Shown here: one piece after another, positions 1-48,394 of the stretch
Layout of the letters: each line of letters starts with the position of its first letter
Numbering within the stretch: position 1 is the first letter of the stretch
NCBI GenBank assembly: GCA_017962105.1
Contig: JAGCVY010000096.1
Coordinates: forward strand, 1-48,394
Source of the DNA: Lachnospiraceae bacterium
Lineage (GTDB): Bacteria > Bacillota > Clostridia > Lachnospirales > Lachnospiraceae
Direction of reading: 5' to 3'
Length of the DNA: 48,394 bases
Position numbers and translations under genes: made by a program
Notes under the pieces: generated by a model
Seen by the model: the letters and a program-made list of their open reading frames with translations, nothing else
Database searches by the model: none
What the model was told of the DNA's origin: nothing

Positions 1-239
1 AACTGCAGATGAGCGCCGCCCTGCAGGAACAGAACCTTGTAGTTGTCCGGGATGTTCAGAAGATCCCGGAGATCCTGCTCAGCGTCCTTGATGATCTTGT
101 CAAATACTTTGGAGCGATGACTCATCTCCATAACGGATTGACCGCTCCCCTGGTAGTCGAGCATCTCTGCTGCGGCTTCCTTCAATACTTCCTCCGGCAA
201 TACGGCCGGACCTGCAGAAAAGTTATACACTCTTCCCAT
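1..239 (-). CDS. serC: Phosphoserine aminotransferase, N-terminal part (runs off left edge)
   Basis: This is the beginning of the PLP-dependent enzyme that converts 3-phosphohydroxypyruvate and glutamate to O-phosphoserine and 2-oxoglutarate in serine synthesis. Only the first 79 codons are present. The reverse strand reads [19 protein letters not shown], then [17 protein letters not shown] and LFLQGGAH, all characteristic of SerC (class V aminotransferase fold). The ATG is at 237-239, with a strong AGGAGGT at 248-254 at good spacing. A sigma-A type promoter lies at 347-375, which gives a leader of about 100 nt. I saw no T-box or other serine-responsive leader in it. Identification is firm; the catalytic lysine lies outside the window. 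Confidence 0.95.
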
Positions 240-346
240 GGTTTCGCACCTCCTAAAAGAATATATCGTGCCCTTTCCGGGCCGGGTTTTGAAGCGGGTT
301 ATCCCCGGGAGAAGAAACTATCTTCCTCAGGGCCGCTTTGAAGTTC

Positions 347-375
347 ATTTTATACCCGCGCGCGTGGGAAGTCAA
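347..375 (-). promoter_or_regulatory. Promoter of serC
   Basis: On the minus strand a -35 TTGACT (370-375) and a -10 TAAAAT (347-352) are separated by exactly 17 bases. It is correctly placed for serC and is the best promoter match between serC and the upstream repeat region. Confidence 0.7.
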
Positions 376-463
376 TAGGTTTTCCCGCTATACAAGGCGT
401 TATGCGAAGGGTTATGGGCGGCTCGGAGACCGTTATGCAAAGAAGGGTTCTGCCAGGTATCCA

Positions 464-507
464 TTTGGCTTCTGTCCGGCCTCGGTTTGGCTTCTGTCCG
501 ACCTCAG
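464..507. repeat. 22-bp direct tandem repeat, two copies plus a partial third
   Basis: Two adjacent 22-base copies (464-485 and 486-507) of a TTTGGCTTCTGTCCG-type unit differ at two positions. A decayed third start, TTTGACTTCTTTT, follows. Just upstream, the phrases CGTTATGCGAAGGGTT and CGTTATGCAAAGAAGGGTT (starting about 399 and 432) form a second imperfect direct repeat. I see no credible gene in 376-560. Confidence 0.7.
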
Positions 508-560
508 TTTGACTTCTTTTGGGCTTTTTGGGGCTTCTTTTGAACTTCTTTTTCAATTTT

Positions 561-850
561 GCGGTGGAATGCTGCGTTTTTTGCATAATCCACCGTAATC
601 AACACAAACAGCAAAACTTCAAAAAAAAGGTTTTTGAAAGAATTTCGGTGGAATCACGCCTTTTCCTCTGATTCCACCGTAAGCTTTTCAAAAACCGGAC
701 AAATAAATCAGCTCAGATTTCAATAATGTGCGGTGGCTTTACGACTTTCTCCCCAATGCCACCGCAAACTTCTCAAAAAGCTGTTTTCATGAAAGAATGC
801 TGTTTGAAAATTGCGGTGGAAACCGGTTTTTTTCCCAAATTCAACCGCAA
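561..850. repeat. Array A: four interrupted inverted repeats, about 84-bp period
   Basis: Four palindromic units share the arm CGGTGGA(AT) and its complement, with loops of about 16-20 bases. Arms are at 562-568/589-595, 646-654/671-679, 729-737/758-766 and 811-820/841-850. The CGGTGG core starts at 562, 646, 731 and 814, so spacing is 84, 85 and 83. In unit 2 the flanks TTTTTGAAAG and CTTTTCAAAAA extend the stem further. Loops differ in sequence while the arms are kept. No ORF with a ribosome site crosses the array. It fills most of the 740-base gap between serC and the acetolactate synthase gene. Confidence 0.8.
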
Positions 851-867
851 AAAACCTGATTTCCCCA

Positions 868-915
868 AAAACGACTTTAACACCGAAACAACCGCATCAT
901 CAAAACGACTTTAAC
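868..915. repeat. 14-bp direct repeat AAAACGACTTTAAC
   Basis: The sequence AAAACGACTTTAAC occurs twice (868-881 and 902-915), 34 bases apart, between array A and the terminator. The function is unknown. Confidence 0.75.
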
Positions 916-917
916 TA

Positions 918-957
918 AAACCACCCCGGCAGTTTCAGCAAACTGCCGGGGTGGTTT
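918..957 (-). terminator. Rho-independent terminator after the acetolactate synthase gene
   Basis: A perfect 18-bp stem (918-935 with 940-957, arm AAACCACCCCGGCAGTTT) has a 4-base loop. T-runs flank it on both strands, so it could work in both directions. It lies 24 bases past the stop of the minus-strand operon. Confidence 0.92.
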
Positions 958-980
958 TTCTCTTTTTTGTTCCGCAACCC

Positions 981-2672
981 CTACCGCAACTCACACACGA
1001 TCACCATCGGCCCGTCCTTGCTGAGGGCTCTCTCCAAAGCCTTGCGGGCATCCTCTCGGGTGGCAACGCGGATTGCCGGCACCCCTAATGCCTCTGCTAT
1101 CTTCACGTAATCCGCATGGTCCTCAAAGCTTGTCTGGTAGTAGCGGTCGTTGTAATACACGTGCTGCCAGTGGCGCACCATCTCAAGGCCATGGTTGTCG
1201 CACACGATCTCCACGATGGGCAGGCGGTATTTCGCCGCCACGGAAAGCTCGTTCATGTTCATTCGGTAGCACCCGTCGCCGGCCACGTTGATAACGCGGG
1301 TGTGCGGGCATCCGAAGGCAGCGCCGATGGCCGCGGGAAGGCCGTAACCCATGGTACCGAGCCCGCCGGAGGTCAGCAGCTGGCGCGGGCTGTGCACGCG
1401 GTAGTTCTGCGCGACATCCATCTGATGACGCCCGACTTCCGTGGTAATGATACAGTTGCCTCCTGTCAGATCGTCAAGCAGGAGCGCCATCCACTGCGAC
1501 GTGAGCGCCGTCGTGGAACGGTCGTTATAGATCGCCGCGCGCTCCGCGAGGTCACCCGCGAACCGCTTTTTGTTCGTGGCCATCCAGGTGGCATGGGTCG
1601 CCGCAGGGATCTCCGGCAGAAGCGCCGTGAGCACCTCCTTCACATCACCCACCGCATATGCGGCCGTCTCAATATTCTTGTCAATCTCCGCCGCATCGAT
1701 ATCGATCTGTAAAATGCTCGCCTGGGAGCACCAGTCGGGCTTGTTGTCCGTCACGCGCTCGCTGAACCGCACGCCAAGGGCGATCAGGCAGTCGCACTCC
1801 GCGATGGCCGCATTGGCCGCCTTCGTGCCGTGGGTTCCCACCATGCCGAGGTACCGCTCGCCGGTTCCGCTGTACACGCCCTTGCCCATCAGGGTCTCGC
1901 ACACCGGGGCATCAATCTTCTCCGCAAGCGCGGCAACCTCTTCCTCCGCCCCGGAGATCACACATCCGCCGCCGACCAGCAGAAGCGGTCTCTTTGCTTT
2001 TCGTAAAATGCTGCGGAACGCCTTGGCGGTGGCTGTCTTCGCAGCCGCACCGGATCCGGCGCTCCACACGGAAGCGTCCTCGTTTCCGTCAGCCGAGAGC
2101 ACGCGCCCGTCGTGGTTCTCGTCCGCACGCTTGCTCTTCTCATAGGCAAGCTGCATCTCGTCGGTCCACTCCCCGGTGGTCACGTCGCGGGCGATGTCCA
2201 CAAGGACCGGCCCGGGCCGTCCGCCCGCCGCGATCGCGTACGCCGCATCCATCACACCGCGCAGCTCGCGGATGTCCTTCACGAGGAAGTTATGCTTAGT
2301 GATCGGCAGGGTAATGCCGAAAATGTCAATCTCCTGGAAGCTGTCGCGCCCGATGGCATCCACTGTCACGTTGCAGGTGATCGCGATGATCGGTACGCTG
2401 TCCATCATCGCCGTGGCGATGCCCGTCACCAGGTTGGTGGCGCCGGGGCCGCTTGTAGCCATGCACACGCCGACTCGGCCGGTAGCCCTCGCGTAGCCGT
2501 CCGCCGCATGCGCCGCGCCCTGCTCGTGGGCCGTCAGCACGTGCCGGACCGCCGTCTGCCGGTACATTGCGTCATAGAGCGCAAGATTGGTCGCGCCGGG
2601 GTAGCCGAACACAAGGTCCGTGCCGTGCTCCCGCAGACATTGAATCACCAGATCACTGCCGTTCATGTGCAT
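981..2672 (-). CDS. ilvB: Acetolactate synthase large subunit (TPP enzyme)
   Basis: Acetohydroxyacid synthase condenses two pyruvates, or pyruvate with 2-oxobutyrate, as the first common step of branched-chain amino acid synthesis. The protein has about 563 residues and the usual three-domain TPP fold. The N-terminal part carries the catalytic glutamate in AHEQGAAHAADGYAR (about residue 50). A FAD-type middle domain follows. The C-terminal part has the TPP/Mg motif starting AGDG (about 464) and the AHAS-typical GLEMVRHWQ. GGAG stands just upstream of the ATG at 2672; a second ATG at 2666 is also possible, and an upstream ATG at 2699 lacks a ribosome site. It is the last gene of an operon with capA and an acyltransferase. 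No regulatory small subunit (ilvN) is adjacent, which is unusual for a biosynthetic enzyme, so a catabolic or specialised role cannot be excluded. Confidence 0.88.
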   Translation of the reverse strand: MHMNGSDLVIQCLREHGTDLVFGYPGATNLALYDAMYRQTAVRHVLTAHEQGAAHAADGYARATGRVGVCMATSGPGATNLVTGIATAMMDSVPIIAITCNVTVDAIGRDSFQEIDIFGITLPITKHNFLVKDIRELRGVMDAAYAIAAGGRPGPVLVDIARDVTTGEWTDEMQLAYEKSKRADENHDGRVLSADGNEDASVWSAGSGAAAKTATAKAFRSILRKAKRPLLLVGGGCVISGAEEEVAALAEKIDAPVCETLMGKGVYSGTGERYLGMVGTHGTKAANAAIAECDCLIALGVRFSERVTDNKPDWCSQASILQIDIDAAEIDKNIETAAYAVGDVKEVLTALLPEIPAATHATWMATNKKRFAGDLAERAAIYNDRSTTALTSQWMALLLDDLTGGNCIITTEVGRHQMDVAQNYRVHSPRQLLTSGGLGTMGYGLPAAIGAAFGCPHTRVINVAGDGCYRMNMNELSVAAKYRLPIVEIVCDNHGLEMVRHWQHVYYNDRYYQTSFEDHADYVKIAEALGVPAIRVATREDARKALERALSKDGPMVIVCELR

Positions 2673-2742
2673 GAATCTCCTTTCTGTCTCAGTCCTCATT
2701 GTTACGGGTCAACTCCCGCCGGGAATCCGTCTCCGCGCCGCG

Positions 2743-4176
2743 TCAGTCCTCTGAATTCTCTTCTTCCGCGCCGCTCCAGTCGACAATCTTTATGTAGTCG
2801 CCCCAGAGTTTTTCCGCAACTTTATATATTCTCGAGTAGGAAAATGATTTGCCGTTGCTGTACTTGGTGCACCCGTGCTGCTTGGCGAGCTCCTCCGTGT
2901 AGTCCTGCAGGGCGTACACGCGGTAGGTCTTGCCCTGGCGGGTTCTACCCTGGTTGCCGAGCTTGTCGCTGCAGTACTCCCAGTGGTTGATGATCGGGAT
3001 GATGGTGCCCTCCCGCAGGTAGCACTGGTCGCCGTCCTTGTAGAATTCCAGGTACGCCATGCCCTCGACGTTGCAGTCCGCCTCCTTGAAGTTGGAGATG
3101 AAGTTGCCAAGGGAGTAGTATACGACCATCTTGTGCCCGTCCGCACCGGTAAGCCACTCCATGGTCTGTCCGATGTGCGGATGCGCGCCGACCACGGCGT
3201 CAACGCCGCACTCGAGGAAAATCTTCGTAAACTTCTTCTGGGTGGAATTGAGCTCATCCATCGCGTATTCCTCGCCCCAGTGCGGGAACACCACGACAAA
3301 GTCCGCCATCTCCTTCGCCCGCGCGATATCGCTGCGCACGCGGTCCTCCTTGAGGAGATCCACGCTGTACGGCGCCTCCTCGGTGGCCGACTTCTTGTTC
3401 AGCCCGTAGGTGTAGTTCAAAAGCGCGATGCGGATACCGTATTTTTCGACGACCGTGATCTTGTTCTGATCCTCGACGCTGTCATGAATGCCGAGAAGCG
3501 TCACGTCCGGGTAGTTGCTGCGCCAGAACTCAATGGACTTCTGTACCGCCTTGTACCCGTAGTCGGAGGTATGGTTCGTCGCCATCGTGATGATGTTGAA
3601 GCCGGCCTTCACAAGCTCGTGGCCGACCTCGTCCGGCGTGTTGAAGGAAGCGTATCCGTGGTAGGAGCCCCACATTTGCCGGTTGCCGAAGTATTTCTCC
3701 TCCCAGCTGTCGCCGACGTAACCCTCGTCGCCGCCGAGCGGCGTCTCCTGGTTCACGACTGCGAAATCCGCCATCTGAACGTATTTTTTGATATAATCGT
3801 AATTGTGGCTGAAGTCAAAGGTCTTGTCCTCACGGTTGTAACCGTCCTCCAGCAAATACCAGTCGTAGAGGTTGTCGCCCACCGCAACCATGCTCACAAA
3901 ATTCGGCATCGGCGTCGGCGTGGGCGTGGGTGAAGGACTCGGAGTCGGTGACGGGCTCGGGCTGGGCGTCGCTGTGGCACCCTTCGGCGTGGGCGAGGTG
4001 GTTACCGTATTCGGGCCGTCGCCGCCGCGCTTCGGGCCGATCACGCCGGCCAAAACCAGTCCGCACACGATCAGGAGGCAGACCGCCACTCCGGCCAGAA
4101 ACAGGATTATCCGCCTCTGCTGCTTCTTGCGCTTTTTATACCTCAGGTACTGCGCCCTTGTCATCTTGGTTGCCAA
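2743..4176 (-). CDS. Membrane-anchored CapA-family protein
   Basis: This 477-residue protein resembles the CapA (poly-gamma-glutamate capsule) family, whose C-terminal domain has a calcineurin-like phosphoesterase fold. A basic start and one membrane segment (about 23-47) are followed by a Thr/Pro/Ser-rich linker (about 57-91) that would place the catalytic domain outside the cell. Family blocks seen are VAVGDNLY, VNQETPLGG, ITMATNHTSDYG, FPHWGEEY, VVGAHPHIGQ and YYSLGNFIS, with the expected Asp, His and Asn metal ligands. The start is TTG at 4174-4176, because GGAGG lies about ten bases upstream while the ATG at 4164 is too far away. CapA homologues also occur outside capsule operons, and no CapB or CapC is nearby, so the substrate is unknown. 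It is 51 bases downstream of the acyltransferase gene. Confidence 0.85.
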   Translation of the reverse strand: MATKMTRAQYLRYKKRKKQQRRIILFLAGVAVCLLIVCGLVLAGVIGPKRGGDGPNTVTTSPTPKGATATPSPSPSPTPSPSPTPTPTPMPNFVSMVAVGDNLYDWYLLEDGYNREDKTFDFSHNYDYIKKYVQMADFAVVNQETPLGGDEGYVGDSWEEKYFGNRQMWGSYHGYASFNTPDEVGHELVKAGFNIITMATNHTSDYGYKAVQKSIEFWRSNYPDVTLLGIHDSVEDQNKITVVEKYGIRIALLNYTYGLNKKSATEEAPYSVDLLKEDRVRSDIARAKEMADFVVVFPHWGEEYAMDELNSTQKKFTKIFLECGVDAVVGAHPHIGQTMEWLTGADGHKMVVYYSLGNFISNFKEADCNVEGMAYLEFYKDGDQCYLREGTIIPIINHWEYCSDKLGNQGRTRQGKTYRVYALQDYTEELAKQHGCTKYSNGKSFSYSRIYKVAEKLWGDYIKIVDWSGAEEENSED

Positions 4177-4227
4177 AGTTTCTTTTCCTCCGAGTTCGTA
4201 AAATCCTCTCCGTGCCCACCGTTTGGC

Positions 4228-5547
4228 CTAAGCCAGCCCGGGCTTACACGGTTTTCCGTCAAGCCGGCGATAGTGGAAGTACAGCTCCTCCGTCGCCAGC
4301 GCCATCTTCGTGATCGCAAAATCCCGCCCGTGGGGGTAGGTGTACCAGGTGTCCTCGAGGGTGTTCAGGTCCACGCAGTCGCCGAATTTGCCGAGGTATT
4401 CGTACTCGATATGCACCGAGTACTGCGTCTTCGCCTTGATCTCCATGGAAAATGGATTGCCCTCGTCGTCGGTCCCGCTCACGTGGAAACCGTCCATATC
4501 GTGGCGCATGGTGCCGTTCCCGAGCCGCACGAATTTCTTCGCGTTGGGCAGCGAGTCCACATGCACCTCAAGGTCTCCAGAGCTGTACGTCCCGGCCTCG
4601 ACCTCCGCCCGCACGTTGGCGCGCTCCCACTCATACCAGTCGGGAATATGCGTAAAATGAGGCTCCTTCGCCGAGGCATCCGCTGCCGCGACATTTTCCG
4701 ACGCGCCTTCCGACGCATCCCGGCTCAGCTCCCCGAGCGGGCTCATGGTCCAGCTGGCGCCGCAGGCCTCGCAGAACAGCTTCGTACCCTTGCTGTTCAT
4801 GCGGAATTCCGTGCCGCAGGCGGTGCACTGGTACAGAACCTTGTGCAGGCCTTCCGCGCGGCCCTCGTATTTCGTCGCGATCCCGCGCTCCTTCTGCCAC
4901 GCAAAATCATCGTACTGAAACATCTCGACAATCTTTCTGTTGACCTCGTCAACCGAAGCCTCCGCCAGCTCCTCGGGCGTGAAGATGCAGGTCATCTCCG
5001 CCTCCGTGGGCTTGATCCCGCGGTCGTGCAGGTTCCAGAACGGTGAGTTTGCATGGTGGCCGTGACAGATCATCGTCACCACCGGCACCTTCAGGAACTT
5101 GCATAATTTGCCGAGGGATTCCGGCAGCACGGCCGTGGTCCCGCACAGGGAGTAGCGCGCCTCCGGATAGATCACGGCGACGTCCCCGTTCTTGATAACC
5201 TGATGCAGCTGGCGCACCAGGACGATATCGTTTGTAAACTTGCGCTTGCAGATGCAGCCGACGTTGCGCAGCAGCTTCTCGCGGCCGATAAATCCGTCGA
5301 TCGCCACGACATAGTTCGCACGCGTCGGGAAGATTGCCTTCGTAGCCACCTTAAAGTCGAGAAATGCATTGTGATTACACAGCAGCACGTACGGCGGCCT
5401 CAGCCCCTCCGTGCGCACCTTCGTGATCTTTGCGCGGTGCTTCCACACGTCCGGAAGACTCAGCAGGATCGTGATCGGCCGAAGATACCACTTCGTCCTC
5501 ACCGGCGGCTTCGCCATGTCGAACCGTTCAAAATTTTTGCAATCCAT
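4228..5547 (-). CDS. PlsC-like 1-acyl-glycerophosphate acyltransferase with zinc ribbon
   Basis: The first ~200 residues resemble lysophospholipid acyltransferases that transfer fatty acyl groups to glycerophosphate lipids at the inner membrane face. The HX4D catalytic motif is H59-N-A-F-L-D64 (preceded by CN). The second block is YPEARYS (about 127-133), an EAR variant of the usual PEG. A four-cysteine zinc ribbon follows (C241, C244, C259, C262), then a C-terminal domain of about 170 residues that I do not recognise. The ATG at 5547 (MDCKNFERF) has GAGGT upstream; an ATG 18 bases earlier has no ribosome site. It is the first gene of the operon with CapA and IlvB, and has a good promoter at 5606-5634. 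Acyltransferase activity is inferred from motifs only. Confidence 0.8.
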   Translation of the reverse strand: MDCKNFERFDMAKPPVRTKWYLRPITILLSLPDVWKHRAKITKVRTEGLRPPYVLLCNHNAFLDFKVATKAIFPTRANYVVAIDGFIGREKLLRNVGCICKRKFTNDIVLVRQLHQVIKNGDVAVIYPEARYSLCGTTAVLPESLGKLCKFLKVPVVTMICHGHHANSPFWNLHDRGIKPTEAEMTCIFTPEELAEASVDEVNRKIVEMFQYDDFAWQKERGIATKYEGRAEGLHKVLYQCTACGTEFRMNSKGTKLFCEACGASWTMSPLGELSRDASEGASENVAAADASAKEPHFTHIPDWYEWERANVRAEVEAGTYSSGDLEVHVDSLPNAKKFVRLGNGTMRHDMDGFHVSGTDDEGNPFSMEIKAKTQYSVHIEYEYLGKFGDCVDLNTLEDTWYTYPHGRDFAITKMALATEELYFHYRRLDGKPCKPGLA

Positions 5548-5605
5548 CGCGGCGGCACCTCGCATTTTCCGTGCCCGTATTCAAAGGGCACAAATATACT
5601 TACTT

Positions 5606-5634
5606 ATCATACCATAGAACCCCCGTCACGGCAA
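5606..5634 (-). promoter_or_regulatory. Promoter of the acyltransferase-capA-ilvB operon
   Basis: A minus-strand -35 TTGCCG (5629-5634) and -10 TATGAT (5606-5611) are 17 bases apart. It is divergent from the plus-strand promoter at 5661-5689. Confidence 0.65.
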
Positions 5635-5660
5635 GACCTGAGAAGACAGCGCTTTTCCGG

Positions 5661-5689
5661 TTGTGGCAGGCAGGATTTTCCGCTATAAT
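5661..5689 (+). promoter_or_regulatory. Promoter of the Gly/Met-rich protein gene
   Basis: A -35-like TTGTGG (5661-5666), a 17-base spacer and a perfect -10 TATAAT (5684-5689) lie 45 bases before the start codon. The spacer contains ATTTTCCG, the core of the dispersed motif described separately. Confidence 0.7.
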
Positions 5690-5734
5690 GGCAGTGTCGT
5701 TACAAGACGCGTAAAAAACCAACGGAGGAAAATA

Positions 5735-6937
5735 ATGGGCGAGCCTGTATACCTGAAATCATCGGACAAGCCGATCACGGCGGTCCGCTTCAACTACGAC
5801 AAATTCGCCGGGACGCAGTTCGAGATGCGGACCTACACCACCGGCATCGACAGCGACGGCGGCGACATCGAGATGTACAAGCGCATGGGGCCGAACAACT
5901 ACACCGGCCACCGGAAGGAAGGCACCATCCGCATGAACGCGGAGCAGGTGAAGCGGCTTTTCGAGATCCTGGACGACTATGACCTGGAGGCCTGGACTCA
6001 TCTTCCGAGAGGGGGCGCCGGTTACAGCCCGACCCGCAGCCTGATGGTGTTCAGCGGTGAGGAGATCGTCTACGACATCATGTGGAACGCCCCGTTCCCG
6101 AAGACCATTCCGCCGCTTCACGACATCATGTACTGCGACCTCTTCAACCTCTTTAACGGCATCATCGACGAGACCGATGGCTGGGAGGAAGTCCGCGGCG
6201 CGACCGTCCCGGACCCCCGTGAAGAGCCCGCGTACAAGGAACGCACCATCACCTGGTTCGGCAAGGAGCGCCGCCTGGTGCTTGGCACCGGCGTAGGATA
6301 CGCGGACGGTCAATACGCCGACATCGACTACGGCGATCTCCACTGGTGGGAGGAAGAAGGATTTGTCGGGCGCTGGGTTTTGGATCGTTACCGCCCGGAG
6401 GACGAACTTCCGTCCTACAACTCGCTTACTCATATGGGCAGTGAGATCCCACAGCCCCGCATGTCTCCGGACATGATGCGGATGGGATTTGTGGGGGGCG
6501 GAATGCCCGGAGGCATGGGTATGGGCATGCCGGGACTTGCAGCGCAAACCGGTATGGGAGTGCCCGGCGGAATGGGGATGGCTGCGCAAGCGGCCGGAAA
6601 CTCACCTGCAGAAATACAAGGCGGAACGCCCGCTGCCCCGACTCCGACCGAAGAGCCTGTCAAAGAGCCCTTTGCAGAGCTTATCGTGAACAAAGACGGC
6701 ACACTCCGACTCACCCTCGGCGAGTCCGTTTGGACCGGCCATGTCGACCCGAAGCGAAGCGTCATCAACTACGTCTACCTCTACATCAACCGTGAAAGTG
6801 ACGGCGCCGGCAGACGCTGCGATTGCACCCTGCTGCGCGAGCAGTCCTACGAGAGGATCGTCGTCTCCGCACGCCCCGGCCCCGTGCCGACCACGCAGTT
6901 TTCCGCGATCCACGTGTGTCTCAAGAAGGTAGAGTGA
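5735..6937 (+). CDS. Uncharacterised protein with Gly/Met-rich linker
   Basis: I do not recognise this 400-residue protein. The first ~250 residues form an acidic, aromatic-rich domain (for example VRFNYDKFAGTQFEM and WWEEEGFVGRWVLDRYRPE). A low-complexity stretch rich in Gly and Met (repeats of PGGMGMGMPG, about residues 255-290) and a Pro/Thr segment follow. A short C-terminal beta-rich domain ends in IHVCLKKVE. There is no signal peptide or membrane segment. The start is the ATG at 5735 because GGAGG is placed just before it; the earlier in-frame ATG at 5663 lies inside the promoter. It is the only plus-strand gene in the first 33 kb and converges on the TldD/PmbA genes. Confidence 0.75.
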   Translation: MGEPVYLKSSDKPITAVRFNYDKFAGTQFEMRTYTTGIDSDGGDIEMYKRMGPNNYTGHRKEGTIRMNAEQVKRLFEILDDYDLEAWTHLPRGGAGYSPTRSLMVFSGEEIVYDIMWNAPFPKTIPPLHDIMYCDLFNLFNGIIDETDGWEEVRGATVPDPREEPAYKERTITWFGKERRLVLGTGVGYADGQYADIDYGDLHWWEEEGFVGRWVLDRYRPEDELPSYNSLTHMGSEIPQPRMSPDMMRMGFVGGGMPGGMGMGMPGLAAQTGMGVPGGMGMAAQAAGNSPAEIQGGTPAAPTPTEEPVKEPFAELIVNKDGTLRLTLGESVWTGHVDPKRSVINYVYLYINRESDGAGRRCDCTLLREQSYERIVVSARPGPVPTTQFSAIHVCLKKVE

Positions 6938-6939
6938 AC

Positions 6940-6974
6940 AAAAAAGGGACCCTATCTCAAGAGTCCCTAAAAAA
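6940..6974 (-). terminator. Terminator for the minus-strand TldD/PmbA operon
   Basis: The stem AGGGAC/GTCCCT (6945-6950 with 6963-6968) is followed on the minus strand by a run of six T. On the plus strand it lies just after the stop of the Gly/Met-rich gene but has no T-tract in that direction. It would end minus-strand transcripts that have read through array B. Confidence 0.65.
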
Positions 6975-6991
6975 CAAAATCAACTTGCCTC

Positions 6992-7217
6992 GGCATCGGA
7001 ATTGTTGCTTTTCGCCATTTCCGATGCCTTTTCCTTTGAGAATCGGCCTGCAATAGCATCGGGATTCTTGCCTATTGGCATTTCCGATGCTTTTTCCTTC
7101 GAAAACCAGCCTGTCATGACATCGGGATTCTTGCCTATTGGCATTTCCGATGCTTTTTCCTTTGGAACTCGGCCTGTCAAGGCATCGGAACTGCTGCTTT
7201 TTGCCATTTCCGATGCC
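6992..7217. repeat. Array B: four 33-bp interrupted palindromes, exact 63-bp period
   Basis: Each unit is a 33-base interrupted palindrome that starts CATCGGRAWT and ends ATTTCCGATG. A 30-base spacer of related sequence follows (TTTTTCCTTYGRAAA near its start, then GGCCTGTCA). Palindromes lie at 6994-7026, 7057-7089, 7120-7152 and 7183-7215, so the period is exactly 63. The two middle units also have an inner stem TGCC/GGCA with a TATT loop. Because 63 is a multiple of three, open frames with 21-residue repeats run across the array on both strands. They have no ribosome sites and I do not call them genes. The array lies between convergent genes. Confidence 0.9.
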
Positions 7218-7228
7218 CCGACACTACA

Positions 7229-8452
7229 TTACACACGCTCTACACGAAGCAGCATCTGCTTGTCGTGGTAGGTGGCCGGATTATCCGAGCCCACGCCCAG
7301 GAAGTCCTTGCCGAAGATGTCATAGAAGTTGGTCTTCACCTTGAACTCCGGCAGGCGGCCGATGACCTTGTCGCCGTCCCAAAGAAGGGAGGAGTTGATG
7401 ACGATGGTCATGTCACCTTTCTGGTCCAGCTGGCTGCGGGTGTAATCAATCGGAATAACTGCACAACGGCCGTCAAGAAGCTCACGGATGGTCTTGTCGC
7501 TGCGGCGGATGCGGACGTTCATGCCGCCGGGGTAAGTGAGATCCCCGAAATTCCGGCCGGCGGTCTTCGTGTGGGGCACGCCGTATTTGTCGGCAACGCG
7601 CTTGTCGGAATAGCCGATCTTGATGACGCCGTTCTCGATCAGGAGAAGCTTGTCGCCCGGGATCACGCAGCCCTCGCCGTCCCAGAAACGGGTGTACCAG
7701 GATTCCTTGTCAGTGGCATCGTGCTCCAGGGTGAAGGAGTCGGCGAATACCTTCTCGCCGAGTTTGCCGGAGAGCCGGGAGTTGCCGAGGGACATTTCCT
7801 CCGCGTCGAGTTCGCTGACGAGGGAGTCGGCGAAGCCGTAGTACTGCATATCCAGGATGACGTCCTCGGGAATCTCGGCGGCGGTGTCCCATTTGCCGAG
7901 GTAGAGGTCCGCCATCTCACGGAACTTCGTGCCGTCGTCGGGCGTGCGCATATTGAACTCGAAGTCACCGTCCATAATGTTCTTGCTGTCCTTGTGCTTG
8001 AACATGATGCCGACGCCTACGGACGCGTCACTGTTGGAATAGTCGGCCCCGAGGTCATTCGTAAAGGTGTCGGTCTGGCGCGTCGTGGTGAATTTGCCGG
8101 AAAATGTGAACTGCGGGTAGTTGTCCGTCAGATACTTCATGTACTCCTCGGCAAGAGCCATCAATTCGCCTGCGGAAAATTCGGTCTCGGAGAGATCGCG
8201 GACGCGGGTGCTGCCGGCCTCGGGCGAGAACGGGTAAGGTCTTGCGCGCTCCGGATCGGCCTGCGCCTTCGCGTAGCCCTCCTCGTCACTGACCGTTCCG
8301 ATGCAGTGGAAAATGCCGACTTTGCCGTCTTCGTACACGCGGTACGAACTCTCGTCCAGATTGAGGCGCTCGAAGGCCTTCGGCTTATTTTCCTCATAAC
8401 TCATAGTGTTGACTTCACAGTGTGTGCCGTGTTTTTCTTTGATTGCTGCCAT
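7229..8452 (-). CDS. PmbA/TldE-like partner of a TldD protease
   Basis: This 407-residue protein belongs to the TldD/PmbA (U62) family, whose two subunits form a metalloprotease that trims unfolded peptides and precursors such as microcin B17. In that complex TldE/PmbA supplies structure while TldD carries the zinc site. Consistent with this, no HExxxH motif is present. Family-like parts are the central domain (TFTNDLGADYSNSDASVG), GDFEFNMRTPD, and the C-terminal NVRIRRSDKTIRELL with IVINSSLLWDGDKV. The ATG at 8452 has AGGGGGGAA well placed. The upstream TldD gene ends 13 bases before it, so they are cotranscribed. The identification rests on context and weak family resemblance. Confidence 0.75.
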   Translation of the reverse strand: MAAIKEKHGTHCEVNTMSYEENKPKAFERLNLDESSYRVYEDGKVGIFHCIGTVSDEEGYAKAQADPERARPYPFSPEAGSTRVRDLSETEFSAGELMALAEEYMKYLTDNYPQFTFSGKFTTTRQTDTFTNDLGADYSNSDASVGVGIMFKHKDSKNIMDGDFEFNMRTPDDGTKFREMADLYLGKWDTAAEIPEDVILDMQYYGFADSLVSELDAEEMSLGNSRLSGKLGEKVFADSFTLEHDATDKESWYTRFWDGEGCVIPGDKLLLIENGVIKIGYSDKRVADKYGVPHTKTAGRNFGDLTYPGGMNVRIRRSDKTIRELLDGRCAVIPIDYTRSQLDQKGDMTIVINSSLLWDGDKVIGRLPEFKVKTNFYDIFGKDFLGVGSDNPATYHDKQMLLRVERV

Positions 8453-8465
8453 AGTAATTCCCCCC

Positions 8466-9812
8466 TTAGCTTACCTGTAACTTCTTGACGCGGATGGTGG
8501 GACCGCCGGCGGAAACCCGCGCGCCCTGACCCAATTTCCCGCAATAGTACGTGTCAAACAGTTCGAAATCGGAACCGACGCGGTCGATGTCGAAGAGTGT
8601 CTGGAACACCGAGCCCGTGACCATGCGGACGCGCAGCGGCTCGCAGATCTTGCCGTCGCGGATCCGGTAGCAGATGACCGGGTTGAGGACGAAGGTCGAG
8701 TTGCCGGTGCCGTTGCTGACCATGTAGACGTAGATGCCGTCCTTCGTGTCGGCGATGATGTCGTCGAAGGAATCCGTGCCGCCTTTCATGAAGGTGTTGG
8801 TCATGCGGACCAGCGGCCGCATTCTGTAGTCCTGGGCACGGCTGTTGCCGGTAAGCTCCTCGCCGAGGACCGCTGCCGAGTTGGAATCGTGCAGGCGTCC
8901 GGTGAGCACGCCTTCTTTGATCAACCAGTTCTCGCGGGCCCTGGTGCCCTCGTCGTCATAAGGAACGTATCCGTGGTTGGGCATATCGCCGCTGTCGCAG
9001 ATGGACACAAGCTCCGAGCCGACCTTCTTGCCCATCACCCACTCGTCGCGAAGGGTCTTGTCGTTCAGCATGAAGTCCGCCTCGCTCTTGTGGCCGAAGC
9101 TCTCATGGGCGAACATTGCCGTGGTGATCGGCGAGAGAATGCAGGTGTACTCGCCGGGCTCCACATCCACCGCGTTTGCAATATAATCAACGAGACGGTC
9201 GCGCTCGGAAAGGAACTCCTGCTCGTGACCGTAGAGGTCCTCCGGCATCATTCCGAAGAAGTTCTTGCCGCCGCCCATGGGCTCGCCGTTGTTACCGAAA
9301 GACATGTATACGTTGAGGCTGCAAAGCTGGTAATCCCAGGCGACAGCACAGCCCTTGCTGGAGTAAAAACTCTTCTTCTCGTAGTCACCGCCCACCGAGA
9401 TGGACCAGGATGTCATGTCGGGATACTCCGGATCGATACACGCATCGACATAGTGGTTTAAAACGGTCAGAAAACGAGACCGCGCGATGTTCCCGAGGAA
9501 CTTTTCACCTGTGTACTGCAGACGCTCATCCACGTTGACCTCGAGAAGTTTGATCGCCGGATCCTCGTAGATGTTTTCATTCGGCGTCGCAAGTTTCGCC
9601 AGCGCGTCGAGCTCGTCCTGGATCTTTTCGAGGTCGTTGACGGACGAGGTGTACCATAATTTGCCGTCGTACACGCGCACTAACGCACCGACATTGGAGG
9701 TCGCGTTATCCCTCGTGAGCTCCCCGTTGTACATGCCCAGGTTGGTCGAATACGACTCCTGGATTCGGATATCCGAGTAAAGATTTTCCGGAAAATGATA
9801 CTGCTGTTTCAT
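8466..9812 (-). CDS. tldD: TldD-like metalloprotease
   Basis: TldD/TldE proteases cut unfolded peptides and mature some ribosomally made peptides. This 448-residue protein carries the U62 zinc motif HESFGH (H236, E237, H241) with a downstream SEAD. Other TldD-type blocks are GYVPYDDEGTRARENWLIKEG, HDSNSAAVLGEELTGNSRAQ, the Met/Thr-rich MRPLVRMTNTFM, and GGPTIRVKKLQVS at the end. The start ATG at 9812 follows GGGGGAAAG. It lies 17 bases after an XRE-type regulator gene and 13 bases before the PmbA-like gene, which suggests a three-gene operon. The natural substrate is unknown; no small peptide precursor gene was evident next to it. Confidence 0.88.
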   Translation of the reverse strand: MKQQYHFPENLYSDIRIQESYSTNLGMYNGELTRDNATSNVGALVRVYDGKLWYTSSVNDLEKIQDELDALAKLATPNENIYEDPAIKLLEVNVDERLQYTGEKFLGNIARSRFLTVLNHYVDACIDPEYPDMTSWSISVGGDYEKKSFYSSKGCAVAWDYQLCSLNVYMSFGNNGEPMGGGKNFFGMMPEDLYGHEQEFLSERDRLVDYIANAVDVEPGEYTCILSPITTAMFAHESFGHKSEADFMLNDKTLRDEWVMGKKVGSELVSICDSGDMPNHGYVPYDDEGTRARENWLIKEGVLTGRLHDSNSAAVLGEELTGNSRAQDYRMRPLVRMTNTFMKGGTDSFDDIIADTKDGIYVYMVSNGTGNSTFVLNPVICYRIRDGKICEPLRVRMVTGSVFQTLFDIDRVGSDFELFDTYYCGKLGQGARVSAGGPTIRVKKLQVS

Positions 9813-9829
9813 ACTTTCCCCCTGATTAA

Positions 9830-10732
9830 TTAATTGATTTTCCCCATTTTCGACCGGTTTACCCAGCTGTTGAACTTATTGACCGTCTGCATGGTAAACC
9901 CCTGGGGTGGGTTTACGTAGGTCTGTGTCAAGATCAAAATCCCCACGATCAAGCCGCCGAGTGCAATATTCACGCCGTATGCCTGCCCGTCTTCCCCGCT
10001 GCCTTCGACGATCTTCACCGTCTTGATCGGCGGATCGGAGTTTGGACCGATATCGGCAAGGTACGTGACCGCCTCGCGGACCTTCTCCGGCTTGACGCCG
10101 ACAGCTTTGGCGATAGTGTCCACGCTGACGTACTCATCCCCCTTGAGGGAGTAAAGGAACCCGAGGATCATCAGATTGTCGGGCTCTGCGATAAACCCGA
10201 AGAGCTCTCTCGCCGCCTTCGTGTCGCGGAACCAGGACTCGTAACCGGTCTCCCCCTCCGGCTGGCGCAGGAAGAGGAAGAAGTCCTTATTTTTCTCAAG
10301 ACCCATGTAAGTATAACACGAGTCTAACGCGATCGTACTGCCCATTCTGGCGTCGTTCTCACCGTACTTCGGGCGATCCCAGTAGGTTGTAGTGTTCTTC
10401 CAGCTCGCTATCTGGATCCCCCAAAGGAGACGATGGACCTGCTCCGCGTAATCCTTCTCCAGCTCCCGGTATTCCTTATCCCCGCACCAGATTTTGTTGA
10501 GGCAGTCGACCACCTGCTGCTCCACGGAGTCCCTGCGGCCTTCCCGCCCGTACAGATAATCAATGGAAACCTGAAAATACTCCGCGATCCTCGGCAGCAG
10601 ATCTCCCTCCGGGAAGCTGCCGTTCTCCCATTTGGACACCGCCTGCGCGCTCACTCCCAAATGATTTGCCAGCTGTTCCTGCGTAATCTTCGCTTCCTTC
10701 CGAAGCGCTTGTAATACTTCACCGAAACTCAT
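9830..10732 (-). CDS. XRE-family transcription regulator
   Basis: A 300-residue regulator. Residues 5-60 form a clear lambda-repressor type helix-turn-helix (EAKITQEQLANHLGVSAQAV, then SKWENGSFPE). The remaining ~230 residues contain a second winged-helix-like segment (YVSVDTIAKAVGVKPEKVRE) and a hydrophobic stretch (IALGGLIVGILILTQTYV) near the C-terminus that could be a core strand or a membrane segment. The ATG at 10732 is chosen for the GGAGG five bases upstream; the longer frame to 10834 starts before the likely promoter. The gene precedes tldD by 17 bases and probably controls or accompanies it. The signal sensed is unknown. Confidence 0.85.
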   Translation of the reverse strand: MSFGEVLQALRKEAKITQEQLANHLGVSAQAVSKWENGSFPEGDLLPRIAEYFQVSIDYLYGREGRRDSVEQQVVDCLNKIWCGDKEYRELEKDYAEQVHRLLWGIQIASWKNTTTYWDRPKYGENDARMGSTIALDSCYTYMGLEKNKDFFLFLRQPEGETGYESWFRDTKAARELFGFIAEPDNLMILGFLYSLKGDEYVSVDTIAKAVGVKPEKVREAVTYLADIGPNSDPPIKTVKIVEGSGEDGQAYGVNIALGGLIVGILILTQTYVNPPQGFTMQTVNKFNSWVNRSKMGKIN

Positions 10733-10799
10733 AATAACCTCCTTCTTCATATCCGGTTGCGTGAGCCCCCTGCTCTCGCCTTCCGGTTGATTTGTCTGC

Positions 10800-10808
10800 A
10801 TTGTAACA
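10800..10808 (-). promoter_or_regulatory. Extended -10 element upstream of the XRE gene
   Basis: On the minus strand TGT-TACAAT (10800-10808) is an extended -10 box about 68 bases before the ATG. No good -35 is visible at 17 bases. Confidence 0.4.
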
Positions 10809-10918
10809 CAAGTTTCGGTTGAGTGGTAGAGCAATTACAACTTACAGTTTATTTTTCAGTGGAGAAATCCCGGATTTTTCTACTTTGAGTTGTTTCAATT
10901 GGAAGAAAATCTACTGAA

Positions 10919-10974
10919 AAAAACCTCCCGATCGCCGCGGAGTCATATTTTTTGCGGTCAACCAAGAGGTTTTT
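10919..10974 (-). terminator. Probable terminator after the YitT gene
   Basis: Arms AAAAACCTC (10919-10927) and GAGGTTTTT (10966-10974) enclose a long loop with an inner CCGC/GCGG pairing. The arms themselves supply T-runs on both strands. It lies 23 bases beyond the yitT stop. Confidence 0.5.
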
Positions 10975-10997
10975 GCCACATATTTTGCGGGTTTTGG

Positions 10998-11834
10998 TCA
11001 GCGCACGATCTCATCGATGGTGGACACCGTGGTGAAGGCTCCGCCGTTCGCGGCGATGATGTCCTTGATCTTGGGAAGCTCGAAGTAGTTGATGTAGCAG
11101 ATCACGGTCTTATTTTCCCCCGAGATCAGGCCGTAGGAATTCATGATCGTGCAGGTCTTGCCAAGTCCCTCGCGGATCGCCTCGGCAAGGGCGTTGGCGT
11201 CCTTCGTGATGATGGTCACTTGCTTGATGGACTCGAAATGGTCCGTAAAATGGTTGATCACCGACGTGGCGACCACGTACACCAGAAGGCTCATCAGCGC
11301 CGCGTTCCGGTTGATCAGCAGGAATACCGCAAGGTAGACGCAGGCGTTGAAGCCGATCAGCAGGTAGGTCATGCTGAAGCTTCGGCCGGTTTTCTTCGAG
11401 ATCTTGCTGAGCACGATGTTGGCGAAGATCTCCGAGCCGTCGATACAGCCGCCGCAGCGAAGGATCAGGGAAAGGCCGGCGCCCAGGATCGCGCCTCCGA
11501 ACACCACCGCCAGGAAGTGCTCCGTATTTAACTCAAAGGGAATCTCCTCGAAAAATTCAAGGCCGACGGTGTACACCGCGGAGCCCCACAGGGCCCGCAT
11601 GCCGAAGCTTCGGCCGAGCAGGATAAAACCGAGCAGAAGGAATGGTGTGAAGATCATCGCAACGCAGGCGGAGAGGTTCCAGCCCGACAACTTGCTTGTG
11701 ATGATGGCGATGCCCGCCGTGCCGTAGTCGATGGCGTCGTTGGGAATCAGGATGCACACGACGGAAAAGCTCGCCAGAAGCGCGCCAAGCGTAATTCCCA
11801 GCCACGAAAAGAACGAACCGATCCGCTTATCCAT
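10998..11834 (-). CDS. YitT-family membrane protein (DUF161 + DUF2179)
   Basis: A 278-residue integral membrane protein of the YitT family, widespread and functionally uncharacterised in Bacillota. About five hydrophobic segments fill the first 190 residues. Family blocks are VCILIPNDAIDYGTAGIAII, ILGAGLSLILRCGGCIDGSE, and then a soluble C-terminal domain (QVTIITKDANALAEAIREGL to TTVSTIDEIVR) typical of DUF2179, a small ligand-binding-like fold. The ATG at 11834 follows AGGAGG. The gene lies 62 bases after an exported-protein gene in the same direction. Family membership is clear; the transported or sensed molecule is unknown. Confidence 0.92.
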   Translation of the reverse strand: MDKRIGSFFSWLGITLGALLASFSVVCILIPNDAIDYGTAGIAIITSKLSGWNLSACVAMIFTPFLLLGFILLGRSFGMRALWGSAVYTVGLEFFEEIPFELNTEHFLAVVFGGAILGAGLSLILRCGGCIDGSEIFANIVLSKISKKTGRSFSMTYLLIGFNACVYLAVFLLINRNAALMSLLVYVVATSVINHFTDHFESIKQVTIITKDANALAEAIREGLGKTCTIMNSYGLISGENKTVICYINYFELPKIKDIIAANGGAFTTVSTIDEIVR

Positions 11835-11896
11835 GCAGTTTTCCTCCTCTCAATCGCACTGTTCCGCGCCGACACAGTCCCGCTTTCGGCACATTC

Positions 11897-13729
11897 TCAC
11901 TCCACCGGCACAACCTCAAACTTCCCGTTCCGCAGTACCGGCCTGCCGACGATGCGGTCTGCGACCGGCACATATACGGATGCCTCCGGAGCCTGTTTCT
12001 CCGCAACGAAGATATCATCGTCATGCCAGACAAACATATGCGCGTCGTCGAGCTTCGCGATCACGGAAAATGACTTCGTCTCCACGACATACGAGTCGTT
12101 GACGCAGATTTCCCGGATCCCGTCGCCGTCCAGATCCGCAAAGATGGTGCGATAGATTCCGCCGTAGTCATCGGTCACGGAGTCCCAATACGAGTAGATG
12201 CTGTTCTGCGGCAGGTACACTACGCTCCACATCGGATAGATCATCTCGTTCGGCCATTCCTCAAGTATAACCAAAGTCTGCAGGTCTATTGCGAAGGATT
12301 CTCCTGTCGCACTCCTTCGCACCAACACCACATTTCCGACGGCCGGAGCAGTTGACTGCAGCCCGGCCCCTTCTTCGTCGTCTGTCGGCTGATTTCCCCG
12401 GATCTCATCGTAATCCGCGAGTTCCAGCCGGATCCCGGTAACTTCCTTCCGCTTGGGATCCATCATCTGTACCGCAATTTGCCCGTTCTCAAGAATGAAT
12501 CGGGCGGAGGAACGGTACCACACATCCTCTCTAAACAGGAGCCCAGACTGTCCGTCGCTGTAGATGTCATCTACGGCGAAGCGTTCATTCGCATCATCTG
12601 TCCAAACGTACCGCTTCAGTTTACGGTTCACATGATCCGAGGTTGCAGAGACGAAAAGTTCCCTCTTTCCGTCCTTGTCAAAATCCGCGAAATAAACGCT
12701 CACCACCGCGCTGTATTGATAGGCTACATCTTCTGTATGCCCGTCGTCATAACACAGTCTCAGGCCTTCCTTGTCCGTACTGAAGTAACATCCGGGATAT
12801 TCCGGCAGACGGATCGTGCGGGTTTTTCCCTCGTCACCGGCGTCCCGATCGAACCAGCAGAACGCCTCCCGTGAGTCATCCGCAAGCTCCGGTTTTGGCT
12901 GTCTCTCCGAATTCTCCGGAAACCTTTCAATAAGCACCAGATTTCCGTCCCGGATTGCAAAATCGCAGTCCTTCCACCTGACATCATACTCCGTTCCCCA
13001 TTCGGTTACGACGGCTTTTTTACAGTTAATACGGACGGCGTTAAATTCCCTCTCCCCCCATCCGTCTTCATTTTGCGGAGACAGGTATTTGTAGTCCGTA
13101 TGATTATAGAAATCATACACAAAGAAAGGATTACTCTCTCCGTCTATGTCATATTTGTCTCCTTCCGCCAGCAGTTCGGGAAACTTGTCTCCGTTCAAAT
13201 CCAAAAAATAAAACTTCCAAATGTTTTCCAAGCGATAAACTGTTTCTCCCGCCTCAACCACGCGCAGTCCTTCGCCAAACTGATATTTAATTTTCACGCC
13301 CGGGAAGCTGGATATCGTGACCTCTTCCTCATCGGGCTCTCCGTACCAGCGCACCAGAGGAAACGAAAGATCTCCGAAAACGCCGGTCCACGCGTAAGGT
13401 GCCGTATCGGTCTTCACCGTCACCTCGCATTCCGCCGCTTCCTTAAGTTCTTCCTTGGATCGGACCGAAACATCGTCCGTTACATAGGACCCATCGTCTT
13501 CTTTAAAATGGTATTCATCAAACCTCACCTTAACCGTATACGTCACGGTGTCCGCTGCCACCGGCTCCTGCCGCTTGGCTTTGCCGGACTCGCCGCCCTT
13601 AAGGCTCTTCCAGATAACAAAGCCGACGACGCACACAAGCACACCCATCAAAACACAGAGGACCGTCAGAAAAAGGCGGTTTCCTCTCTGCGATCCCCGT
13701 GCTGTCAAATTGTCTGTCTTTTGATCCAT
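11897..13729 (-). CDS. Membrane-anchored extracellular protein with DxDxDG repeats
   Basis: I do not recognise a named family. The 610-residue protein has a single N-terminal membrane anchor (about 20-40, LFLTVLCVLMGVLVCVVGFV) and a large outside part. At least three calcium-binding-like segments can be seen: DLNGDKFPEL, DFDKDGKREL and DLDGDGIREI. These recall FG-GAP/VCBS-type repeats, in which each blade carries a DxDxDG loop. The start ATG at 13729 has GGGGGAT upstream; a TTG nine codons earlier has no ribosome site. It lies 30 bases downstream of the GGDEF gene and 62 before yitT, so the three may be cotranscribed. A beta-propeller with a cell-surface role is my inference. Confidence 0.75.
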   Translation of the reverse strand: MDQKTDNLTARGSQRGNRLFLTVLCVLMGVLVCVVGFVIWKSLKGGESGKAKRQEPVAADTVTYTVKVRFDEYHFKEDDGSYVTDDVSVRSKEELKEAAECEVTVKTDTAPYAWTGVFGDLSFPLVRWYGEPDEEEVTISSFPGVKIKYQFGEGLRVVEAGETVYRLENIWKFYFLDLNGDKFPELLAEGDKYDIDGESNPFFVYDFYNHTDYKYLSPQNEDGWGEREFNAVRINCKKAVVTEWGTEYDVRWKDCDFAIRDGNLVLIERFPENSERQPKPELADDSREAFCWFDRDAGDEGKTRTIRLPEYPGCYFSTDKEGLRLCYDDGHTEDVAYQYSAVVSVYFADFDKDGKRELFVSATSDHVNRKLKRYVWTDDANERFAVDDIYSDGQSGLLFREDVWYRSSARFILENGQIAVQMMDPKRKEVTGIRLELADYDEIRGNQPTDDEEGAGLQSTAPAVGNVVLVRRSATGESFAIDLQTLVILEEWPNEMIYPMWSVVYLPQNSIYSYWDSVTDDYGGIYRTIFADLDGDGIREICVNDSYVVETKSFSVIAKLDDAHMFVWHDDDIFVAEKQAPEASVYVPVADRIVGRPVLRNGKFEVVPVE

Positions 13730-13759
13730 ACTCAGAAATATCCCCCATAGATTCAAGCC

Positions 13760-15163
13760 TTACATCGGCTTTTTGTACAATTCGTATTCCGGATGTCTTG
13801 CGTAGTATTCCTCCTTCACAACGTACATCCTGGCGTCCGCGGTCTGCATGGCCTTGATGATGTCGACGGCCTCGTCGCTGTGGCAGCCGCCAACCGCAAA
13901 ATGAGCCCGGTTCGGCCGTTCGGACTGCGACCGGAGGGTCTGCTCCATCTCGGCAAATTCCGCCGCAGTAGTCTTGACCGCAATGATCATGAACTCGTCG
14001 CCGCCGACACGGTAAATTTCGTTGTTCGGCGCGGCCAGCTCCTTGAGTGCCAAGGCAACATCCTGCAGGAGCTTGTCGCCCTCGATGTGGCCTTTAGTGT
14101 CGTTGGTGGTCTTCAGGCCGTTGACGTCGATGAAGAAGACGCCGAAGGGCTTCTCGATGATCGAGGTGCCGTAGCGGTCGTAGCTGATGCGGTTGTTCAT
14201 GGCGTTACGGTTGAAGACGCCGGTGAGAAGGTCGGTGGAGCTCATGATCTTCATTTTCCGGATATTGAGCTCGTTGGCGATCTCCGCGGAGAGCAGGAAC
14301 GCCATCAGGTTCAGCGTCTCGCGGATCATCATGGTCTTGTTGACGTCGAAATTGACGACCCAGATGTAGCCGAGGGTCTCCTCGCCGGAACGGAGAGGGA
14401 AGATGACGAGCCGCTCCACGTTGGCGGTCTTCAGGGCGGCCACCCCGGCGGGCGTGATCTGCTCGGCGCGGTCCATGTCCTTCTGCCCCGTGATGACGCA
14501 GCAGTTGCTGTTGTTGATGAGGGACGGCCACGTCTCGACGATGCTGAAGAAATCGTCGGTCAGGTACTCCGACATCGGCTTCATCTCAGGGGATTTTACG
14601 TAGGCTTCACTTAAGAGCGAGCATTGTTTCTTCGGAAAATCCGTCAGCAGAATCCGGCAGCTCTTTGCGCCGCAATACTCGCGGATGTCCTCCACAACGG
14701 AGTCCATGGCCTTCTGAAAATCCGTCGTCTCCCGGAGCTTGAGGCACATCTTCAAAACGTTCGAGGCGGTCTCTGAGGAGATGTCGGTCATCTTGTCGAC
14801 ATCCGCGTTTTGGTTCATCTCGTAGGAGAACAGAAGAAGCCCGCGGTCCGGGTCCTCCGACACCAACGGCATCATGTACACTTCCATCCAGGCGTTGAAA
14901 ACGTCCGTGTCAAAATACGTGTGGATCGGTTTGTTGGAGCGTACGCAGCTTTCGGCCAGCGCCTCAAAATTCGCGGTCTTCGGGATGTAGCGCGTGTACG
15001 GCACCCCGGTCTCGAAGTCCTCGATATTCTTAGCCACCGAGCGCTTGTAAGCGTCGTTGGCGTCCACAAGAATGTACCTCCTGCTGTCGTCCTCCTCCGT
15101 GAGGTTCACGGCGATGACACAGGCAAGGCGCCCGAAATTGTCAACGAAATCCTTGTAACTCAT
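13760..15163 (-). CDS. Diguanylate cyclase (GGDEF) with N-terminal sensory region
   Basis: A 467-residue predicted c-di-GMP synthase. A PAS-like N-terminal part (ITRYILVDANDAYKR-type region, about 15-110) and a GAF-like middle (about 160-300) precede a complete GGDEF domain (about 310-450). The cyclase domain starts at SSTDLLTGVFNRNAM and carries the active-site motif YRVGGDEFMII. The RxxD product-inhibition site normally five residues before GGDEF is absent (the sequence there is NNEIYR), so feedback control of that type is not expected. The ATG at 15163 follows GGGAG; the 16 extra upstream residues lack a ribosome site. It lies 99 bases after an EAL gene in the same direction. No membrane segment is seen. 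Confidence 0.88.
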   Translation of the reverse strand: MSYKDFVDNFGRLACVIAVNLTEEDDSRRYILVDANDAYKRSVAKNIEDFETGVPYTRYIPKTANFEALAESCVRSNKPIHTYFDTDVFNAWMEVYMMPLVSEDPDRGLLLFSYEMNQNADVDKMTDISSETASNVLKMCLKLRETTDFQKAMDSVVEDIREYCGAKSCRILLTDFPKKQCSLLSEAYVKSPEMKPMSEYLTDDFFSIVETWPSLINNSNCCVITGQKDMDRAEQITPAGVAALKTANVERLVIFPLRSGEETLGYIWVVNFDVNKTMMIRETLNLMAFLLSAEIANELNIRKMKIMSSTDLLTGVFNRNAMNNRISYDRYGTSIIEKPFGVFFIDVNGLKTTNDTKGHIEGDKLLQDVALALKELAAPNNEIYRVGGDEFMIIAVKTTAAEFAEMEQTLRSQSERPNRAHFAVGGCHSDEAVDIIKAMQTADARMYVVKEEYYARHPEYELYKKPM

Positions 15164-15262
15164 ACCCTTTTCTCCCAAACAGCTGGTTGTCGCACCAGCC
15201 TGTAAACCCAACTCTTTACACTACCCCGATTTTTTTCAACACGAACCCTTTATCGGAAAATG

Positions 15263-17242
15263 TCACACCTCATACACCGGCGACTGCATCCGCTTGGTCA
15301 TATCCTCGCGGGACAGCGGCCGGTCGAAATAGAAGCCCTGGATCACGTCCACCCCGAGGTTTTTGAGGATATCAATCTGCACCTTCTGCTCCACGCCCTC
15401 GGCGACGATGTCCATGGAAATCTCGCCGGCGAGTTTGACGATGTAGGTAAGGATCGTGATATCCTTCGGCTTGTCGTGGTCGACGAAGCCCTTGTCGATC
15501 TTGAGGGTGTCGAAGGAGATTTCCCGAAGGAGCGTCAGAGACGAGCTGGCGCTTCCGAAATCGTCGATGGACACCTTGTAACCGAGCTTGTGAAGCGAGT
15601 CCACGAAGTTCCGGAGGACTCCGATGGAAAATTCGTCGCTGCTCTCCGTCACCTCGATCTCGATCAGCTTCTTCGGCACCCGGGCCGCCACGACCACCGC
15701 GTCAATCTTCTTCGCGAGGTTCGGATCCACCAGGTTCCGGCGCGAGAAGTTCACCGAGATCATCGGGACGTTGATGCCCTCCTCAAGCCAGCGGGCGATG
15801 TCCTCGCAGACGGACTTGAGGATGTGGAAATCCATCAGGCAGATGGAGTCATTGGCCTCCATGAGCGGAATGTAACTTCCGGGCGGAATGATCTGCCCGT
15901 CGTGATGCCAGCGGCACAGAGCCTCCGCGCCGCACAGGCGGCCGGTGCGGATGTTGACCTTCGGCTGGTAGAAGGGCCGGAACTCGCCCTTGGTGAGGCC
16001 CTTCCGGATGTCGCTCTCCAGCTTCTTGCGTGCCGCGATGGCGTCGATAAGCTCCTGGGTAAGCCACACCACATCATCGGTGTCCTTCGATTTGGCGGTG
16101 CTGAGGGCGTGCCCCGCGAAGATCAGGATGTCCTCGCCCTCGAGGTCGGTGCGGTCGATCATGTACACGCCGATGTGGGCGGACAGCGTAACCTTCTTCT
16201 CCTCCTCGGTGACGGAGTCGGTGAAAGGCACCTCCACGCCCTTTAAGACGTTGAGGAGGTCGTCGAGATTTTTCTTCTTCACGATGGCGATGAACTGGTT
16301 GCCGAACTGCCGTCCCAGGATCTCATCGTTCTCGATCATCCCCCGTAAAATGTTGCCGAAGGCCGCCAAAATGCGGTTTCCGTTCTCAATCCCGTAGCGG
16401 CGGTTGATGTCGGAGAATTTCCGAAGGTCGAAAAATACGGCAGCGTAGTCCTTGAGCTCCGGCTTGCCTTTCATGGCGTTCATCCACTCGATGTAGCCGT
16501 GCTCGTTGGCGAGACCCGTGCGGATCTCGGTGCGGCCGGCCTTGAGGATCTCTTCCTCCTTGTGGATGGCGTTCTCGAAGAACATCAGAAGAACTGAGAG
16601 GCCGATGCAGATATTCATTAAGGAATTGCCGATGAAAAGGATCTGGACGACCTCTCCGATGAGAGGCAGCACCAGATAGGAAAGAAGCACGAACTCCTGA
16701 CTGCGGGTGATCCGATTGCGGTACTGGATGATGACCGAAGCCACCAGGATCACACCGACGGTGGGCATTGCCGCAGCGAGCCAGAACAGCGGGCCGCGCT
16801 GATAGATGTTGACCTCGTTAAAGTAATAGTAGATGCCGGTGAACTGCGAAACCGTGATGAGGATAACCGCGGCGACGACAATGCCGCAGACGATCAGGAA
16901 TCTCCCTCTGCCGGGCATGTCCGCCGACTTCAGGTCAAACCGGCCGAACAGCCGGATCGCCACGAGCATCGCATAGAACAAAAGAAGCAGCGCGATCAGG
17001 TAGTAGACTGCCGCATTGACCACATGCATGACAATCACATCTACCCGTTCCGTGCTGCCGTTATAGACATAGAATAATCTCTCGCAGATCAGCATAATGC
17101 CGCAGGAGATATTTAACGAGAGGACGACCGACTTGCGAAAGCGCAAAGTATCCCTGCTGACGGAGTAAACCAGTGCCGACAGCAGACAGAAGATTGCTTC
17201 GAAAATGAGGAAAACCATTTGTGTTGTGAGAATATCAACCAT
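15263..17242 (-). CDS. Membrane c-di-GMP phosphodiesterase: degenerate GGDEF plus EAL
   Basis: A 659-residue protein with several N-terminal hydrophobic segments (about residues 1-235), a degenerate GGDEF domain (GRQFGNQF in place of GGDEF, about 240-400) and an intact EAL domain (about 410-655). The EAL metal and catalytic motifs are all visible: GAEALCRW, ISVNFSRRN, EIEVTES, SIDDFGSASSS, LKIDKGFV, VAEGVEQ and QGFYFDRPL. It should therefore break down c-di-GMP, with the GGDEF part possibly binding GTP as an activator, as in some known family members. The ATG at 17242 follows GAGG; the longer frame to 17578 overlaps the AAA+ gene and is not used. A strong extended -10 lies at 17307-17315. Together with the adjacent cyclase it forms a synthesis/breakdown pair. 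Confidence 0.9.
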   Translation of the reverse strand: MVDILTTQMVFLIFEAIFCLLSALVYSVSRDTLRFRKSVVLSLNISCGIMLICERLFYVYNGSTERVDVIVMHVVNAAVYYLIALLLLFYAMLVAIRLFGRFDLKSADMPGRGRFLIVCGIVVAAVILITVSQFTGIYYYFNEVNIYQRGPLFWLAAAMPTVGVILVASVIIQYRNRITRSQEFVLLSYLVLPLIGEVVQILFIGNSLMNICIGLSVLLMFFENAIHKEEEILKAGRTEIRTGLANEHGYIEWMNAMKGKPELKDYAAVFFDLRKFSDINRRYGIENGNRILAAFGNILRGMIENDEILGRQFGNQFIAIVKKKNLDDLLNVLKGVEVPFTDSVTEEEKKVTLSAHIGVYMIDRTDLEGEDILIFAGHALSTAKSKDTDDVVWLTQELIDAIAARKKLESDIRKGLTKGEFRPFYQPKVNIRTGRLCGAEALCRWHHDGQIIPPGSYIPLMEANDSICLMDFHILKSVCEDIARWLEEGINVPMISVNFSRRNLVDPNLAKKIDAVVVAARVPKKLIEIEVTESSDEFSIGVLRNFVDSLHKLGYKVSIDDFGSASSSLTLLREISFDTLKIDKGFVDHDKPKDITILTYIVKLAGEISMDIVAEGVEQKVQIDILKNLGVDVIQGFYFDRPLSREDMTKRMQSPVYEV

Positions 17243-17306
17243 AGCGTCGCCTCGAAATACATTTTCCGATCGGGCAATACCTGAACTCGTTCGTAAAGTT
17301 AAGTTG

Positions 17307-17315
17307 ATTATATCA
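17307..17315 (-). promoter_or_regulatory. Extended -10 promoter element of the GGDEF-EAL gene
   Basis: Minus-strand TGA-TATAAT (17307-17315) lies about 65 bases before the start codon. No strong -35 is present, consistent with an extended -10 promoter. A dispersed-motif copy, CGGAAAATG, lies in the leader at 17260-17268. Confidence 0.55.
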
Positions 17316-17349
17316 CAACAAAATGCTTCTGTATACGTGTTTGCGGAAT

Positions 17350-18486
17350 TTAACCGCGAGGCGGTTTCTGGGGCCGGGCCTTCCGAAACGGCCTGACAGA
17401 AACGCTGTCCGGCCCGGTGATCCGGTACTCCGAGGTCCCGCTGCAGGGGTTTATTAAGCTCCGGGCCACGGCGTCGTTGACGAGCTGCAGCAGGGTATTT
17501 TTCGTATGCCGAAGGCCCATGTCGCCGTAGGAGAGGTCGACGAAATCCGCCAGTGCCCGCTCCGAGATGGTGACACACACCTGAAGCGTTTCGCCGATTT
17601 CTTCGACATACTCCCGGACCTGCGCCGCCACAGCGTCCCGATCAAGGGGCTTCAGGTTATAGATGTAGTTGATCCGGCCGATCAGCTCCGTCATGGCTCC
17701 CCGGGCGATGATATCCTCGCGGGAGATGGTTCTGTAGGTATCCGTCGACTCCTCAGCCGCCGGGGCCGGCTCATCCGTCACGAACCCGACGCAGGTCCTG
17801 CGGTAATTATCCGCTGCACAGCAGGGTACGTCCTCGCCTGTGCCCACAGGCCCCCGCAGATCGCTGAACGCGCCCGCCATGACAAAAAACGTCTCCCGGG
17901 CGACAAGCGTGCGGGGGATACCGTCAATCCTTGTAGTGCAGTCTTCCCCGCCGAGCACATGAAGCATGCAGCCCTGAAACGCCCGGTTGTAATCCGTCCC
18001 GGAGGCACCGAAGGAGGGGATCAGCCGCTTGTCGAACTCGTCCATCACGACAATGGCATGGGAGTGCGGAGCTGCATTGATGATCTCGGCATACATGTCG
18101 TCCGTATCCTTTCCCTTGAACCCGTTCTCCGTGTAGGCAGTGGTATCCAGGATCAACACCGGGATATCGATATCCATCTTCCGAAAATACTCCCGGATGA
18201 TCTGAAAGGTGTAGGTCTTTCCGCTGCTGCTGGGCCCCGCGAGCAGCATCCGGTCCGCCGTAAAGTCCTCGTTCCGGTATACTGCCTTGACGTACCGAAA
18301 GACAACGGCAAGGATGTTCACGAGCTCCTCCTGCCCCTTGACATAGCGGGAGACGTACCCGTAAAATTCCGAAAAGTCAAAGGGAACCTGACGGCTTTCC
18401 CGCGGGAACATTCTCGTGCCGTGATAAATCCGCACGTAGCCCTGCGGCCGTCCATTTTCCGTTCTGTTTTCTGTATTCTCCGCCAT
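17350..18486 (-). CDS. ClpX-like AAA+ ATPase
   Basis: A 378-residue AAA+ protein related to the ClpX/HslU group. Walker A is GPSSSGKT (84-91) and Walker B is IVVMDEFDK (145-153). The C-terminal small AAA lid follows (LIGRINYIYNLKPLDRDAVA, then the ISERALADFVDLSYGDMGLR type segment that carries a sensor-2 arginine). The N-terminal zinc-binding domain of true ClpX is missing, and the protease-docking IGF loop could not be identified. It is more likely a specialised unfoldase than the housekeeping ClpX. The ATG at 18486 follows AGGAGG. It lies 16 bases after a Nudix gene in the same direction, so the two form an operon. Substrate and partner are unknown. Confidence 0.8.
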   Translation of the reverse strand: MAENTENRTENGRPQGYVRIYHGTRMFPRESRQVPFDFSEFYGYVSRYVKGQEELVNILAVVFRYVKAVYRNEDFTADRMLLAGPSSSGKTYTFQIIREYFRKMDIDIPVLILDTTAYTENGFKGKDTDDMYAEIINAAPHSHAIVVMDEFDKRLIPSFGASGTDYNRAFQGCMLHVLGGEDCTTRIDGIPRTLVARETFFVMAGAFSDLRGPVGTGEDVPCCAADNYRRTCVGFVTDEPAPAAEESTDTYRTISREDIIARGAMTELIGRINYIYNLKPLDRDAVAAQVREYVEEIGETLQVCVTISERALADFVDLSYGDMGLRHTKNTLLQLVNDAVARSLINPCSGTSEYRITGPDSVSVRPFRKARPQKPPRG

Positions 18487-18502
18487 GTCGGCCTCCTTTC
18501 TT

Positions 18503-18895
18503 CTATACCGTGTCTCTGAATTCCTGCTCGATCCTTCGCAGGGAATGCATGAGCGAATACCTGTCGCCGACGTAATTCAGCGTCTCCAACGCCTCCGGAA
18601 TCGGCAGCCATCCGGCACCGCAGATCTCCGAAAGCTGAGGGCGGATCTCCCCTCCGCAATACTTGGCCAAATACCTCCTAACATGCCCGCCGGGCCTCGA
18701 CTCCAACGGGCAGATCACCTCACAGCGGATGCCGGTCTCCTCAAGGGTCTCCCGCACTGCCGCATCAGCCCCGCTCTCCCCGGTTTTCACATAACCGCCC
18801 GGAAACGCGACCGCTCCATGCCGGCGGGTGATGGTCAGAACCTCATCGCCCCGAACCACTATCGCAATGGCAACCTGACTGGTGTCTTTGTTCAT
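18503..18895 (-). CDS. Nudix hydrolase
   Basis: A 130-residue Nudix protein, the usual minimal length. The Nudix box is complete: G34-YVKTG-E40, then R48-E-T-L-E-E-T-G55. It should hydrolyse a nucleoside diphosphate linked to another group; the exact substrate cannot be told from sequence. The ATG at 18895 follows GGAGG. It is the first gene of a pair with the ClpX-like ATPase, 16 bases downstream. Confidence 0.9.
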   Translation of the reverse strand: MNKDTSQVAIAIVVRGDEVLTITRRHGAVAFPGGYVKTGESGADAAVRETLEETGIRCEVICPLESRPGGHVRRYLAKYCGGEIRPQLSEICGAGWLPIPEALETLNYVGDRYSLMHSLRRIEQEFRDTV

Positions 18896-19001
18896 GTTTG
18901 CTTCCTCCGATCCGAAAAATGTTTCCGAGGCGCGCTCCTCTTGCCATAAAAATACCTGTCGAAAAGCCTCCTGTAAACACCGTCTCGACCGATCAAAAAA
19001 A

Positions 19002-19033
19002 GAATGGTAATAACCCCGGGATTATTACCATTC
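19002..19033 (-). terminator. Terminator of the toxin-antitoxin/macrodomain operon
   Basis: A perfect 12-bp stem GAATGGTAATAA/TTATTACCATTC with an 8-base loop is followed on the minus strand by seven T. It lies 49 bases beyond the last stop of the four-gene operon. Confidence 0.92.
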
Positions 19034-19081
19034 GTATTGCATTGTTCAATTTGAAGTACGTCATCTTCCTTTCGGTTCGAT

Positions 19082-20335
19082 TCAGAGTTCTCTCTCTGCA
19101 GGGCGTTTCGACTCCTCCGGTTTCTGATCGGATTCCGAGATTGTCTTCAGCTCTTCAATGACCTCCTTACGATCGAATCCTGCCTGCCCATTATAGTAAT
19201 CATAAACCAGAGAATATATCGTCCGATCCTTCTCTTTATTGATATCCAGCGGGTATCCTCCGATAGTGAGAAGGTTTGCAAACTGTTCAATGTCATTCGA
19301 TAAAACAAAGCATACCCGAGCCAACGAATACTTGCCCATTGTCTTCTGCTGACCCGTTGCCGCTCCGTCTCGGTTAGTTCTCGAGGAATTGAGGAACTTA
19401 TTGAAATTGCTTCCATCAACGCCGGCGAATGCCGCTAACTCCGCCACGGTATGTCCACTTCTGTCCAGCAGTCTTCTTATTATTTCCGGAAGGGACATTT
19501 TCGCGATAATGGATTCCCGCTCCCCGCATGCACTGCAAAACTCTTCAAACAGCTGCTTATGGTATTCCCGCTCATCAGGATCCGGATGGTTCAGGTATTC
19601 GTAAAGCTCGAACTCGGTCATTTGGCTCGGAACCTTACCATTCGGGAACAACCGGATGAACTCCGATACTTTCTGCTGCTTTCGGAGTTCTTTCCGAGGG
19701 CTCTTGATTATCAGTTCACAGGTAAATAAATAGTCTCTTTTCCCTTGCTCCTCAACTTCCTTCAGAAACTTCTGAACCGCATGTCCAATGTACATCTTCG
19801 CATCGTCCGGAGAAAAATGCAGCTGCCTCACCCCGATCAGAGGAAATGCCACTCTCTCTATCTTTTTCCTCTTCCGTGACTTGGGATTTGTTCTTCCCTT
19901 GTCATCATTTTCCTTCGCAGGAGTCGTCATTAGTTGTTCATTAAACCGTAGAATCATTCGGAAGACATCCACAAACATTTCTATGTATGCCTCCTCAACT
20001 TTCCTTTTCATCCGTGGGTCAGCCGATCCCAACGCAGTTTCAGTGTTGGTTACAGGAAGAACAAGCACTACCCCCTCCAGATCTGTCAAGTTCTGTCTCT
20101 TTCTGCCATCATCTCTCTTTGGTACTGTAACAAGACGAGGGTTTCGGCCTTTCGCGGTTAGCTTTCCATGTTCCTCCCTTTTGTCTTTCAGCGCAGGTAT
20201 AATATCATACACCTGATTTAATACGGTTCCTCTTGCTTCGTGTTTCGGATCCGGATTGGTCGCAAGGATCAGTATTTGCGCATCACACTTAAGAATATCC
20301 CCGGATTTTACCGTATAAAACCCATTCAACTCCAT
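19082..20335 (-). CDS. Macrodomain-like protein with C-terminal HTH segment
   Basis: A 417-residue protein. Its first ~210 residues look like a diverged macrodomain (the ADP-ribose binding or hydrolysing fold). It starts VKSGDILKCDAQILILATNP, where a typical macrodomain has GDI-DAIVNAAN, and later has FPLIGVRQLHFSPDDAKMYI, like the usual FP-IS-G-YG-P--A. The Gly-rich loop between them is replaced by a charged insertion (about 50-85), so ADP-ribosyl hydrolase activity is doubtful. The C-terminal half has a helix-turn-helix-like segment (SLPEIIRRLLDRSGHTVAEL then AAFAGVDGSNFNKFLNSSR). The ATG at 20335 follows AAGGAGA. It is the fourth and last gene of an operon that begins with a toxin-antitoxin pair, 38 bases after gene three. 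Confidence 0.65.
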   Translation of the reverse strand: MELNGFYTVKSGDILKCDAQILILATNPDPKHEARGTVLNQVYDIIPALKDKREEHGKLTAKGRNPRLVTVPKRDDGRKRQNLTDLEGVVLVLPVTNTETALGSADPRMKRKVEEAYIEMFVDVFRMILRFNEQLMTTPAKENDDKGRTNPKSRKRKKIERVAFPLIGVRQLHFSPDDAKMYIGHAVQKFLKEVEEQGKRDYLFTCELIIKSPRKELRKQQKVSEFIRLFPNGKVPSQMTEFELYEYLNHPDPDEREYHKQLFEEFCSACGERESIIAKMSLPEIIRRLLDRSGHTVAELAAFAGVDGSNFNKFLNSSRTNRDGAATGQQKTMGKYSLARVCFVLSNDIEQFANLLTIGGYPLDINKEKDRTIYSLVYDYYNGQAGFDRKEVIEELKTISESDQKPEESKRPAEREL

Positions 20336-20373
20336 ACACCGTCTCCTTTTTTCTCAAAGAACTGTCCTTCTCA

Positions 20374-21042
20374 TCACTTCTTCGAAAAATCCAGCAGAAA
20401 ACCGCCCTTGCTCTTCGCCTTCTTCATCACCGACGCAAGCTTACCGTTCTCCACCATCGCCCGTGCGAGGGTGCCCCAGCATTCCTTAATATTCGCAACA
20501 TCCTTCGCCGTCATCGTCATGTAGAAATCATCGGGAAGATTGATACTGACCTCCCCGCCGCCGACGCTGCCGGCAGAAATGCCCTGACAGCGGCAGTCCT
20601 GATGAAGGTAAGCGCTGCCGTCATCGTAGAAACGCAGGGTGGCGATGTCGTTGCCGCGCTCAAAATAGTCGCCCACACTGGCGAGCTGAATATCGAGGTG
20701 GAGGAACCGAAGGTGGTACTGGCGGGCGAGATTTTCCGCCGTGGAATCATAGTGGCCGCGGATCAGGACATAGTTGTTTTGGAACAGTTTCACCACATCG
20801 TCCGTCATCTGGATCTTGCACTTCGGATTCTCCATCCACAGGGAATAGATGGTCGGAACCATCTCAAAGAAACCGCTCTCCACCAGCTCAATATCTTCAC
20901 CCAGCCCGATGGCCACGCCGGCCGGATCCACGCGATCCTTGTGGTCCGCCCAGTGCGCCATATCCTCCTTGCGCAGGATTGACTCGCCGAACGCATCAAA
21001 GCCGCGTTTCCGGTAGCCACGGCTTACAATCATGTTGCTCAT
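20374..21042 (-). CDS. Uncharacterised protein in the toxin-antitoxin operon
   Basis: I do not recognise this 222-residue protein. It has no signal peptide or membrane segment. The N-terminus is basic (MSNMIVSRGYRKRGFDAFGE). Possible functional residues are a Cys pair in HQDCRCQGIS and a Gly-rich AGSVGGGEVS. The ATG at 21042 is chosen for the GAGGAG ahead of it; an earlier in-frame start at 21084 has none. It lies 54 bases after the Panacea antitoxin and 38 before the macrodomain-like gene, between the operon promoter and terminator. This position suggests that it works with, or is protected by, that system. Confidence 0.7.
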   Translation of the reverse strand: MSNMIVSRGYRKRGFDAFGESILRKEDMAHWADHKDRVDPAGVAIGLGEDIELVESGFFEMVPTIYSLWMENPKCKIQMTDDVVKLFQNNYVLIRGHYDSTAENLARQYHLRFLHLDIQLASVGDYFERGNDIATLRFYDDGSAYLHQDCRCQGISAGSVGGGEVSINLPDDFYMTMTAKDVANIKECWGTLARAMVENGKLASVMKKAKSKGGFLLDFSKK

Positions 21043-21096
21043 AATCCTCTGCTCCTCTTTTCTATGTTGCTCACGAGTGTACATCTCACCTAAAGA

Positions 21097-22110
21097 TTAT
21101 TGCGCCACTTTCTCAAGCATATCTCGAATATAGGCCCGCAATCCTTCCTCTGTGTCGATGCCGTATTTTCGGTTCACCAGCACATAATATCTCATGATCC
21201 GCTCTTTCGGCAGGAGTTCACTGGACGGGATGTTATCTCCGTATCCTCTTCTCGCCTCAACCCACGGTTCCTCATTATGAGTAATCTTCTCCAAAACCTT
21301 TCCACCATATAGGCCAAACGTGTTGATCACAAGATCGATCACATGCTTTTCCTCTTCTGTAAGGGTATCCTTCGTCCCTTCCAAAAGAGCAAATCTGGCG
21401 TCATCAATCGGATTGTATTTGAAATCCCTGAAGAGATTATAAACCTCCGGGAAAACCGGCCCGTGAATCCACGCCCTGCAATCCTCCTCGAAGATTGGCT
21501 TTCCGTATAACGCAGAGTAAACGCCCTGAATAAAATACAGGAGCTTTTGTAGCATGAGCGGCGTCACCTCTCCCAGTTTCTCAAAGATATATGCAATCAC
21601 GTTAAGCATCTTATCCGATACTGTGAAAAGACTCTCGATGCTTTCGGCAGCGGCATATGCTTTTCTGTATGCGGCATCTGTCAACTTCTCCCGATTCTCC
21701 GCAAGTTTCTGCTTCATGTACTTCGGAGACGAAATCGCTGTTTTGATGATATCTGAGTATTCTTTGGATGGCACCTGTCCTTCCAAATATCTCGGAATGG
21801 TTACTTCCCCGAAGCCAAGAGCCAGGGACAACGGTGCTTTCCCGATTTTATATATCTTCATCAGTTTCTCAATATCATCAATTGACACAAGACCTTCTGC
21901 CGTTCTGTATTGCTCGTCAATCTCTGCAATATTCTTATCGATAAGGCCGGGAATGCTCATCTCTTCCCCGCACTCCGAGCAGACCGCCACGGTAATCGAG
22001 AAGGTATATTCCTTATCGCGAATACTTCTTATGACATCTTTTTTCTTAAGAGAGAACTCGGTTTCTTTCCGGCATACCGTACAGAAATCCCTTCTTTCCT
22101 TCTCTGCCAT
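21097..22110 (-). CDS. Panacea (SocA/DUF4065) antitoxin fused to MqsA-like zinc-finger/HTH
   Basis: A 337-residue antitoxin with three visible parts. The first is an MqsA/YgiT-like zinc finger at the N-terminus (CTVC at about 10-13 and CSEC at about 44-47). The second is a diverged HTH region (IGKAPLSLALGFGEVTIPRY). The third is a C-terminal Panacea domain (TPLMLQKLLYFIQGVYSALY, RAWIHGPVFPEVY). In known PanTA systems the Panacea domain neutralises very different toxins, and the N-terminal part is the usual DNA-binding region for autoregulation. The ATG at 22110 follows GGAGGTG; an ATG at 22125 overlaps that ribosome site. It begins 16 bases after the toxin stop. Family assignment is strong. 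Confidence 0.88.
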   Translation of the reverse strand: MAEKERRDFCTVCRKETEFSLKKKDVIRSIRDKEYTFSITVAVCSECGEEMSIPGLIDKNIAEIDEQYRTAEGLVSIDDIEKLMKIYKIGKAPLSLALGFGEVTIPRYLEGQVPSKEYSDIIKTAISSPKYMKQKLAENREKLTDAAYRKAYAAAESIESLFTVSDKMLNVIAYIFEKLGEVTPLMLQKLLYFIQGVYSALYGKPIFEEDCRAWIHGPVFPEVYNLFRDFKYNPIDDARFALLEGTKDTLTEEEKHVIDLVINTFGLYGGKVLEKITHNEEPWVEARRGYGDNIPSSELLPKERIMRYYVLVNRKYGIDTEEGLRAYIRDMLEKVAQ

Positions 22111-22126
22111 AATGCTCACCTCCATA

Positions 22127-22507
22127 TCAGCTGAAATAGTAAGTAAGAGGATATCTTTGTTCGTGAAAAGAAATTACAATCACAAAACAATTCTCCAACT
22201 TGTTGAACTTGATATATAAGGGAACTGTTTTTTCCTCCCCGCCATTTCTTTCCAGAAGAGTTACCTCCTTGCCAAAAACATAAAGTCTCTCAGCTTCAAA
22301 GCCCTCGTGTTCATTGTGTAAAATCTCCGAAAAATCCATCACTGTGAGGCTTAACAAAATCTCTTTCGCCTTCGCCTCATCGATAACATAGTCAAGGAAA
22401 AGATTTATGTTATCCTGCCGTCTGGTGTTCCGTTCAATTCGATAACGATCCCTAAGAACAGCATCCTTCACCTCGGAAAGATACTGCTCGATATCTTCTT
22501 TCACCAT
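22127..22507 (-). CDS. MqsR-like toxin
   Basis: A 126-residue protein whose C-terminal half resembles MqsR, a RelE-fold mRNA interferase that cuts at GC-rich trinucleotides. Corresponding blocks are LSLTVMDFSEILHNEHEGFE, ERLYVFGKEV, VPLYIKFNKLE and FVIVISFHEQ, which match the order and spacing of the E. coli protein. The ~35 N-terminal residues are extra. The ATG at 22507 has GGGGA upstream. The longer open frame to 22597 runs through the promoter and is rejected. The toxin comes before the antitoxin, as in mqsRA. Toxicity and specificity are inferred. Confidence 0.78.
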   Translation of the reverse strand: MVKEDIEQYLSEVKDAVLRDRYRIERNTRRQDNINLFLDYVIDEAKAKEILLSLTVMDFSEILHNEHEGFEAERLYVFGKEVTLLERNGGEEKTVPLYIKFNKLENCFVIVISFHEQRYPLTYYFS

Positions 22508-22555
22508 ATTCAATTCCCCAAAAAGACGCGCATGATATGATTTTTTGCTTTTCCC

Positions 22556-22604
22556 ATCATTAGAATAACGCAATGATAGCTTTTTGTCAATATCCAATCA
22601 TTGG
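22556..22604 (-). promoter_or_regulatory. Promoter and candidate operators of the toxin-antitoxin operon
   Basis: The minus strand carries a perfect -35 TTGACA (22585-22590), a 17-base spacer and -10 TATTCT (22562-22567). An inverted repeat ATCATT-N10-AATGAT (22556-22577) overlaps the -10, and a perfect palindrome CCAATCATTGG (22594-22604) lies just upstream of the -35. Both contain AATGAT/ATCATT halves. These are good candidates for binding by the HTH-bearing antitoxin. Confidence 0.75.
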
Positions 22605-22612
22605 CAAGTATC

Positions 22613-22649
22613 AAAAAAGGCATTGCCCTCGTCTTAGGCAATGCCTTTT
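22613..22649 (-). terminator. Terminator after bcp
   Basis: An 11-bp stem AAGGCATTGCC/GGCAATGCCTT with a 9-base loop has T-runs on both strands (six T on the minus strand). It lies 7 bases beyond the bcp stop and insulates it from the toxin promoter. Confidence 0.9.
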
Positions 22650-22656
22650 ACTTTCC

Positions 22657-23115
22657 CTACTCCTCTATCGCCTTCATCATCTCCTCCGGATTCTCCGCAG
22701 CCTTCACCTTGTCCTGCGCCCGGATGATCATGCCGTTCTCGTCAATCAGATAAGTCGTGCGCACCACGCCCATGGAGACCTTCCCGTAGTTGGTCTTCTC
22801 CTTCCAGACGTCGTAGGCCTCCAGCACCTTCCGCTCCGGATCCGCCAGCAGCGGAAAAGCCAGCCCGTACTTCTCCTCGAAGCGCTTGTGGGACTCCACG
22901 CTGTCCTTGCTCACGCCGAGCACTTCCACACCCTTCTCCCGAAAATGAGGATACCGCTCCGAGAAACCGCACGCCTGCTTCGTGCAGCCCGACGTGTTGT
23001 CCTTCGGATAGAAGTACAGGATCACTTTCTTCCCGCGGTAATCCGCCAGAGAGTGCATGGTGGCGTCCTGGTCCGGCAGCGTAAAATCAGGTGCTTTCGT
23101 TCCAACCTCTAACAT
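22657..23115 (-). CDS. bcp: Thioredoxin-dependent thiol peroxidase (Bcp/PrxQ)
   Basis: A 152-residue peroxiredoxin that reduces hydrogen peroxide and organic hydroperoxides. The active-site block is FYPKDNTSGCTKQACGF, with the peroxidatic cysteine C44 and the nearby resolving cysteine C49 typical of the PrxQ group. Other family blocks are APDFTLPDQDA at the start and GVVRTTYLIDENG. The length is normal. The ATG at 23115 follows GAGGGA. It is 9 bases downstream of a zinc-ribbon membrane protein gene and probably shares its transcript. Confidence 0.95.
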   Translation of the reverse strand: MLEVGTKAPDFTLPDQDATMHSLADYRGKKVILYFYPKDNTSGCTKQACGFSERYPHFREKGVEVLGVSKDSVESHKRFEEKYGLAFPLLADPERKVLEAYDVWKEKTNYGKVSMGVVRTTYLIDENGMIIRAQDKVKAAENPEEMMKAIEE

Positions 23116-23124
23116 ACTCTTCCC

Positions 23125-23784
23125 TCACTTTCCCTTCGGCCGAAAGGCCCCGCAGGATCTGCAACACATATCCCTCGGCGTGTTTATAATACCGCAGCTC
23201 GGGCAATGCCAGATCGTGCCGCCTCGTTTTACCATTTCGTAATCCTCCCCGAGGACCGGCTTGGTCTTTCTGAGGAATATTGAAAGTATAACAATGACCA
23301 GCATCACCGCAGCCGCAACATACGCATAAACAGTGATTGACTGCAACGCCTCCTGAAAACTCTTCTGTGCGGGAATATGATCAGACTTCATAGCCAGGAA
23401 AACATAGCATGCCGGAATCACCACAACGCCAAAGAGCTCCAACAGGGACAGGATAGCACTGACCACTGCAGAGTTTCTCATGCGTTCCCCGAACACACCA
23501 AAAAGTTTCAAAGTATGCAGCAGCGGGACAATAATCAATACGCGCGAAAAAATCTTCATACAGATCTCAACGATATCTCTGTTATTGCCAACACCGAAAA
23601 TAGTGCCCCAATAGAAAAGATATTCAAACTCAATCCACGGGATCTTTACAAAAAAATCCCAAGTATAAATATCCCAGTAAGGTTCTGACACAACAAAGGC
23701 GAACATCCCAATAAGCAATAACGCATTAAACAGGAGCAGCACCCACCGGATTGCATTTGCTCCCCTTCCGGTTTTTGTTTCCAT
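23125..23784 (-). CDS. Zinc-ribbon membrane protein, paralogue 1
   Basis: A 219-residue protein with about four membrane segments (near 15-30, 78-98, 108-130 and 150-168). A C-terminal zinc finger, WHCPSCG-IIN-TPRDM-CCRSCGAFRPK, has two CxxC pairs in the RanBP2/zinc-ribbon style. A conserved central block LHTLKLFGVFGERMRNSAVV, followed by LSLLELFGVVVIPA, is shared with the next two genes. Function is not known for this arrangement. It is the last of three tandem paralogues and lies just before bcp. Confidence 0.8.
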   Translation of the reverse strand: METKTGRGANAIRWVLLLFNALLLIGMFAFVVSEPYWDIYTWDFFVKIPWIEFEYLFYWGTIFGVGNNRDIVEICMKIFSRVLIIVPLLHTLKLFGVFGERMRNSAVVSAILSLLELFGVVVIPACYVFLAMKSDHIPAQKSFQEALQSITVYAYVAAAVMLVIVILSIFLRKTKPVLGEDYEMVKRGGTIWHCPSCGIINTPRDMCCRSCGAFRPKGK

Positions 23785-23822
23785 AGTTTTCCCCCTACCG
23801 GCAATGCCGGATTCCTATTTTA

Positions 23823-24452
23823 TCACGATTTCTTCGGCCGACTGGCCCCGCAATCCCTGCACTGCGTAAACCGCGGAAAATTCACATTGCCACAGCTCGG
23901 GCAGCTCCAAACCGAAGCGCCCTGTTCCACATCGTCCAAGTCATCCCCGACAATCTGCTCGGTCGGTTTAAGACAGATGGAAAACACCAGCGCTGCTATC
24001 GCCAACGCAGCCAAAACATATGCCCAGACAGTGATCGGTTTGATTGCCGATACAAGGCTTGCATTTTTCATATCGCTGACACGATAGGTCATGAGATATG
24101 CTGCCGGCACCGTAAGCGCCCCCAGGAGTTCCAGTACAGACAATAAACTACTGACCACAGCAGAGTTCCTTACCGACTCTCCCATTACTCCCATCAGCTT
24201 CAATACATGCACTACCGGAATCATGGTCAATACCGCAATAGCGATGCCTACGCAAACACGATTGGTCGACGGAAAATTCTTCAGATCATAGTAAAACTCA
24301 TAGTCCGGAATTCTCACCCAGAACCCGAAAACATTCCGGCTTTCGTATTTGTATCCGCACACAACCAAAAACATCCCAATGGCCATGAGCCCGTTCACCA
24401 GCAACAGCAGCCATCTACGCATATTGGCTTTCGAATCAAATCTAGTTCTCAT
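23823..24452 (-). CDS. Zinc-ribbon membrane protein, paralogue 2
   Basis: A 209-residue protein with the same plan as its two neighbours: four predicted membrane segments, the shared block VHVLKLMGVMGESVRNSAVV and LSVLELLGALTVPA, and one C-terminal zinc finger, WSCPSCGNVNFPRFTQCRDC, ending GASRPKKS. The ATG at 24452 is chosen because GGAAAGGG precedes it; the longer frame to 24539 has no ribosome site. Spacing to paralogue 1 is 38 bases. Function unknown. Confidence 0.78.
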   Translation of the reverse strand: MRTRFDSKANMRRWLLLLVNGLMAIGMFLVVCGYKYESRNVFGFWVRIPDYEFYYDLKNFPSTNRVCVGIAIAVLTMIPVVHVLKLMGVMGESVRNSAVVSSLLSVLELLGALTVPAAYLMTYRVSDMKNASLVSAIKPITVWAYVLAALAIAALVFSICLKPTEQIVGDDLDDVEQGASVWSCPSCGNVNFPRFTQCRDCGASRPKKS

Positions 24453-24618
24453 AATTTCCCTTTCCAGGCGAATCCCCCGATTCACCTTGTAGCACATCGT
24501 AGCAAATGTGAGGGAAAGCGTCAATTTGTAGTTGCTCAAATGTCGGGAAATGGGGTGGAAATGTCAAAACAGTCTTGTTCAGATGAACGAAATATAGCAG
24601 AAGTCAGTATTCCAGCAA

Positions 24619-25341
24619 TCAATATTCCTTCGGTCGATATGCACCGCAAGATGTACACCGAGAAACAGTAGCAGTGTTTTTCGCGCCACAAATTGGACAA
24701 AACCACTTTGAAGGAATCGTGTTTTCAGTAAATCTCTTACCACAACCAAGGCAAAAGTTTGCATCATGGGGATTCTTCCTGCCACAATCTGAGCAAACAA
24801 TATCTTTATATTTTATGCTAGTGAGACTCTTAAAGACAGGCGGAGTGGGCATAAGCCGTATAGAAAGAACCATAGCGATTATAATCAGAATGATCCAAAC
24901 ATATGCCCAGGTAGCTATAGTTTCAAAAAGCTCCTTTACCAGTTCGGGAGTCAGATTACTTCTTCCTCCCAAAGCAGCATATACATACAACGTAGGAACG
25001 CCAATAGCCCCCAGAAGTTCCAATGCGGAGAATAACCAACTAAGAGCCGCCTTATTTCTTCTGGATTCGCCAAACAGGCCCAACAATTTCAAAACATGTA
25101 AAATTGGGAAAACCACTAGGAAAACCACACTGATTCTCAACCCAATTTTAACGGCAACATCACTCAAAGCTACAGTTTTGCGTACTTGAAGCTCACTAAT
25201 GAATTTCCAAAACTTCCATACATTTACATCGCGTTGCCCCCAATTAAACATCGTAAAAAAGGTCCCGACAAAAAAGAAGCAATTCAGCAATAAAAGCATC
25301 CATCTTCGAATATTCGCTCTTTCGTAGGTTTCTGTGGTCAT
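24619..25341 (-). CDS. Zinc-ribbon membrane protein, paralogue 3 (two zinc ribbons)
   Basis: A 240-residue member of the same family with the shared block LHVLKLLGLFGESRRNKAAL and FSALELLGAIGVPT. It differs by carrying two zinc ribbons in tandem, CSDCGRKNPHDANFCLGCGK (about 180-199) and CPICGAKNTATVSRCTSCGA (about 216-235). The second matches the single ribbon of the other two. The ATG at 25341 follows AGGAGA. DNA here is more AT-rich than in the first 20 kb. It is likely the first gene of a run through bcp, although 166 bases separate it from paralogue 2. Confidence 0.78.
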   Translation of the reverse strand: MTTETYERANIRRWMLLLLNCFFFVGTFFTMFNWGQRDVNVWKFWKFISELQVRKTVALSDVAVKIGLRISVVFLVVFPILHVLKLLGLFGESRRNKAALSWLFSALELLGAIGVPTLYVYAALGGRSNLTPELVKELFETIATWAYVWIILIIIAMVLSIRLMPTPPVFKSLTSIKYKDIVCSDCGRKNPHDANFCLGCGKRFTENTIPSKWFCPICGAKNTATVSRCTSCGAYRPKEY

Positions 25342-25505
25342 ATCGCAGTTCTCCTTTCATGTTTTGTCTCTCTGGTTTCCCTATCAAAGTAATAAACAAC
25401 TGGCCCACACTTTTGAGGATAACCTACACTTATAAAAAGGAGACACCTCAAACCTACTTCGGTCAAAGATGCCCCTAGTTGTTTTGTGATACATGCCTTG
25501 GAATA

Positions 25506-25823
25506 CTATTTCCCACCTTGTGGTGTTTCCGATTCAGCCCTCTGAGAATCCTTTTCTCTCTTCAGGTTTTCAGCCTTCATCATATCGTTCTCAGCCTTAA
25601 GTTTCTTTGCTTCATCCTTGTCAGCAAAAGATTTGGAAATGCGAAGCACACCGAAAAAGGCTGCCAATCCAAGGAAAATTACAGAAAGGATCATCAATCC
25701 TCTTCCCGAAAAGGTTACTCCCGCAACAGTAAGTAACGCCTGAGAACCTAGCTGCCAATCACTTGCATGGGAAAGCAGAATAATTTGACAAGCAAGACTT
25801 AAAATGATAAATATCAGTTCCAT
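25506..25823 (-). CDS. Small two-pass membrane protein with charged tail
   Basis: A 105-residue protein with two hydrophobic segments (about 2-18 and 38-63) and a charged, probably coiled-coil C-terminus (KSFADKDEAKKLKAENDMM). No family is recognised. The ATG at 25823 is preferred because AAGGAG precedes it. It has its own promoter with an inverted repeat (25877-25906). Confidence 0.6.
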   Translation of the reverse strand: MELIFIILSLACQIILLSHASDWQLGSQALLTVAGVTFSGRGLMILSVIFLGLAAFFGVLRISKSFADKDEAKKLKAENDMMKAENLKREKDSQRAESETPQGGK

Positions 25824-25876
25824 ATTGGTTTTACTCCTTATAAAAAACAAGATAAGACGTAGATAACCTGTAAACG

Positions 25877-25906
25877 ATTATATCATATCGTATCAAGAAA
25901 CGATAC
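25877..25906 (-). promoter_or_regulatory. Extended -10 promoter with inverted repeat for the small membrane protein
   Basis: Minus-strand TGA-TATAAT (25877-25885) adjoins an inverted repeat GTATC-N7-GATAC (25890-25906), which sits in the spacer region and could be an operator. Confidence 0.5.
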
Positions 25907-25987
25907 ACAACATTTTTATGAGACCGAACAATATAATGCTCTCGTCCAAACTAAGTCGAACTGACATATTTTATTGCTATTGTATAG

Positions 25988-26581
25988 CTATTGTTTTCTT
26001 CGAGCTATTATATTCAACCATTGCTCATTTTCTCTGCCCGGCCGAACATCCGCTGCCGTCCACATATCGACAATCTCAATACCATCAATATCCTTGGCAA
26101 ATTCACAAAACGAATCTTCCGTAAAAAAAGTAAAATGGCGTCCGTGCCGCTCTCCTTCGAACTCCCCATACTTAAAGGATGTATAGAGATAACCGCCCTT
26201 CTTCACCACTTGAACTAGCGTCTTCATGACGGGTAACAGCGATGTTTTCGGCAAATGCAAAATCGACGAACAAGCCCAAATACCGTCATACTTCTCATCC
26301 TCCGCCGTAAAATCCTCAAACAAACACTGTCGAACCTCAATCCCAGTGTTTTGAGACGCAATCTTGCAAAGCTCTTCGGATCCGTCGATTGCTTCCACAC
26401 GGTATCCTTTCCCAAGGAAGTACTTTGTATCCCGTCCGGAACCGCAACCGAAATCCAGAATGTACGCACCTTCCGGTAGCAGTGCAAGGAAGCGGTCCTG
26501 TATCAGAGCAAACTCCACGTCCAACGTGGAGTTTGTATATGCAGTTGCGTTTTGATTGTAATAATCAATCGTTTTATTCAT
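25988..26581 (-). CDS. Class I SAM-dependent methyltransferase
   Basis: A 197-residue methyltransferase. Motif I is ILDFGCGSGRDT (about 40-51), followed by the acidic motif VEAIDGS and the motif IV region YDGIWACSSILHL. The DNA-methylase NPPY motif is absent, so a small-molecule or protein substrate is more likely than DNA. The ATG at 26581 follows GGAGC and overlaps the end of the HNH gene by 8 bases, which indicates translational coupling. It lies in an AT-rich accessory stretch. Confidence 0.82.
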   Translation of the reverse strand: MNKTIDYYNQNATAYTNSTLDVEFALIQDRFLALLPEGAYILDFGCGSGRDTKYFLGKGYRVEAIDGSEELCKIASQNTGIEVRQCLFEDFTAEDEKYDGIWACSSILHLPKTSLLPVMKTLVQVVKKGGYLYTSFKYGEFEGERHGRHFTFFTEDSFCEFAKDIDGIEIVDMWTAADVRPGRENEQWLNIIARRKQ

Positions 26582-27695
26582 GGTAGCTCCATTCTTTAAA
26601 TCCCTGCATCTTCGCGGACTCATATACCGGACGAATCACATTTTCGAGTCGCTGCTTGAATGCCGTCTGGTCGAGACCGGCTGCATAAAGCTGGTTCTTA
26701 ATCTCGGAATTGTTCAAGTGGTATTTGGCGATTTCGTCAAATTCGTGCGCAACAACCTTGTTCTCCGACCGGAGCTCATATGCCCGATACTCAATATTCC
26801 CAAGTGAATCAAAATATTGTGACCACACCGGAAGGGAATTGCTCTTGCTACTGTTAATCTGTTTGGTCGTTGGATGAAGATTCCAAAGTTCATCATGCGC
26901 TACATACTGCCATGGCACAAAATGATCCACGGAAATGTTCATGTCCACAATTTCCTTATCGCTATAGATATCCTTAAGCGAAGGATCTATCGAAGCAATC
27001 AGCTTCCAATACTTTCGTACGCGTTCAATATCCCTTGATGTCGGCGGTTCAATCTTGTCCGCTATACCCGGCACACTGGGATTACGGTTCTGAAGATATT
27101 GGATTAACTTAAGTTGTGACCATCCTCTCAGTATTTCCTTATGCTTCGTCAAATACTCAGCCCACTCCGAATTGACCTCGATTACAGTACCCAATCCGGA
27201 AATCATAGAGAAATAGTAAATTAAGCGTTTTTGGCTATTAATTTTGTCAGTCAAGGCATCCTTAGGACCATACCATGTAGATCTTTCGATTGTGATGTCG
27301 TCGTAAAATGGGACCTGCAGACGATACGGCACATTCAACGTCAAATCAGATTTATATTTGCGAATCTTCTTATCATCTGACTTCTGCAGAAAAGCCAGCA
27401 ATTTCTCCCGCTTCTCCGAGGAACGAATGGCATAGTTTTTATGAATGTACTTAACAACCTCTTCCAGATTATCCGTAGAATCAATCGGTCCTAAATGGAG
27501 ATGATACTCTGTCACCATATACCACGCTTCACAAATCATTTCGTCAATCAACTCGGTGAAAGTGAACATCCGATGATTGGCATCTACTTTGCGCAAAATT
27601 GCTTGAAACCAAAAGAATTTATAACAGTTCGTTGTATTGTCAAACAATCTGCTTAGGTAGCCGATGTTCAGTTCATCAGAATATGGTAAGTTCAT
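26574..27695 (-). CDS. HNH endonuclease domain protein
   Basis: A 373-residue protein. The C-terminal third holds an HNH nuclease core, ISVDHFVPWQYVAHDELWNL, then HPTTKQINSSKSNSLP, which provides the His, Asn and second His/Lys positions of the beta-beta-alpha metal fold. No CxxC zinc pairs flank it. The N-terminal ~230 residues are unrecognised and may recognise a substrate. The start is uncertain: the ATG at 27695 (MNLPYSDEL) has GGGGAG ten bases upstream, while the ATG at 27704 sits almost on that site. The downstream methyltransferase overlaps its end. The pairing looks like a defence or modification gene pair but is not a recognised restriction system. Confidence 0.75.
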   Translation of the reverse strand: MNLPYSDELNIGYLSRLFDNTTNCYKFFWFQAILRKVDANHRMFTFTELIDEMICEAWYMVTEYHLHLGPIDSTDNLEEVVKYIHKNYAIRSSEKREKLLAFLQKSDDKKIRKYKSDLTLNVPYRLQVPFYDDITIERSTWYGPKDALTDKINSQKRLIYYFSMISGLGTVIEVNSEWAEYLTKHKEILRGWSQLKLIQYLQNRNPSVPGIADKIEPPTSRDIERVRKYWKLIASIDPSLKDIYSDKEIVDMNISVDHFVPWQYVAHDELWNLHPTTKQINSSKSNSLPVWSQYFDSLGNIEYRAYELRSENKVVAHEFDEIAKYHLNNSEIKNQLYAAGLDQTAFKQRLENVIRPVYESAKMQGFKEWSYHE

Positions 27696-27821
27696 GTATT
27701 TCATGCTCCCCAAAGACGCAAATTAAATATTCAAAACCAATAAGCAGCAATTGGCAAAGTTTTTTGATTCCCTAACGATAGTTCATGAAAATCAACCGCA
27801 GTATCGATTAGCGCTCGAATT

Positions 27822-28421
27822 TTAAAAAATCCAGTCAAGCAGCATCTCATCCGCTGGTAGCCATTTCACTTGCTCTATCTCCTTCATCCGCAGCCACCGT
27901 GCGTCTACCGCTTCTTTCAGCTCCAGATGTCCGTCCATTATCTCTGCATTGAAGCAGTCCATGGACAGGTGAAACTCAGGGTAATCATACTCGATTGTCT
28001 GTATCAAATCCCCGACTGCGATTGTTGCGGTCAGTTCTTCCCGAATCTCTCGTACGAGGGCTTCCTGTGGGGTTTCTCCAGGCTCGATTTTGCCTCCCGG
28101 GAACTCCCACCAGCCCTTGTATTCACCATAACCTCGGGCCGTGGCGAAGATTTGTCCTGGGTGGCGGATAGGGTCGCGAATTACCGCTGCCACAACACGG
28201 ATATACTTGCGAATGTTACCTTCCGAGTCGTAGCAAACTTTCTTTCCCTCGTATATTCCTTGCTTTGCAATTACGCTTTCTGGAACTTCCTCATACCGAA
28301 TTCTTCCTTCAATTTCATCTCCGATTTTTTTCAGCTTTAGCAAAGCAAATGGCTCCTCTCTGCAAGATTCCTCGCAGCCATAATCAGCTTCTGTTATGTT
28401 CTCGACAACATAAATATCCAA
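27822..28421 (-). CDS. MutT-like Nudix hydrolase
   Basis: A 199-residue protein. Residues ~75-199 are a Nudix domain of the MutT/8-oxo-dGTP diphosphatase type, with FPGGKIEPGETPQEAL then VREIREELTA, a complete Nudix box apart from the final Gly-hydrophobic pair (TA). WWEFPGG and the C-terminal RWLRMKEIEQVKWLPAD fit MutT. The first ~70 residues are an extra acidic domain that I do not recognise. The start is TTG at 28421 with AAAGGGG upstream. It lies 29 bases after the broken HNH gene, on the same strand. Confidence 0.82.
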   Translation of the reverse strand: MDIYVVENITEADYGCEESCREEPFALLKLKKIGDEIEGRIRYEEVPESVIAKQGIYEGKKVCYDSEGNIRKYIRVVAAVIRDPIRHPGQIFATARGYGEYKGWWEFPGGKIEPGETPQEALVREIREELTATIAVGDLIQTIEYDYPEFHLSMDCFNAEIMDGHLELKEAVDARWLRMKEIEQVKWLPADEMLLDWIF

Positions 28422-28450
28422 AGTAATTACCCCTTTGAAAACATGTTTGT

Positions 28451-29441
28451 TTATTCATAATACCGTTTCAACTGATCAAACGATAAGTCTAATCCAACCA
28501 CTCCAAGTGCCTGAATTCTCTCGTTGTAGAGCTTTCTGAGGATAGGAATCTTGTCCTCAAGCCGCCCATAATGAAGCAGATTATGACAATGGCTGCATAG
28601 GGATACAATGTTTTCCATAACATCAACACCATAGGCAAAATCGCGATAACGACTAAGCGGAATCAAATGGTGTGGTTCTGTATATGGCACTTTCCCATTC
28701 TTTCGCAAAAAAGTGCGGTCGGTATTATTGTATTCGCATTTAAAATCAGCGTACACCAACGCATCAACCGCAGTCTTGGATTTTCGTTTTGGCTTCTCTC
28801 TGTCAGGTGCCGCAGCCTTTGTCATTTCCTGCTTTGTCTTCTGACCTAACCATTTAGGTTTGCTTCCAATAGCTGCATCAACTAAGTCATCTATCTCATC
28901 CATCTGCAGCTGATCATATTCTGATTCTTTCTCCTCAATAATATCTTCTATAGCATCCTTCAAAACTCTTCTTTTCTCTTTTGTGGTTTGAAGTTTAATG
29001 GCTTCCTCAAGCAAATAGATTGCTTGTTCATCATCAATTGTACACATGTACTGTTGCTTTCCAGTGCCATTGATTGTGAATGCACTACCTTCTTTATAGT
29101 GATCAGCAAGCCACTGTTTATGGTCTGTTACAACTAACGGTACATCCAAAGGATAATACGTAGTATCGATGCGATACCCATCATCATCCCATGTAACAGT
29201 TGTTTTTGCGTCCGACAGCTCCTTGGGCTGAAGTGCATCTCTACAATCTGCTTTTGCAATACTGATGGCCATAATTTTCCTGTTGGAATTATGTATAATA
29301 AAATCTCCTTATTTTTACGTTTGTCATCATTGTATAGCCGGCATTTTTCGCGCCGGATTTTGTTAGCTTTGGAGACCATACGTAGTCACCCGCTCTTTCT
29401 TCCGCATAAGTTTCACCCTGGTAAACATAATAGACGCTCAT
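28451..29441 (-). pseudogene. PUA/EVE-like + HNH endonuclease, frameshifted
   Basis: The ATG at 29441 (AGAGG just upstream) opens a frame reading MSVYYVYQGETYAEERAGDY and continuing to TNVK, but it ends at 29289. If the single base at 29311 is removed, the frame continues VKKGDFIIHNSNRKIMAISI and joins a 273-residue frame that runs to 28451. The joined ~317-residue product has an N-terminal EVE/PUA-like domain (the KKGD-I-H---GKI-AIS pattern is typical) and a C-terminal HNH nuclease (TEPHHLIPLSRYRDFAYGVD, SLCSHCHNLLHYG). Such proteins are often modification-dependent nucleases. The gene is disrupted unless this is a sequencing error. The 273-residue part alone has an internal ATG but no ribosome site. 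Confidence 0.8.
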
Positions 29442-29485
29442 CTTTCCTCTCCCTTTCTTAGTTAATCAACATGCTCTTATTCTAT

Positions 29486-30475
29486 TTACTGATACATCTC
29501 CTCCGCCTTCCGGAGCTGCTCCTTCATTTTCCGGGCGACGGTCTTCGGGGACACGATCTTCACGTTAGTGCCGAGGCCGAAGAGCCAGCCGTAGAAGTGG
29601 TCACTGAGGGCGACGGTCACGTCGGTCTCGGACCAGTCGGGTTCGGTGGAGGGCAGGATGTGGATGTCGCGGCCGAAGCGGTCCAGGAGGACGCCGACGA
29701 AGTCGTCGCGAAATGCGAGACGGACCTGGGTCGGGTCGCCGCCGAACATATCGAAGTTCATCTTGGAGTATTGGGCGAGGTCGAATTCCTTGAAGCGGTC
29801 GCGGCCGATGCGCTTATCCTCGAGGACGGTGATGCTCTTCATCTTGTCCACCCGAAAATGCTTGATGCAGTCGGCTTCCTCGTCGTAGGCGATCAGGTAG
29901 TAGTTCTCGTCCGCCCAGGTCATGGCCCAGGGGCTCACGACGTAGGGCGTGGCCTTGCGGGGCTCCATGCGCTTGGCGAGGTTCCACTTCATATACTCGA
30001 ATTGGATCTGACGGTTGGAGGCGATGGCGCGGTGGACATCGTCGACGAAATAGTAGATGCTCTCGTTCATGGTCTTGACGCGGCCCTGCACCGTGACCTG
30101 GCGCTTGAGCTGCTCCGCCTCGTACTTGCTGGCCATGGCGGTCAGCTTCTTGATGAGTTCCCCCGACTTCTTCGCGGTGATGAACTTCGAGGACTGGATG
30201 GCGTCAACGAGGAGCTTGAGCTCCGCGATCTCAAAATGCTTCCCGGCCACATGGTAGTAATAGTTGTGGCCGACCTTCTCCCCCAAAACCTCGATGCCGA
30301 GGTCCTCGAGGGTGGCGAGATCGTCGTAGAGACTCTTTCGGTCCGCAGTCACGCCGTAGAGGGCCAGCTCGGCCTTGATCTCCGGCATGGTGATCATGTG
30401 CTCGTCATCGGTTTTCTCCAGCATAATCTGGGCCAGGCGGTACAGTTTAAGCTTCTGATTGGCTCCCTTCGGCAT
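29486..30475 (-). CDS. WYL-domain transcription regulator
   Basis: A 329-residue regulator. The N-terminal winged HTH is of the DeoR/HTH_11 type (KLYRLAQIMLEKTDDEHMIT, ADRKSLYDDLATLEDLGIEV). A WYL domain follows (VSPWAMTWADENYYLIAYDE, then KHFRVDKMKSITVLEDKR), and a WCX-type C-terminal segment. WYL proteins sense ligands, often nucleic acids or nucleotides, and commonly regulate defence or DNA repair genes. The ATG at 30475 follows AAGGAGG. An extended -10 (TGG-TATAAT) lies at 30507-30515. It sits between the HNH/Nudix group and the HIRAN group. Confidence 0.92.
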   Translation of the reverse strand: MPKGANQKLKLYRLAQIMLEKTDDEHMITMPEIKAELALYGVTADRKSLYDDLATLEDLGIEVLGEKVGHNYYYHVAGKHFEIAELKLLVDAIQSSKFITAKKSGELIKKLTAMASKYEAEQLKRQVTVQGRVKTMNESIYYFVDDVHRAIASNRQIQFEYMKWNLAKRMEPRKATPYVVSPWAMTWADENYYLIAYDEEADCIKHFRVDKMKSITVLEDKRIGRDRFKEFDLAQYSKMNFDMFGGDPTQVRLAFRDDFVGVLLDRFGRDIHILPSTEPDWSETDVTVALSDHFYGWLFGLGTNVKIVSPKTVARKMKEQLRKAEEMYQ

Positions 30476-30506
30476 AGTGCGGATCCTCCTTCGGAGTTGA
30501 TGGTTT

Positions 30507-30515
30507 ATTATACCA
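30507..30515 (-). promoter_or_regulatory. Extended -10 element of the WYL gene
   Basis: Minus-strand TGG-TATAAT about 32 bases before the start codon; no convincing -35. Confidence 0.55.
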
Positions 30516-30583
30516 CATATGCCGGCCATAAGGGAAGTTTATAACGCTTTTTTCCAAATCTTTTTTCGGTGTCCGCGCACCTG

Positions 30584-30979
30584 TCAAAAATCCACAAGAT
30601 AGATGCTGATATTGATCTGCCGGAAGGACCCTTTCTCCTCCGTGCGGACCACCTTGGCGGTCAGGTACTTGCCGGCGTCCATCAGACGGGCGAACACGAT
30701 GTTGTCCTTCTCGGGAATGTATCCGACCTTCCGCTTTTGCTCGTCCAGCACCAGGATGGCCTTGTCGTCAAATTTGTTCTCGGGCTCCCGCCGCAGCGCC
30801 AGCTTCGTCCCCACCGTGATCCCGTCGAGGATGCTCTGGTCCTTGATGTATCCCGTCCCCGCCACGTAAGAGTCAAACAGCAGGATCTCGTGGGTTAGGG
30901 GCTTGATCATCTTGTCGAGCGTCGCGCCGTTCGCGGTCGCAAGTTCGTCTTTTTTCTTGATGATCAGTTCGTCTGCCAT
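30584..30979 (-). CDS. Stand-alone HIRAN-domain protein
   Basis: A 131-residue protein. Residues ~35-125 match the HIRAN domain, known from Rad5/HLTF, where it binds DNA 3' ends: LLFDSYVAGTGYIKDQS, LALRREPENKFDDKAILV, KRKVGYIPEKDNIVFARLMD. The ATG at 30979 follows AAAGGAGG; 18 extra upstream codons lack a ribosome site. Stand-alone HIRAN proteins in bacteria are uncharacterised. Same-strand neighbours are a J-domain gene and a Sel1-like gene. Confidence 0.88.
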   Translation of the reverse strand: MADELIIKKKDELATANGATLDKMIKPLTHEILLFDSYVAGTGYIKDQSILDGITVGTKLALRREPENKFDDKAILVLDEQKRKVGYIPEKDNIVFARLMDAGKYLTAKVVRTEEKGSFRQINISIYLVDF

Positions 30980-31011
30980 GGTGTGGTCCTCCTTTGGTTC
31001 TGTTTGCGCAT

Positions 31012-31058
31012 AGCTGGGGCGCGCCGAAGGCACAGCCCTGCGCTTGCGGGCCCCAGCT
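31012..31058. repeat. Long inverted repeat between the J-domain and HIRAN genes
   Basis: Nine-base arms AGCTGGGGC (31012-31020) and GCCCCAGCT (31050-31058) enclose a GC-rich 29-base loop. It lacks a T-run, so an attenuator or processing hairpin is more likely than a terminator. Confidence 0.5.
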
Positions 31059-31072
31059 AGGTCCAGCTAAGC

Positions 31073-31879
31073 TCAGTTCAGCTTCATGACCGCCTTGAAT
31101 CCGCCCTCCGCGAGGATTTCCTCAAGCGCCTTCCGAAGCTCCGACAAATACTGCTCGTAATCCTCGTGTTCCGCCTGCAGCTCCCTCCGGAACTCCTCCT
31201 TCCGCTCCTCGTCCGCCAGCAGCGCCCCGTAGGTGTACGGCTCCGTCGTCAGGATGTCGTTGATCGCCCGTTCCGTCCGCTCGATGCGCTTCTCAAGGTT
31301 CGCTACATCTACGGAAAATGCTTCTTCCCCAAGCTCCCGAAGTGCCTTCCGCACCAGCACCTCCAGCTCCTCCAGCTCGTCCACGTTGCTGTGGTTGTAG
31401 GCATTGACCACGCGCTCCCAAAGCTCCTGCAGGGACTCATTCGTCTCGGTCTTCTTGTTGATATCCGGGTGCAGCTGCTTCGCCAGCCTCCGGTAAATCT
31501 TCTTCGAGCGGCTCAACCGGAATTCGTCGACATTTTTCGACTTCTCCGCTGCCTCTGTGGCCTTCTCCAGGTCCCGCAGCTGCGTGTAATACAGCTGCAT
31601 CTCCTCGTCCACCTCGCTCTGCATCCGCGTCACGTCCACCGCCAGCCCGCGGTTGATGCGCCTGCGGCAGTAATTGATGGTCTTCTTCTCCCGGATGCAC
31701 GCCGCCTTCAGTTCGAAGTTCTCCGTGATCTGCGCGCCGAACTCCTTGATGTAGCCCGTCTGGTACGACCCGGCCTGCTTGAGGTACTCGTCCCGCTTCA
31801 GCAGGAGATCCTCGTAATCCCTGAGAAGGGAATCTGTATTCGATCTGGTTTCCATTGTTGTTTTTACATTCTGTGTCAT
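31073..31879 (-). CDS. J-domain protein (DnaJ-like) with coiled-coil regions
   Basis: A 268-residue protein. A J-like segment in the middle (about 125-170) reads KIYRRLAKQLHPDINKKTET, with the HPD tripeptide that stimulates Hsp70 ATPase, and then LQELWERVVNAYNHSNVDEL. The flanking regions are long, charged, probably coiled-coil helices. There is no Gly/Phe region or zinc centre, so it is a type III co-chaperone at most. The ATG at 31879 has GGAG ten bases upstream; a GTG three codons earlier is too close to it. Confidence 0.75.
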   Translation of the reverse strand: MTQNVKTTMETRSNTDSLLRDYEDLLLKRDEYLKQAGSYQTGYIKEFGAQITENFELKAACIREKKTINYCRRRINRGLAVDVTRMQSEVDEEMQLYYTQLRDLEKATEAAEKSKNVDEFRLSRSKKIYRRLAKQLHPDINKKTETNESLQELWERVVNAYNHSNVDELEELEVLVRKALRELGEEAFSVDVANLEKRIERTERAINDILTTEPYTYGALLADEERKEEFRRELQAEHEDYEQYLSELRKALEEILAEGGFKAVMKLN

Positions 31880-31955
31880 GGTTATCACGCTCCTCTTTTC
31901 TTGGTACCTCCATTATGCCCACAAGGGGTGGGGTATAAAAATGCCTCAAAAAGCG

Positions 31956-31986
31956 GGGGGCGGCTCCGAATTTCGAAGTCACCCCC
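31956..31986 (-). terminator. Probable terminator after the Sel1-like gene
   Basis: Fourteen-base arms (31956-31969 and 31973-31986) pair with two wobbles and one mismatch as minus-strand RNA and are followed by GCTTTTTG. It lies 53 bases past the stop at 32039. Confidence 0.55.
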
Positions 31987-32038
31987 AGTTGAGACGTTAT
32001 TTTATGACCTTTGGCACCCTATCTTCGCAACAATACAA

Positions 32039-33001
32039 TTACATTCTCCGAATATCATAGAATTCGTCATAGACCGTAGTAAACTTCCTGCCTTCAATTT
32101 CTGCCTTCTTGCAGAAGTCCTCGAAGTTGCGGTACCAACGGCCATCGTAGCGGATCGCCAGGCCGCGGGCGGCTTCCGTGTGGCCGACGGGCTCGGTCGT
32201 TCCGGTGCTTCCTCCGGCGGCCTCATCTCCGCTCTCATCCTCCGCTGCCTCAAGCTCCACGGTCTCCCCGAACCGCTCCATCGCATAGCGCCCGGGCTTC
32301 CGGGTCAGGTAGAAGAGGTCGTAGAAGTCCGCTTCCTCCTCGTTCCATTCCGTGAGCTTGTACAGGAACCGCACGATCCGGCCCATCACCTCGATGTGGC
32401 CCCAGAAGGCATCGTAGGACATCCGCTCCGCCAGAAAATTCTTGGCGTACGTAAGAAGCTTCACCGCCTCCTCGGTCTGCCCTTGTTCAGAGCGGATCCC
32501 CGCAAGCCGCAGCGCAATCTCCGGGACCGGCTCATTCAGCCTCGTGCGACTCTTCACCTTCTCCCAGGCGTCCTCGATCATCGCGCAGTAGCGCGCCTCA
32601 TCCTTCTCCACCGCGCAGCCGAAGCGGTACATGTCCGCAAGCTTGTACTGGCTCCAAAGGCTGCCCTCGTTGCCGTACCGATCGGGCTGCGAACCCTTCG
32701 TGTAGTACTCAAACGCCTTGGCGTAGTCCTTCTCGCCGTGCTGCCCGTAGTACCACATGTACCCAAGTTCCTCGTAGGCCGGCCCGTACCCGCACTCTGC
32801 TGCCATCTCGAGGTACTTAAGTTCCAGATCGAAGCGCTTCCTCTCGCAGTAATACCACGCAAGCTCCGACATGTACTCGGGCTTCCCGGTGCCTGTGATC
32901 ATCTGCTGCAATGCCTCCGTGTAGAGAAATTCCTCATCCTCCGTAGGGCTTTCATTGTCGCGAAACTCATAGATAATCTTCTGTGCATCTTCGTATGTCA
33001 T
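32039..33001 (-). CDS. Sel1/TPR-like repeat protein
   Basis: A 320-residue soluble protein. Alpha-helical repeats occupy residues ~35-130 (LAWYYCERKRFDLELKYLEM, AAECGYGPAYEELGYMWYYG, and KDYAKAFEYYTKG), with the Ala/Gly spacing of Sel1-like repeats that bind partner proteins. The C-terminal ~60 residues contain an acidic linker and a basic tail (KKAEIEGRKFTTVYDEFYDI). The ATG at 33001 follows GAGGAG; the longer frame to 33262 runs into the repeat array and is not used. Partner unknown. It may belong with the J-domain and HIRAN genes downstream. Confidence 0.78.
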   Translation of the reverse strand: MTYEDAQKIIYEFRDNESPTEDEEFLYTEALQQMITGTGKPEYMSELAWYYCERKRFDLELKYLEMAAECGYGPAYEELGYMWYYGQHGEKDYAKAFEYYTKGSQPDRYGNEGSLWSQYKLADMYRFGCAVEKDEARYCAMIEDAWEKVKSRTRLNEPVPEIALRLAGIRSEQGQTEEAVKLLTYAKNFLAERMSYDAFWGHIEVMGRIVRFLYKLTEWNEEEADFYDLFYLTRKPGRYAMERFGETVELEAAEDESGDEAAGGSTGTTEPVGHTEAARGLAIRYDGRWYRNFEDFCKKAEIEGRKFTTVYDEFYDIRRM

Positions 33002-33210
33002 GATGGTTCTCCTCTCTTTCGGGTTGCTTCCTTTTGAACCCGGGTTCTTCCGGTTTCGGCTCTTTTCCTTCCTTTTGACTGACTTCCTTTTTTGCTTCTG
33101 TCCACAGGATAACTCCGGACGTGTCCTATAAAAACCACAGTTCCCCGGGGCCGGCCCAAGTCTTCCGGCGGCGACGGAAGCCCATCCGGCGACCGTCAAT
33201 GCCCGCAAAG

Positions 33211-33795
33211 CATCGGAATTCCCAAACTTGCAGGTTTCCGATGCCCGAATGGGCGAAAGCAAGCTGGCAAAAACATCGGGATTCCCTGTCTTGCATTTTC
33301 CGATGCACAGGCCAAGGCAATCAAGCCGGAAAAAGCATCGAGATTCCCCATCTTGCTACTTTCCGATGCCTGCGCCGAGGCAATCAAGCTTGAAAAGTCA
33401 TCGGAATTCCCCGTCTTGCAGCTTTCCGATGCCTGTACCGAGACAATCAACCCAAAAAAGGCATCGGGATTTTCCATCTTGCAACTTTCCGATGCCCAAA
33501 CAGGTGAAATCGAGCTTAAAAAAAGCATCGGGAAGTCGCATCCTGCTACTTTCCGATGTCCAGGCCAAGAAAAGCAGGCTGGAAAAAGCATCGGGATTCC
33601 CCATCTTGCTACTTTCCGATGCCTGTGCCGAGGAAATCAAGCTTGAAAAGTCATCGGAATTCCCCGTCTTGCATTTTCCGATGCCCAAACAGGTGAAATC
33701 GAGCTTGAAAAAGCATCGGGAAGTCGCATCCTGCGAATTTCCGATGCCCAGGCCAAAAAAAGCAGGCTGGAAAAGTCATCGGGATTCCCTTTGAG
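33211..33795. repeat. Array C: ten 63-bp-period palindromic units (nine full, one truncated)
   Basis: Units begin CATCGGGATTCCC or a close variant and end TTTCCGATG; most are 33 bases long, with related spacers of about 30 bases. Unit starts are 33211, 33274, 33336, 33399, 33462, 33526, 33589, 33652, 33714 and 33777, so the period is 62-64. The last unit lacks its right arm. Spacers and loops show duplication: units 3-4 match 7-8, and units 6 and 9 match, with one unit missing between. In unit 9 the stem extends to about 15 bp with a 3-base loop. It lies in the 950-base gap between divergent genes (Sel1-like and Y-family polymerase). Nothing else is evident in 33002-33210. Confidence 0.92.
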
Positions 33796-33839
33796 ACCCC
33801 GTTCCGCGGCAAATCCCAGTGGCGTCAGCATCCATTCCG

Positions 33840-33848
33840 TGGTATAAT
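33840..33848 (+). promoter_or_regulatory. Extended -10 element upstream of the Y-family polymerase
   Basis: TGG-TATAAT at 33840-33848, about 107 bases before the start codon. No clear -35 or LexA box was found. An imperfect inverted repeat (AATGCC near 33885, GGCATT near 33911) lies in the leader. Confidence 0.5.
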
Positions 33849-33954
33849 AATACTGTTAAGCAACGATTCAAAAAAGTCGACGGAATGCCTATATAAATTC
33901 CATCATACAGGGCATTTCATCAACACAAAATTTCTGCGGAAAGGACGGTGCGCC

Positions 33955-35580
33955 ATGGCGGACAAGCAGTACATTGCAATCGATCTGAAGTCATTTTACG
34001 CGTCCGTCGAGGCCGCGGAACGCGGGCTGGATCCGCTGGATGTCAACCTCGTGGTGGCGGACGAAAGCCGCACGGACAAGACCATCTGCCTCGCCGTGTC
34101 GCCGTCCCTGAAGGCCCACGGGATCCCCGGGCGGGCGCGCCTGTTCGAGGTGCGGCAGCGCATCCGCGAGGTCAACGCGACGAGGAAGCTTTTCGCCCCC
34201 GGAGGGGCATTTTCCGACCGATCCGTATATGCCTCGGAGCTTGCCGCCGACCCGTCCAAGGAACTTGATCTGATCATCGCGCAGCCGCGCATGAAATACT
34301 ATATGCAGTACTCGCAGAAGATCGTGGAGATCTACCTGCGCTACGTGTCCATGGAGGATTTGCTGGTGTACTCGATTGACGAGGTGTTCATCGACGCCAC
34401 GCACTACCTCCCGCTCTACAAAATGAGCGCCGCGGAACTGGCACGGAAAATGATAAACGACGTTCTGGCGGAGACCCACATCACCGCCACCGCGGGCATC
34501 GGCACCAACCTCTACCTCGCCAAAGTCGCCATGGACGTCATGGCGAAGCACATCCCCGCCGACGAAAACGGCGTCCGCATCGCGGAGCTCGACGAGCAGA
34601 CCTACCGCGAGCAGCTGTGGTGCCACCGCCCCCTCACGGACTTCTGGCGCGTCGGCCCCGGCATCTCGAAGAAGCTCGCGCAATACGGCATGTACACCAT
34701 GGGCGACATCGCCCGCTGCTCCGAGGGCGAGCCCGGCTCGATCCACAACGAGGAGCTCCTCTACCGCCTCTTCGGCGTCAACGCCGAGCTCCTGATCGAC
34801 CACGCGTGGGGCTGGGAACCCACGGAGATCGCGGACTGCAAATCCTACAAGCCCGAGTCCAAGAGCCTCAGCCAGGGGCAGGTTCTCTCCATGCCCTACC
34901 CCGCGGAAAAAGGCCGCCTCATCATTCAGGAAATGGCGGACCAGCTCTCCTTGGACCTCGTCCGCAAGGGCCTGTACACCGATCAGGTAGTGGTGAACGT
35001 AGGCTACGATGTGGAAAATGTGAAGTGGGCGGAAGCAGGTGTCGGCGAGAGCCGGAAGTCAGCGAAGACCGCTGCCCGGGCCGGGGATTCCGCAGGCGAA
35101 GCTTCATCCGCGTCGTACGAGCACGACGGTGCTTCCGCGAGCATTGACGACTTCGAGGTCGTCACCGACCGATACGGCCGGAAAATCCCCAAGGGCGTCC
35201 ACGGCTCGCAAAATCTCCCGCGGTACACAAGCTCCACGAAGATGATCATGGAGGCCGCCACCGCGATCTACGACCGAATTGTGGACAAGACCCTCTCGGT
35301 GCGCCGCATGAGCATCGCGGTGATGCACCTGCAGCTGCAGGAGGAGATCGACGACGCGGAGCCCGAGTACGAGCAGATGAGTCTCTTCGTCGACTATGAG
35401 AAGAAAGAGAAGGAAAAGCAGGCCGAGGAGGCCGAGCTTGCGAAGGAGCGCAACGTCCAGAAGGCGCTCCTCAATATCCGCGACCGCTTCGGCAAGAATG
35501 CCATCGTGCGCGGCATGAACTTAAAGGAAGGCGCCACCGCCATCGAGCGGAACGGACAGGTGGGAGGACACAAGGCATGA
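33955..35580 (+). CDS. Y-family DNA polymerase (UmuC/DinB-like)
   Basis: A 541-residue translesion polymerase. The palm motifs are complete: YIAIDLKSFYASVEA with the metal Asp at residue 10, and YSIDEVFID with D142-E143. A thumb helix-hairpin-helix region (GPGISKKLAQYGMYTMGDIA) and a little-finger domain follow. The segment EQMSLF near residue 466 fits the sliding-clamp binding pattern QxxLF. An insertion of low-complexity sequence (about 358-400) interrupts the little finger. The ATG at 33955 has AAAGGA upstream. It overlaps yolD by 4 bases (ATGA), the arrangement of Bacillus UvrX/YqjW-YolD pairs. A paralogue starts at 47998. Confidence 0.93.
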   Translation: MADKQYIAIDLKSFYASVEAAERGLDPLDVNLVVADESRTDKTICLAVSPSLKAHGIPGRARLFEVRQRIREVNATRKLFAPGGAFSDRSVYASELAADPSKELDLIIAQPRMKYYMQYSQKIVEIYLRYVSMEDLLVYSIDEVFIDATHYLPLYKMSAAELARKMINDVLAETHITATAGIGTNLYLAKVAMDVMAKHIPADENGVRIAELDEQTYREQLWCHRPLTDFWRVGPGISKKLAQYGMYTMGDIARCSEGEPGSIHNEELLYRLFGVNAELLIDHAWGWEPTEIADCKSYKPESKSLSQGQVLSMPYPAEKGRLIIQEMADQLSLDLVRKGLYTDQVVVNVGYDVENVKWAEAGVGESRKSAKTAARAGDSAGEASSASYEHDGASASIDDFEVVTDRYGRKIPKGVHGSQNLPRYTSSTKMIMEAATAIYDRIVDKTLSVRRMSIAVMHLQLQEEIDDAEPEYEQMSLFVDYEKKEKEKQAEEAELAKERNVQKALLNIRDRFGKNAIVRGMNLKEGATAIERNGQVGGHKA

Positions 35581-35999
35581 AATCAGCACGCGAAGAATAC
35601 GCCGACATCATCGACCGCGAGCATCATGTGTCAAAGTGGCACAAGCCCATGCCGCGGCTGACCCGTGCTGCCCAGTTTTCGCCATTTGCCGCACTGGTCG
35701 GCTACGACGATTTGGTGGCGGAGTCCGCGCGCCTCACCGACGACCTGATCGACGTCAGCGATGACAGCCGCTCCGCCCTCGACCTGCGCCTCGCGTGGCT
35801 TCTGGGGCAGAACCCTATACCGCAGGCGACATTTTCCGTATTTGTTCCGGACACGAAAAAAGCCGGCGGTTCCTACGAAACCATCACCGGCTTTATCAAA
35901 AAGCACGACCCTGTCGCGCAAACAATTCAATTGACGGACAAGCGCATCATCCGCATCGCGGACATCGTTGAGATCACGTGCGATCAGCCGGAGGGGTAA
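35577..35999 (+). CDS. YolD-like protein
   Basis: A 140-residue member of the YolD-like family, small proteins encoded directly after Y-family polymerases in Bacillota and thought to act with them in the DNA damage response. The family signature is HKPMPRLTRAAQFSPFAALV, followed by GYDDLVAESARLT. The C-terminal half (ITGFIKKHDPVAQTIQLTDK, RIIRIADIVEI) fits the beta-rich YolD tail. It starts within the polymerase stop (ATGA) and its end overlaps the convergent lipoprotein gene by 26 bases. Confidence 0.9.
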   Translation: MKSAREEYADIIDREHHVSKWHKPMPRLTRAAQFSPFAALVGYDDLVAESARLTDDLIDVSDDSRSALDLRLAWLLGQNPIPQATFSVFVPDTKKAGGSYETITGFIKKHDPVAQTIQLTDKRIIRIADIVEITCDQPEG

Positions 36000-37200
36000 T
36001 GCCTTTCGGCCACTGCAGCTGCTTCTTCCCGAGGCGCACATTTTCCTTCCAATATGCTTTATAATCATCATGGATAAGGGATTCCGGCGCAACGCGGAAC
36101 TTCTCCCACTCATACTCTGCATCGTAGGTTATTTTATCATTCTGATCGCGGGTGGTTTCCCGGATCAGGTTGCCGTTCTTGTCATACGCATAGGTGGTGC
36201 GGCTCGTTACGCTCTTTACCTCCCCGGTCTTTCGATTCAGGGTATACTCGACAATCTCCACCACTCTGTCCTCGTCATCGTAGGTGTACGCTGTCATCTC
36301 CGACTTACTCTTCTCAGTCTTTCCACCACCGCCGCTATGATAAAAATATCTAAACTCCCGCAGAAGTCTTCCCTTGTCATCATACTCTTTATCCGTGGGG
36401 ACAAATTCTCCCTTTTGCCCGTAAACAAGCACATCACCGCTATCGATCGTCCCTGACAGGGACCCATTGTCATTATAGACGTACTCTGTAATTACGGTGC
36501 GGCCATCACTACCAAGGCCGTAACTCTTCACGCAGTCCCCACGCTCGTTGTATAAAAGCTCAAGTTCCAGCGTTTTTGTATCCTTAGACTCATTGACAGA
36601 ATAGTCAGACAACCTGCGTTTTGAAACGCAGTAGTCGGATTCCTTCTGCAAATACCGGGACTTCCCTTCCGCCTCCAGCACCTTTTGATCAACGCTGCCC
36701 GGAGTATACCAAAGGTACAGCTTCACATCCACTCCGCCGTCATAGTATTCATATTCGTACTGCATTTTATCAACATCACCACCATAATAGTAGTTCGCAT
36801 AGTAGGTGAATGTCTCTGTCCGTCGGCCCGACTCATCGTAGCTGTGCTCATCATAAAGGATCATCTCCCCCGTGGCACGATTCTCCTGCCAATGTTTCAA
36901 AAGGTGTCCCTTATCGTCATACTCGTAAGCCGATTTATAGATTCTGTCATCCGAGCCTTCTTTCGCCGTCACAAGGGTCCAGTTCCCATACTTGTCATAC
37001 TCAAACTCCTTGACGCTGGATTCCATTCCTATTTCGGTTTCCTTGGTCACGCTTTCTTTCGTCTTACGCCAAATGTCCACAAAACCGTCGTTCGACTCTT
37101 CCTTCCCCTTGTCATCCGGCTTGTCGTTCCTCTCGCATGCGGCCAATGCAATAACGCATACCATCCCCAGGATCACAAGCCACAGTTTTCGCTTCATCAT
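35974..37200 (-). CDS. Lipoprotein with RHS/YD-like repeats
   Basis: A 408-residue exported lipoprotein: signal peptide with lipobox ALAAC (lipidated C22), then a charged spacer. The rest is built from YD-type repeats like those of RHS proteins, for example FEYDKYGNWTLVTA, YEYDDKGHLLKHW, YVYNDNGSLSG and YAYDKNGNLIRETT. In RHS proteins such repeats form a beta-strand shell; here they are few and no toxin tip is visible, so a structural or binding role is more likely. ATG at 37200 (MMKRKLW) with GGGGG five bases upstream. The stop lies inside the convergent yolD gene. Confidence 0.82.
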   Translation of the reverse strand: MMKRKLWLVILGMVCVIALAACERNDKPDDKGKEESNDGFVDIWRKTKESVTKETEIGMESSVKEFEYDKYGNWTLVTAKEGSDDRIYKSAYEYDDKGHLLKHWQENRATGEMILYDEHSYDESGRRTETFTYYANYYYGGDVDKMQYEYEYYDGGVDVKLYLWYTPGSVDQKVLEAEGKSRYLQKESDYCVSKRRLSDYSVNESKDTKTLELELLYNERGDCVKSYGLGSDGRTVITEYVYNDNGSLSGTIDSGDVLVYGQKGEFVPTDKEYDDKGRLLREFRYFYHSGGGGKTEKSKSEMTAYTYDDEDRVVEIVEYTLNRKTGEVKSVTSRTTYAYDKNGNLIRETTRDQNDKITYDAEYEWEKFRVAPESLIHDDYKAYWKENVRLGKKQLQWPKGITPPADRT

Positions 37201-37334
37201 TGTTACCCCCTCTGCCGTGTTCAGCGGGCGAAACCGCCTTTGCAGGGATGATATCACATTTTCCGATGACTGTCAATATCGTTTACTTACGGGATGGATA
37301 AGACGAAATAATATTGGTTTGGCGGTAAATGATA

Positions 37335-37363
37335 TTGACATTTCACATAATAGGTGTTATACT
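37335..37363 (+). promoter_or_regulatory. Promoter of the BACON/zincin protein
   Basis: Perfect -35 TTGACA (37335-37340), 17-base spacer, -10 TATACT (37358-37363). A further TATAAT follows at 37385-37390, without a good -35. Confidence 0.8.
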
Positions 37364-37430
37364 TCGTCCAATACCGTTACGCGGTATAATAAATTATGGG
37401 GGTTATACATACATGACAAAGGGGATACAC

Positions 37431-38681
37431 ATGAAAAGAATCAACACAAAATCTTTACGTCGGTTCATCGCCGTTCTCAGCGTTGTTCTGATGCTCTTCA
37501 CCTGCTGCGGCGCTTTCGCGCAGCCTGCAGCCGCTAAGCCGGTAGCAGTCGGCGGAGGCGGAACCTACGATCCGCTCTCGGTCAGCAAGAGCAACATTTA
37601 CTTCGGGCCTGCAGCCCAGTCGACTACCGTTACCGTGAAAAATGTTTCGTCCTACTCCGTTTCCATCACTTCCGGTAACACCTTTGTCAGCGTCTCGAAA
37701 TCCGGAAATACGCTGACGATCAAGGCCAGCGCCAATAATACCGGCGGAAACCGCAACGCCACCATCTACGTCACTTCGGGCAGCCAGAACTGCAAGATTT
37801 ATGTCACCCAGTACAAGTCCATGGTCGTCAGAGGCGGTGCGAATTATGCGACCACTCTGAGCCAGGCCAACCTTTCCGGCGTTTCCGGATTGACCGGCTC
37901 GCCCTCAACGACTGTCAAGGTGATCAATCCGGCCGGCACCCTGAAGGTGACCTCCAATTCGTCGTGGATTACCGTTTCCACAAACGGAAACTACGTAACC
38001 ATCACTGCAAAGCCGAACACATCCGGCGGCAACAGAACCGGATCGATCAAGCTCACCAACGGCTATGAGACCCGCACATTTTCCGTCTATCAATTAAAAT
38101 GGACGATCACGAACATCTGCGCCTATTCCTACATGGACTCCGCGATCAGCGGAACCATAGGAAACTGCCCTCTGCTGGAGGCCTACCGCCCGTTCAAGGA
38201 CGCAGCCGCATGGTCCGCAATGACCATGGAGCAGCAGAACGCAGCACTGCAGAACCTGCTGGCAGCCGCGAAGCAGTGGTATGGAATTCCGGCGTCCCGG
38301 TATTTGCCGGCATACTACGACACGCGGGCTAATCTTAATTCCAAATACGCTGCCGGCCTTACGTCGACCTCGTATGCGGCTGTTGCTTTGACCGTAGTTG
38401 ACAATACTCCGGTAGAGATTTATCTCAACTATGACCTTCTTAAGAACAACCCTGTTGAGGCTGTTAAGTCCATCCTCCATGAGTGCAGACATGTTTGGCA
38501 ATCGCAGAAAGCCTGCTATGGCGGAACTGCAATGCAGTATCTGTTCAAGTATAACCTTGACCCGAATCACTACATCCGTGCCGAAATAGATGCCAATGGC
38601 TACTGGAATCAATTTGTTGAGGTCGATGCCCGCGGTTATGCCGATCGACTTTTGGCCGCACTGCAGCGGAGCTGCAAGTAA
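37431..38681 (+). CDS. Secreted BACON-domain protein with HExxH zincin domain
   Basis: A 416-residue exported protein. A signal peptide (about 1-30) ends near CGAFAQPAAA. Two BACON-type beta-sandwich domains follow (about 48-125 and 140-220), with the usual SNSSWITVSTNGNYVTITA pattern, in which such domains bind carbohydrate or mucin. The C-terminal part (about 225-416) has a zincin-like motif HECRH (H350, E351, H354) with FVEVDARGYADR downstream, whose Glu or Asp could be the third ligand. The ATG at 37431 follows AAAGGGG; an ATG at 37413 is also possible. It looks like a secreted metallopeptidase directed to surface glycans. Peptidase activity is inferred from the motif alone. Confidence 0.8.
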   Translation: MKRINTKSLRRFIAVLSVVLMLFTCCGAFAQPAAAKPVAVGGGGTYDPLSVSKSNIYFGPAAQSTTVTVKNVSSYSVSITSGNTFVSVSKSGNTLTIKASANNTGGNRNATIYVTSGSQNCKIYVTQYKSMVVRGGANYATTLSQANLSGVSGLTGSPSTTVKVINPAGTLKVTSNSSWITVSTNGNYVTITAKPNTSGGNRTGSIKLTNGYETRTFSVYQLKWTITNICAYSYMDSAISGTIGNCPLLEAYRPFKDAAAWSAMTMEQQNAALQNLLAAAKQWYGIPASRYLPAYYDTRANLNSKYAAGLTSTSYAAVALTVVDNTPVEIYLNYDLLKNNPVEAVKSILHECRHVWQSQKACYGGTAMQYLFKYNLDPNHYIRAEIDANGYWNQFVEVDARGYADRLLAALQRSCK

Positions 38682-38720
38682 GTTGTTTTGAAAACTATAA
38701 TAAAATCTATTGGGAGTAAA

Positions 38721-38747
38721 AAGAAGAGGCCATGTTGGCCTCTTCTT
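38721..38747 (+). terminator. Terminator after the BACON/zincin gene
   Basis: A 12-bp perfect stem AAGAAGAGGCCA/TGGCCTCTTCTT with a 3-base loop, followed by TTCTTTT, 39 bases after the stop. Confidence 0.9.
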
Positions 38748-38752
38748 TTCTT

Positions 38753-39174
38753 TTAAATGTACTTAACTTTCTCTAGATAAGGCAGTTTCTTTTTAAACAG
38801 GTAATCGCGAATCTGCCTCGCTTCGTTCATATCAGCATTCAAAATCTCTATATCTTTCTTTTTCTTCAGTCCACCGGTTTTCTCATCAAACACTAAATCC
38901 ACATAACAGTTATGACACCAGAAGTTCCTGCGTTCACTAATCCGTTTCAATCAGTTACAATCCTCGTCCGACAGACCACACTTAGTCTTTTCTTTCTGCC
39001 AATCACGGAGTCGAGTAACCAAGCGAATTTTAGTATCCTTCTCACCTCCTGCATTCCATCGGAATAAGGTCTTTGCCAGTTCAATGCTGCGTACAGGTTC
39101 TCCAAATGAGACTCAACAAACTGGTAGTGTTCAATTAATTCACTGTGTTTTATACGAAATTCTTGCAGGTCCAT
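38753..39174 (-). pseudogene. Broken small gene: frameshift plus in-frame TGA
   Basis: The ATG at 39174 opens a frame (MDLQEFRIKHSELIEHYQFV) that drifts after LENLY. Restoring one base near 39091 gives RSIELAKTLFRWNAGGEKDT, then RLVTRLRDWQKEKTKCGLSD and EDCN. A TGA at 38951-38953 then interrupts before LKRISERRNFWCHNCYVDLV, which runs to 38753. The repaired product of about 140 residues would be one continuous helical protein with a WCHNC motif. It resembles uncharacterised small proteins of Clostridia that I cannot name with certainty. Two lesions in one short gene point to a decaying copy. Confidence 0.72.
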
Positions 39175-39199
39175 GTATTATTCCTCGTAATGAAGTTGC

Positions 39200-41341
39200 T
39201 TACGGTCCGCATGTTCCACACGGACTGTAACCATGATTTATCAGCCAACTCCGCGCATCTCCCGCTGATGCAAATCCATGTTCAGTTGCATACATCGTGT
39301 TCTCAGCAAGCATTTTTTTAATATGTCGACAACCTGTCTTATGGAATTTCATCGTGTTGACATTAACCACGTAATAAACATAATAGCTATTCGCAGAACT
39401 ATCCAGCGCATTTGTAACCTTCTTTGGCTTGGGCGTTGGTGTCTTCGTTGGCTTTGGTGTCGGGGTTTTGGTCGGTTTCGGCGTCGGAGTCTTGGTTGGT
39501 TTCGGTGTTGGAGTCTTTGTTGGTTTTGGCGTCGGAGTGTCCTTAGCCGTAAGACCCTTGTCAATTTCAGGTGTTACCGATGCTGTGGGAGCCTCAGCAG
39601 GCGTCGGTGTGGGCGTCGGTCTATTAGGATCCTCTTCCTCCGGCATATGGTAGCTCACAACGACAGAAGAATTGACATAGAAAATATCATCTTTTTCGTA
39701 CGATGTTATTCCGTTTATGGTAACTTTCTTGGTTAATTCCTTACCACTTTTACCGCTTTTTATATCATATTCCGGAACCTCTGTTATGTTAGTAAAACCA
39801 AGATTTTTGAGGTCTTGAACTACATCGTGATAATTTCTGTCCAGAAACCCTTTCTCATTCCTATCAACACGAGTTTCATCTTCTGTCAACTCACGAACAT
39901 ACAAAAGACCTGTTTCTCTAACCGTGACATACGACGATTCACACTCTATACGATATGCTACTTCTGTCTTCCCGTGAACAAAGAGAACGACTTTTCCTTC
40001 AACCTTTTCACTGTTACTTTTTACACATCTAACGGTGTGATTTCCATCCTCAAGTTTGACGGTAAATACCGACCCTTTTCCGTGAGCAAATGATGCTACG
40101 AGCTGACTATCGATGTACATATCCACATCGTATTTGTCCAAAACAAGATTTCCTGGAAAGTCCACGGTAATCTTCACGTCAAACAAAGCCGGCGTAGGTG
40201 TAGGACTCGGCGTCGGCGCAGGGCTCAGTGTCGGGGTGGGACTTGGCGTCGGGGTGGGACTCGGTGTCGGTGTGGGGCTCGGCGTTGAAGTGGGGCTTGC
40301 GCTTTGCCCAAAAGGAACACTTCTATCAACCATATATTTTGTGCTCATTAATGCTCGAGCCTTTTCAAGGTTAGTTCTTTGAATCCAATACCTTCCCCCA
40401 CTACTTGTTGTCACTTCGACCTCATTAATATTTTCGTTTCGGAATTTAAATAATAATGTAATCCTATCGTCTATGTTATATAATTCAAAAGTTGCCCCAT
40501 CTTTGAGATTCCCTGCATAAAATGCAAACCGATAGTATTCTTGTCCAGTCTCTTGAAAAAAACATCCATAACATGAATCAAAATTCAAGATGAAATATAT
40601 ATTATTTCCGTTTTCTTTTCCTAAATATGAATACTCCCCTGTTGCTCCTTCTTCTGCAGTTTTTTTATCCGTATTAGTTGTGAAATCAAGGGTACTATTG
40701 GAATCAATCGGTGTTTGTGTGGGTGAAAATCCAAACCCATCATTATCACTTACATCAACCATCATAAGTTGATTCATCTGATTAAGTGCACTCTTTAAAT
40801 CTGTTACTTTAAACTCGGCAATATTCCCTTCGCTATCCGCAGCGCTCATCACACTAGGTTCTTCAGTTTTTTTCCACTTAACATTCAAAACATATTCTAT
40901 TGACGGTTGTGACGAAACATCGTATCCTACAAGTTTTGACCCAGTATTCAAATCTCCATTTACAATTTTGAGCCGTATATAGAAAGCATCGCCTGCGTTC
41001 CAAAGATATCCGTACCCTTCATCAAAGTCCAAAACTAAAAATTGTTTTTCAGCCTTGTCTGTGTACGAATATTTTCCGGCATTCCCTTTTTTAACATTTT
41101 CATCATTATTTGAAGAAAAGGTCAAACTAGAAGTTTGTATCGGAGTAGGGGGCGGAGTATTAGTTGATGTAGGTGAGATTAATTGAGAAACATTCTCTGT
41201 AGGTGTGATTGTCAGTTTTTCTTCAATCTCTTTTCTCCTTTTCTCATGGCTATTGTCTTCATTTTCACCACCCATACACCCGACCAGTGCAAGGGAGAAA
41301 AGTATAAGCACAATAAAGCAGATTGGTTTTCGAGTCTTCAT
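39200..41341 (-). CDS. Large surface lipoprotein with Pro/Thr linkers and C-terminal Cys/His domain
   Basis: A 713-residue lipoprotein (lipobox LALVGC, C22). Two similar domains follow (GKYSYTDKAEKQFLVLDFDE and GEYSYLGKENGNNIYFILNF, about 90-200 and 235-345). Then come a Thr-Pro-Ser linker, a PEGA-like beta domain (ITVDFPGNLVLDKYDVDMYI), a PASTA-like segment (VVQDLKNLGFTNITEVPEYD), four repeats of TPTPKPTK, and a C-terminal domain with FHKTGCRHIKKM and YSPCGTCGP. That last type is found at the ends of secreted nucleases and other exported proteins of Clostridia, and its CxH/CxxC residues probably bind metal. ATG at 41341 with GAGG upstream. DNA is AT-rich. Confidence 0.75.
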   Translation of the reverse strand: MKTRKPICFIVLILFSLALVGCMGGENEDNSHEKRRKEIEEKLTITPTENVSQLISPTSTNTPPPTPIQTSSLTFSSNNDENVKKGNAGKYSYTDKAEKQFLVLDFDEGYGYLWNAGDAFYIRLKIVNGDLNTGSKLVGYDVSSQPSIEYVLNVKWKKTEEPSVMSAADSEGNIAEFKVTDLKSALNQMNQLMMVDVSDNDGFGFSPTQTPIDSNSTLDFTTNTDKKTAEEGATGEYSYLGKENGNNIYFILNFDSCYGCFFQETGQEYYRFAFYAGNLKDGATFELYNIDDRITLLFKFRNENINEVEVTTSSGGRYWIQRTNLEKARALMSTKYMVDRSVPFGQSASPTSTPSPTPTPSPTPTPSPTPTLSPAPTPSPTPTPALFDVKITVDFPGNLVLDKYDVDMYIDSQLVASFAHGKGSVFTVKLEDGNHTVRCVKSNSEKVEGKVVLFVHGKTEVAYRIECESSYVTVRETGLLYVRELTEDETRVDRNEKGFLDRNYHDVVQDLKNLGFTNITEVPEYDIKSGKSGKELTKKVTINGITSYEKDDIFYVNSSVVVSYHMPEEEDPNRPTPTPTPAEAPTASVTPEIDKGLTAKDTPTPKPTKTPTPKPTKTPTPKPTKTPTPKPTKTPTPKPKKVTNALDSSANSYYVYYVVNVNTMKFHKTGCRHIKKMLAENTMYATEHGFASAGDARSWLINHGYSPCGTCGP

Positions 41342-41693
41342 TGTTAACCTCACATTCATTTATACTGTTGCATAGGACCTTATTAATTCCTTTTTTGTCA
41401 TCAAACATGTATCTATCATGTTATAAACAATATATCTTTTACAAATATGCTCTGTCAATCAAGTATATTGTCAGTATATATCCCCCTCGATTTTCACGTG
41501 ATTTTATCACGTTTTCTGCAAGCATATATTACACATTTATATAACAACGTAAAACAGCGGGGCCACCACCACGATGGCCCCGCTCCCTTCATAACTCACT
41601 TTTCAGCCGATTACTCCCATCTCCCGAAGTTGGTGTCGTAATACCCATACGCCCCCTCACAGGAGCCAAGGTAACCGATCACAACGACCGGCC
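41342..41693. other. 352-base gap with one terminator
   Basis: The first 200 bases are AT-rich and presumably hold the promoter of the large lipoprotein gene, but no good -35/-10 pair stands out. The terminator at 41556-41584 is the only clear element. In 41600-41690 the minus strand has an open stretch that ends YDTNFGRWE, but it has no start or ribosome site. Confidence 0.5.
41556..41584 (-). terminator. Terminator downstream of the AmmeMemoRadiSam genes
   Basis: A perfect 10-bp GC-rich stem AGCGGGGCCA/TGGCCCCGCT with a 9-base loop is followed on the minus strand by GTTTTACG. It lies 109 bases past the radical SAM stop. Confidence 0.75.
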
Positions 41694-42542
41694 TCAACAA
41701 TTCCCCGTATAGACATACGGCAGATTCTCCCGCGCGACCTCCGCGAGGCGGTAGACCGTACGCACGTCCGTGGCGCTGCGGTCCTTCATGTGGAAGTGCG
41801 GGAAGAAGCGGCTGATGTGTAAGGGCACGCTGTCTCCGTCGGGGTTCCGGAGCGCGCTGACCCAGCGGGACAGCTCCCGCATCTCGTCCTCGGTGTCATT
41901 TTCCGACGGAATGATCAGGGTTGTGAGCTCCACGTGGCAGCTCTTCACGGCCTCCTCGATGAAGGCCATCACCATCGCCCGGTTTCCGCCGAGGACGTCG
42001 TTATAGTATCGGTCGGAAAAGCCCTTCAGGTCGATGTTCATGGCGTCCATGTACGGCGCCAGCTCCCGCAGGATTGCCAGCTCGGCGGTGCCGTTGGTGA
42101 CCATCACGGTCTGAAGGCCCGCTGCCTGCGCAAGCTTCGAGGTGTCCAGCACGAACTCGTAGCCGACGAGGGGCTCGTTGTAGGTAAATGCGATGCCGAT
42201 GTTGCCCTTCGGCTTGGTCGCCACAGCGATCTCCACAAGTTCGTCCGGGCTCACCCGCTCTGCTGTCTCGGCGTACTTCAACGCCTGCTCCGACCAGGAA
42301 ATGTCGTTGTTCTGGCAGAAGGGGCACCGCAGGTTGCAGCCGAAGCTTCCCACGGACAGGATCTTGCTGCCGGGGTAAAACCGCGCTAACGGCTTCTTCT
42401 CGATCGGGTCCAGCGCAAGGGACGCGATACGGCCGTAGTTGTGGGACACCGTGACGTCGCCGCGCGCCGTCCGTCCGCCGCAGAAGCCGAGTTTCCCGTC
42501 GGGAATATCACAATGCCGGAAACATACGTTGCATTTTGCCAT
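41694..42542 (-). CDS. amrS: AmmeMemoRadiSam system radical SAM enzyme
   Basis: A 282-residue radical SAM protein. The cluster-binding motif is C69-NLR-C73-PF-C76, reading FGCNLRCPFCQNND. Upstream a second Cys group (CNVCFRHCDIPDGKLGFCGG) is typical of this family and resembles the pyruvate formate-lyase activase group. Other blocks are FTYNEPLVGYEFVLD, NIDLKGFSDRYY and the ending YVYTGNC. It is the third component of the AmmeMemoRadiSam system, defined by co-occurrence with Memo and AMMECR1 proteins; I know of no established reaction. It starts at 42542 and follows the Memo-AMMECR1 fusion gene by 47 bases. Confidence 0.92.
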   Translation of the reverse strand: MAKCNVCFRHCDIPDGKLGFCGGRTARGDVTVSHNYGRIASLALDPIEKKPLARFYPGSKILSVGSFGCNLRCPFCQNNDISWSEQALKYAETAERVSPDELVEIAVATKPKGNIGIAFTYNEPLVGYEFVLDTSKLAQAAGLQTVMVTNGTAELAILRELAPYMDAMNIDLKGFSDRYYNDVLGGNRAMVMAFIEEAVKSCHVELTTLIIPSENDTEDEMRELSRWVSALRNPDGDSVPLHISRFFPHFHMKDRSATDVRTVYRLAEVARENLPYVYTGNC

Positions 42543-42589
42543 GGCTCATTCCTCCGCCTGATATAGTCCGCGGCCCGCGCAGCCGCGTC

Positions 42590-43975
42590 CTAGTAATGTC
42601 TCACAACCTCAAACCGCTCGAGACGGTACGGCTCGTCCTCCCGGATGCCACCCTTCCGTCTGGCGATGCTGATCTGCTCCTCCACGGTGTCCACGCCGTC
42701 CAGATTCGGCAGCAGAAGCCCGCGCTTCCTGCCGCAGCTCACGATGACGCCGTAGCGCTTCACATCGAGCTCTGCGGGCGAATCGATCGGTTCGGTCTCC
42801 CCGAGTACATCCACGCTGATCTCGAGGCTCTTGAGCTCCCCCTCCGTGATCGGAGAAAACCGCGGATCCCTCGAGCACGCGCTTATGGCGTTGGAGATAA
42901 TCTCCTCCGCGATGGAGTCCTGCGTCGCCGCGATGGTGCCGATACAGCCGCGAAGCTGCCCGTTTTTGTGGATGGAGACAAAGGTTCCCGCCTGCCTCGT
43001 GAGCATCTCGGTCGGCAGCCCCTCCGGCACGGAAAGCTTCTTCCGCCGAAGGACCCACAACTCCACGGAAGCCCGCGCAAGCCGCACGTACGCATCGCTC
43101 TGCGCCGCCTTCTCCAGGCACTCCCGCTCCGTCTCCTCCTGATACATTTTCAGAAAATGTCTCTCCGGATCCGTCCCCTGCGGGTAAAACGTGCACACGC
43201 CGTAGCCGACGCCCGTCACGTCCTGATGGGACAGTGCCGTCGCCTTCACGCCAAGCCCGTCCAGAGCCCCCGCCATGATCACAAAGGACCGATGACCGCA
43301 CTCGGCCGCCTTGTCGCAAAATGTCTCGTCGAAGTCGAACAGTTCCCCGAAGGCCGCCCGTCCGCAGACGTCCATGATCCTGCGGTCGTACTCCGGCCCT
43401 TCCTTGGCGAACCCGTAGGGCCCGTACTCCTGCAGCTTGTGGGAGAGGTCGCCGCTGGCGATGATCACCGCCCGCCGTCCGGTGTCCTCCACCGCCTTCG
43501 CGATGATCTGCCCGAGGCGGTAGTGGTCCGTGAGCGGAAGCCCCGACAGGCCGATCCGCACGATTTTCCCCTCCTTGTACTTCTGCCGGATAAACCAAAG
43601 CGGTACCATCGTGCCGTGGTCAAGGGAGGCATCCCGCTCCCCGAGGGTTCCCGCGGGAAGGTCCGCTGCCTCCGCCAGGTCGCAGATCCGCCGCACCAAA
43701 GGCATGTCGTACTGCTCGGTGAAGCTTACCCCGGGCGCCCGGAACTGCCGGAAGGACCCGGTTGCGCCGCTGCCCGGCGAGATATGAAAATAGTCCGCAT
43801 ACATCACGCTGTGCGGACTCGTGATGATCATAACCTCGGGCCGGAGCGCCGCCACCTCATCGGCAACCTGCTCGTACGCCCGCGTCGTCTCCGAGACCTG
43901 ACGCTCGCTTCCCTTTCCGATCTCCGGGACGATCATCGGCGGATGGGGCACCATAAACGTTGCAAGAATTGACAT
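42590..43975 (-). CDS. Memo-AMMECR1 fusion (AmmeMemoRadiSam proteins B and A)
   Basis: A 461-residue fusion. Residues ~1-275 are a Memo-like domain related to class III extradiol dioxygenases (LigB type): MVPHPPMIVPEIG, ITSPHSVMYADYF, SLDHGTMVPLWFI, IIASGDLSHKLQEYGPYG, with the expected His residues. Residues ~285-461 are an AMMECR1 domain, with GQLRGCIGTIAATQDSIAEE and RFSPITEGELKSLEISVDVL. The ATG at 43975 follows GGAGG; the open frame upstream to 44245 is not used. Fusion of A and B supports a shared complex with the radical SAM enzyme downstream. The human relatives MEMO1 and AMMECR1 also lack an agreed enzymatic role. Confidence 0.93.
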   Translation of the reverse strand: MSILATFMVPHPPMIVPEIGKGSERQVSETTRAYEQVADEVAALRPEVMIITSPHSVMYADYFHISPGSGATGSFRQFRAPGVSFTEQYDMPLVRRICDLAEAADLPAGTLGERDASLDHGTMVPLWFIRQKYKEGKIVRIGLSGLPLTDHYRLGQIIAKAVEDTGRRAVIIASGDLSHKLQEYGPYGFAKEGPEYDRRIMDVCGRAAFGELFDFDETFCDKAAECGHRSFVIMAGALDGLGVKATALSHQDVTGVGYGVCTFYPQGTDPERHFLKMYQEETERECLEKAAQSDAYVRLARASVELWVLRRKKLSVPEGLPTEMLTRQAGTFVSIHKNGQLRGCIGTIAATQDSIAEEIISNAISACSRDPRFSPITEGELKSLEISVDVLGETEPIDSPAELDVKRYGVIVSCGRKRGLLLPNLDGVDTVEEQISIARRKGGIREDEPYRLERFEVVRHY

Positions 43976-44008
43976 ATACGCCTCCGAAATTCGCAAAAAA
44001 TGATAGTA

Positions 44009-44056
44009 CTTCTCCTCAAAAAACGAGAAGAATTTTCCGCTCGGAAAGATTATACT
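44009..44056. promoter_or_regulatory. Divergent promoter region with motif palindrome
   Basis: A -10 TATACT (plus, 44051-44056) and a -10 TATAAT (minus, 44049-44054) overlap. Next to them is a perfect palindrome TTTCCG-CT-CGGAAA (44034-44047), built from the core of the dispersed CATTTTCCG motif. A second inverted repeat CTTCTC-N10-GAGAAG (44009-44030) lies in the leader of the minus-strand transcript. The -35 boxes are weak. Confidence 0.45.
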
Positions 44057-44110
44057 GAGGCCACAAAGAGAAAAAAGCGAAAGCTGAACACACGCAAAGG
44101 AGGAATCACT

Positions 44111-44296
44111 ATGAAACTGTTCCGTAAGAAAGAAAAAATCATTCTCAGATCCGAGCAAATGAAAGACGAGTTCATCGACAAGTTGGAGAACGCCCATCTC
44201 GACTACGACATCCGCACCGACCGGGACGAAAGTTTCGACGGGCATCCTACTTACATCATTCGCGTTTATGCGACCGATTTAGCCAAGGTCGTTTAA
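44111..44296 (+). CDS. Small protein, 61 residues
   Basis: A 61-residue, highly charged soluble protein (MKLFRKKEKIILRSEQMKDE to the ending YIIRVYATDLAKVV). The strong AAAGGAGG seven bases before the ATG and the perfect terminator 25 bases after the stop mark it as a real monocistronic gene. A longer frame upstream to 44000 runs through the promoter. The pattern of two helices and two strands hints at a DUF2007-like or ferredoxin-like signalling fold, but I cannot assign it. Confidence 0.75.
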   Translation: MKLFRKKEKIILRSEQMKDEFIDKLENAHLDYDIRTDRDESFDGHPTYIIRVYATDLAKVV

Positions 44297-44320
44297 GAAT
44301 CCCTTCCTCGGTAGTACCGA

Positions 44321-44358
44321 AACAGCTGCGCGGCATAACTGTTGCGCAGCTGTTTTTT
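44321..44358 (+). terminator. Terminator after the 61-residue protein gene
   Basis: An 11-bp stem AACAGCTGCGC/GCGCAGCTGTT with a 12-base loop, ending in a run of T. It could also serve the convergent AraC gene. Confidence 0.9.
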
Positions 44359-44371
44359 TGTCTCATATACA

Positions 44372-45241
44372 CTACCGGTCGTTCTTCACGAGCAGGTTCC
44401 GGTACTCGCCCGGCGCCATGCCCTTCTCCTCGTGGAACACGCGGTTGAAGCTCGGAATGCTCTGGAATCCCGACAGCATCGCCACCTCCGTGAGGGTCCT
44501 GTCCTCCTGCGTCAGCAGCTCCGTGGCCTTCTCCAGACGGATCATGTTCAGCCATTTGCTGTAGTTCATGCCGGTCACGTGCTTGAAAATCCTCGAAAAA
44601 TAATCCTTGCTGATCCCGGCCATCTCCGCCATCGCCCCCTGCGACAGATCGTCCGCCGTCAGGTTGTTTTTGATGTAATCGGTGACCGTGATCATCCGCC
44701 GGACGACGTCCGCGGAGAACCCGTCGGCGTCGGTTTCCTCATTTTCCGGATTCAGCTCTTTCCGGTACTCCAAAAGAAGAAGCATGAACTCCATTAAGAG
44801 CATGCAGCAGCGCATCTCGCGCCCCGGAATGTCCGAAAAATAAGTCTCCTTCATCCGCGTCGTGATCACCTTCAGCTTCGCTGCCAGCTCCGGGTGCGCC
44901 TCGGCGCTGATGACGTGCAGATTGCGGTAGAGGTGCATGATCCGCTGCAGATCGAAGAGCGAGTTGATGAACGCCAGTGAAAACTGGATGACCAGAGCGT
45001 CCTTCCGGTCCGCGTCCACGATGGAGTGCATTTCCATGGGCCACACCAGCACGAAATCGTCCGGCGCCAGGCTGTAGGTGTTCCGTCCGACGGTATAAAT
45101 GTTGGTCTCCCCGGACCCTACCACCAGAATTTCCCCCTAGGAATGCCAATGCACCTGGTAGCATCGCTCCCGGTACCCCGTGGACATGTTGAACGCGCTC
45201 CTGCGCTCAAACGGATACGTCTCATAGGTGCTGTAATCCAT
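44372..45241 (-). pseudogene. AraC-family regulator interrupted by an amber codon
   Basis: The ATG at 45241 (AAGGAGA upstream) begins MDYSTYETYPFERRSAFNMS and reads to CYQVHWHS, where TAG at 45137-45139 ends the frame at codon 35. The same frame continues GEILVVGSGETNIYTVGR and so on to 44372. HWHS-x-GEILVV is the typical start of the AraC cupin sensor domain, so the TAG replaces one codon (probably GAG). The rest includes two HTH motifs, AEMAGISKDYFSRIFKHVTG and AMLSGFQSIPSFNRVFHEEK, ending at APGEYR. A GTG at 45124 might restart translation, but the product would lack part of the cupin. It is last in line after the ExbB/ExbD-like operon (29-base gap). Confidence 0.85.
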
Positions 45242-45270
45242 GGGCTCTCCTTCGCCTCATCGGCTGCCGG

Positions 45271-45678
45271 CTACTTCTCCGTCGTCGTGATCTTCAGTGC
45301 GCTCAGCGCCTCCTTGATCTCCTTGACGAGCTCGCTGTCACCGTACGCAAAATCAACCGTCACCTCGGTGTTGGCCAGATCCTTCTTCGCAAAATACTCC
45401 TCCAGCCATACCTTCCAGGTCTTTCCCTCGGGAAGCGCCTGCTCCGCGCCGTTGACCGAGACCTTCTCGGCGTTGACCTGGATCGTAACCTTCTCCTTCT
45501 CCTTCTGCTGCTCGCTCACGTTGGCGTCCTTGATGTTCTCGTTGTAGTACTGCGCCCCGCCGTACGCGCCGAGGCCGAGCATCGCGGCGATCACCAATGC
45601 GACCAGCGGTTTCTTGCTGCCTTTCTTCTTTACGTCCTTCTGCTCCGCGCCGTTGGCCGCTGCCGTTTCCTTTTTCAT
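45271..45678 (-). CDS. Small membrane-anchored protein with ExbD/TolR-like outer domain (gene D)
   Basis: A 135-residue protein with a basic N-terminus, one membrane segment (about 24-42, PLVALVIAAMLGLGAYGGA), a short coiled-coil linker and a C-terminal domain (about 62-131). That domain reads EKVTIQVNAEKVSVNGAEQA, EVTVDFAYGDS and LVKEIKEALSALKI. This strand-NG-helix-strand-helix order resembles the periplasmic domain of ExbD/TolR. No Asp is present in the membrane segment. AAAGGAG overlaps the end of gene C, 4 bases away. It is the fourth gene after the ExbB-like subunit. The ExbD resemblance is my inference from pattern only. Confidence 0.65.
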   Translation of the reverse strand: MKKETAAANGAEQKDVKKKGSKKPLVALVIAAMLGLGAYGGAQYYNENIKDANVSEQQKEKEKVTIQVNAEKVSVNGAEQALPEGKTWKVWLEEYFAKKDLANTEVTVDFAYGDSELVKEIKEALSALKITTTEK

Positions 45679-45682
45679 TTCT

Positions 45683-46258
45683 TCAGTTCTCCTTTCGCTT
45701 TTCGTATTGATTTTCCGTCAAGATTTCGTTCAGTATCGATACTACCTTCCGATAGGTTCCGTAGTCCGAGTAATCGTCGATCAGCACCACGGTGAGGGTG
45801 TCGTCGTACTTGTCCTTGATCCGCGCCTTCAGCCGGTCGATCTCCACCGGCTCCGCGTCGACGTACACCGTGCATCCCGTGACGGCGATGTCGAGCTCGC
45901 CCTCGGTCACATGCTTCTTCTCCTTCACGTCGCCCTTGCCGACTCCGACCCCGGTCCCGTCACCGGCCCCGATGCCCTTGCCCTTGCCGAGGCCGATGCC
46001 GTATCCGCCGCCCAGGCTCAGGAGCAGCAGAAGAAGCCCGATCCCCAGTATCGTCAGCGTGGATTTTACGTATTTGCCGGTCTTCGTCACCTTCTTGGGC
46101 AGGAACCGCGGGAGCACCCAGAACATCACGGTGAACGCCGCAAGGAACGCCAGTCCGACGTAAAACCAGCCCACCAGCTTCGCCTTCCACGCCTCGAGGA
46201 TGGCGTCCTTCATCGAGAGGGCCCCGGAAAGCGATGCGATTTTAGTATACATCGTCAT
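45683..46258 (-). CDS. Two-pass membrane protein with Gly-rich linker and ExbD-like outer domain (gene C)
   Basis: A 191-residue protein: two membrane segments (about 30-50 and 63-84), a glycine-rich segment (about 83-110, repeats of GKGKGIGAGDGTG type) and a C-terminal domain (about 118-180) reading ELDIAVTGCTVYVDAEPVEI, DRLKARI, TLTVVLIDDYSDYGTYRKVV. The last part follows the ExbD/TolR outer-domain pattern (V-x-V-D-x-x-x-V, helix, V-x-L-x-x-D, helix). The ATG at 46258 has GGAGGG upstream and overlaps gene B by 17 bases, so translation is coupled. No Asp is found in either membrane segment. Confidence 0.68.
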   Translation of the reverse strand: MTMYTKIASLSGALSMKDAILEAWKAKLVGWFYVGLAFLAAFTVMFWVLPRFLPKKVTKTGKYVKSTLTILGIGLLLLLLSLGGGYGIGLGKGKGIGAGDGTGVGVGKGDVKEKKHVTEGELDIAVTGCTVYVDAEPVEIDRLKARIKDKYDDTLTVVLIDDYSDYGTYRKVVSILNEILTENQYEKRKEN

Positions 46259-46880
46259 ACGCACCCTCCAGATTCCGAATGACTCCGGTGATCTCCTCAT
46301 AGTCCCGCGTCAGGATCCCGCCCTCTTCCCTGCTGACGGAAAATACGATCACGGTCCTCTCCTGTTTGTTCTCGCCGTACCCGTCGCCCAACTGCTCACG
46401 GTCGGCCTTTTTTATCGTCTCAACATATTTCGTAAGCGTCTCCCGGAGTGCGCCGTACGCTGTTTTCTCGGTGCTCTCCTTGAAGTCGCGCTCTAAGATC
46501 ATTCTCTTGTCACTGCCCAAAACCCGCAGGTGTCTCGGCCACTCTTCCCTCTCGCTGACATCCCCCGCCTCGTAGGTGCAGCTGATTGTGACGATCACCA
46601 CGCGGCTGCCCACAACGGCTCCGCTCAGCTCCTCGATCTGCTGCTCGTACACCTTCAGGTCGGCAAGCTTGTCATTGGCCTCGGCGAGCTTTTGGTCCGC
46701 TTCCGCCAGTACCTCTTCGGCCTCCGTCATTTTCCGGTCCGCGGCGTCGCTCACACCCGCACTCTTAAGCGCGTATCCGACCATGACCACGAACAGGAAG
46801 ATGAACACGATATCCATAAACGAGGTCATTTCAAACTGCGGGTTCGGCGATGACGCGGTCGCAGGATTTCTTCTCTTCAT
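46242..46880 (-). CDS. ExbD/MotB-like stator subunit with coiled coil (gene B)
   Basis: A 212-residue protein. The single membrane segment reads FEMTSFMDIVFIFLFVVMVG (about 16-35). The Asp (D23) near its start is where ExbD/TolR/MotB carry the proton-binding Asp. A coiled coil follows (about 48-85, MTEAEEVLAEADQKLAEAND) and then an outer alpha/beta domain of ~120 residues (VVIVTISCTYEAG, ERTVIVFSVSREEG) that is not an OmpA-type peptidoglycan binder. GAGGGA precedes the ATG. It lies 18 bases after the ExbB-like gene and overlaps gene C. Together these suggest an ion-driven stator unit at the cytoplasmic membrane. Confidence 0.78.
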   Translation of the reverse strand: MKRRNPATASSPNPQFEMTSFMDIVFIFLFVVMVGYALKSAGVSDAADRKMTEAEEVLAEADQKLAEANDKLADLKVYEQQIEELSGAVVGSRVVIVTISCTYEAGDVSEREEWPRHLRVLGSDKRMILERDFKESTEKTAYGALRETLTKYVETIKKADREQLGDGYGENKQERTVIVFSVSREEGGILTRDYEEITGVIRNLEGAYDDVY

Positions 46881-46898
46881 TCGATATCCCTCGCTGTT

Positions 46899-47447
46899 CT
46901 ATTCCCTGTTGCCGCCGGCCTTCTTGTACAGTTCCTTGCTGATCTTCTCGTCCACCCGTGTGAACGCGGAATCGATGTCATTGATCACCCTGCCCGGGCC
47001 GATGGAATCCACAAACTTCAGCACGATCGTGCAGATCAGGCCGATGAAGGTCGTCCACATGGCAAGTCCCAGGCTGGACATCAGCGTCTCCATCTCAATG
47101 TCCCCGCTGCTGCTCAGGATCAGGCCCAGAACCGTGCCCAAAAGGCCCAGCGACGAGAACAGCGGCACCATCTGCGACCAGAACACGTACACGGAATATC
47201 TCCTGTCGTACTCTGCCCTGGCCCGCTCCAGCTTCACGTTGTCAAACGTCGTCAGGATCGTCATGGTCTCCTTGATGGAGCCCTCGGAATCCATCTTCTG
47301 TACGACCTCGGACACCTCTCGGCGGGCTGCCTGCACATCCTTAAGGATATCCGTAAAATATCTCTTGTAATACCAGAGCGCAAAAAAGCAGAATACTCCG
47401 CAGCACAGGATCAATGCACAAAAGATAAAGGTGATCACCCCCGCCAT
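46899..47447 (-). CDS. MotA/TolQ/ExbB proton-channel family protein (gene A)
   Basis: A 182-residue channel subunit. Three membrane segments (about 3-27, 95-113 and 123-146) flank a cytoplasmic helical loop, as in ExbB/TolQ. The family core is VPLFSSLGLLGTVLGLI, then SSLGLAMWTTFIGLICTIVL, with the conserved Gly and Thr residues that line the channel. The ATG at 47447 follows AGGAGG. A promoter is seen at 47479-47507. In Gram-negative bacteria such subunits power TonB or Tol; here there is no outer membrane and no TonB-like gene, so the output is unknown. Confidence 0.88.
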   Translation of the reverse strand: MAGVITFIFCALILCCGVFCFFALWYYKRYFTDILKDVQAARREVSEVVQKMDSEGSIKETMTILTTFDNVKLERARAEYDRRYSVYVFWSQMVPLFSSLGLLGTVLGLILSSSGDIEMETLMSSLGLAMWTTFIGLICTIVLKFVDSIGPGRVINDIDSAFTRVDEKISKELYKKAGGNRE

Positions 47448-47478
47448 ATCTGTACCTCCTGAATCAGGTTGATACTAT

Positions 47479-47507
47479 ATTTTACCGCATACGGGAGTGC
47501 AATTCAA
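47479..47507 (-). promoter_or_regulatory. Promoter of the ExbB/ExbD-like operon
   Basis: Minus-strand -35 TTGAAT (47502-47507), 17-base spacer, -10 TAAAAT (47479-47484), divergent from the promoter at 47545-47573. Confidence 0.65.
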
Positions 47508-47544
47508 GAAAAAACGGCAGTTTCTCATTTTTCGAAATTTGCTC

Positions 47545-47573
47545 TTGAAAATCGAACATATGTTTGGTATAGT
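47545..47573 (+). promoter_or_regulatory. Promoter of the small HAD-like gene
   Basis: -35 TTGAAA (47545-47550), 17-base spacer, -10 TATAGT (47568-47573), 46 bases before the start codon. ATTTTCCG follows the -10 at 47589-47596. Confidence 0.7.
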
Positions 47574-47619
47574 CTAACTACGACGAAGAATTTTCCGACT
47601 GAGGAAGGGAGATGATCCT

Positions 47620-47946
47620 ATGGATTACACTATCATCGCCGTGGATTTCGACGGAACCCTTTGCTACAGCAACTGGCCGGATCTCGGCGAACCGAACACA
47701 CCGCTGATCGAGTACCTGCGCGCCCAGAAGCAGTGCGGCAACAAGCTCATCCTCTGGACCTGCCGGGCCGGGGAGGCCCTGGAGCGGGCGGTTTCCTGGT
47801 GCCGCGAGCAGAACCTCACTTTTGACGCGGTCAACGACAATCTTCCCGAGATCATTGCCCTGTACGGCAACAACTCGCGGAAGATCACCTGCGACTTTTA
47901 TATTGACGACAAGGCTGTTTTACCGGATGCGCTGAAGGCGTGCTGA
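47620..47946 (+). CDS. Small HAD-superfamily hydrolase
   Basis: A 108-residue protein with the HAD nucleophile motif at the N-terminus (IIAVDFDGTLCYSNWP, D9 and D11), motif II in KLILWTCRAGEAL, and a C-terminal acidic motif FYIDDKAV. There is no cap domain, and the size fits the minimal HAD proteins often found in phage and Clostridia genomes. It probably removes phosphate from a small or nucleic acid substrate. The ATG at 47620 follows GGGAG. A second Y-family polymerase starts 51 bases downstream. Confidence 0.87.
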   Translation: MDYTIIAVDFDGTLCYSNWPDLGEPNTPLIEYLRAQKQCGNKLILWTCRAGEALERAVSWCREQNLTFDAVNDNLPEIIALYGNNSRKITCDFYIDDKAVLPDALKAC

Positions 47947-47997
47947 CAGGGCACAGGATTGCTGCGGGCATGCTGACGCGACAGGCATGCTGAAACC

Positions 47998-48394
47998 ATG
48001 GAAGAGAAACCGAAGACCTACATTGCCATAGACATGAAGAGCTTTTACGCCTCGGTGGAGTGCGTCGCCAGAGGTCTTGACCCCCTGCGGGCCAATCTCC
48101 TGGTGGCGGACGCGAGCCGGTCGGACCAGACCATCTGCCTCGCGGTGTCCCCCGCCCTGAAGGCCATCGGCGTGCCCAGCCGGCCGAGGCTCTTCGAGGC
48201 GAAACAGGCGATCACGCTCTACGAGCGGCTGCACCACACGCGGGTTTTCTACATCACCGCGGTCCCGCGCATGGCGGAGTACGAGCGCGTCTCCGCGCAG
48301 ATTTACGGGATCTACCTGAAGTATGTCTCGCCGGAGGATGTCCACATCTACAGCATCGACGAGTGTTTCATCGACTGCACGCCGTACCTCCACC
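47998..48394 (+). CDS. Second Y-family DNA polymerase, N-terminal part (runs off right edge)
   Basis: The first 132 codons of a polymerase closely similar to the one at 33955. They read TYIAIDMKSFYASVECVARG, SDQTICLAVSPALKAIGVPS and YSIDECFIDCTPYL, with both catalytic acidic motifs (Asp in AIDMKSF and Asp-Glu in SIDECF). The ATG at 47998-48000 has no good ribosome site; the gene may be translated with the HAD gene ahead of it. The intergenic 50 bases contain the repeated phrase GGCATGCTGA (twice). Whether a yolD follows lies outside the window. Confidence 0.9.
   Translation, partial: MEEKPKTYIAIDMKSFYASVECVARGLDPLRANLLVADASRSDQTICLAVSPALKAIGVPSRPRLFEAKQAITLYERLHHTRVFYITAVPRMAEYERVSAQIYGIYLKYVSPEDVHIYSIDECFIDCTPYLH

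Follow-up and report, generated by a model that had tools for sequence, protein, structure and literature searches.

A stretch of 48,394 nucleotides from a Lachnospiraceae bacterium, referred to here as the window, is dotted with one short word, CATTTTCCG, and raises the question of why this 9-mer is so frequent. It ranks first among the 9-mers of the window by frequency, with 21 exact copies between 4692 and 46736 (15 on the plus strand and 6 on the minus strand), while dinucleotide shuffles of the window (n = 100) gave a mean of 0.88 copies and a maximum of 4. Our recount agrees with a preliminary description in placing 19 of these copies outside repeat arrays; the other two (33294 and 33672) lie in an array of 63-bp period (33207-33789). 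The GC content of the window is 53.2%, not 55-57% as given there, and about 0.9-1.3 copies are expected by chance, where "well under one" had been claimed. The sites are as follows.

4692..4700, plus: exact word, antisense in acyltransferase-like gene 4228-5565
5563..5571, plus: exact word, 5' end of ORF 4228-5565, overlapping its start; intergenic under a shorter gene call
8098..8106, minus: exact word, sense in TldD/PmbA-like gene 7229-8452
9789..9797, minus: exact word, sense in TldD/PmbA gene 8466-9812
9782-9790, plus: inverted variant GATTTTCCG, overlapping the exact word at 9789..9797 (minus)
12064..12072, minus: exact word, sense in FG-GAP gene 11897-13756
14252..14260, plus: exact word, antisense in GGDEF gene 13760-15211
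15254..15262, minus: exact word, intergenic by gene call
17260..17268, plus: exact word, intergenic by gene call; inside longer ORF 15263-17578
18453..18461, plus: exact word, antisense in AAA gene 17350-18486
18462..29524, no strand: stretch free of the exact word, GC 45.6%, context outside the motif proper; holds a Panacea-antitoxin-like gene, HNH nuclease genes and one defence-candidate gene
29525..29533, plus: exact word, antisense in WYL-domain gene 29486-30529
31312..31320, minus: exact word, sense in gene 31073-31888
33294..33302, plus: exact word, within the 63-bp-period array
33672..33680, plus: exact word, within the 63-bp-period array
34208..34216, plus: exact word, sense in Y-family polymerase (IMS) gene 33955-35580
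34444..34452, minus: exact word, antisense in IMS gene 33955-35580; inverted close pair with 34208
35830..35838, plus: exact word, sense in gene 35577-35999 (gene call)
37257..37265, plus: exact word, intergenic by gene call
38077..38085, plus: exact word, sense in BACON-domain gene 37329-38681
41897..41905, plus: exact word, antisense in radical SAM gene 41694-42542
44740..44748, plus: exact word, antisense in AraC-type gene 44372-45124
46728..46736, plus: exact word, antisense in gene 46242-46880
555..47597, both strands: exact and variant sites together, n = 82 (21 exact), of the forms nATTTTnCG, CATTTTCC[ACT] and CATTT[GAC]CCG

The excess is real and genome-wide. The 2.59-Mb genome holds 1060 exact copies, divided almost equally between the two orientations (523+537), compared with 8 (3+5) of the reversed word. 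When synonymous codons were shuffled within genes in a 681-kb sample, only 16.8 of the 213 coding copies were left, and a codon or protein cause was rejected on these grounds. Descent from a decayed longer repeat family was likewise rejected, as the copies share no flanks beyond the 9-mer other than a weak preference for A. The preliminary description had proposed a functional genome-wide oligomer and had named a genome count near expectation, or an effect of codon pairs, as what would speak against it; neither was found, and the proposal is supported by both the genome count and the shuffles. The remark made there on TTT-TCC spelling is addressed collectively by the same shuffles. Word deserts were considered as foreign islands and this was rejected: the spacing of words is random overall, with gap lengths as random as expected (CV 0.98). 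Taken alone, the 11-kb gap of the window therefore says nothing on this point, and just the trend with GC content given below does.

The most likely explanation, to which we assign a probability of roughly 40%, is that CATTTTCCG is a DNA-uptake-type self tag that is read on each strand separately. Uptake words are established in two families, the Neisseriaceae (DUS) and the Pasteurellaceae (USS). According to the accessible part of PMC1939737, Haemophilus influenzae carries 1471 word copies and Neisseria gonorrhoeae 1965, so the excess of 1060 over 8 is of the same order, which counts in favor of uptake.

The word behaves like a putative degenerate binding motif of roughly the form [C>T,G]-A-T-T-T-T-n-C-G, weakly A-rich thereafter, in which A2-T5 and C8 are strict while positions 1, 6, 7 and 9 are tolerant. 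This position-graded tolerance argues for the uptake reading, and so does the thinning of the relaxed motif in low-GC DNA (62 in 21 scanning windows, or 84 kb, below 52% GC; 706 in 141 scanning windows, or 564 kb, above). Variants at A2, on the other hand, are depleted in G000, with 16 observed and 46 expected; decaying words would give an excess instead, and this counts against uptake. Conservation at orthologous sites points both ways: in G189, 12 of 23 words are identical, compared with 17.8% of control 9-mers, in favor of uptake, while in G203 the words (0.659) are no better kept than their flanks (0.743), which speaks against it.

Neither GC skew (128 words with, 156 against) nor gene strand (93 same, 120 opposite) shows a clear bias, and the same holds for the majority gene strand (116 same, 142 opposite). 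Together with the near-equal orientations, this is counted for uptake. So is the density in G000, which is 0.745 per kb between genes and 0.362 inside genes; spacers are denser than coding DNA in G189, G203 and G201 as well. Pieces that were more than half N were excluded from this survey (1 of 41 in G000, 1 of 10 in G201, 1 of 10 in G089). A CGGAAA arm lies within about 45 nt of 20 of 67 spacer words in G000 (6.6% at random positions) and of 5 of 27 in G189 (8.5%). A terminator role was tried and rejected because, despite these arms, the words are not enriched in convergent spacers.

Same-orientation pairs of exact words at 9-600 bp number 18 where 48 are expected, with none of 2000 label shuffles as extreme, whereas opposite-orientation pairs show no avoidance (69, with 51 expected); among adjacent exact words less than 600 bp apart, 17 share an orientation and 65 alternate. 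These orientation-resolved tests covered sampled word-bearing genomes, and the same test was run on E. coli Chi. They used 471 of the 477 exact words, since pieces with more than 100 N were excluded (two that were N throughout, and one from G189 that carries 6 words); with the G189 piece restored, the counts are 18 direct (49.3 expected) and 70 inverted (51.3 expected), and 17 same against 66 alternating. Close pairs of the relaxed word in four genomes, overlaps removed, comprise 65 inverted and 36 direct, an asymmetry that is significant in G000 alone (P 0.027). We know of no earlier report of such words alternating in orientation below about 600 bp. The pattern suggests a signal that is read one strand at a time, and because same-orientation neighbors are rare within about 600 bp and opposite ones are not, we infer a reader confined to one strand or one direction. 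Known uptake words act in either orientation. In H. influenzae, as far as the accessible part of PMC1939737 goes, uptake is independent of word orientation; this does not predict same-orientation exclusion and is counted against uptake.

Of the 22 species of this Lachnospiraceae genus, 19 carry CATTTTnCG at three or more times the level of its reversed control. The three word-poor congeners (G218, G227, G232) each have PilT and five pilins, which counts against uptake. Beyond the genus, a word survey by synonymous shuffling used coding samples of 62-74 kb for G000 and ten genera, 150 kb for G073 and 99 kb for G089. In G073 the word is CATTGnCC, whose 2302 copies exceed the mean of its three position-2 neighbors by a factor of 27, and CBTTGnCC are few; in G089 it is CATTTnCC, found 96 times in coding DNA compared with 18.6 after shuffling. 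With samples cut to 70 kb in five draws, z was 13.7-21.4 for G073, 14.4-16.0 for G089 and 15.0-21.9 for G000. All three words have CATT and a C at position 8, so that those of the two other genera resemble dialects, and they are counted for the uptake reading. The G073 word is not spacer-enriched (0.80 per kb between genes, 1.41 in genes), which is counted against it; G089 shows little difference (0.82 and 0.70 per kb, respectively). Attempts to relate G073 and G089 to G000 via sampled orthologues were too noisy for use.

The idea that the word-poor congeners use the G073 word was unsupported, since CATTGnCC stands in them at 1.3-2.2 times the reversed control (1.7 in G000) and at 0.6-1.5 times its position-2 neighbors. 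In the pilus-less genera G062, G072 and G185 the same word seemed high by the reversed control but is only 1.1, 1.3 and 2.1 times its neighbors; because the neighbor control lowered the signal this far, the reversed word is an imperfect control when used alone, in the family survey as well. The weak words CAAGTCC and CAAGTGC, at 2.6-5 times expectation by Markov models in five genera, are not top words under synonymous shuffling.

The genome itself encodes PilB, PilT, PilC, a prepilin peptidase and five pilin-type genes in one locus, together with ComEC. This is counted for uptake, even though a type IV pilus with ComEC does not discriminate among genera. The first pilin of the locus scored 21.7 bits against ComP_DUS, the DUS receptor family in Pfam, under the cut-off of 27.3, and its relative in G203 scored 17.9 bits; the other 8 pilins tried gave no such match, and the relative in word-bearing G211 gave none either. 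The matching region adjoins the generic pilin helix and the best solved-structure matches are PilA-type pilins, which counts against uptake; as a candidate receptor, this ComP_DUS-like pilin is a weak lead only. Equally on the negative side, 10 of 10 sampled pilus-bearing genera lack a comparable word, so that in this sample of pilus-positive genera pilus presence was rejected as a predictor, and word-rich G222, G223 and G230, like G089, yielded no pilin. The pilus-locus PilT is absent from four word-bearing MAGs (G215, G223, G230, G231), all at most 85% complete.

Under the uptake reading, the word would be a self-DNA signal kept genome-wide, working like DUS and USS. A type IV pilus and ComEC route would favor the import of word-carrying DNA, imported copies would replace word-less alleles through recombination, and words would thereby build up in genes as well as in spacers, whichever way they point. 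Dialects would arise as the putative reader protein changes. Were that reader to act on one strand or direction, one word per strand per approximately 0.6 kb would suffice and a second copy would gain nothing. That Gram-positive gut anaerobes possess an uptake word with dialects, single-strand reading and orientations alternating below about 600 bp is a reading we put forward tentatively, at somewhat less than even odds.

Next in rank, and in our judgment rather unlikely though a serious candidate, is a strand-specific intracellular site, at which a putative protein would methylate, nick, repair or load on one strand of CATTTTnCG. The same-orientation exclusion with opposite pairs left free fits this well, as does the absence of a link to pilus genes across the genera sampled, and the depletion of A2 variants in G000 and of CBTTGnCC in G073 suggests active upkeep of the words. 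Under this reading each strand would have to offer the protein a site at intervals of a few hundred bases. Changing words that are patchily distributed in the family would, however, be out of the ordinary for a core repair role. The A2 and CBTTGnCC depletion would also be expected if a site-specific mutation or repair bias wrote the word without benefit, but such a bias would ignore same-orientation neighbors up to 600 bp away and does not account for word retention at orthologous sites in G189; we consider it the least probable of all the explanations.

Directional reading is likewise what a Chi-like recombination hotspot, putatively read by AddAB from one direction, would bring, and the lower density in low-GC DNA agrees with it. 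E. coli Chi (GCTGGTGG) is read in one direction; in the same test over 750 kb it is strand-biased (140:56) and clustered in the same orientation (29 pairs, 18.2 expected; inverted 10, 12.1 expected), which makes it a poor model for a word that follows no GC skew. Ten other genera, each of which would be expected to need Chi, moreover lack a comparable word, and we regard this explanation as improbable. Of the options that the preliminary description had listed, the Chi-like one is thus disfavored by the missing strand bias and the same-orientation exclusion, while an uptake or recognition word and a strand-specific binding site are both still candidates. A chromosome-organising, replication-polarity or RNA-level site (KOPS/SRS, a nucleoid protein, transcription) would suit words spread genome-wide without shared flanks; it is more improbable still, as the words follow neither GC skew nor gene strand, show no replichore skew of the KOPS/SRS type, are not enriched in convergent spacers and do not depart from random overall spacing.

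If the uptake reading is true, sequence-selective transformation would have arisen in Lachnospiraceae, a common gut family, biasing gene flow there toward kin, and genome sequence alone would reveal a strand-specific reader and its working range. Why uptake words accumulate would become testable in a further lineage with word-rich and word-poor sister species. If the word does not serve uptake, a thousand-copy strand-specific site would lead to an unknown DNA transaction.

Compared with known systems, CATTTTCCG shares with Chi a non-palindromic, genome-wide word and, probably, one-direction reading; it differs in lacking strand bias and in having same-orientation pairs depleted, not enriched. 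The preliminary description knew of no such word in this bacterial group, and none is described in the titles and abstract openings listed by searches among open-licence papers. HIP1 (GCGATCGC) of cyanobacteria, described in the accessible part of PMC4390886 as a palindrome linked to methyltransferases, is also highly iterated genome-wide and scarce in some relatives, but CATTTTCCG is asymmetric and not self-complementary. As far as the accessible parts of PMC3630211, PMC12616744 and PMC1939737 go, DUS and USS resemble it in being short, non-palindromic words with about a thousand copies in equal orientations, in lying in genes and more so in spacers (for this genus), in core-sharing dialects and some inverted close pairs, and in hosts with type IV pilus and ComEC genes. 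CATTTTCCG has another sequence and belongs to another phylum, its receptor is putative, pilus-bearing relatives were sampled that carry no CATTTTCCG-like word, and its same-orientation neighbors are rare within about 600 bp. Orientation exclusion offers a cheap quantitative test that can be applied to DUS, USS, Chi and HIP1 genomes alike.

The 9-mer CATTTTCCG is the most frequent in the window, where 21 exact copies occur on both strands, 19 of them outside and 2 inside an array of 63-bp period. Dinucleotide shuffles predict 0.88 copies, and none of 100 shuffles reached 21. The whole assembly of this genome (G000; 2,587,466 bp in 105 contigs, of which the window is contig 57) holds 523 + 537 copies, or one per 2.4 kb, as against 3 + 5 for a reversed control, the word read backwards. 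In a 681-kb sample, composed of the window and 40 stretches, the word again ranks top among 9-mers, with 284 copies where a third-order Markov model predicts 19.5. The window also carries the following features.

6992-7216: intergenic tandem array, 63-bp unit, with inverted arms CATCGG...TTTCCGATG
33207-33789: intergenic tandem array, 63-bp unit, with the same inverted arms and two exact words
18900-29300: low-GC block; genes for a Panacea-antitoxin-like protein and for HNH nucleases, plus a PADLOC candidate (PDC-S07) and a type IV restriction-like match

The two arrays are 26 kb apart, and the exact words in the second occur where the arm reads CATTTTCCGATG. The low-GC block looks like a candidate defence island; a WYL regulator adjoins it. 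On contig 30 of the same assembly, locus L138:1-10567 is without an exact word and has a GmrSD_N-domain gene and a DUF7834 gene amid metabolic genes. For one window protein, the nearest relatives lie in records labelled as MAGs of Lachnospiraceae or Lachnoclostridium, water-buffalo forestomach being the source of two; six of these genomes agree exactly in their counts with species of the window's genus. Among the 80 loci listed for the TldD/PmbA protein (window 8466-9812), the nearest relatives are in Lachnospiraceae and 'Ruminococcus' MAGs and the next (L062-L066) in Treponema/Spirochaetaceae MAGs, at 48-51% identity; transfer of this gene between phyla is suggested.

A codon origin of the word was ruled out by synonymous shuffles inside each gene, which preserved every protein and the per-gene codon use. 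Of 213 coding copies in the G000 sample, only 16.8 ± 4.1 remained after shuffling; for two other species of the genus the figures were 9.8 of 80 (G189) and 4.2 of 44 (G203). A longer repeat was also ruled out as the origin, the flanks having no common sequence; their sole shared trait is a weak preference for A 3' of the word. Relative to the synonymous shuffles, single changes at the strict positions A2, T3, T4, T5 and C8 occur at 0.1 to 2.8 times expectation. The tolerant positions are 1 (A, G and T enriched 5-8x), 6 (G 8x, A 3.4x, C 2.3x), 7 (A 10x, T 8x, G 4.5x) and 9 (A and T 5-8x, C 4x). This graded tolerance is the behaviour expected of a putative binding site. Variants at A2 are depleted in G000 (16 observed, 46 expected from the shuffles), and a wrong letter there is rarer than expected both in G000 and in G073, from another genus; the scarce variants look as if they had been converted or removed.

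According to a simple codon-usage gene caller written for the analysis, whose gene ends are approximate, the G000 sample has 93 copies on the coding strand, 120 on the opposite strand, 67 between genes and 4 across a gene end. Intergenic density is 0.745 per kb, as against 0.362 per kb within genes. Orientation shows no clear bias, whether set against GC skew (128/156) or against the majority gene strand (116/142), and overall spacing is random (CV 0.98). The relaxed motif, which includes tolerated variants, reaches 1.25 per kb in windows above 52% GC and 0.74 below, a low-GC scarcity contrary to what composition predicts. At orthologous sites the word is identical in 12 of 23 cases in G189 (control 9-mers, 17.8%), 3 of 15 in G203 (12.3%) and 2 of 6 in a further congener, G201 (12.6%). 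Identity within the word exceeds that of the flanks in G189 (0.874 vs 0.792) and G201 (0.778 vs 0.609); in G203 it is lower (0.659 vs 0.743).

A new observation concerns the relative orientation of neighbouring words. For this, exact words sampled from four species of the genus were pooled (471 of the 477). Pairs in the same orientation at 9-600 bp numbered 18, while random placement predicts 48; opposite-orientation pairs numbered 69 (51 expected), neither of the two opposite arrangements being depleted. Restoring an omitted piece gave 18 (49.3 expected) and 70 (51.3 expected), respectively. Same-orientation pairs are depleted in G000 alone (13 vs 34.9, P 2e-5) and in G189, G203 and G201 together (5 vs 14.7, P 0.003); the direction is the same, below significance, in G073 (19 vs 27.6, P 0.056) and in G089, from a further genus (10 vs 15.7, P 0.087). 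Adjacent words less than 600 bp apart are opposite in 65 cases and alike in 17; from 600 bp to 4 kb the figures are 119 and 127. The lowest same-orientation count in 2000 shuffles of the orientation labels was 27. Exclusion is seen within single genes (9 same, 34 opposite) and among other pairs (9 and 35), and it weakens with weaker variants, to 0.75 for strong-weak and 0.84 for weak-weak pairs. Four hundred other frequent 9-mers, pooled, show the reverse trend (same 1321 vs 632 expected, opposite 274 vs 372). Thus a second same-orientation word within ~0.6 kb tends not to be retained, whereas an opposite one is. Because only the former is excluded, the reader of the word seems to work on one strand at a time or directionally.

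In a survey of 200 Lachnospiraceae genomes from 199 genera, scored against the reversed word, an imperfect control, the window's own genus leads (1060 and 763 copies vs 8 and 14), followed by G073 (401 vs 15) and G089 (337 vs 20). None of the remaining 196 exceeds 277 copies (maximum in G149, 5.7 Mb); most lie at up to ~6 times the control and a few near 10, such as G137 (113 vs 11) and G114 (170 vs 19). The two of these 196 that were re-examined with the relaxed pattern CATTTTnCG gave 3.1 (G114) and 1.8 (G188) times control. Of the 22 species in the genus, 19 carry this pattern at 3 times control or more, and the remaining three (G218, G227 and G232) do not exceed 1.5 times.

Related dialects occur in the two other genera. 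The words that rank highest in G073 are CATTGCCC, CATTGACC and CATTGGCC; under synonymous shuffling CATTGnCC ranks first and CATTTnCC second. Genome-wide, CATTGnCC has 1160 + 1142 copies there (control 162), and its three other position-2 letters have 251 combined. CATTTnCC heads the patterns of G089 (96 vs 18.6 expected from synonymous shuffling), where CATTGnCC is just 2.6 times its position-2 neighbours. Every dialect combines CATT with a C at position 8, and the middle is tolerant in each. Ten further genera, chosen for a pilus-type PilT and sampled at 71-80 kb each, gave a best gapped or plain 8-mer z of at most 9.2; the three word-bearing genomes, trimmed to 70 kb, gave 13.7-21.9.

G000 has a ComEC gene and a pilus locus (contig 92, 27,570-39,323) encoding PilB (T2SSE plus MshEN), PilT, PilC (T2SSF), two pilins, a prepilin peptidase and three more N_methyl genes. 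The first pilin (L239:827-1339) matches ComP_DUS, the Pfam family of the DUS receptor, at E 3.8e-4 and 21.7 bits (curated cut-off 27.3), and its G203 relative scores 17.9 bits; the other 8 of 10 pilins, from G000, G211, G189, G073, G202 and the word-less G207, gave no match. Among solved structures, its closest counterparts are PilA-type pilins; we regard the ComP_DUS similarity as a candidate lead and do not claim a receptor. G000 carries two PilT-like genes (C92:28791-29813 and C6:6152-7165) that fall into different score classes, and the pilus-locus PilT was told from the second by score. PilT scores above cut-off in all 22 genus species and in 126 of 200 family genomes (74 have none). Four word-bearing MAGs, 79-85% complete, are without the pilus-locus PilT, and that of G222 is cut near a contig end. 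The pilin search gave no match in the word-rich G222, G223 and G230 or in G089. The nearly word-free G218, G227 and G232 retain PilT and have five pilin matches each, which makes them a natural comparison for finding the reader. The machinery is compatible with uptake, but it is no predictor of the word.

Our leading interpretation, to which we assign a probability of about 0.4, is that the word is an uptake-type self tag read per strand. A strand-specific intracellular site would share the per-strand reading and is a somewhat less probable alternative. A Chi-like recombination site is improbable: E. coli Chi is strand-biased (140:56 among 196 sites in 750 kb), whereas the word shows no clear GC-skew bias, and Chi pairs in the same orientation exceed expectation (29 vs 18.2; inverted, 10 vs 12.1; 750 kb). 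Among the titles and abstract openings listed by searches of an open-licence library, none describes such a word in Lachnospiraceae. Published accounts of uptake words give as their marks a large excess, equal orientations, an excess in spacers, dialects and patchy distribution (PMC1939737, PMC3630211, PMC12616744, PMC7811141). With the DUS and USS of Neisseriaceae and Pasteurellaceae, as described there, the word shares the size of its excess, equal orientations, a spacer excess (in its own genus), dialects and patchiness; its orientation exclusion, however, and the existence of word-less genomes that bear pili do not fit those accounts.
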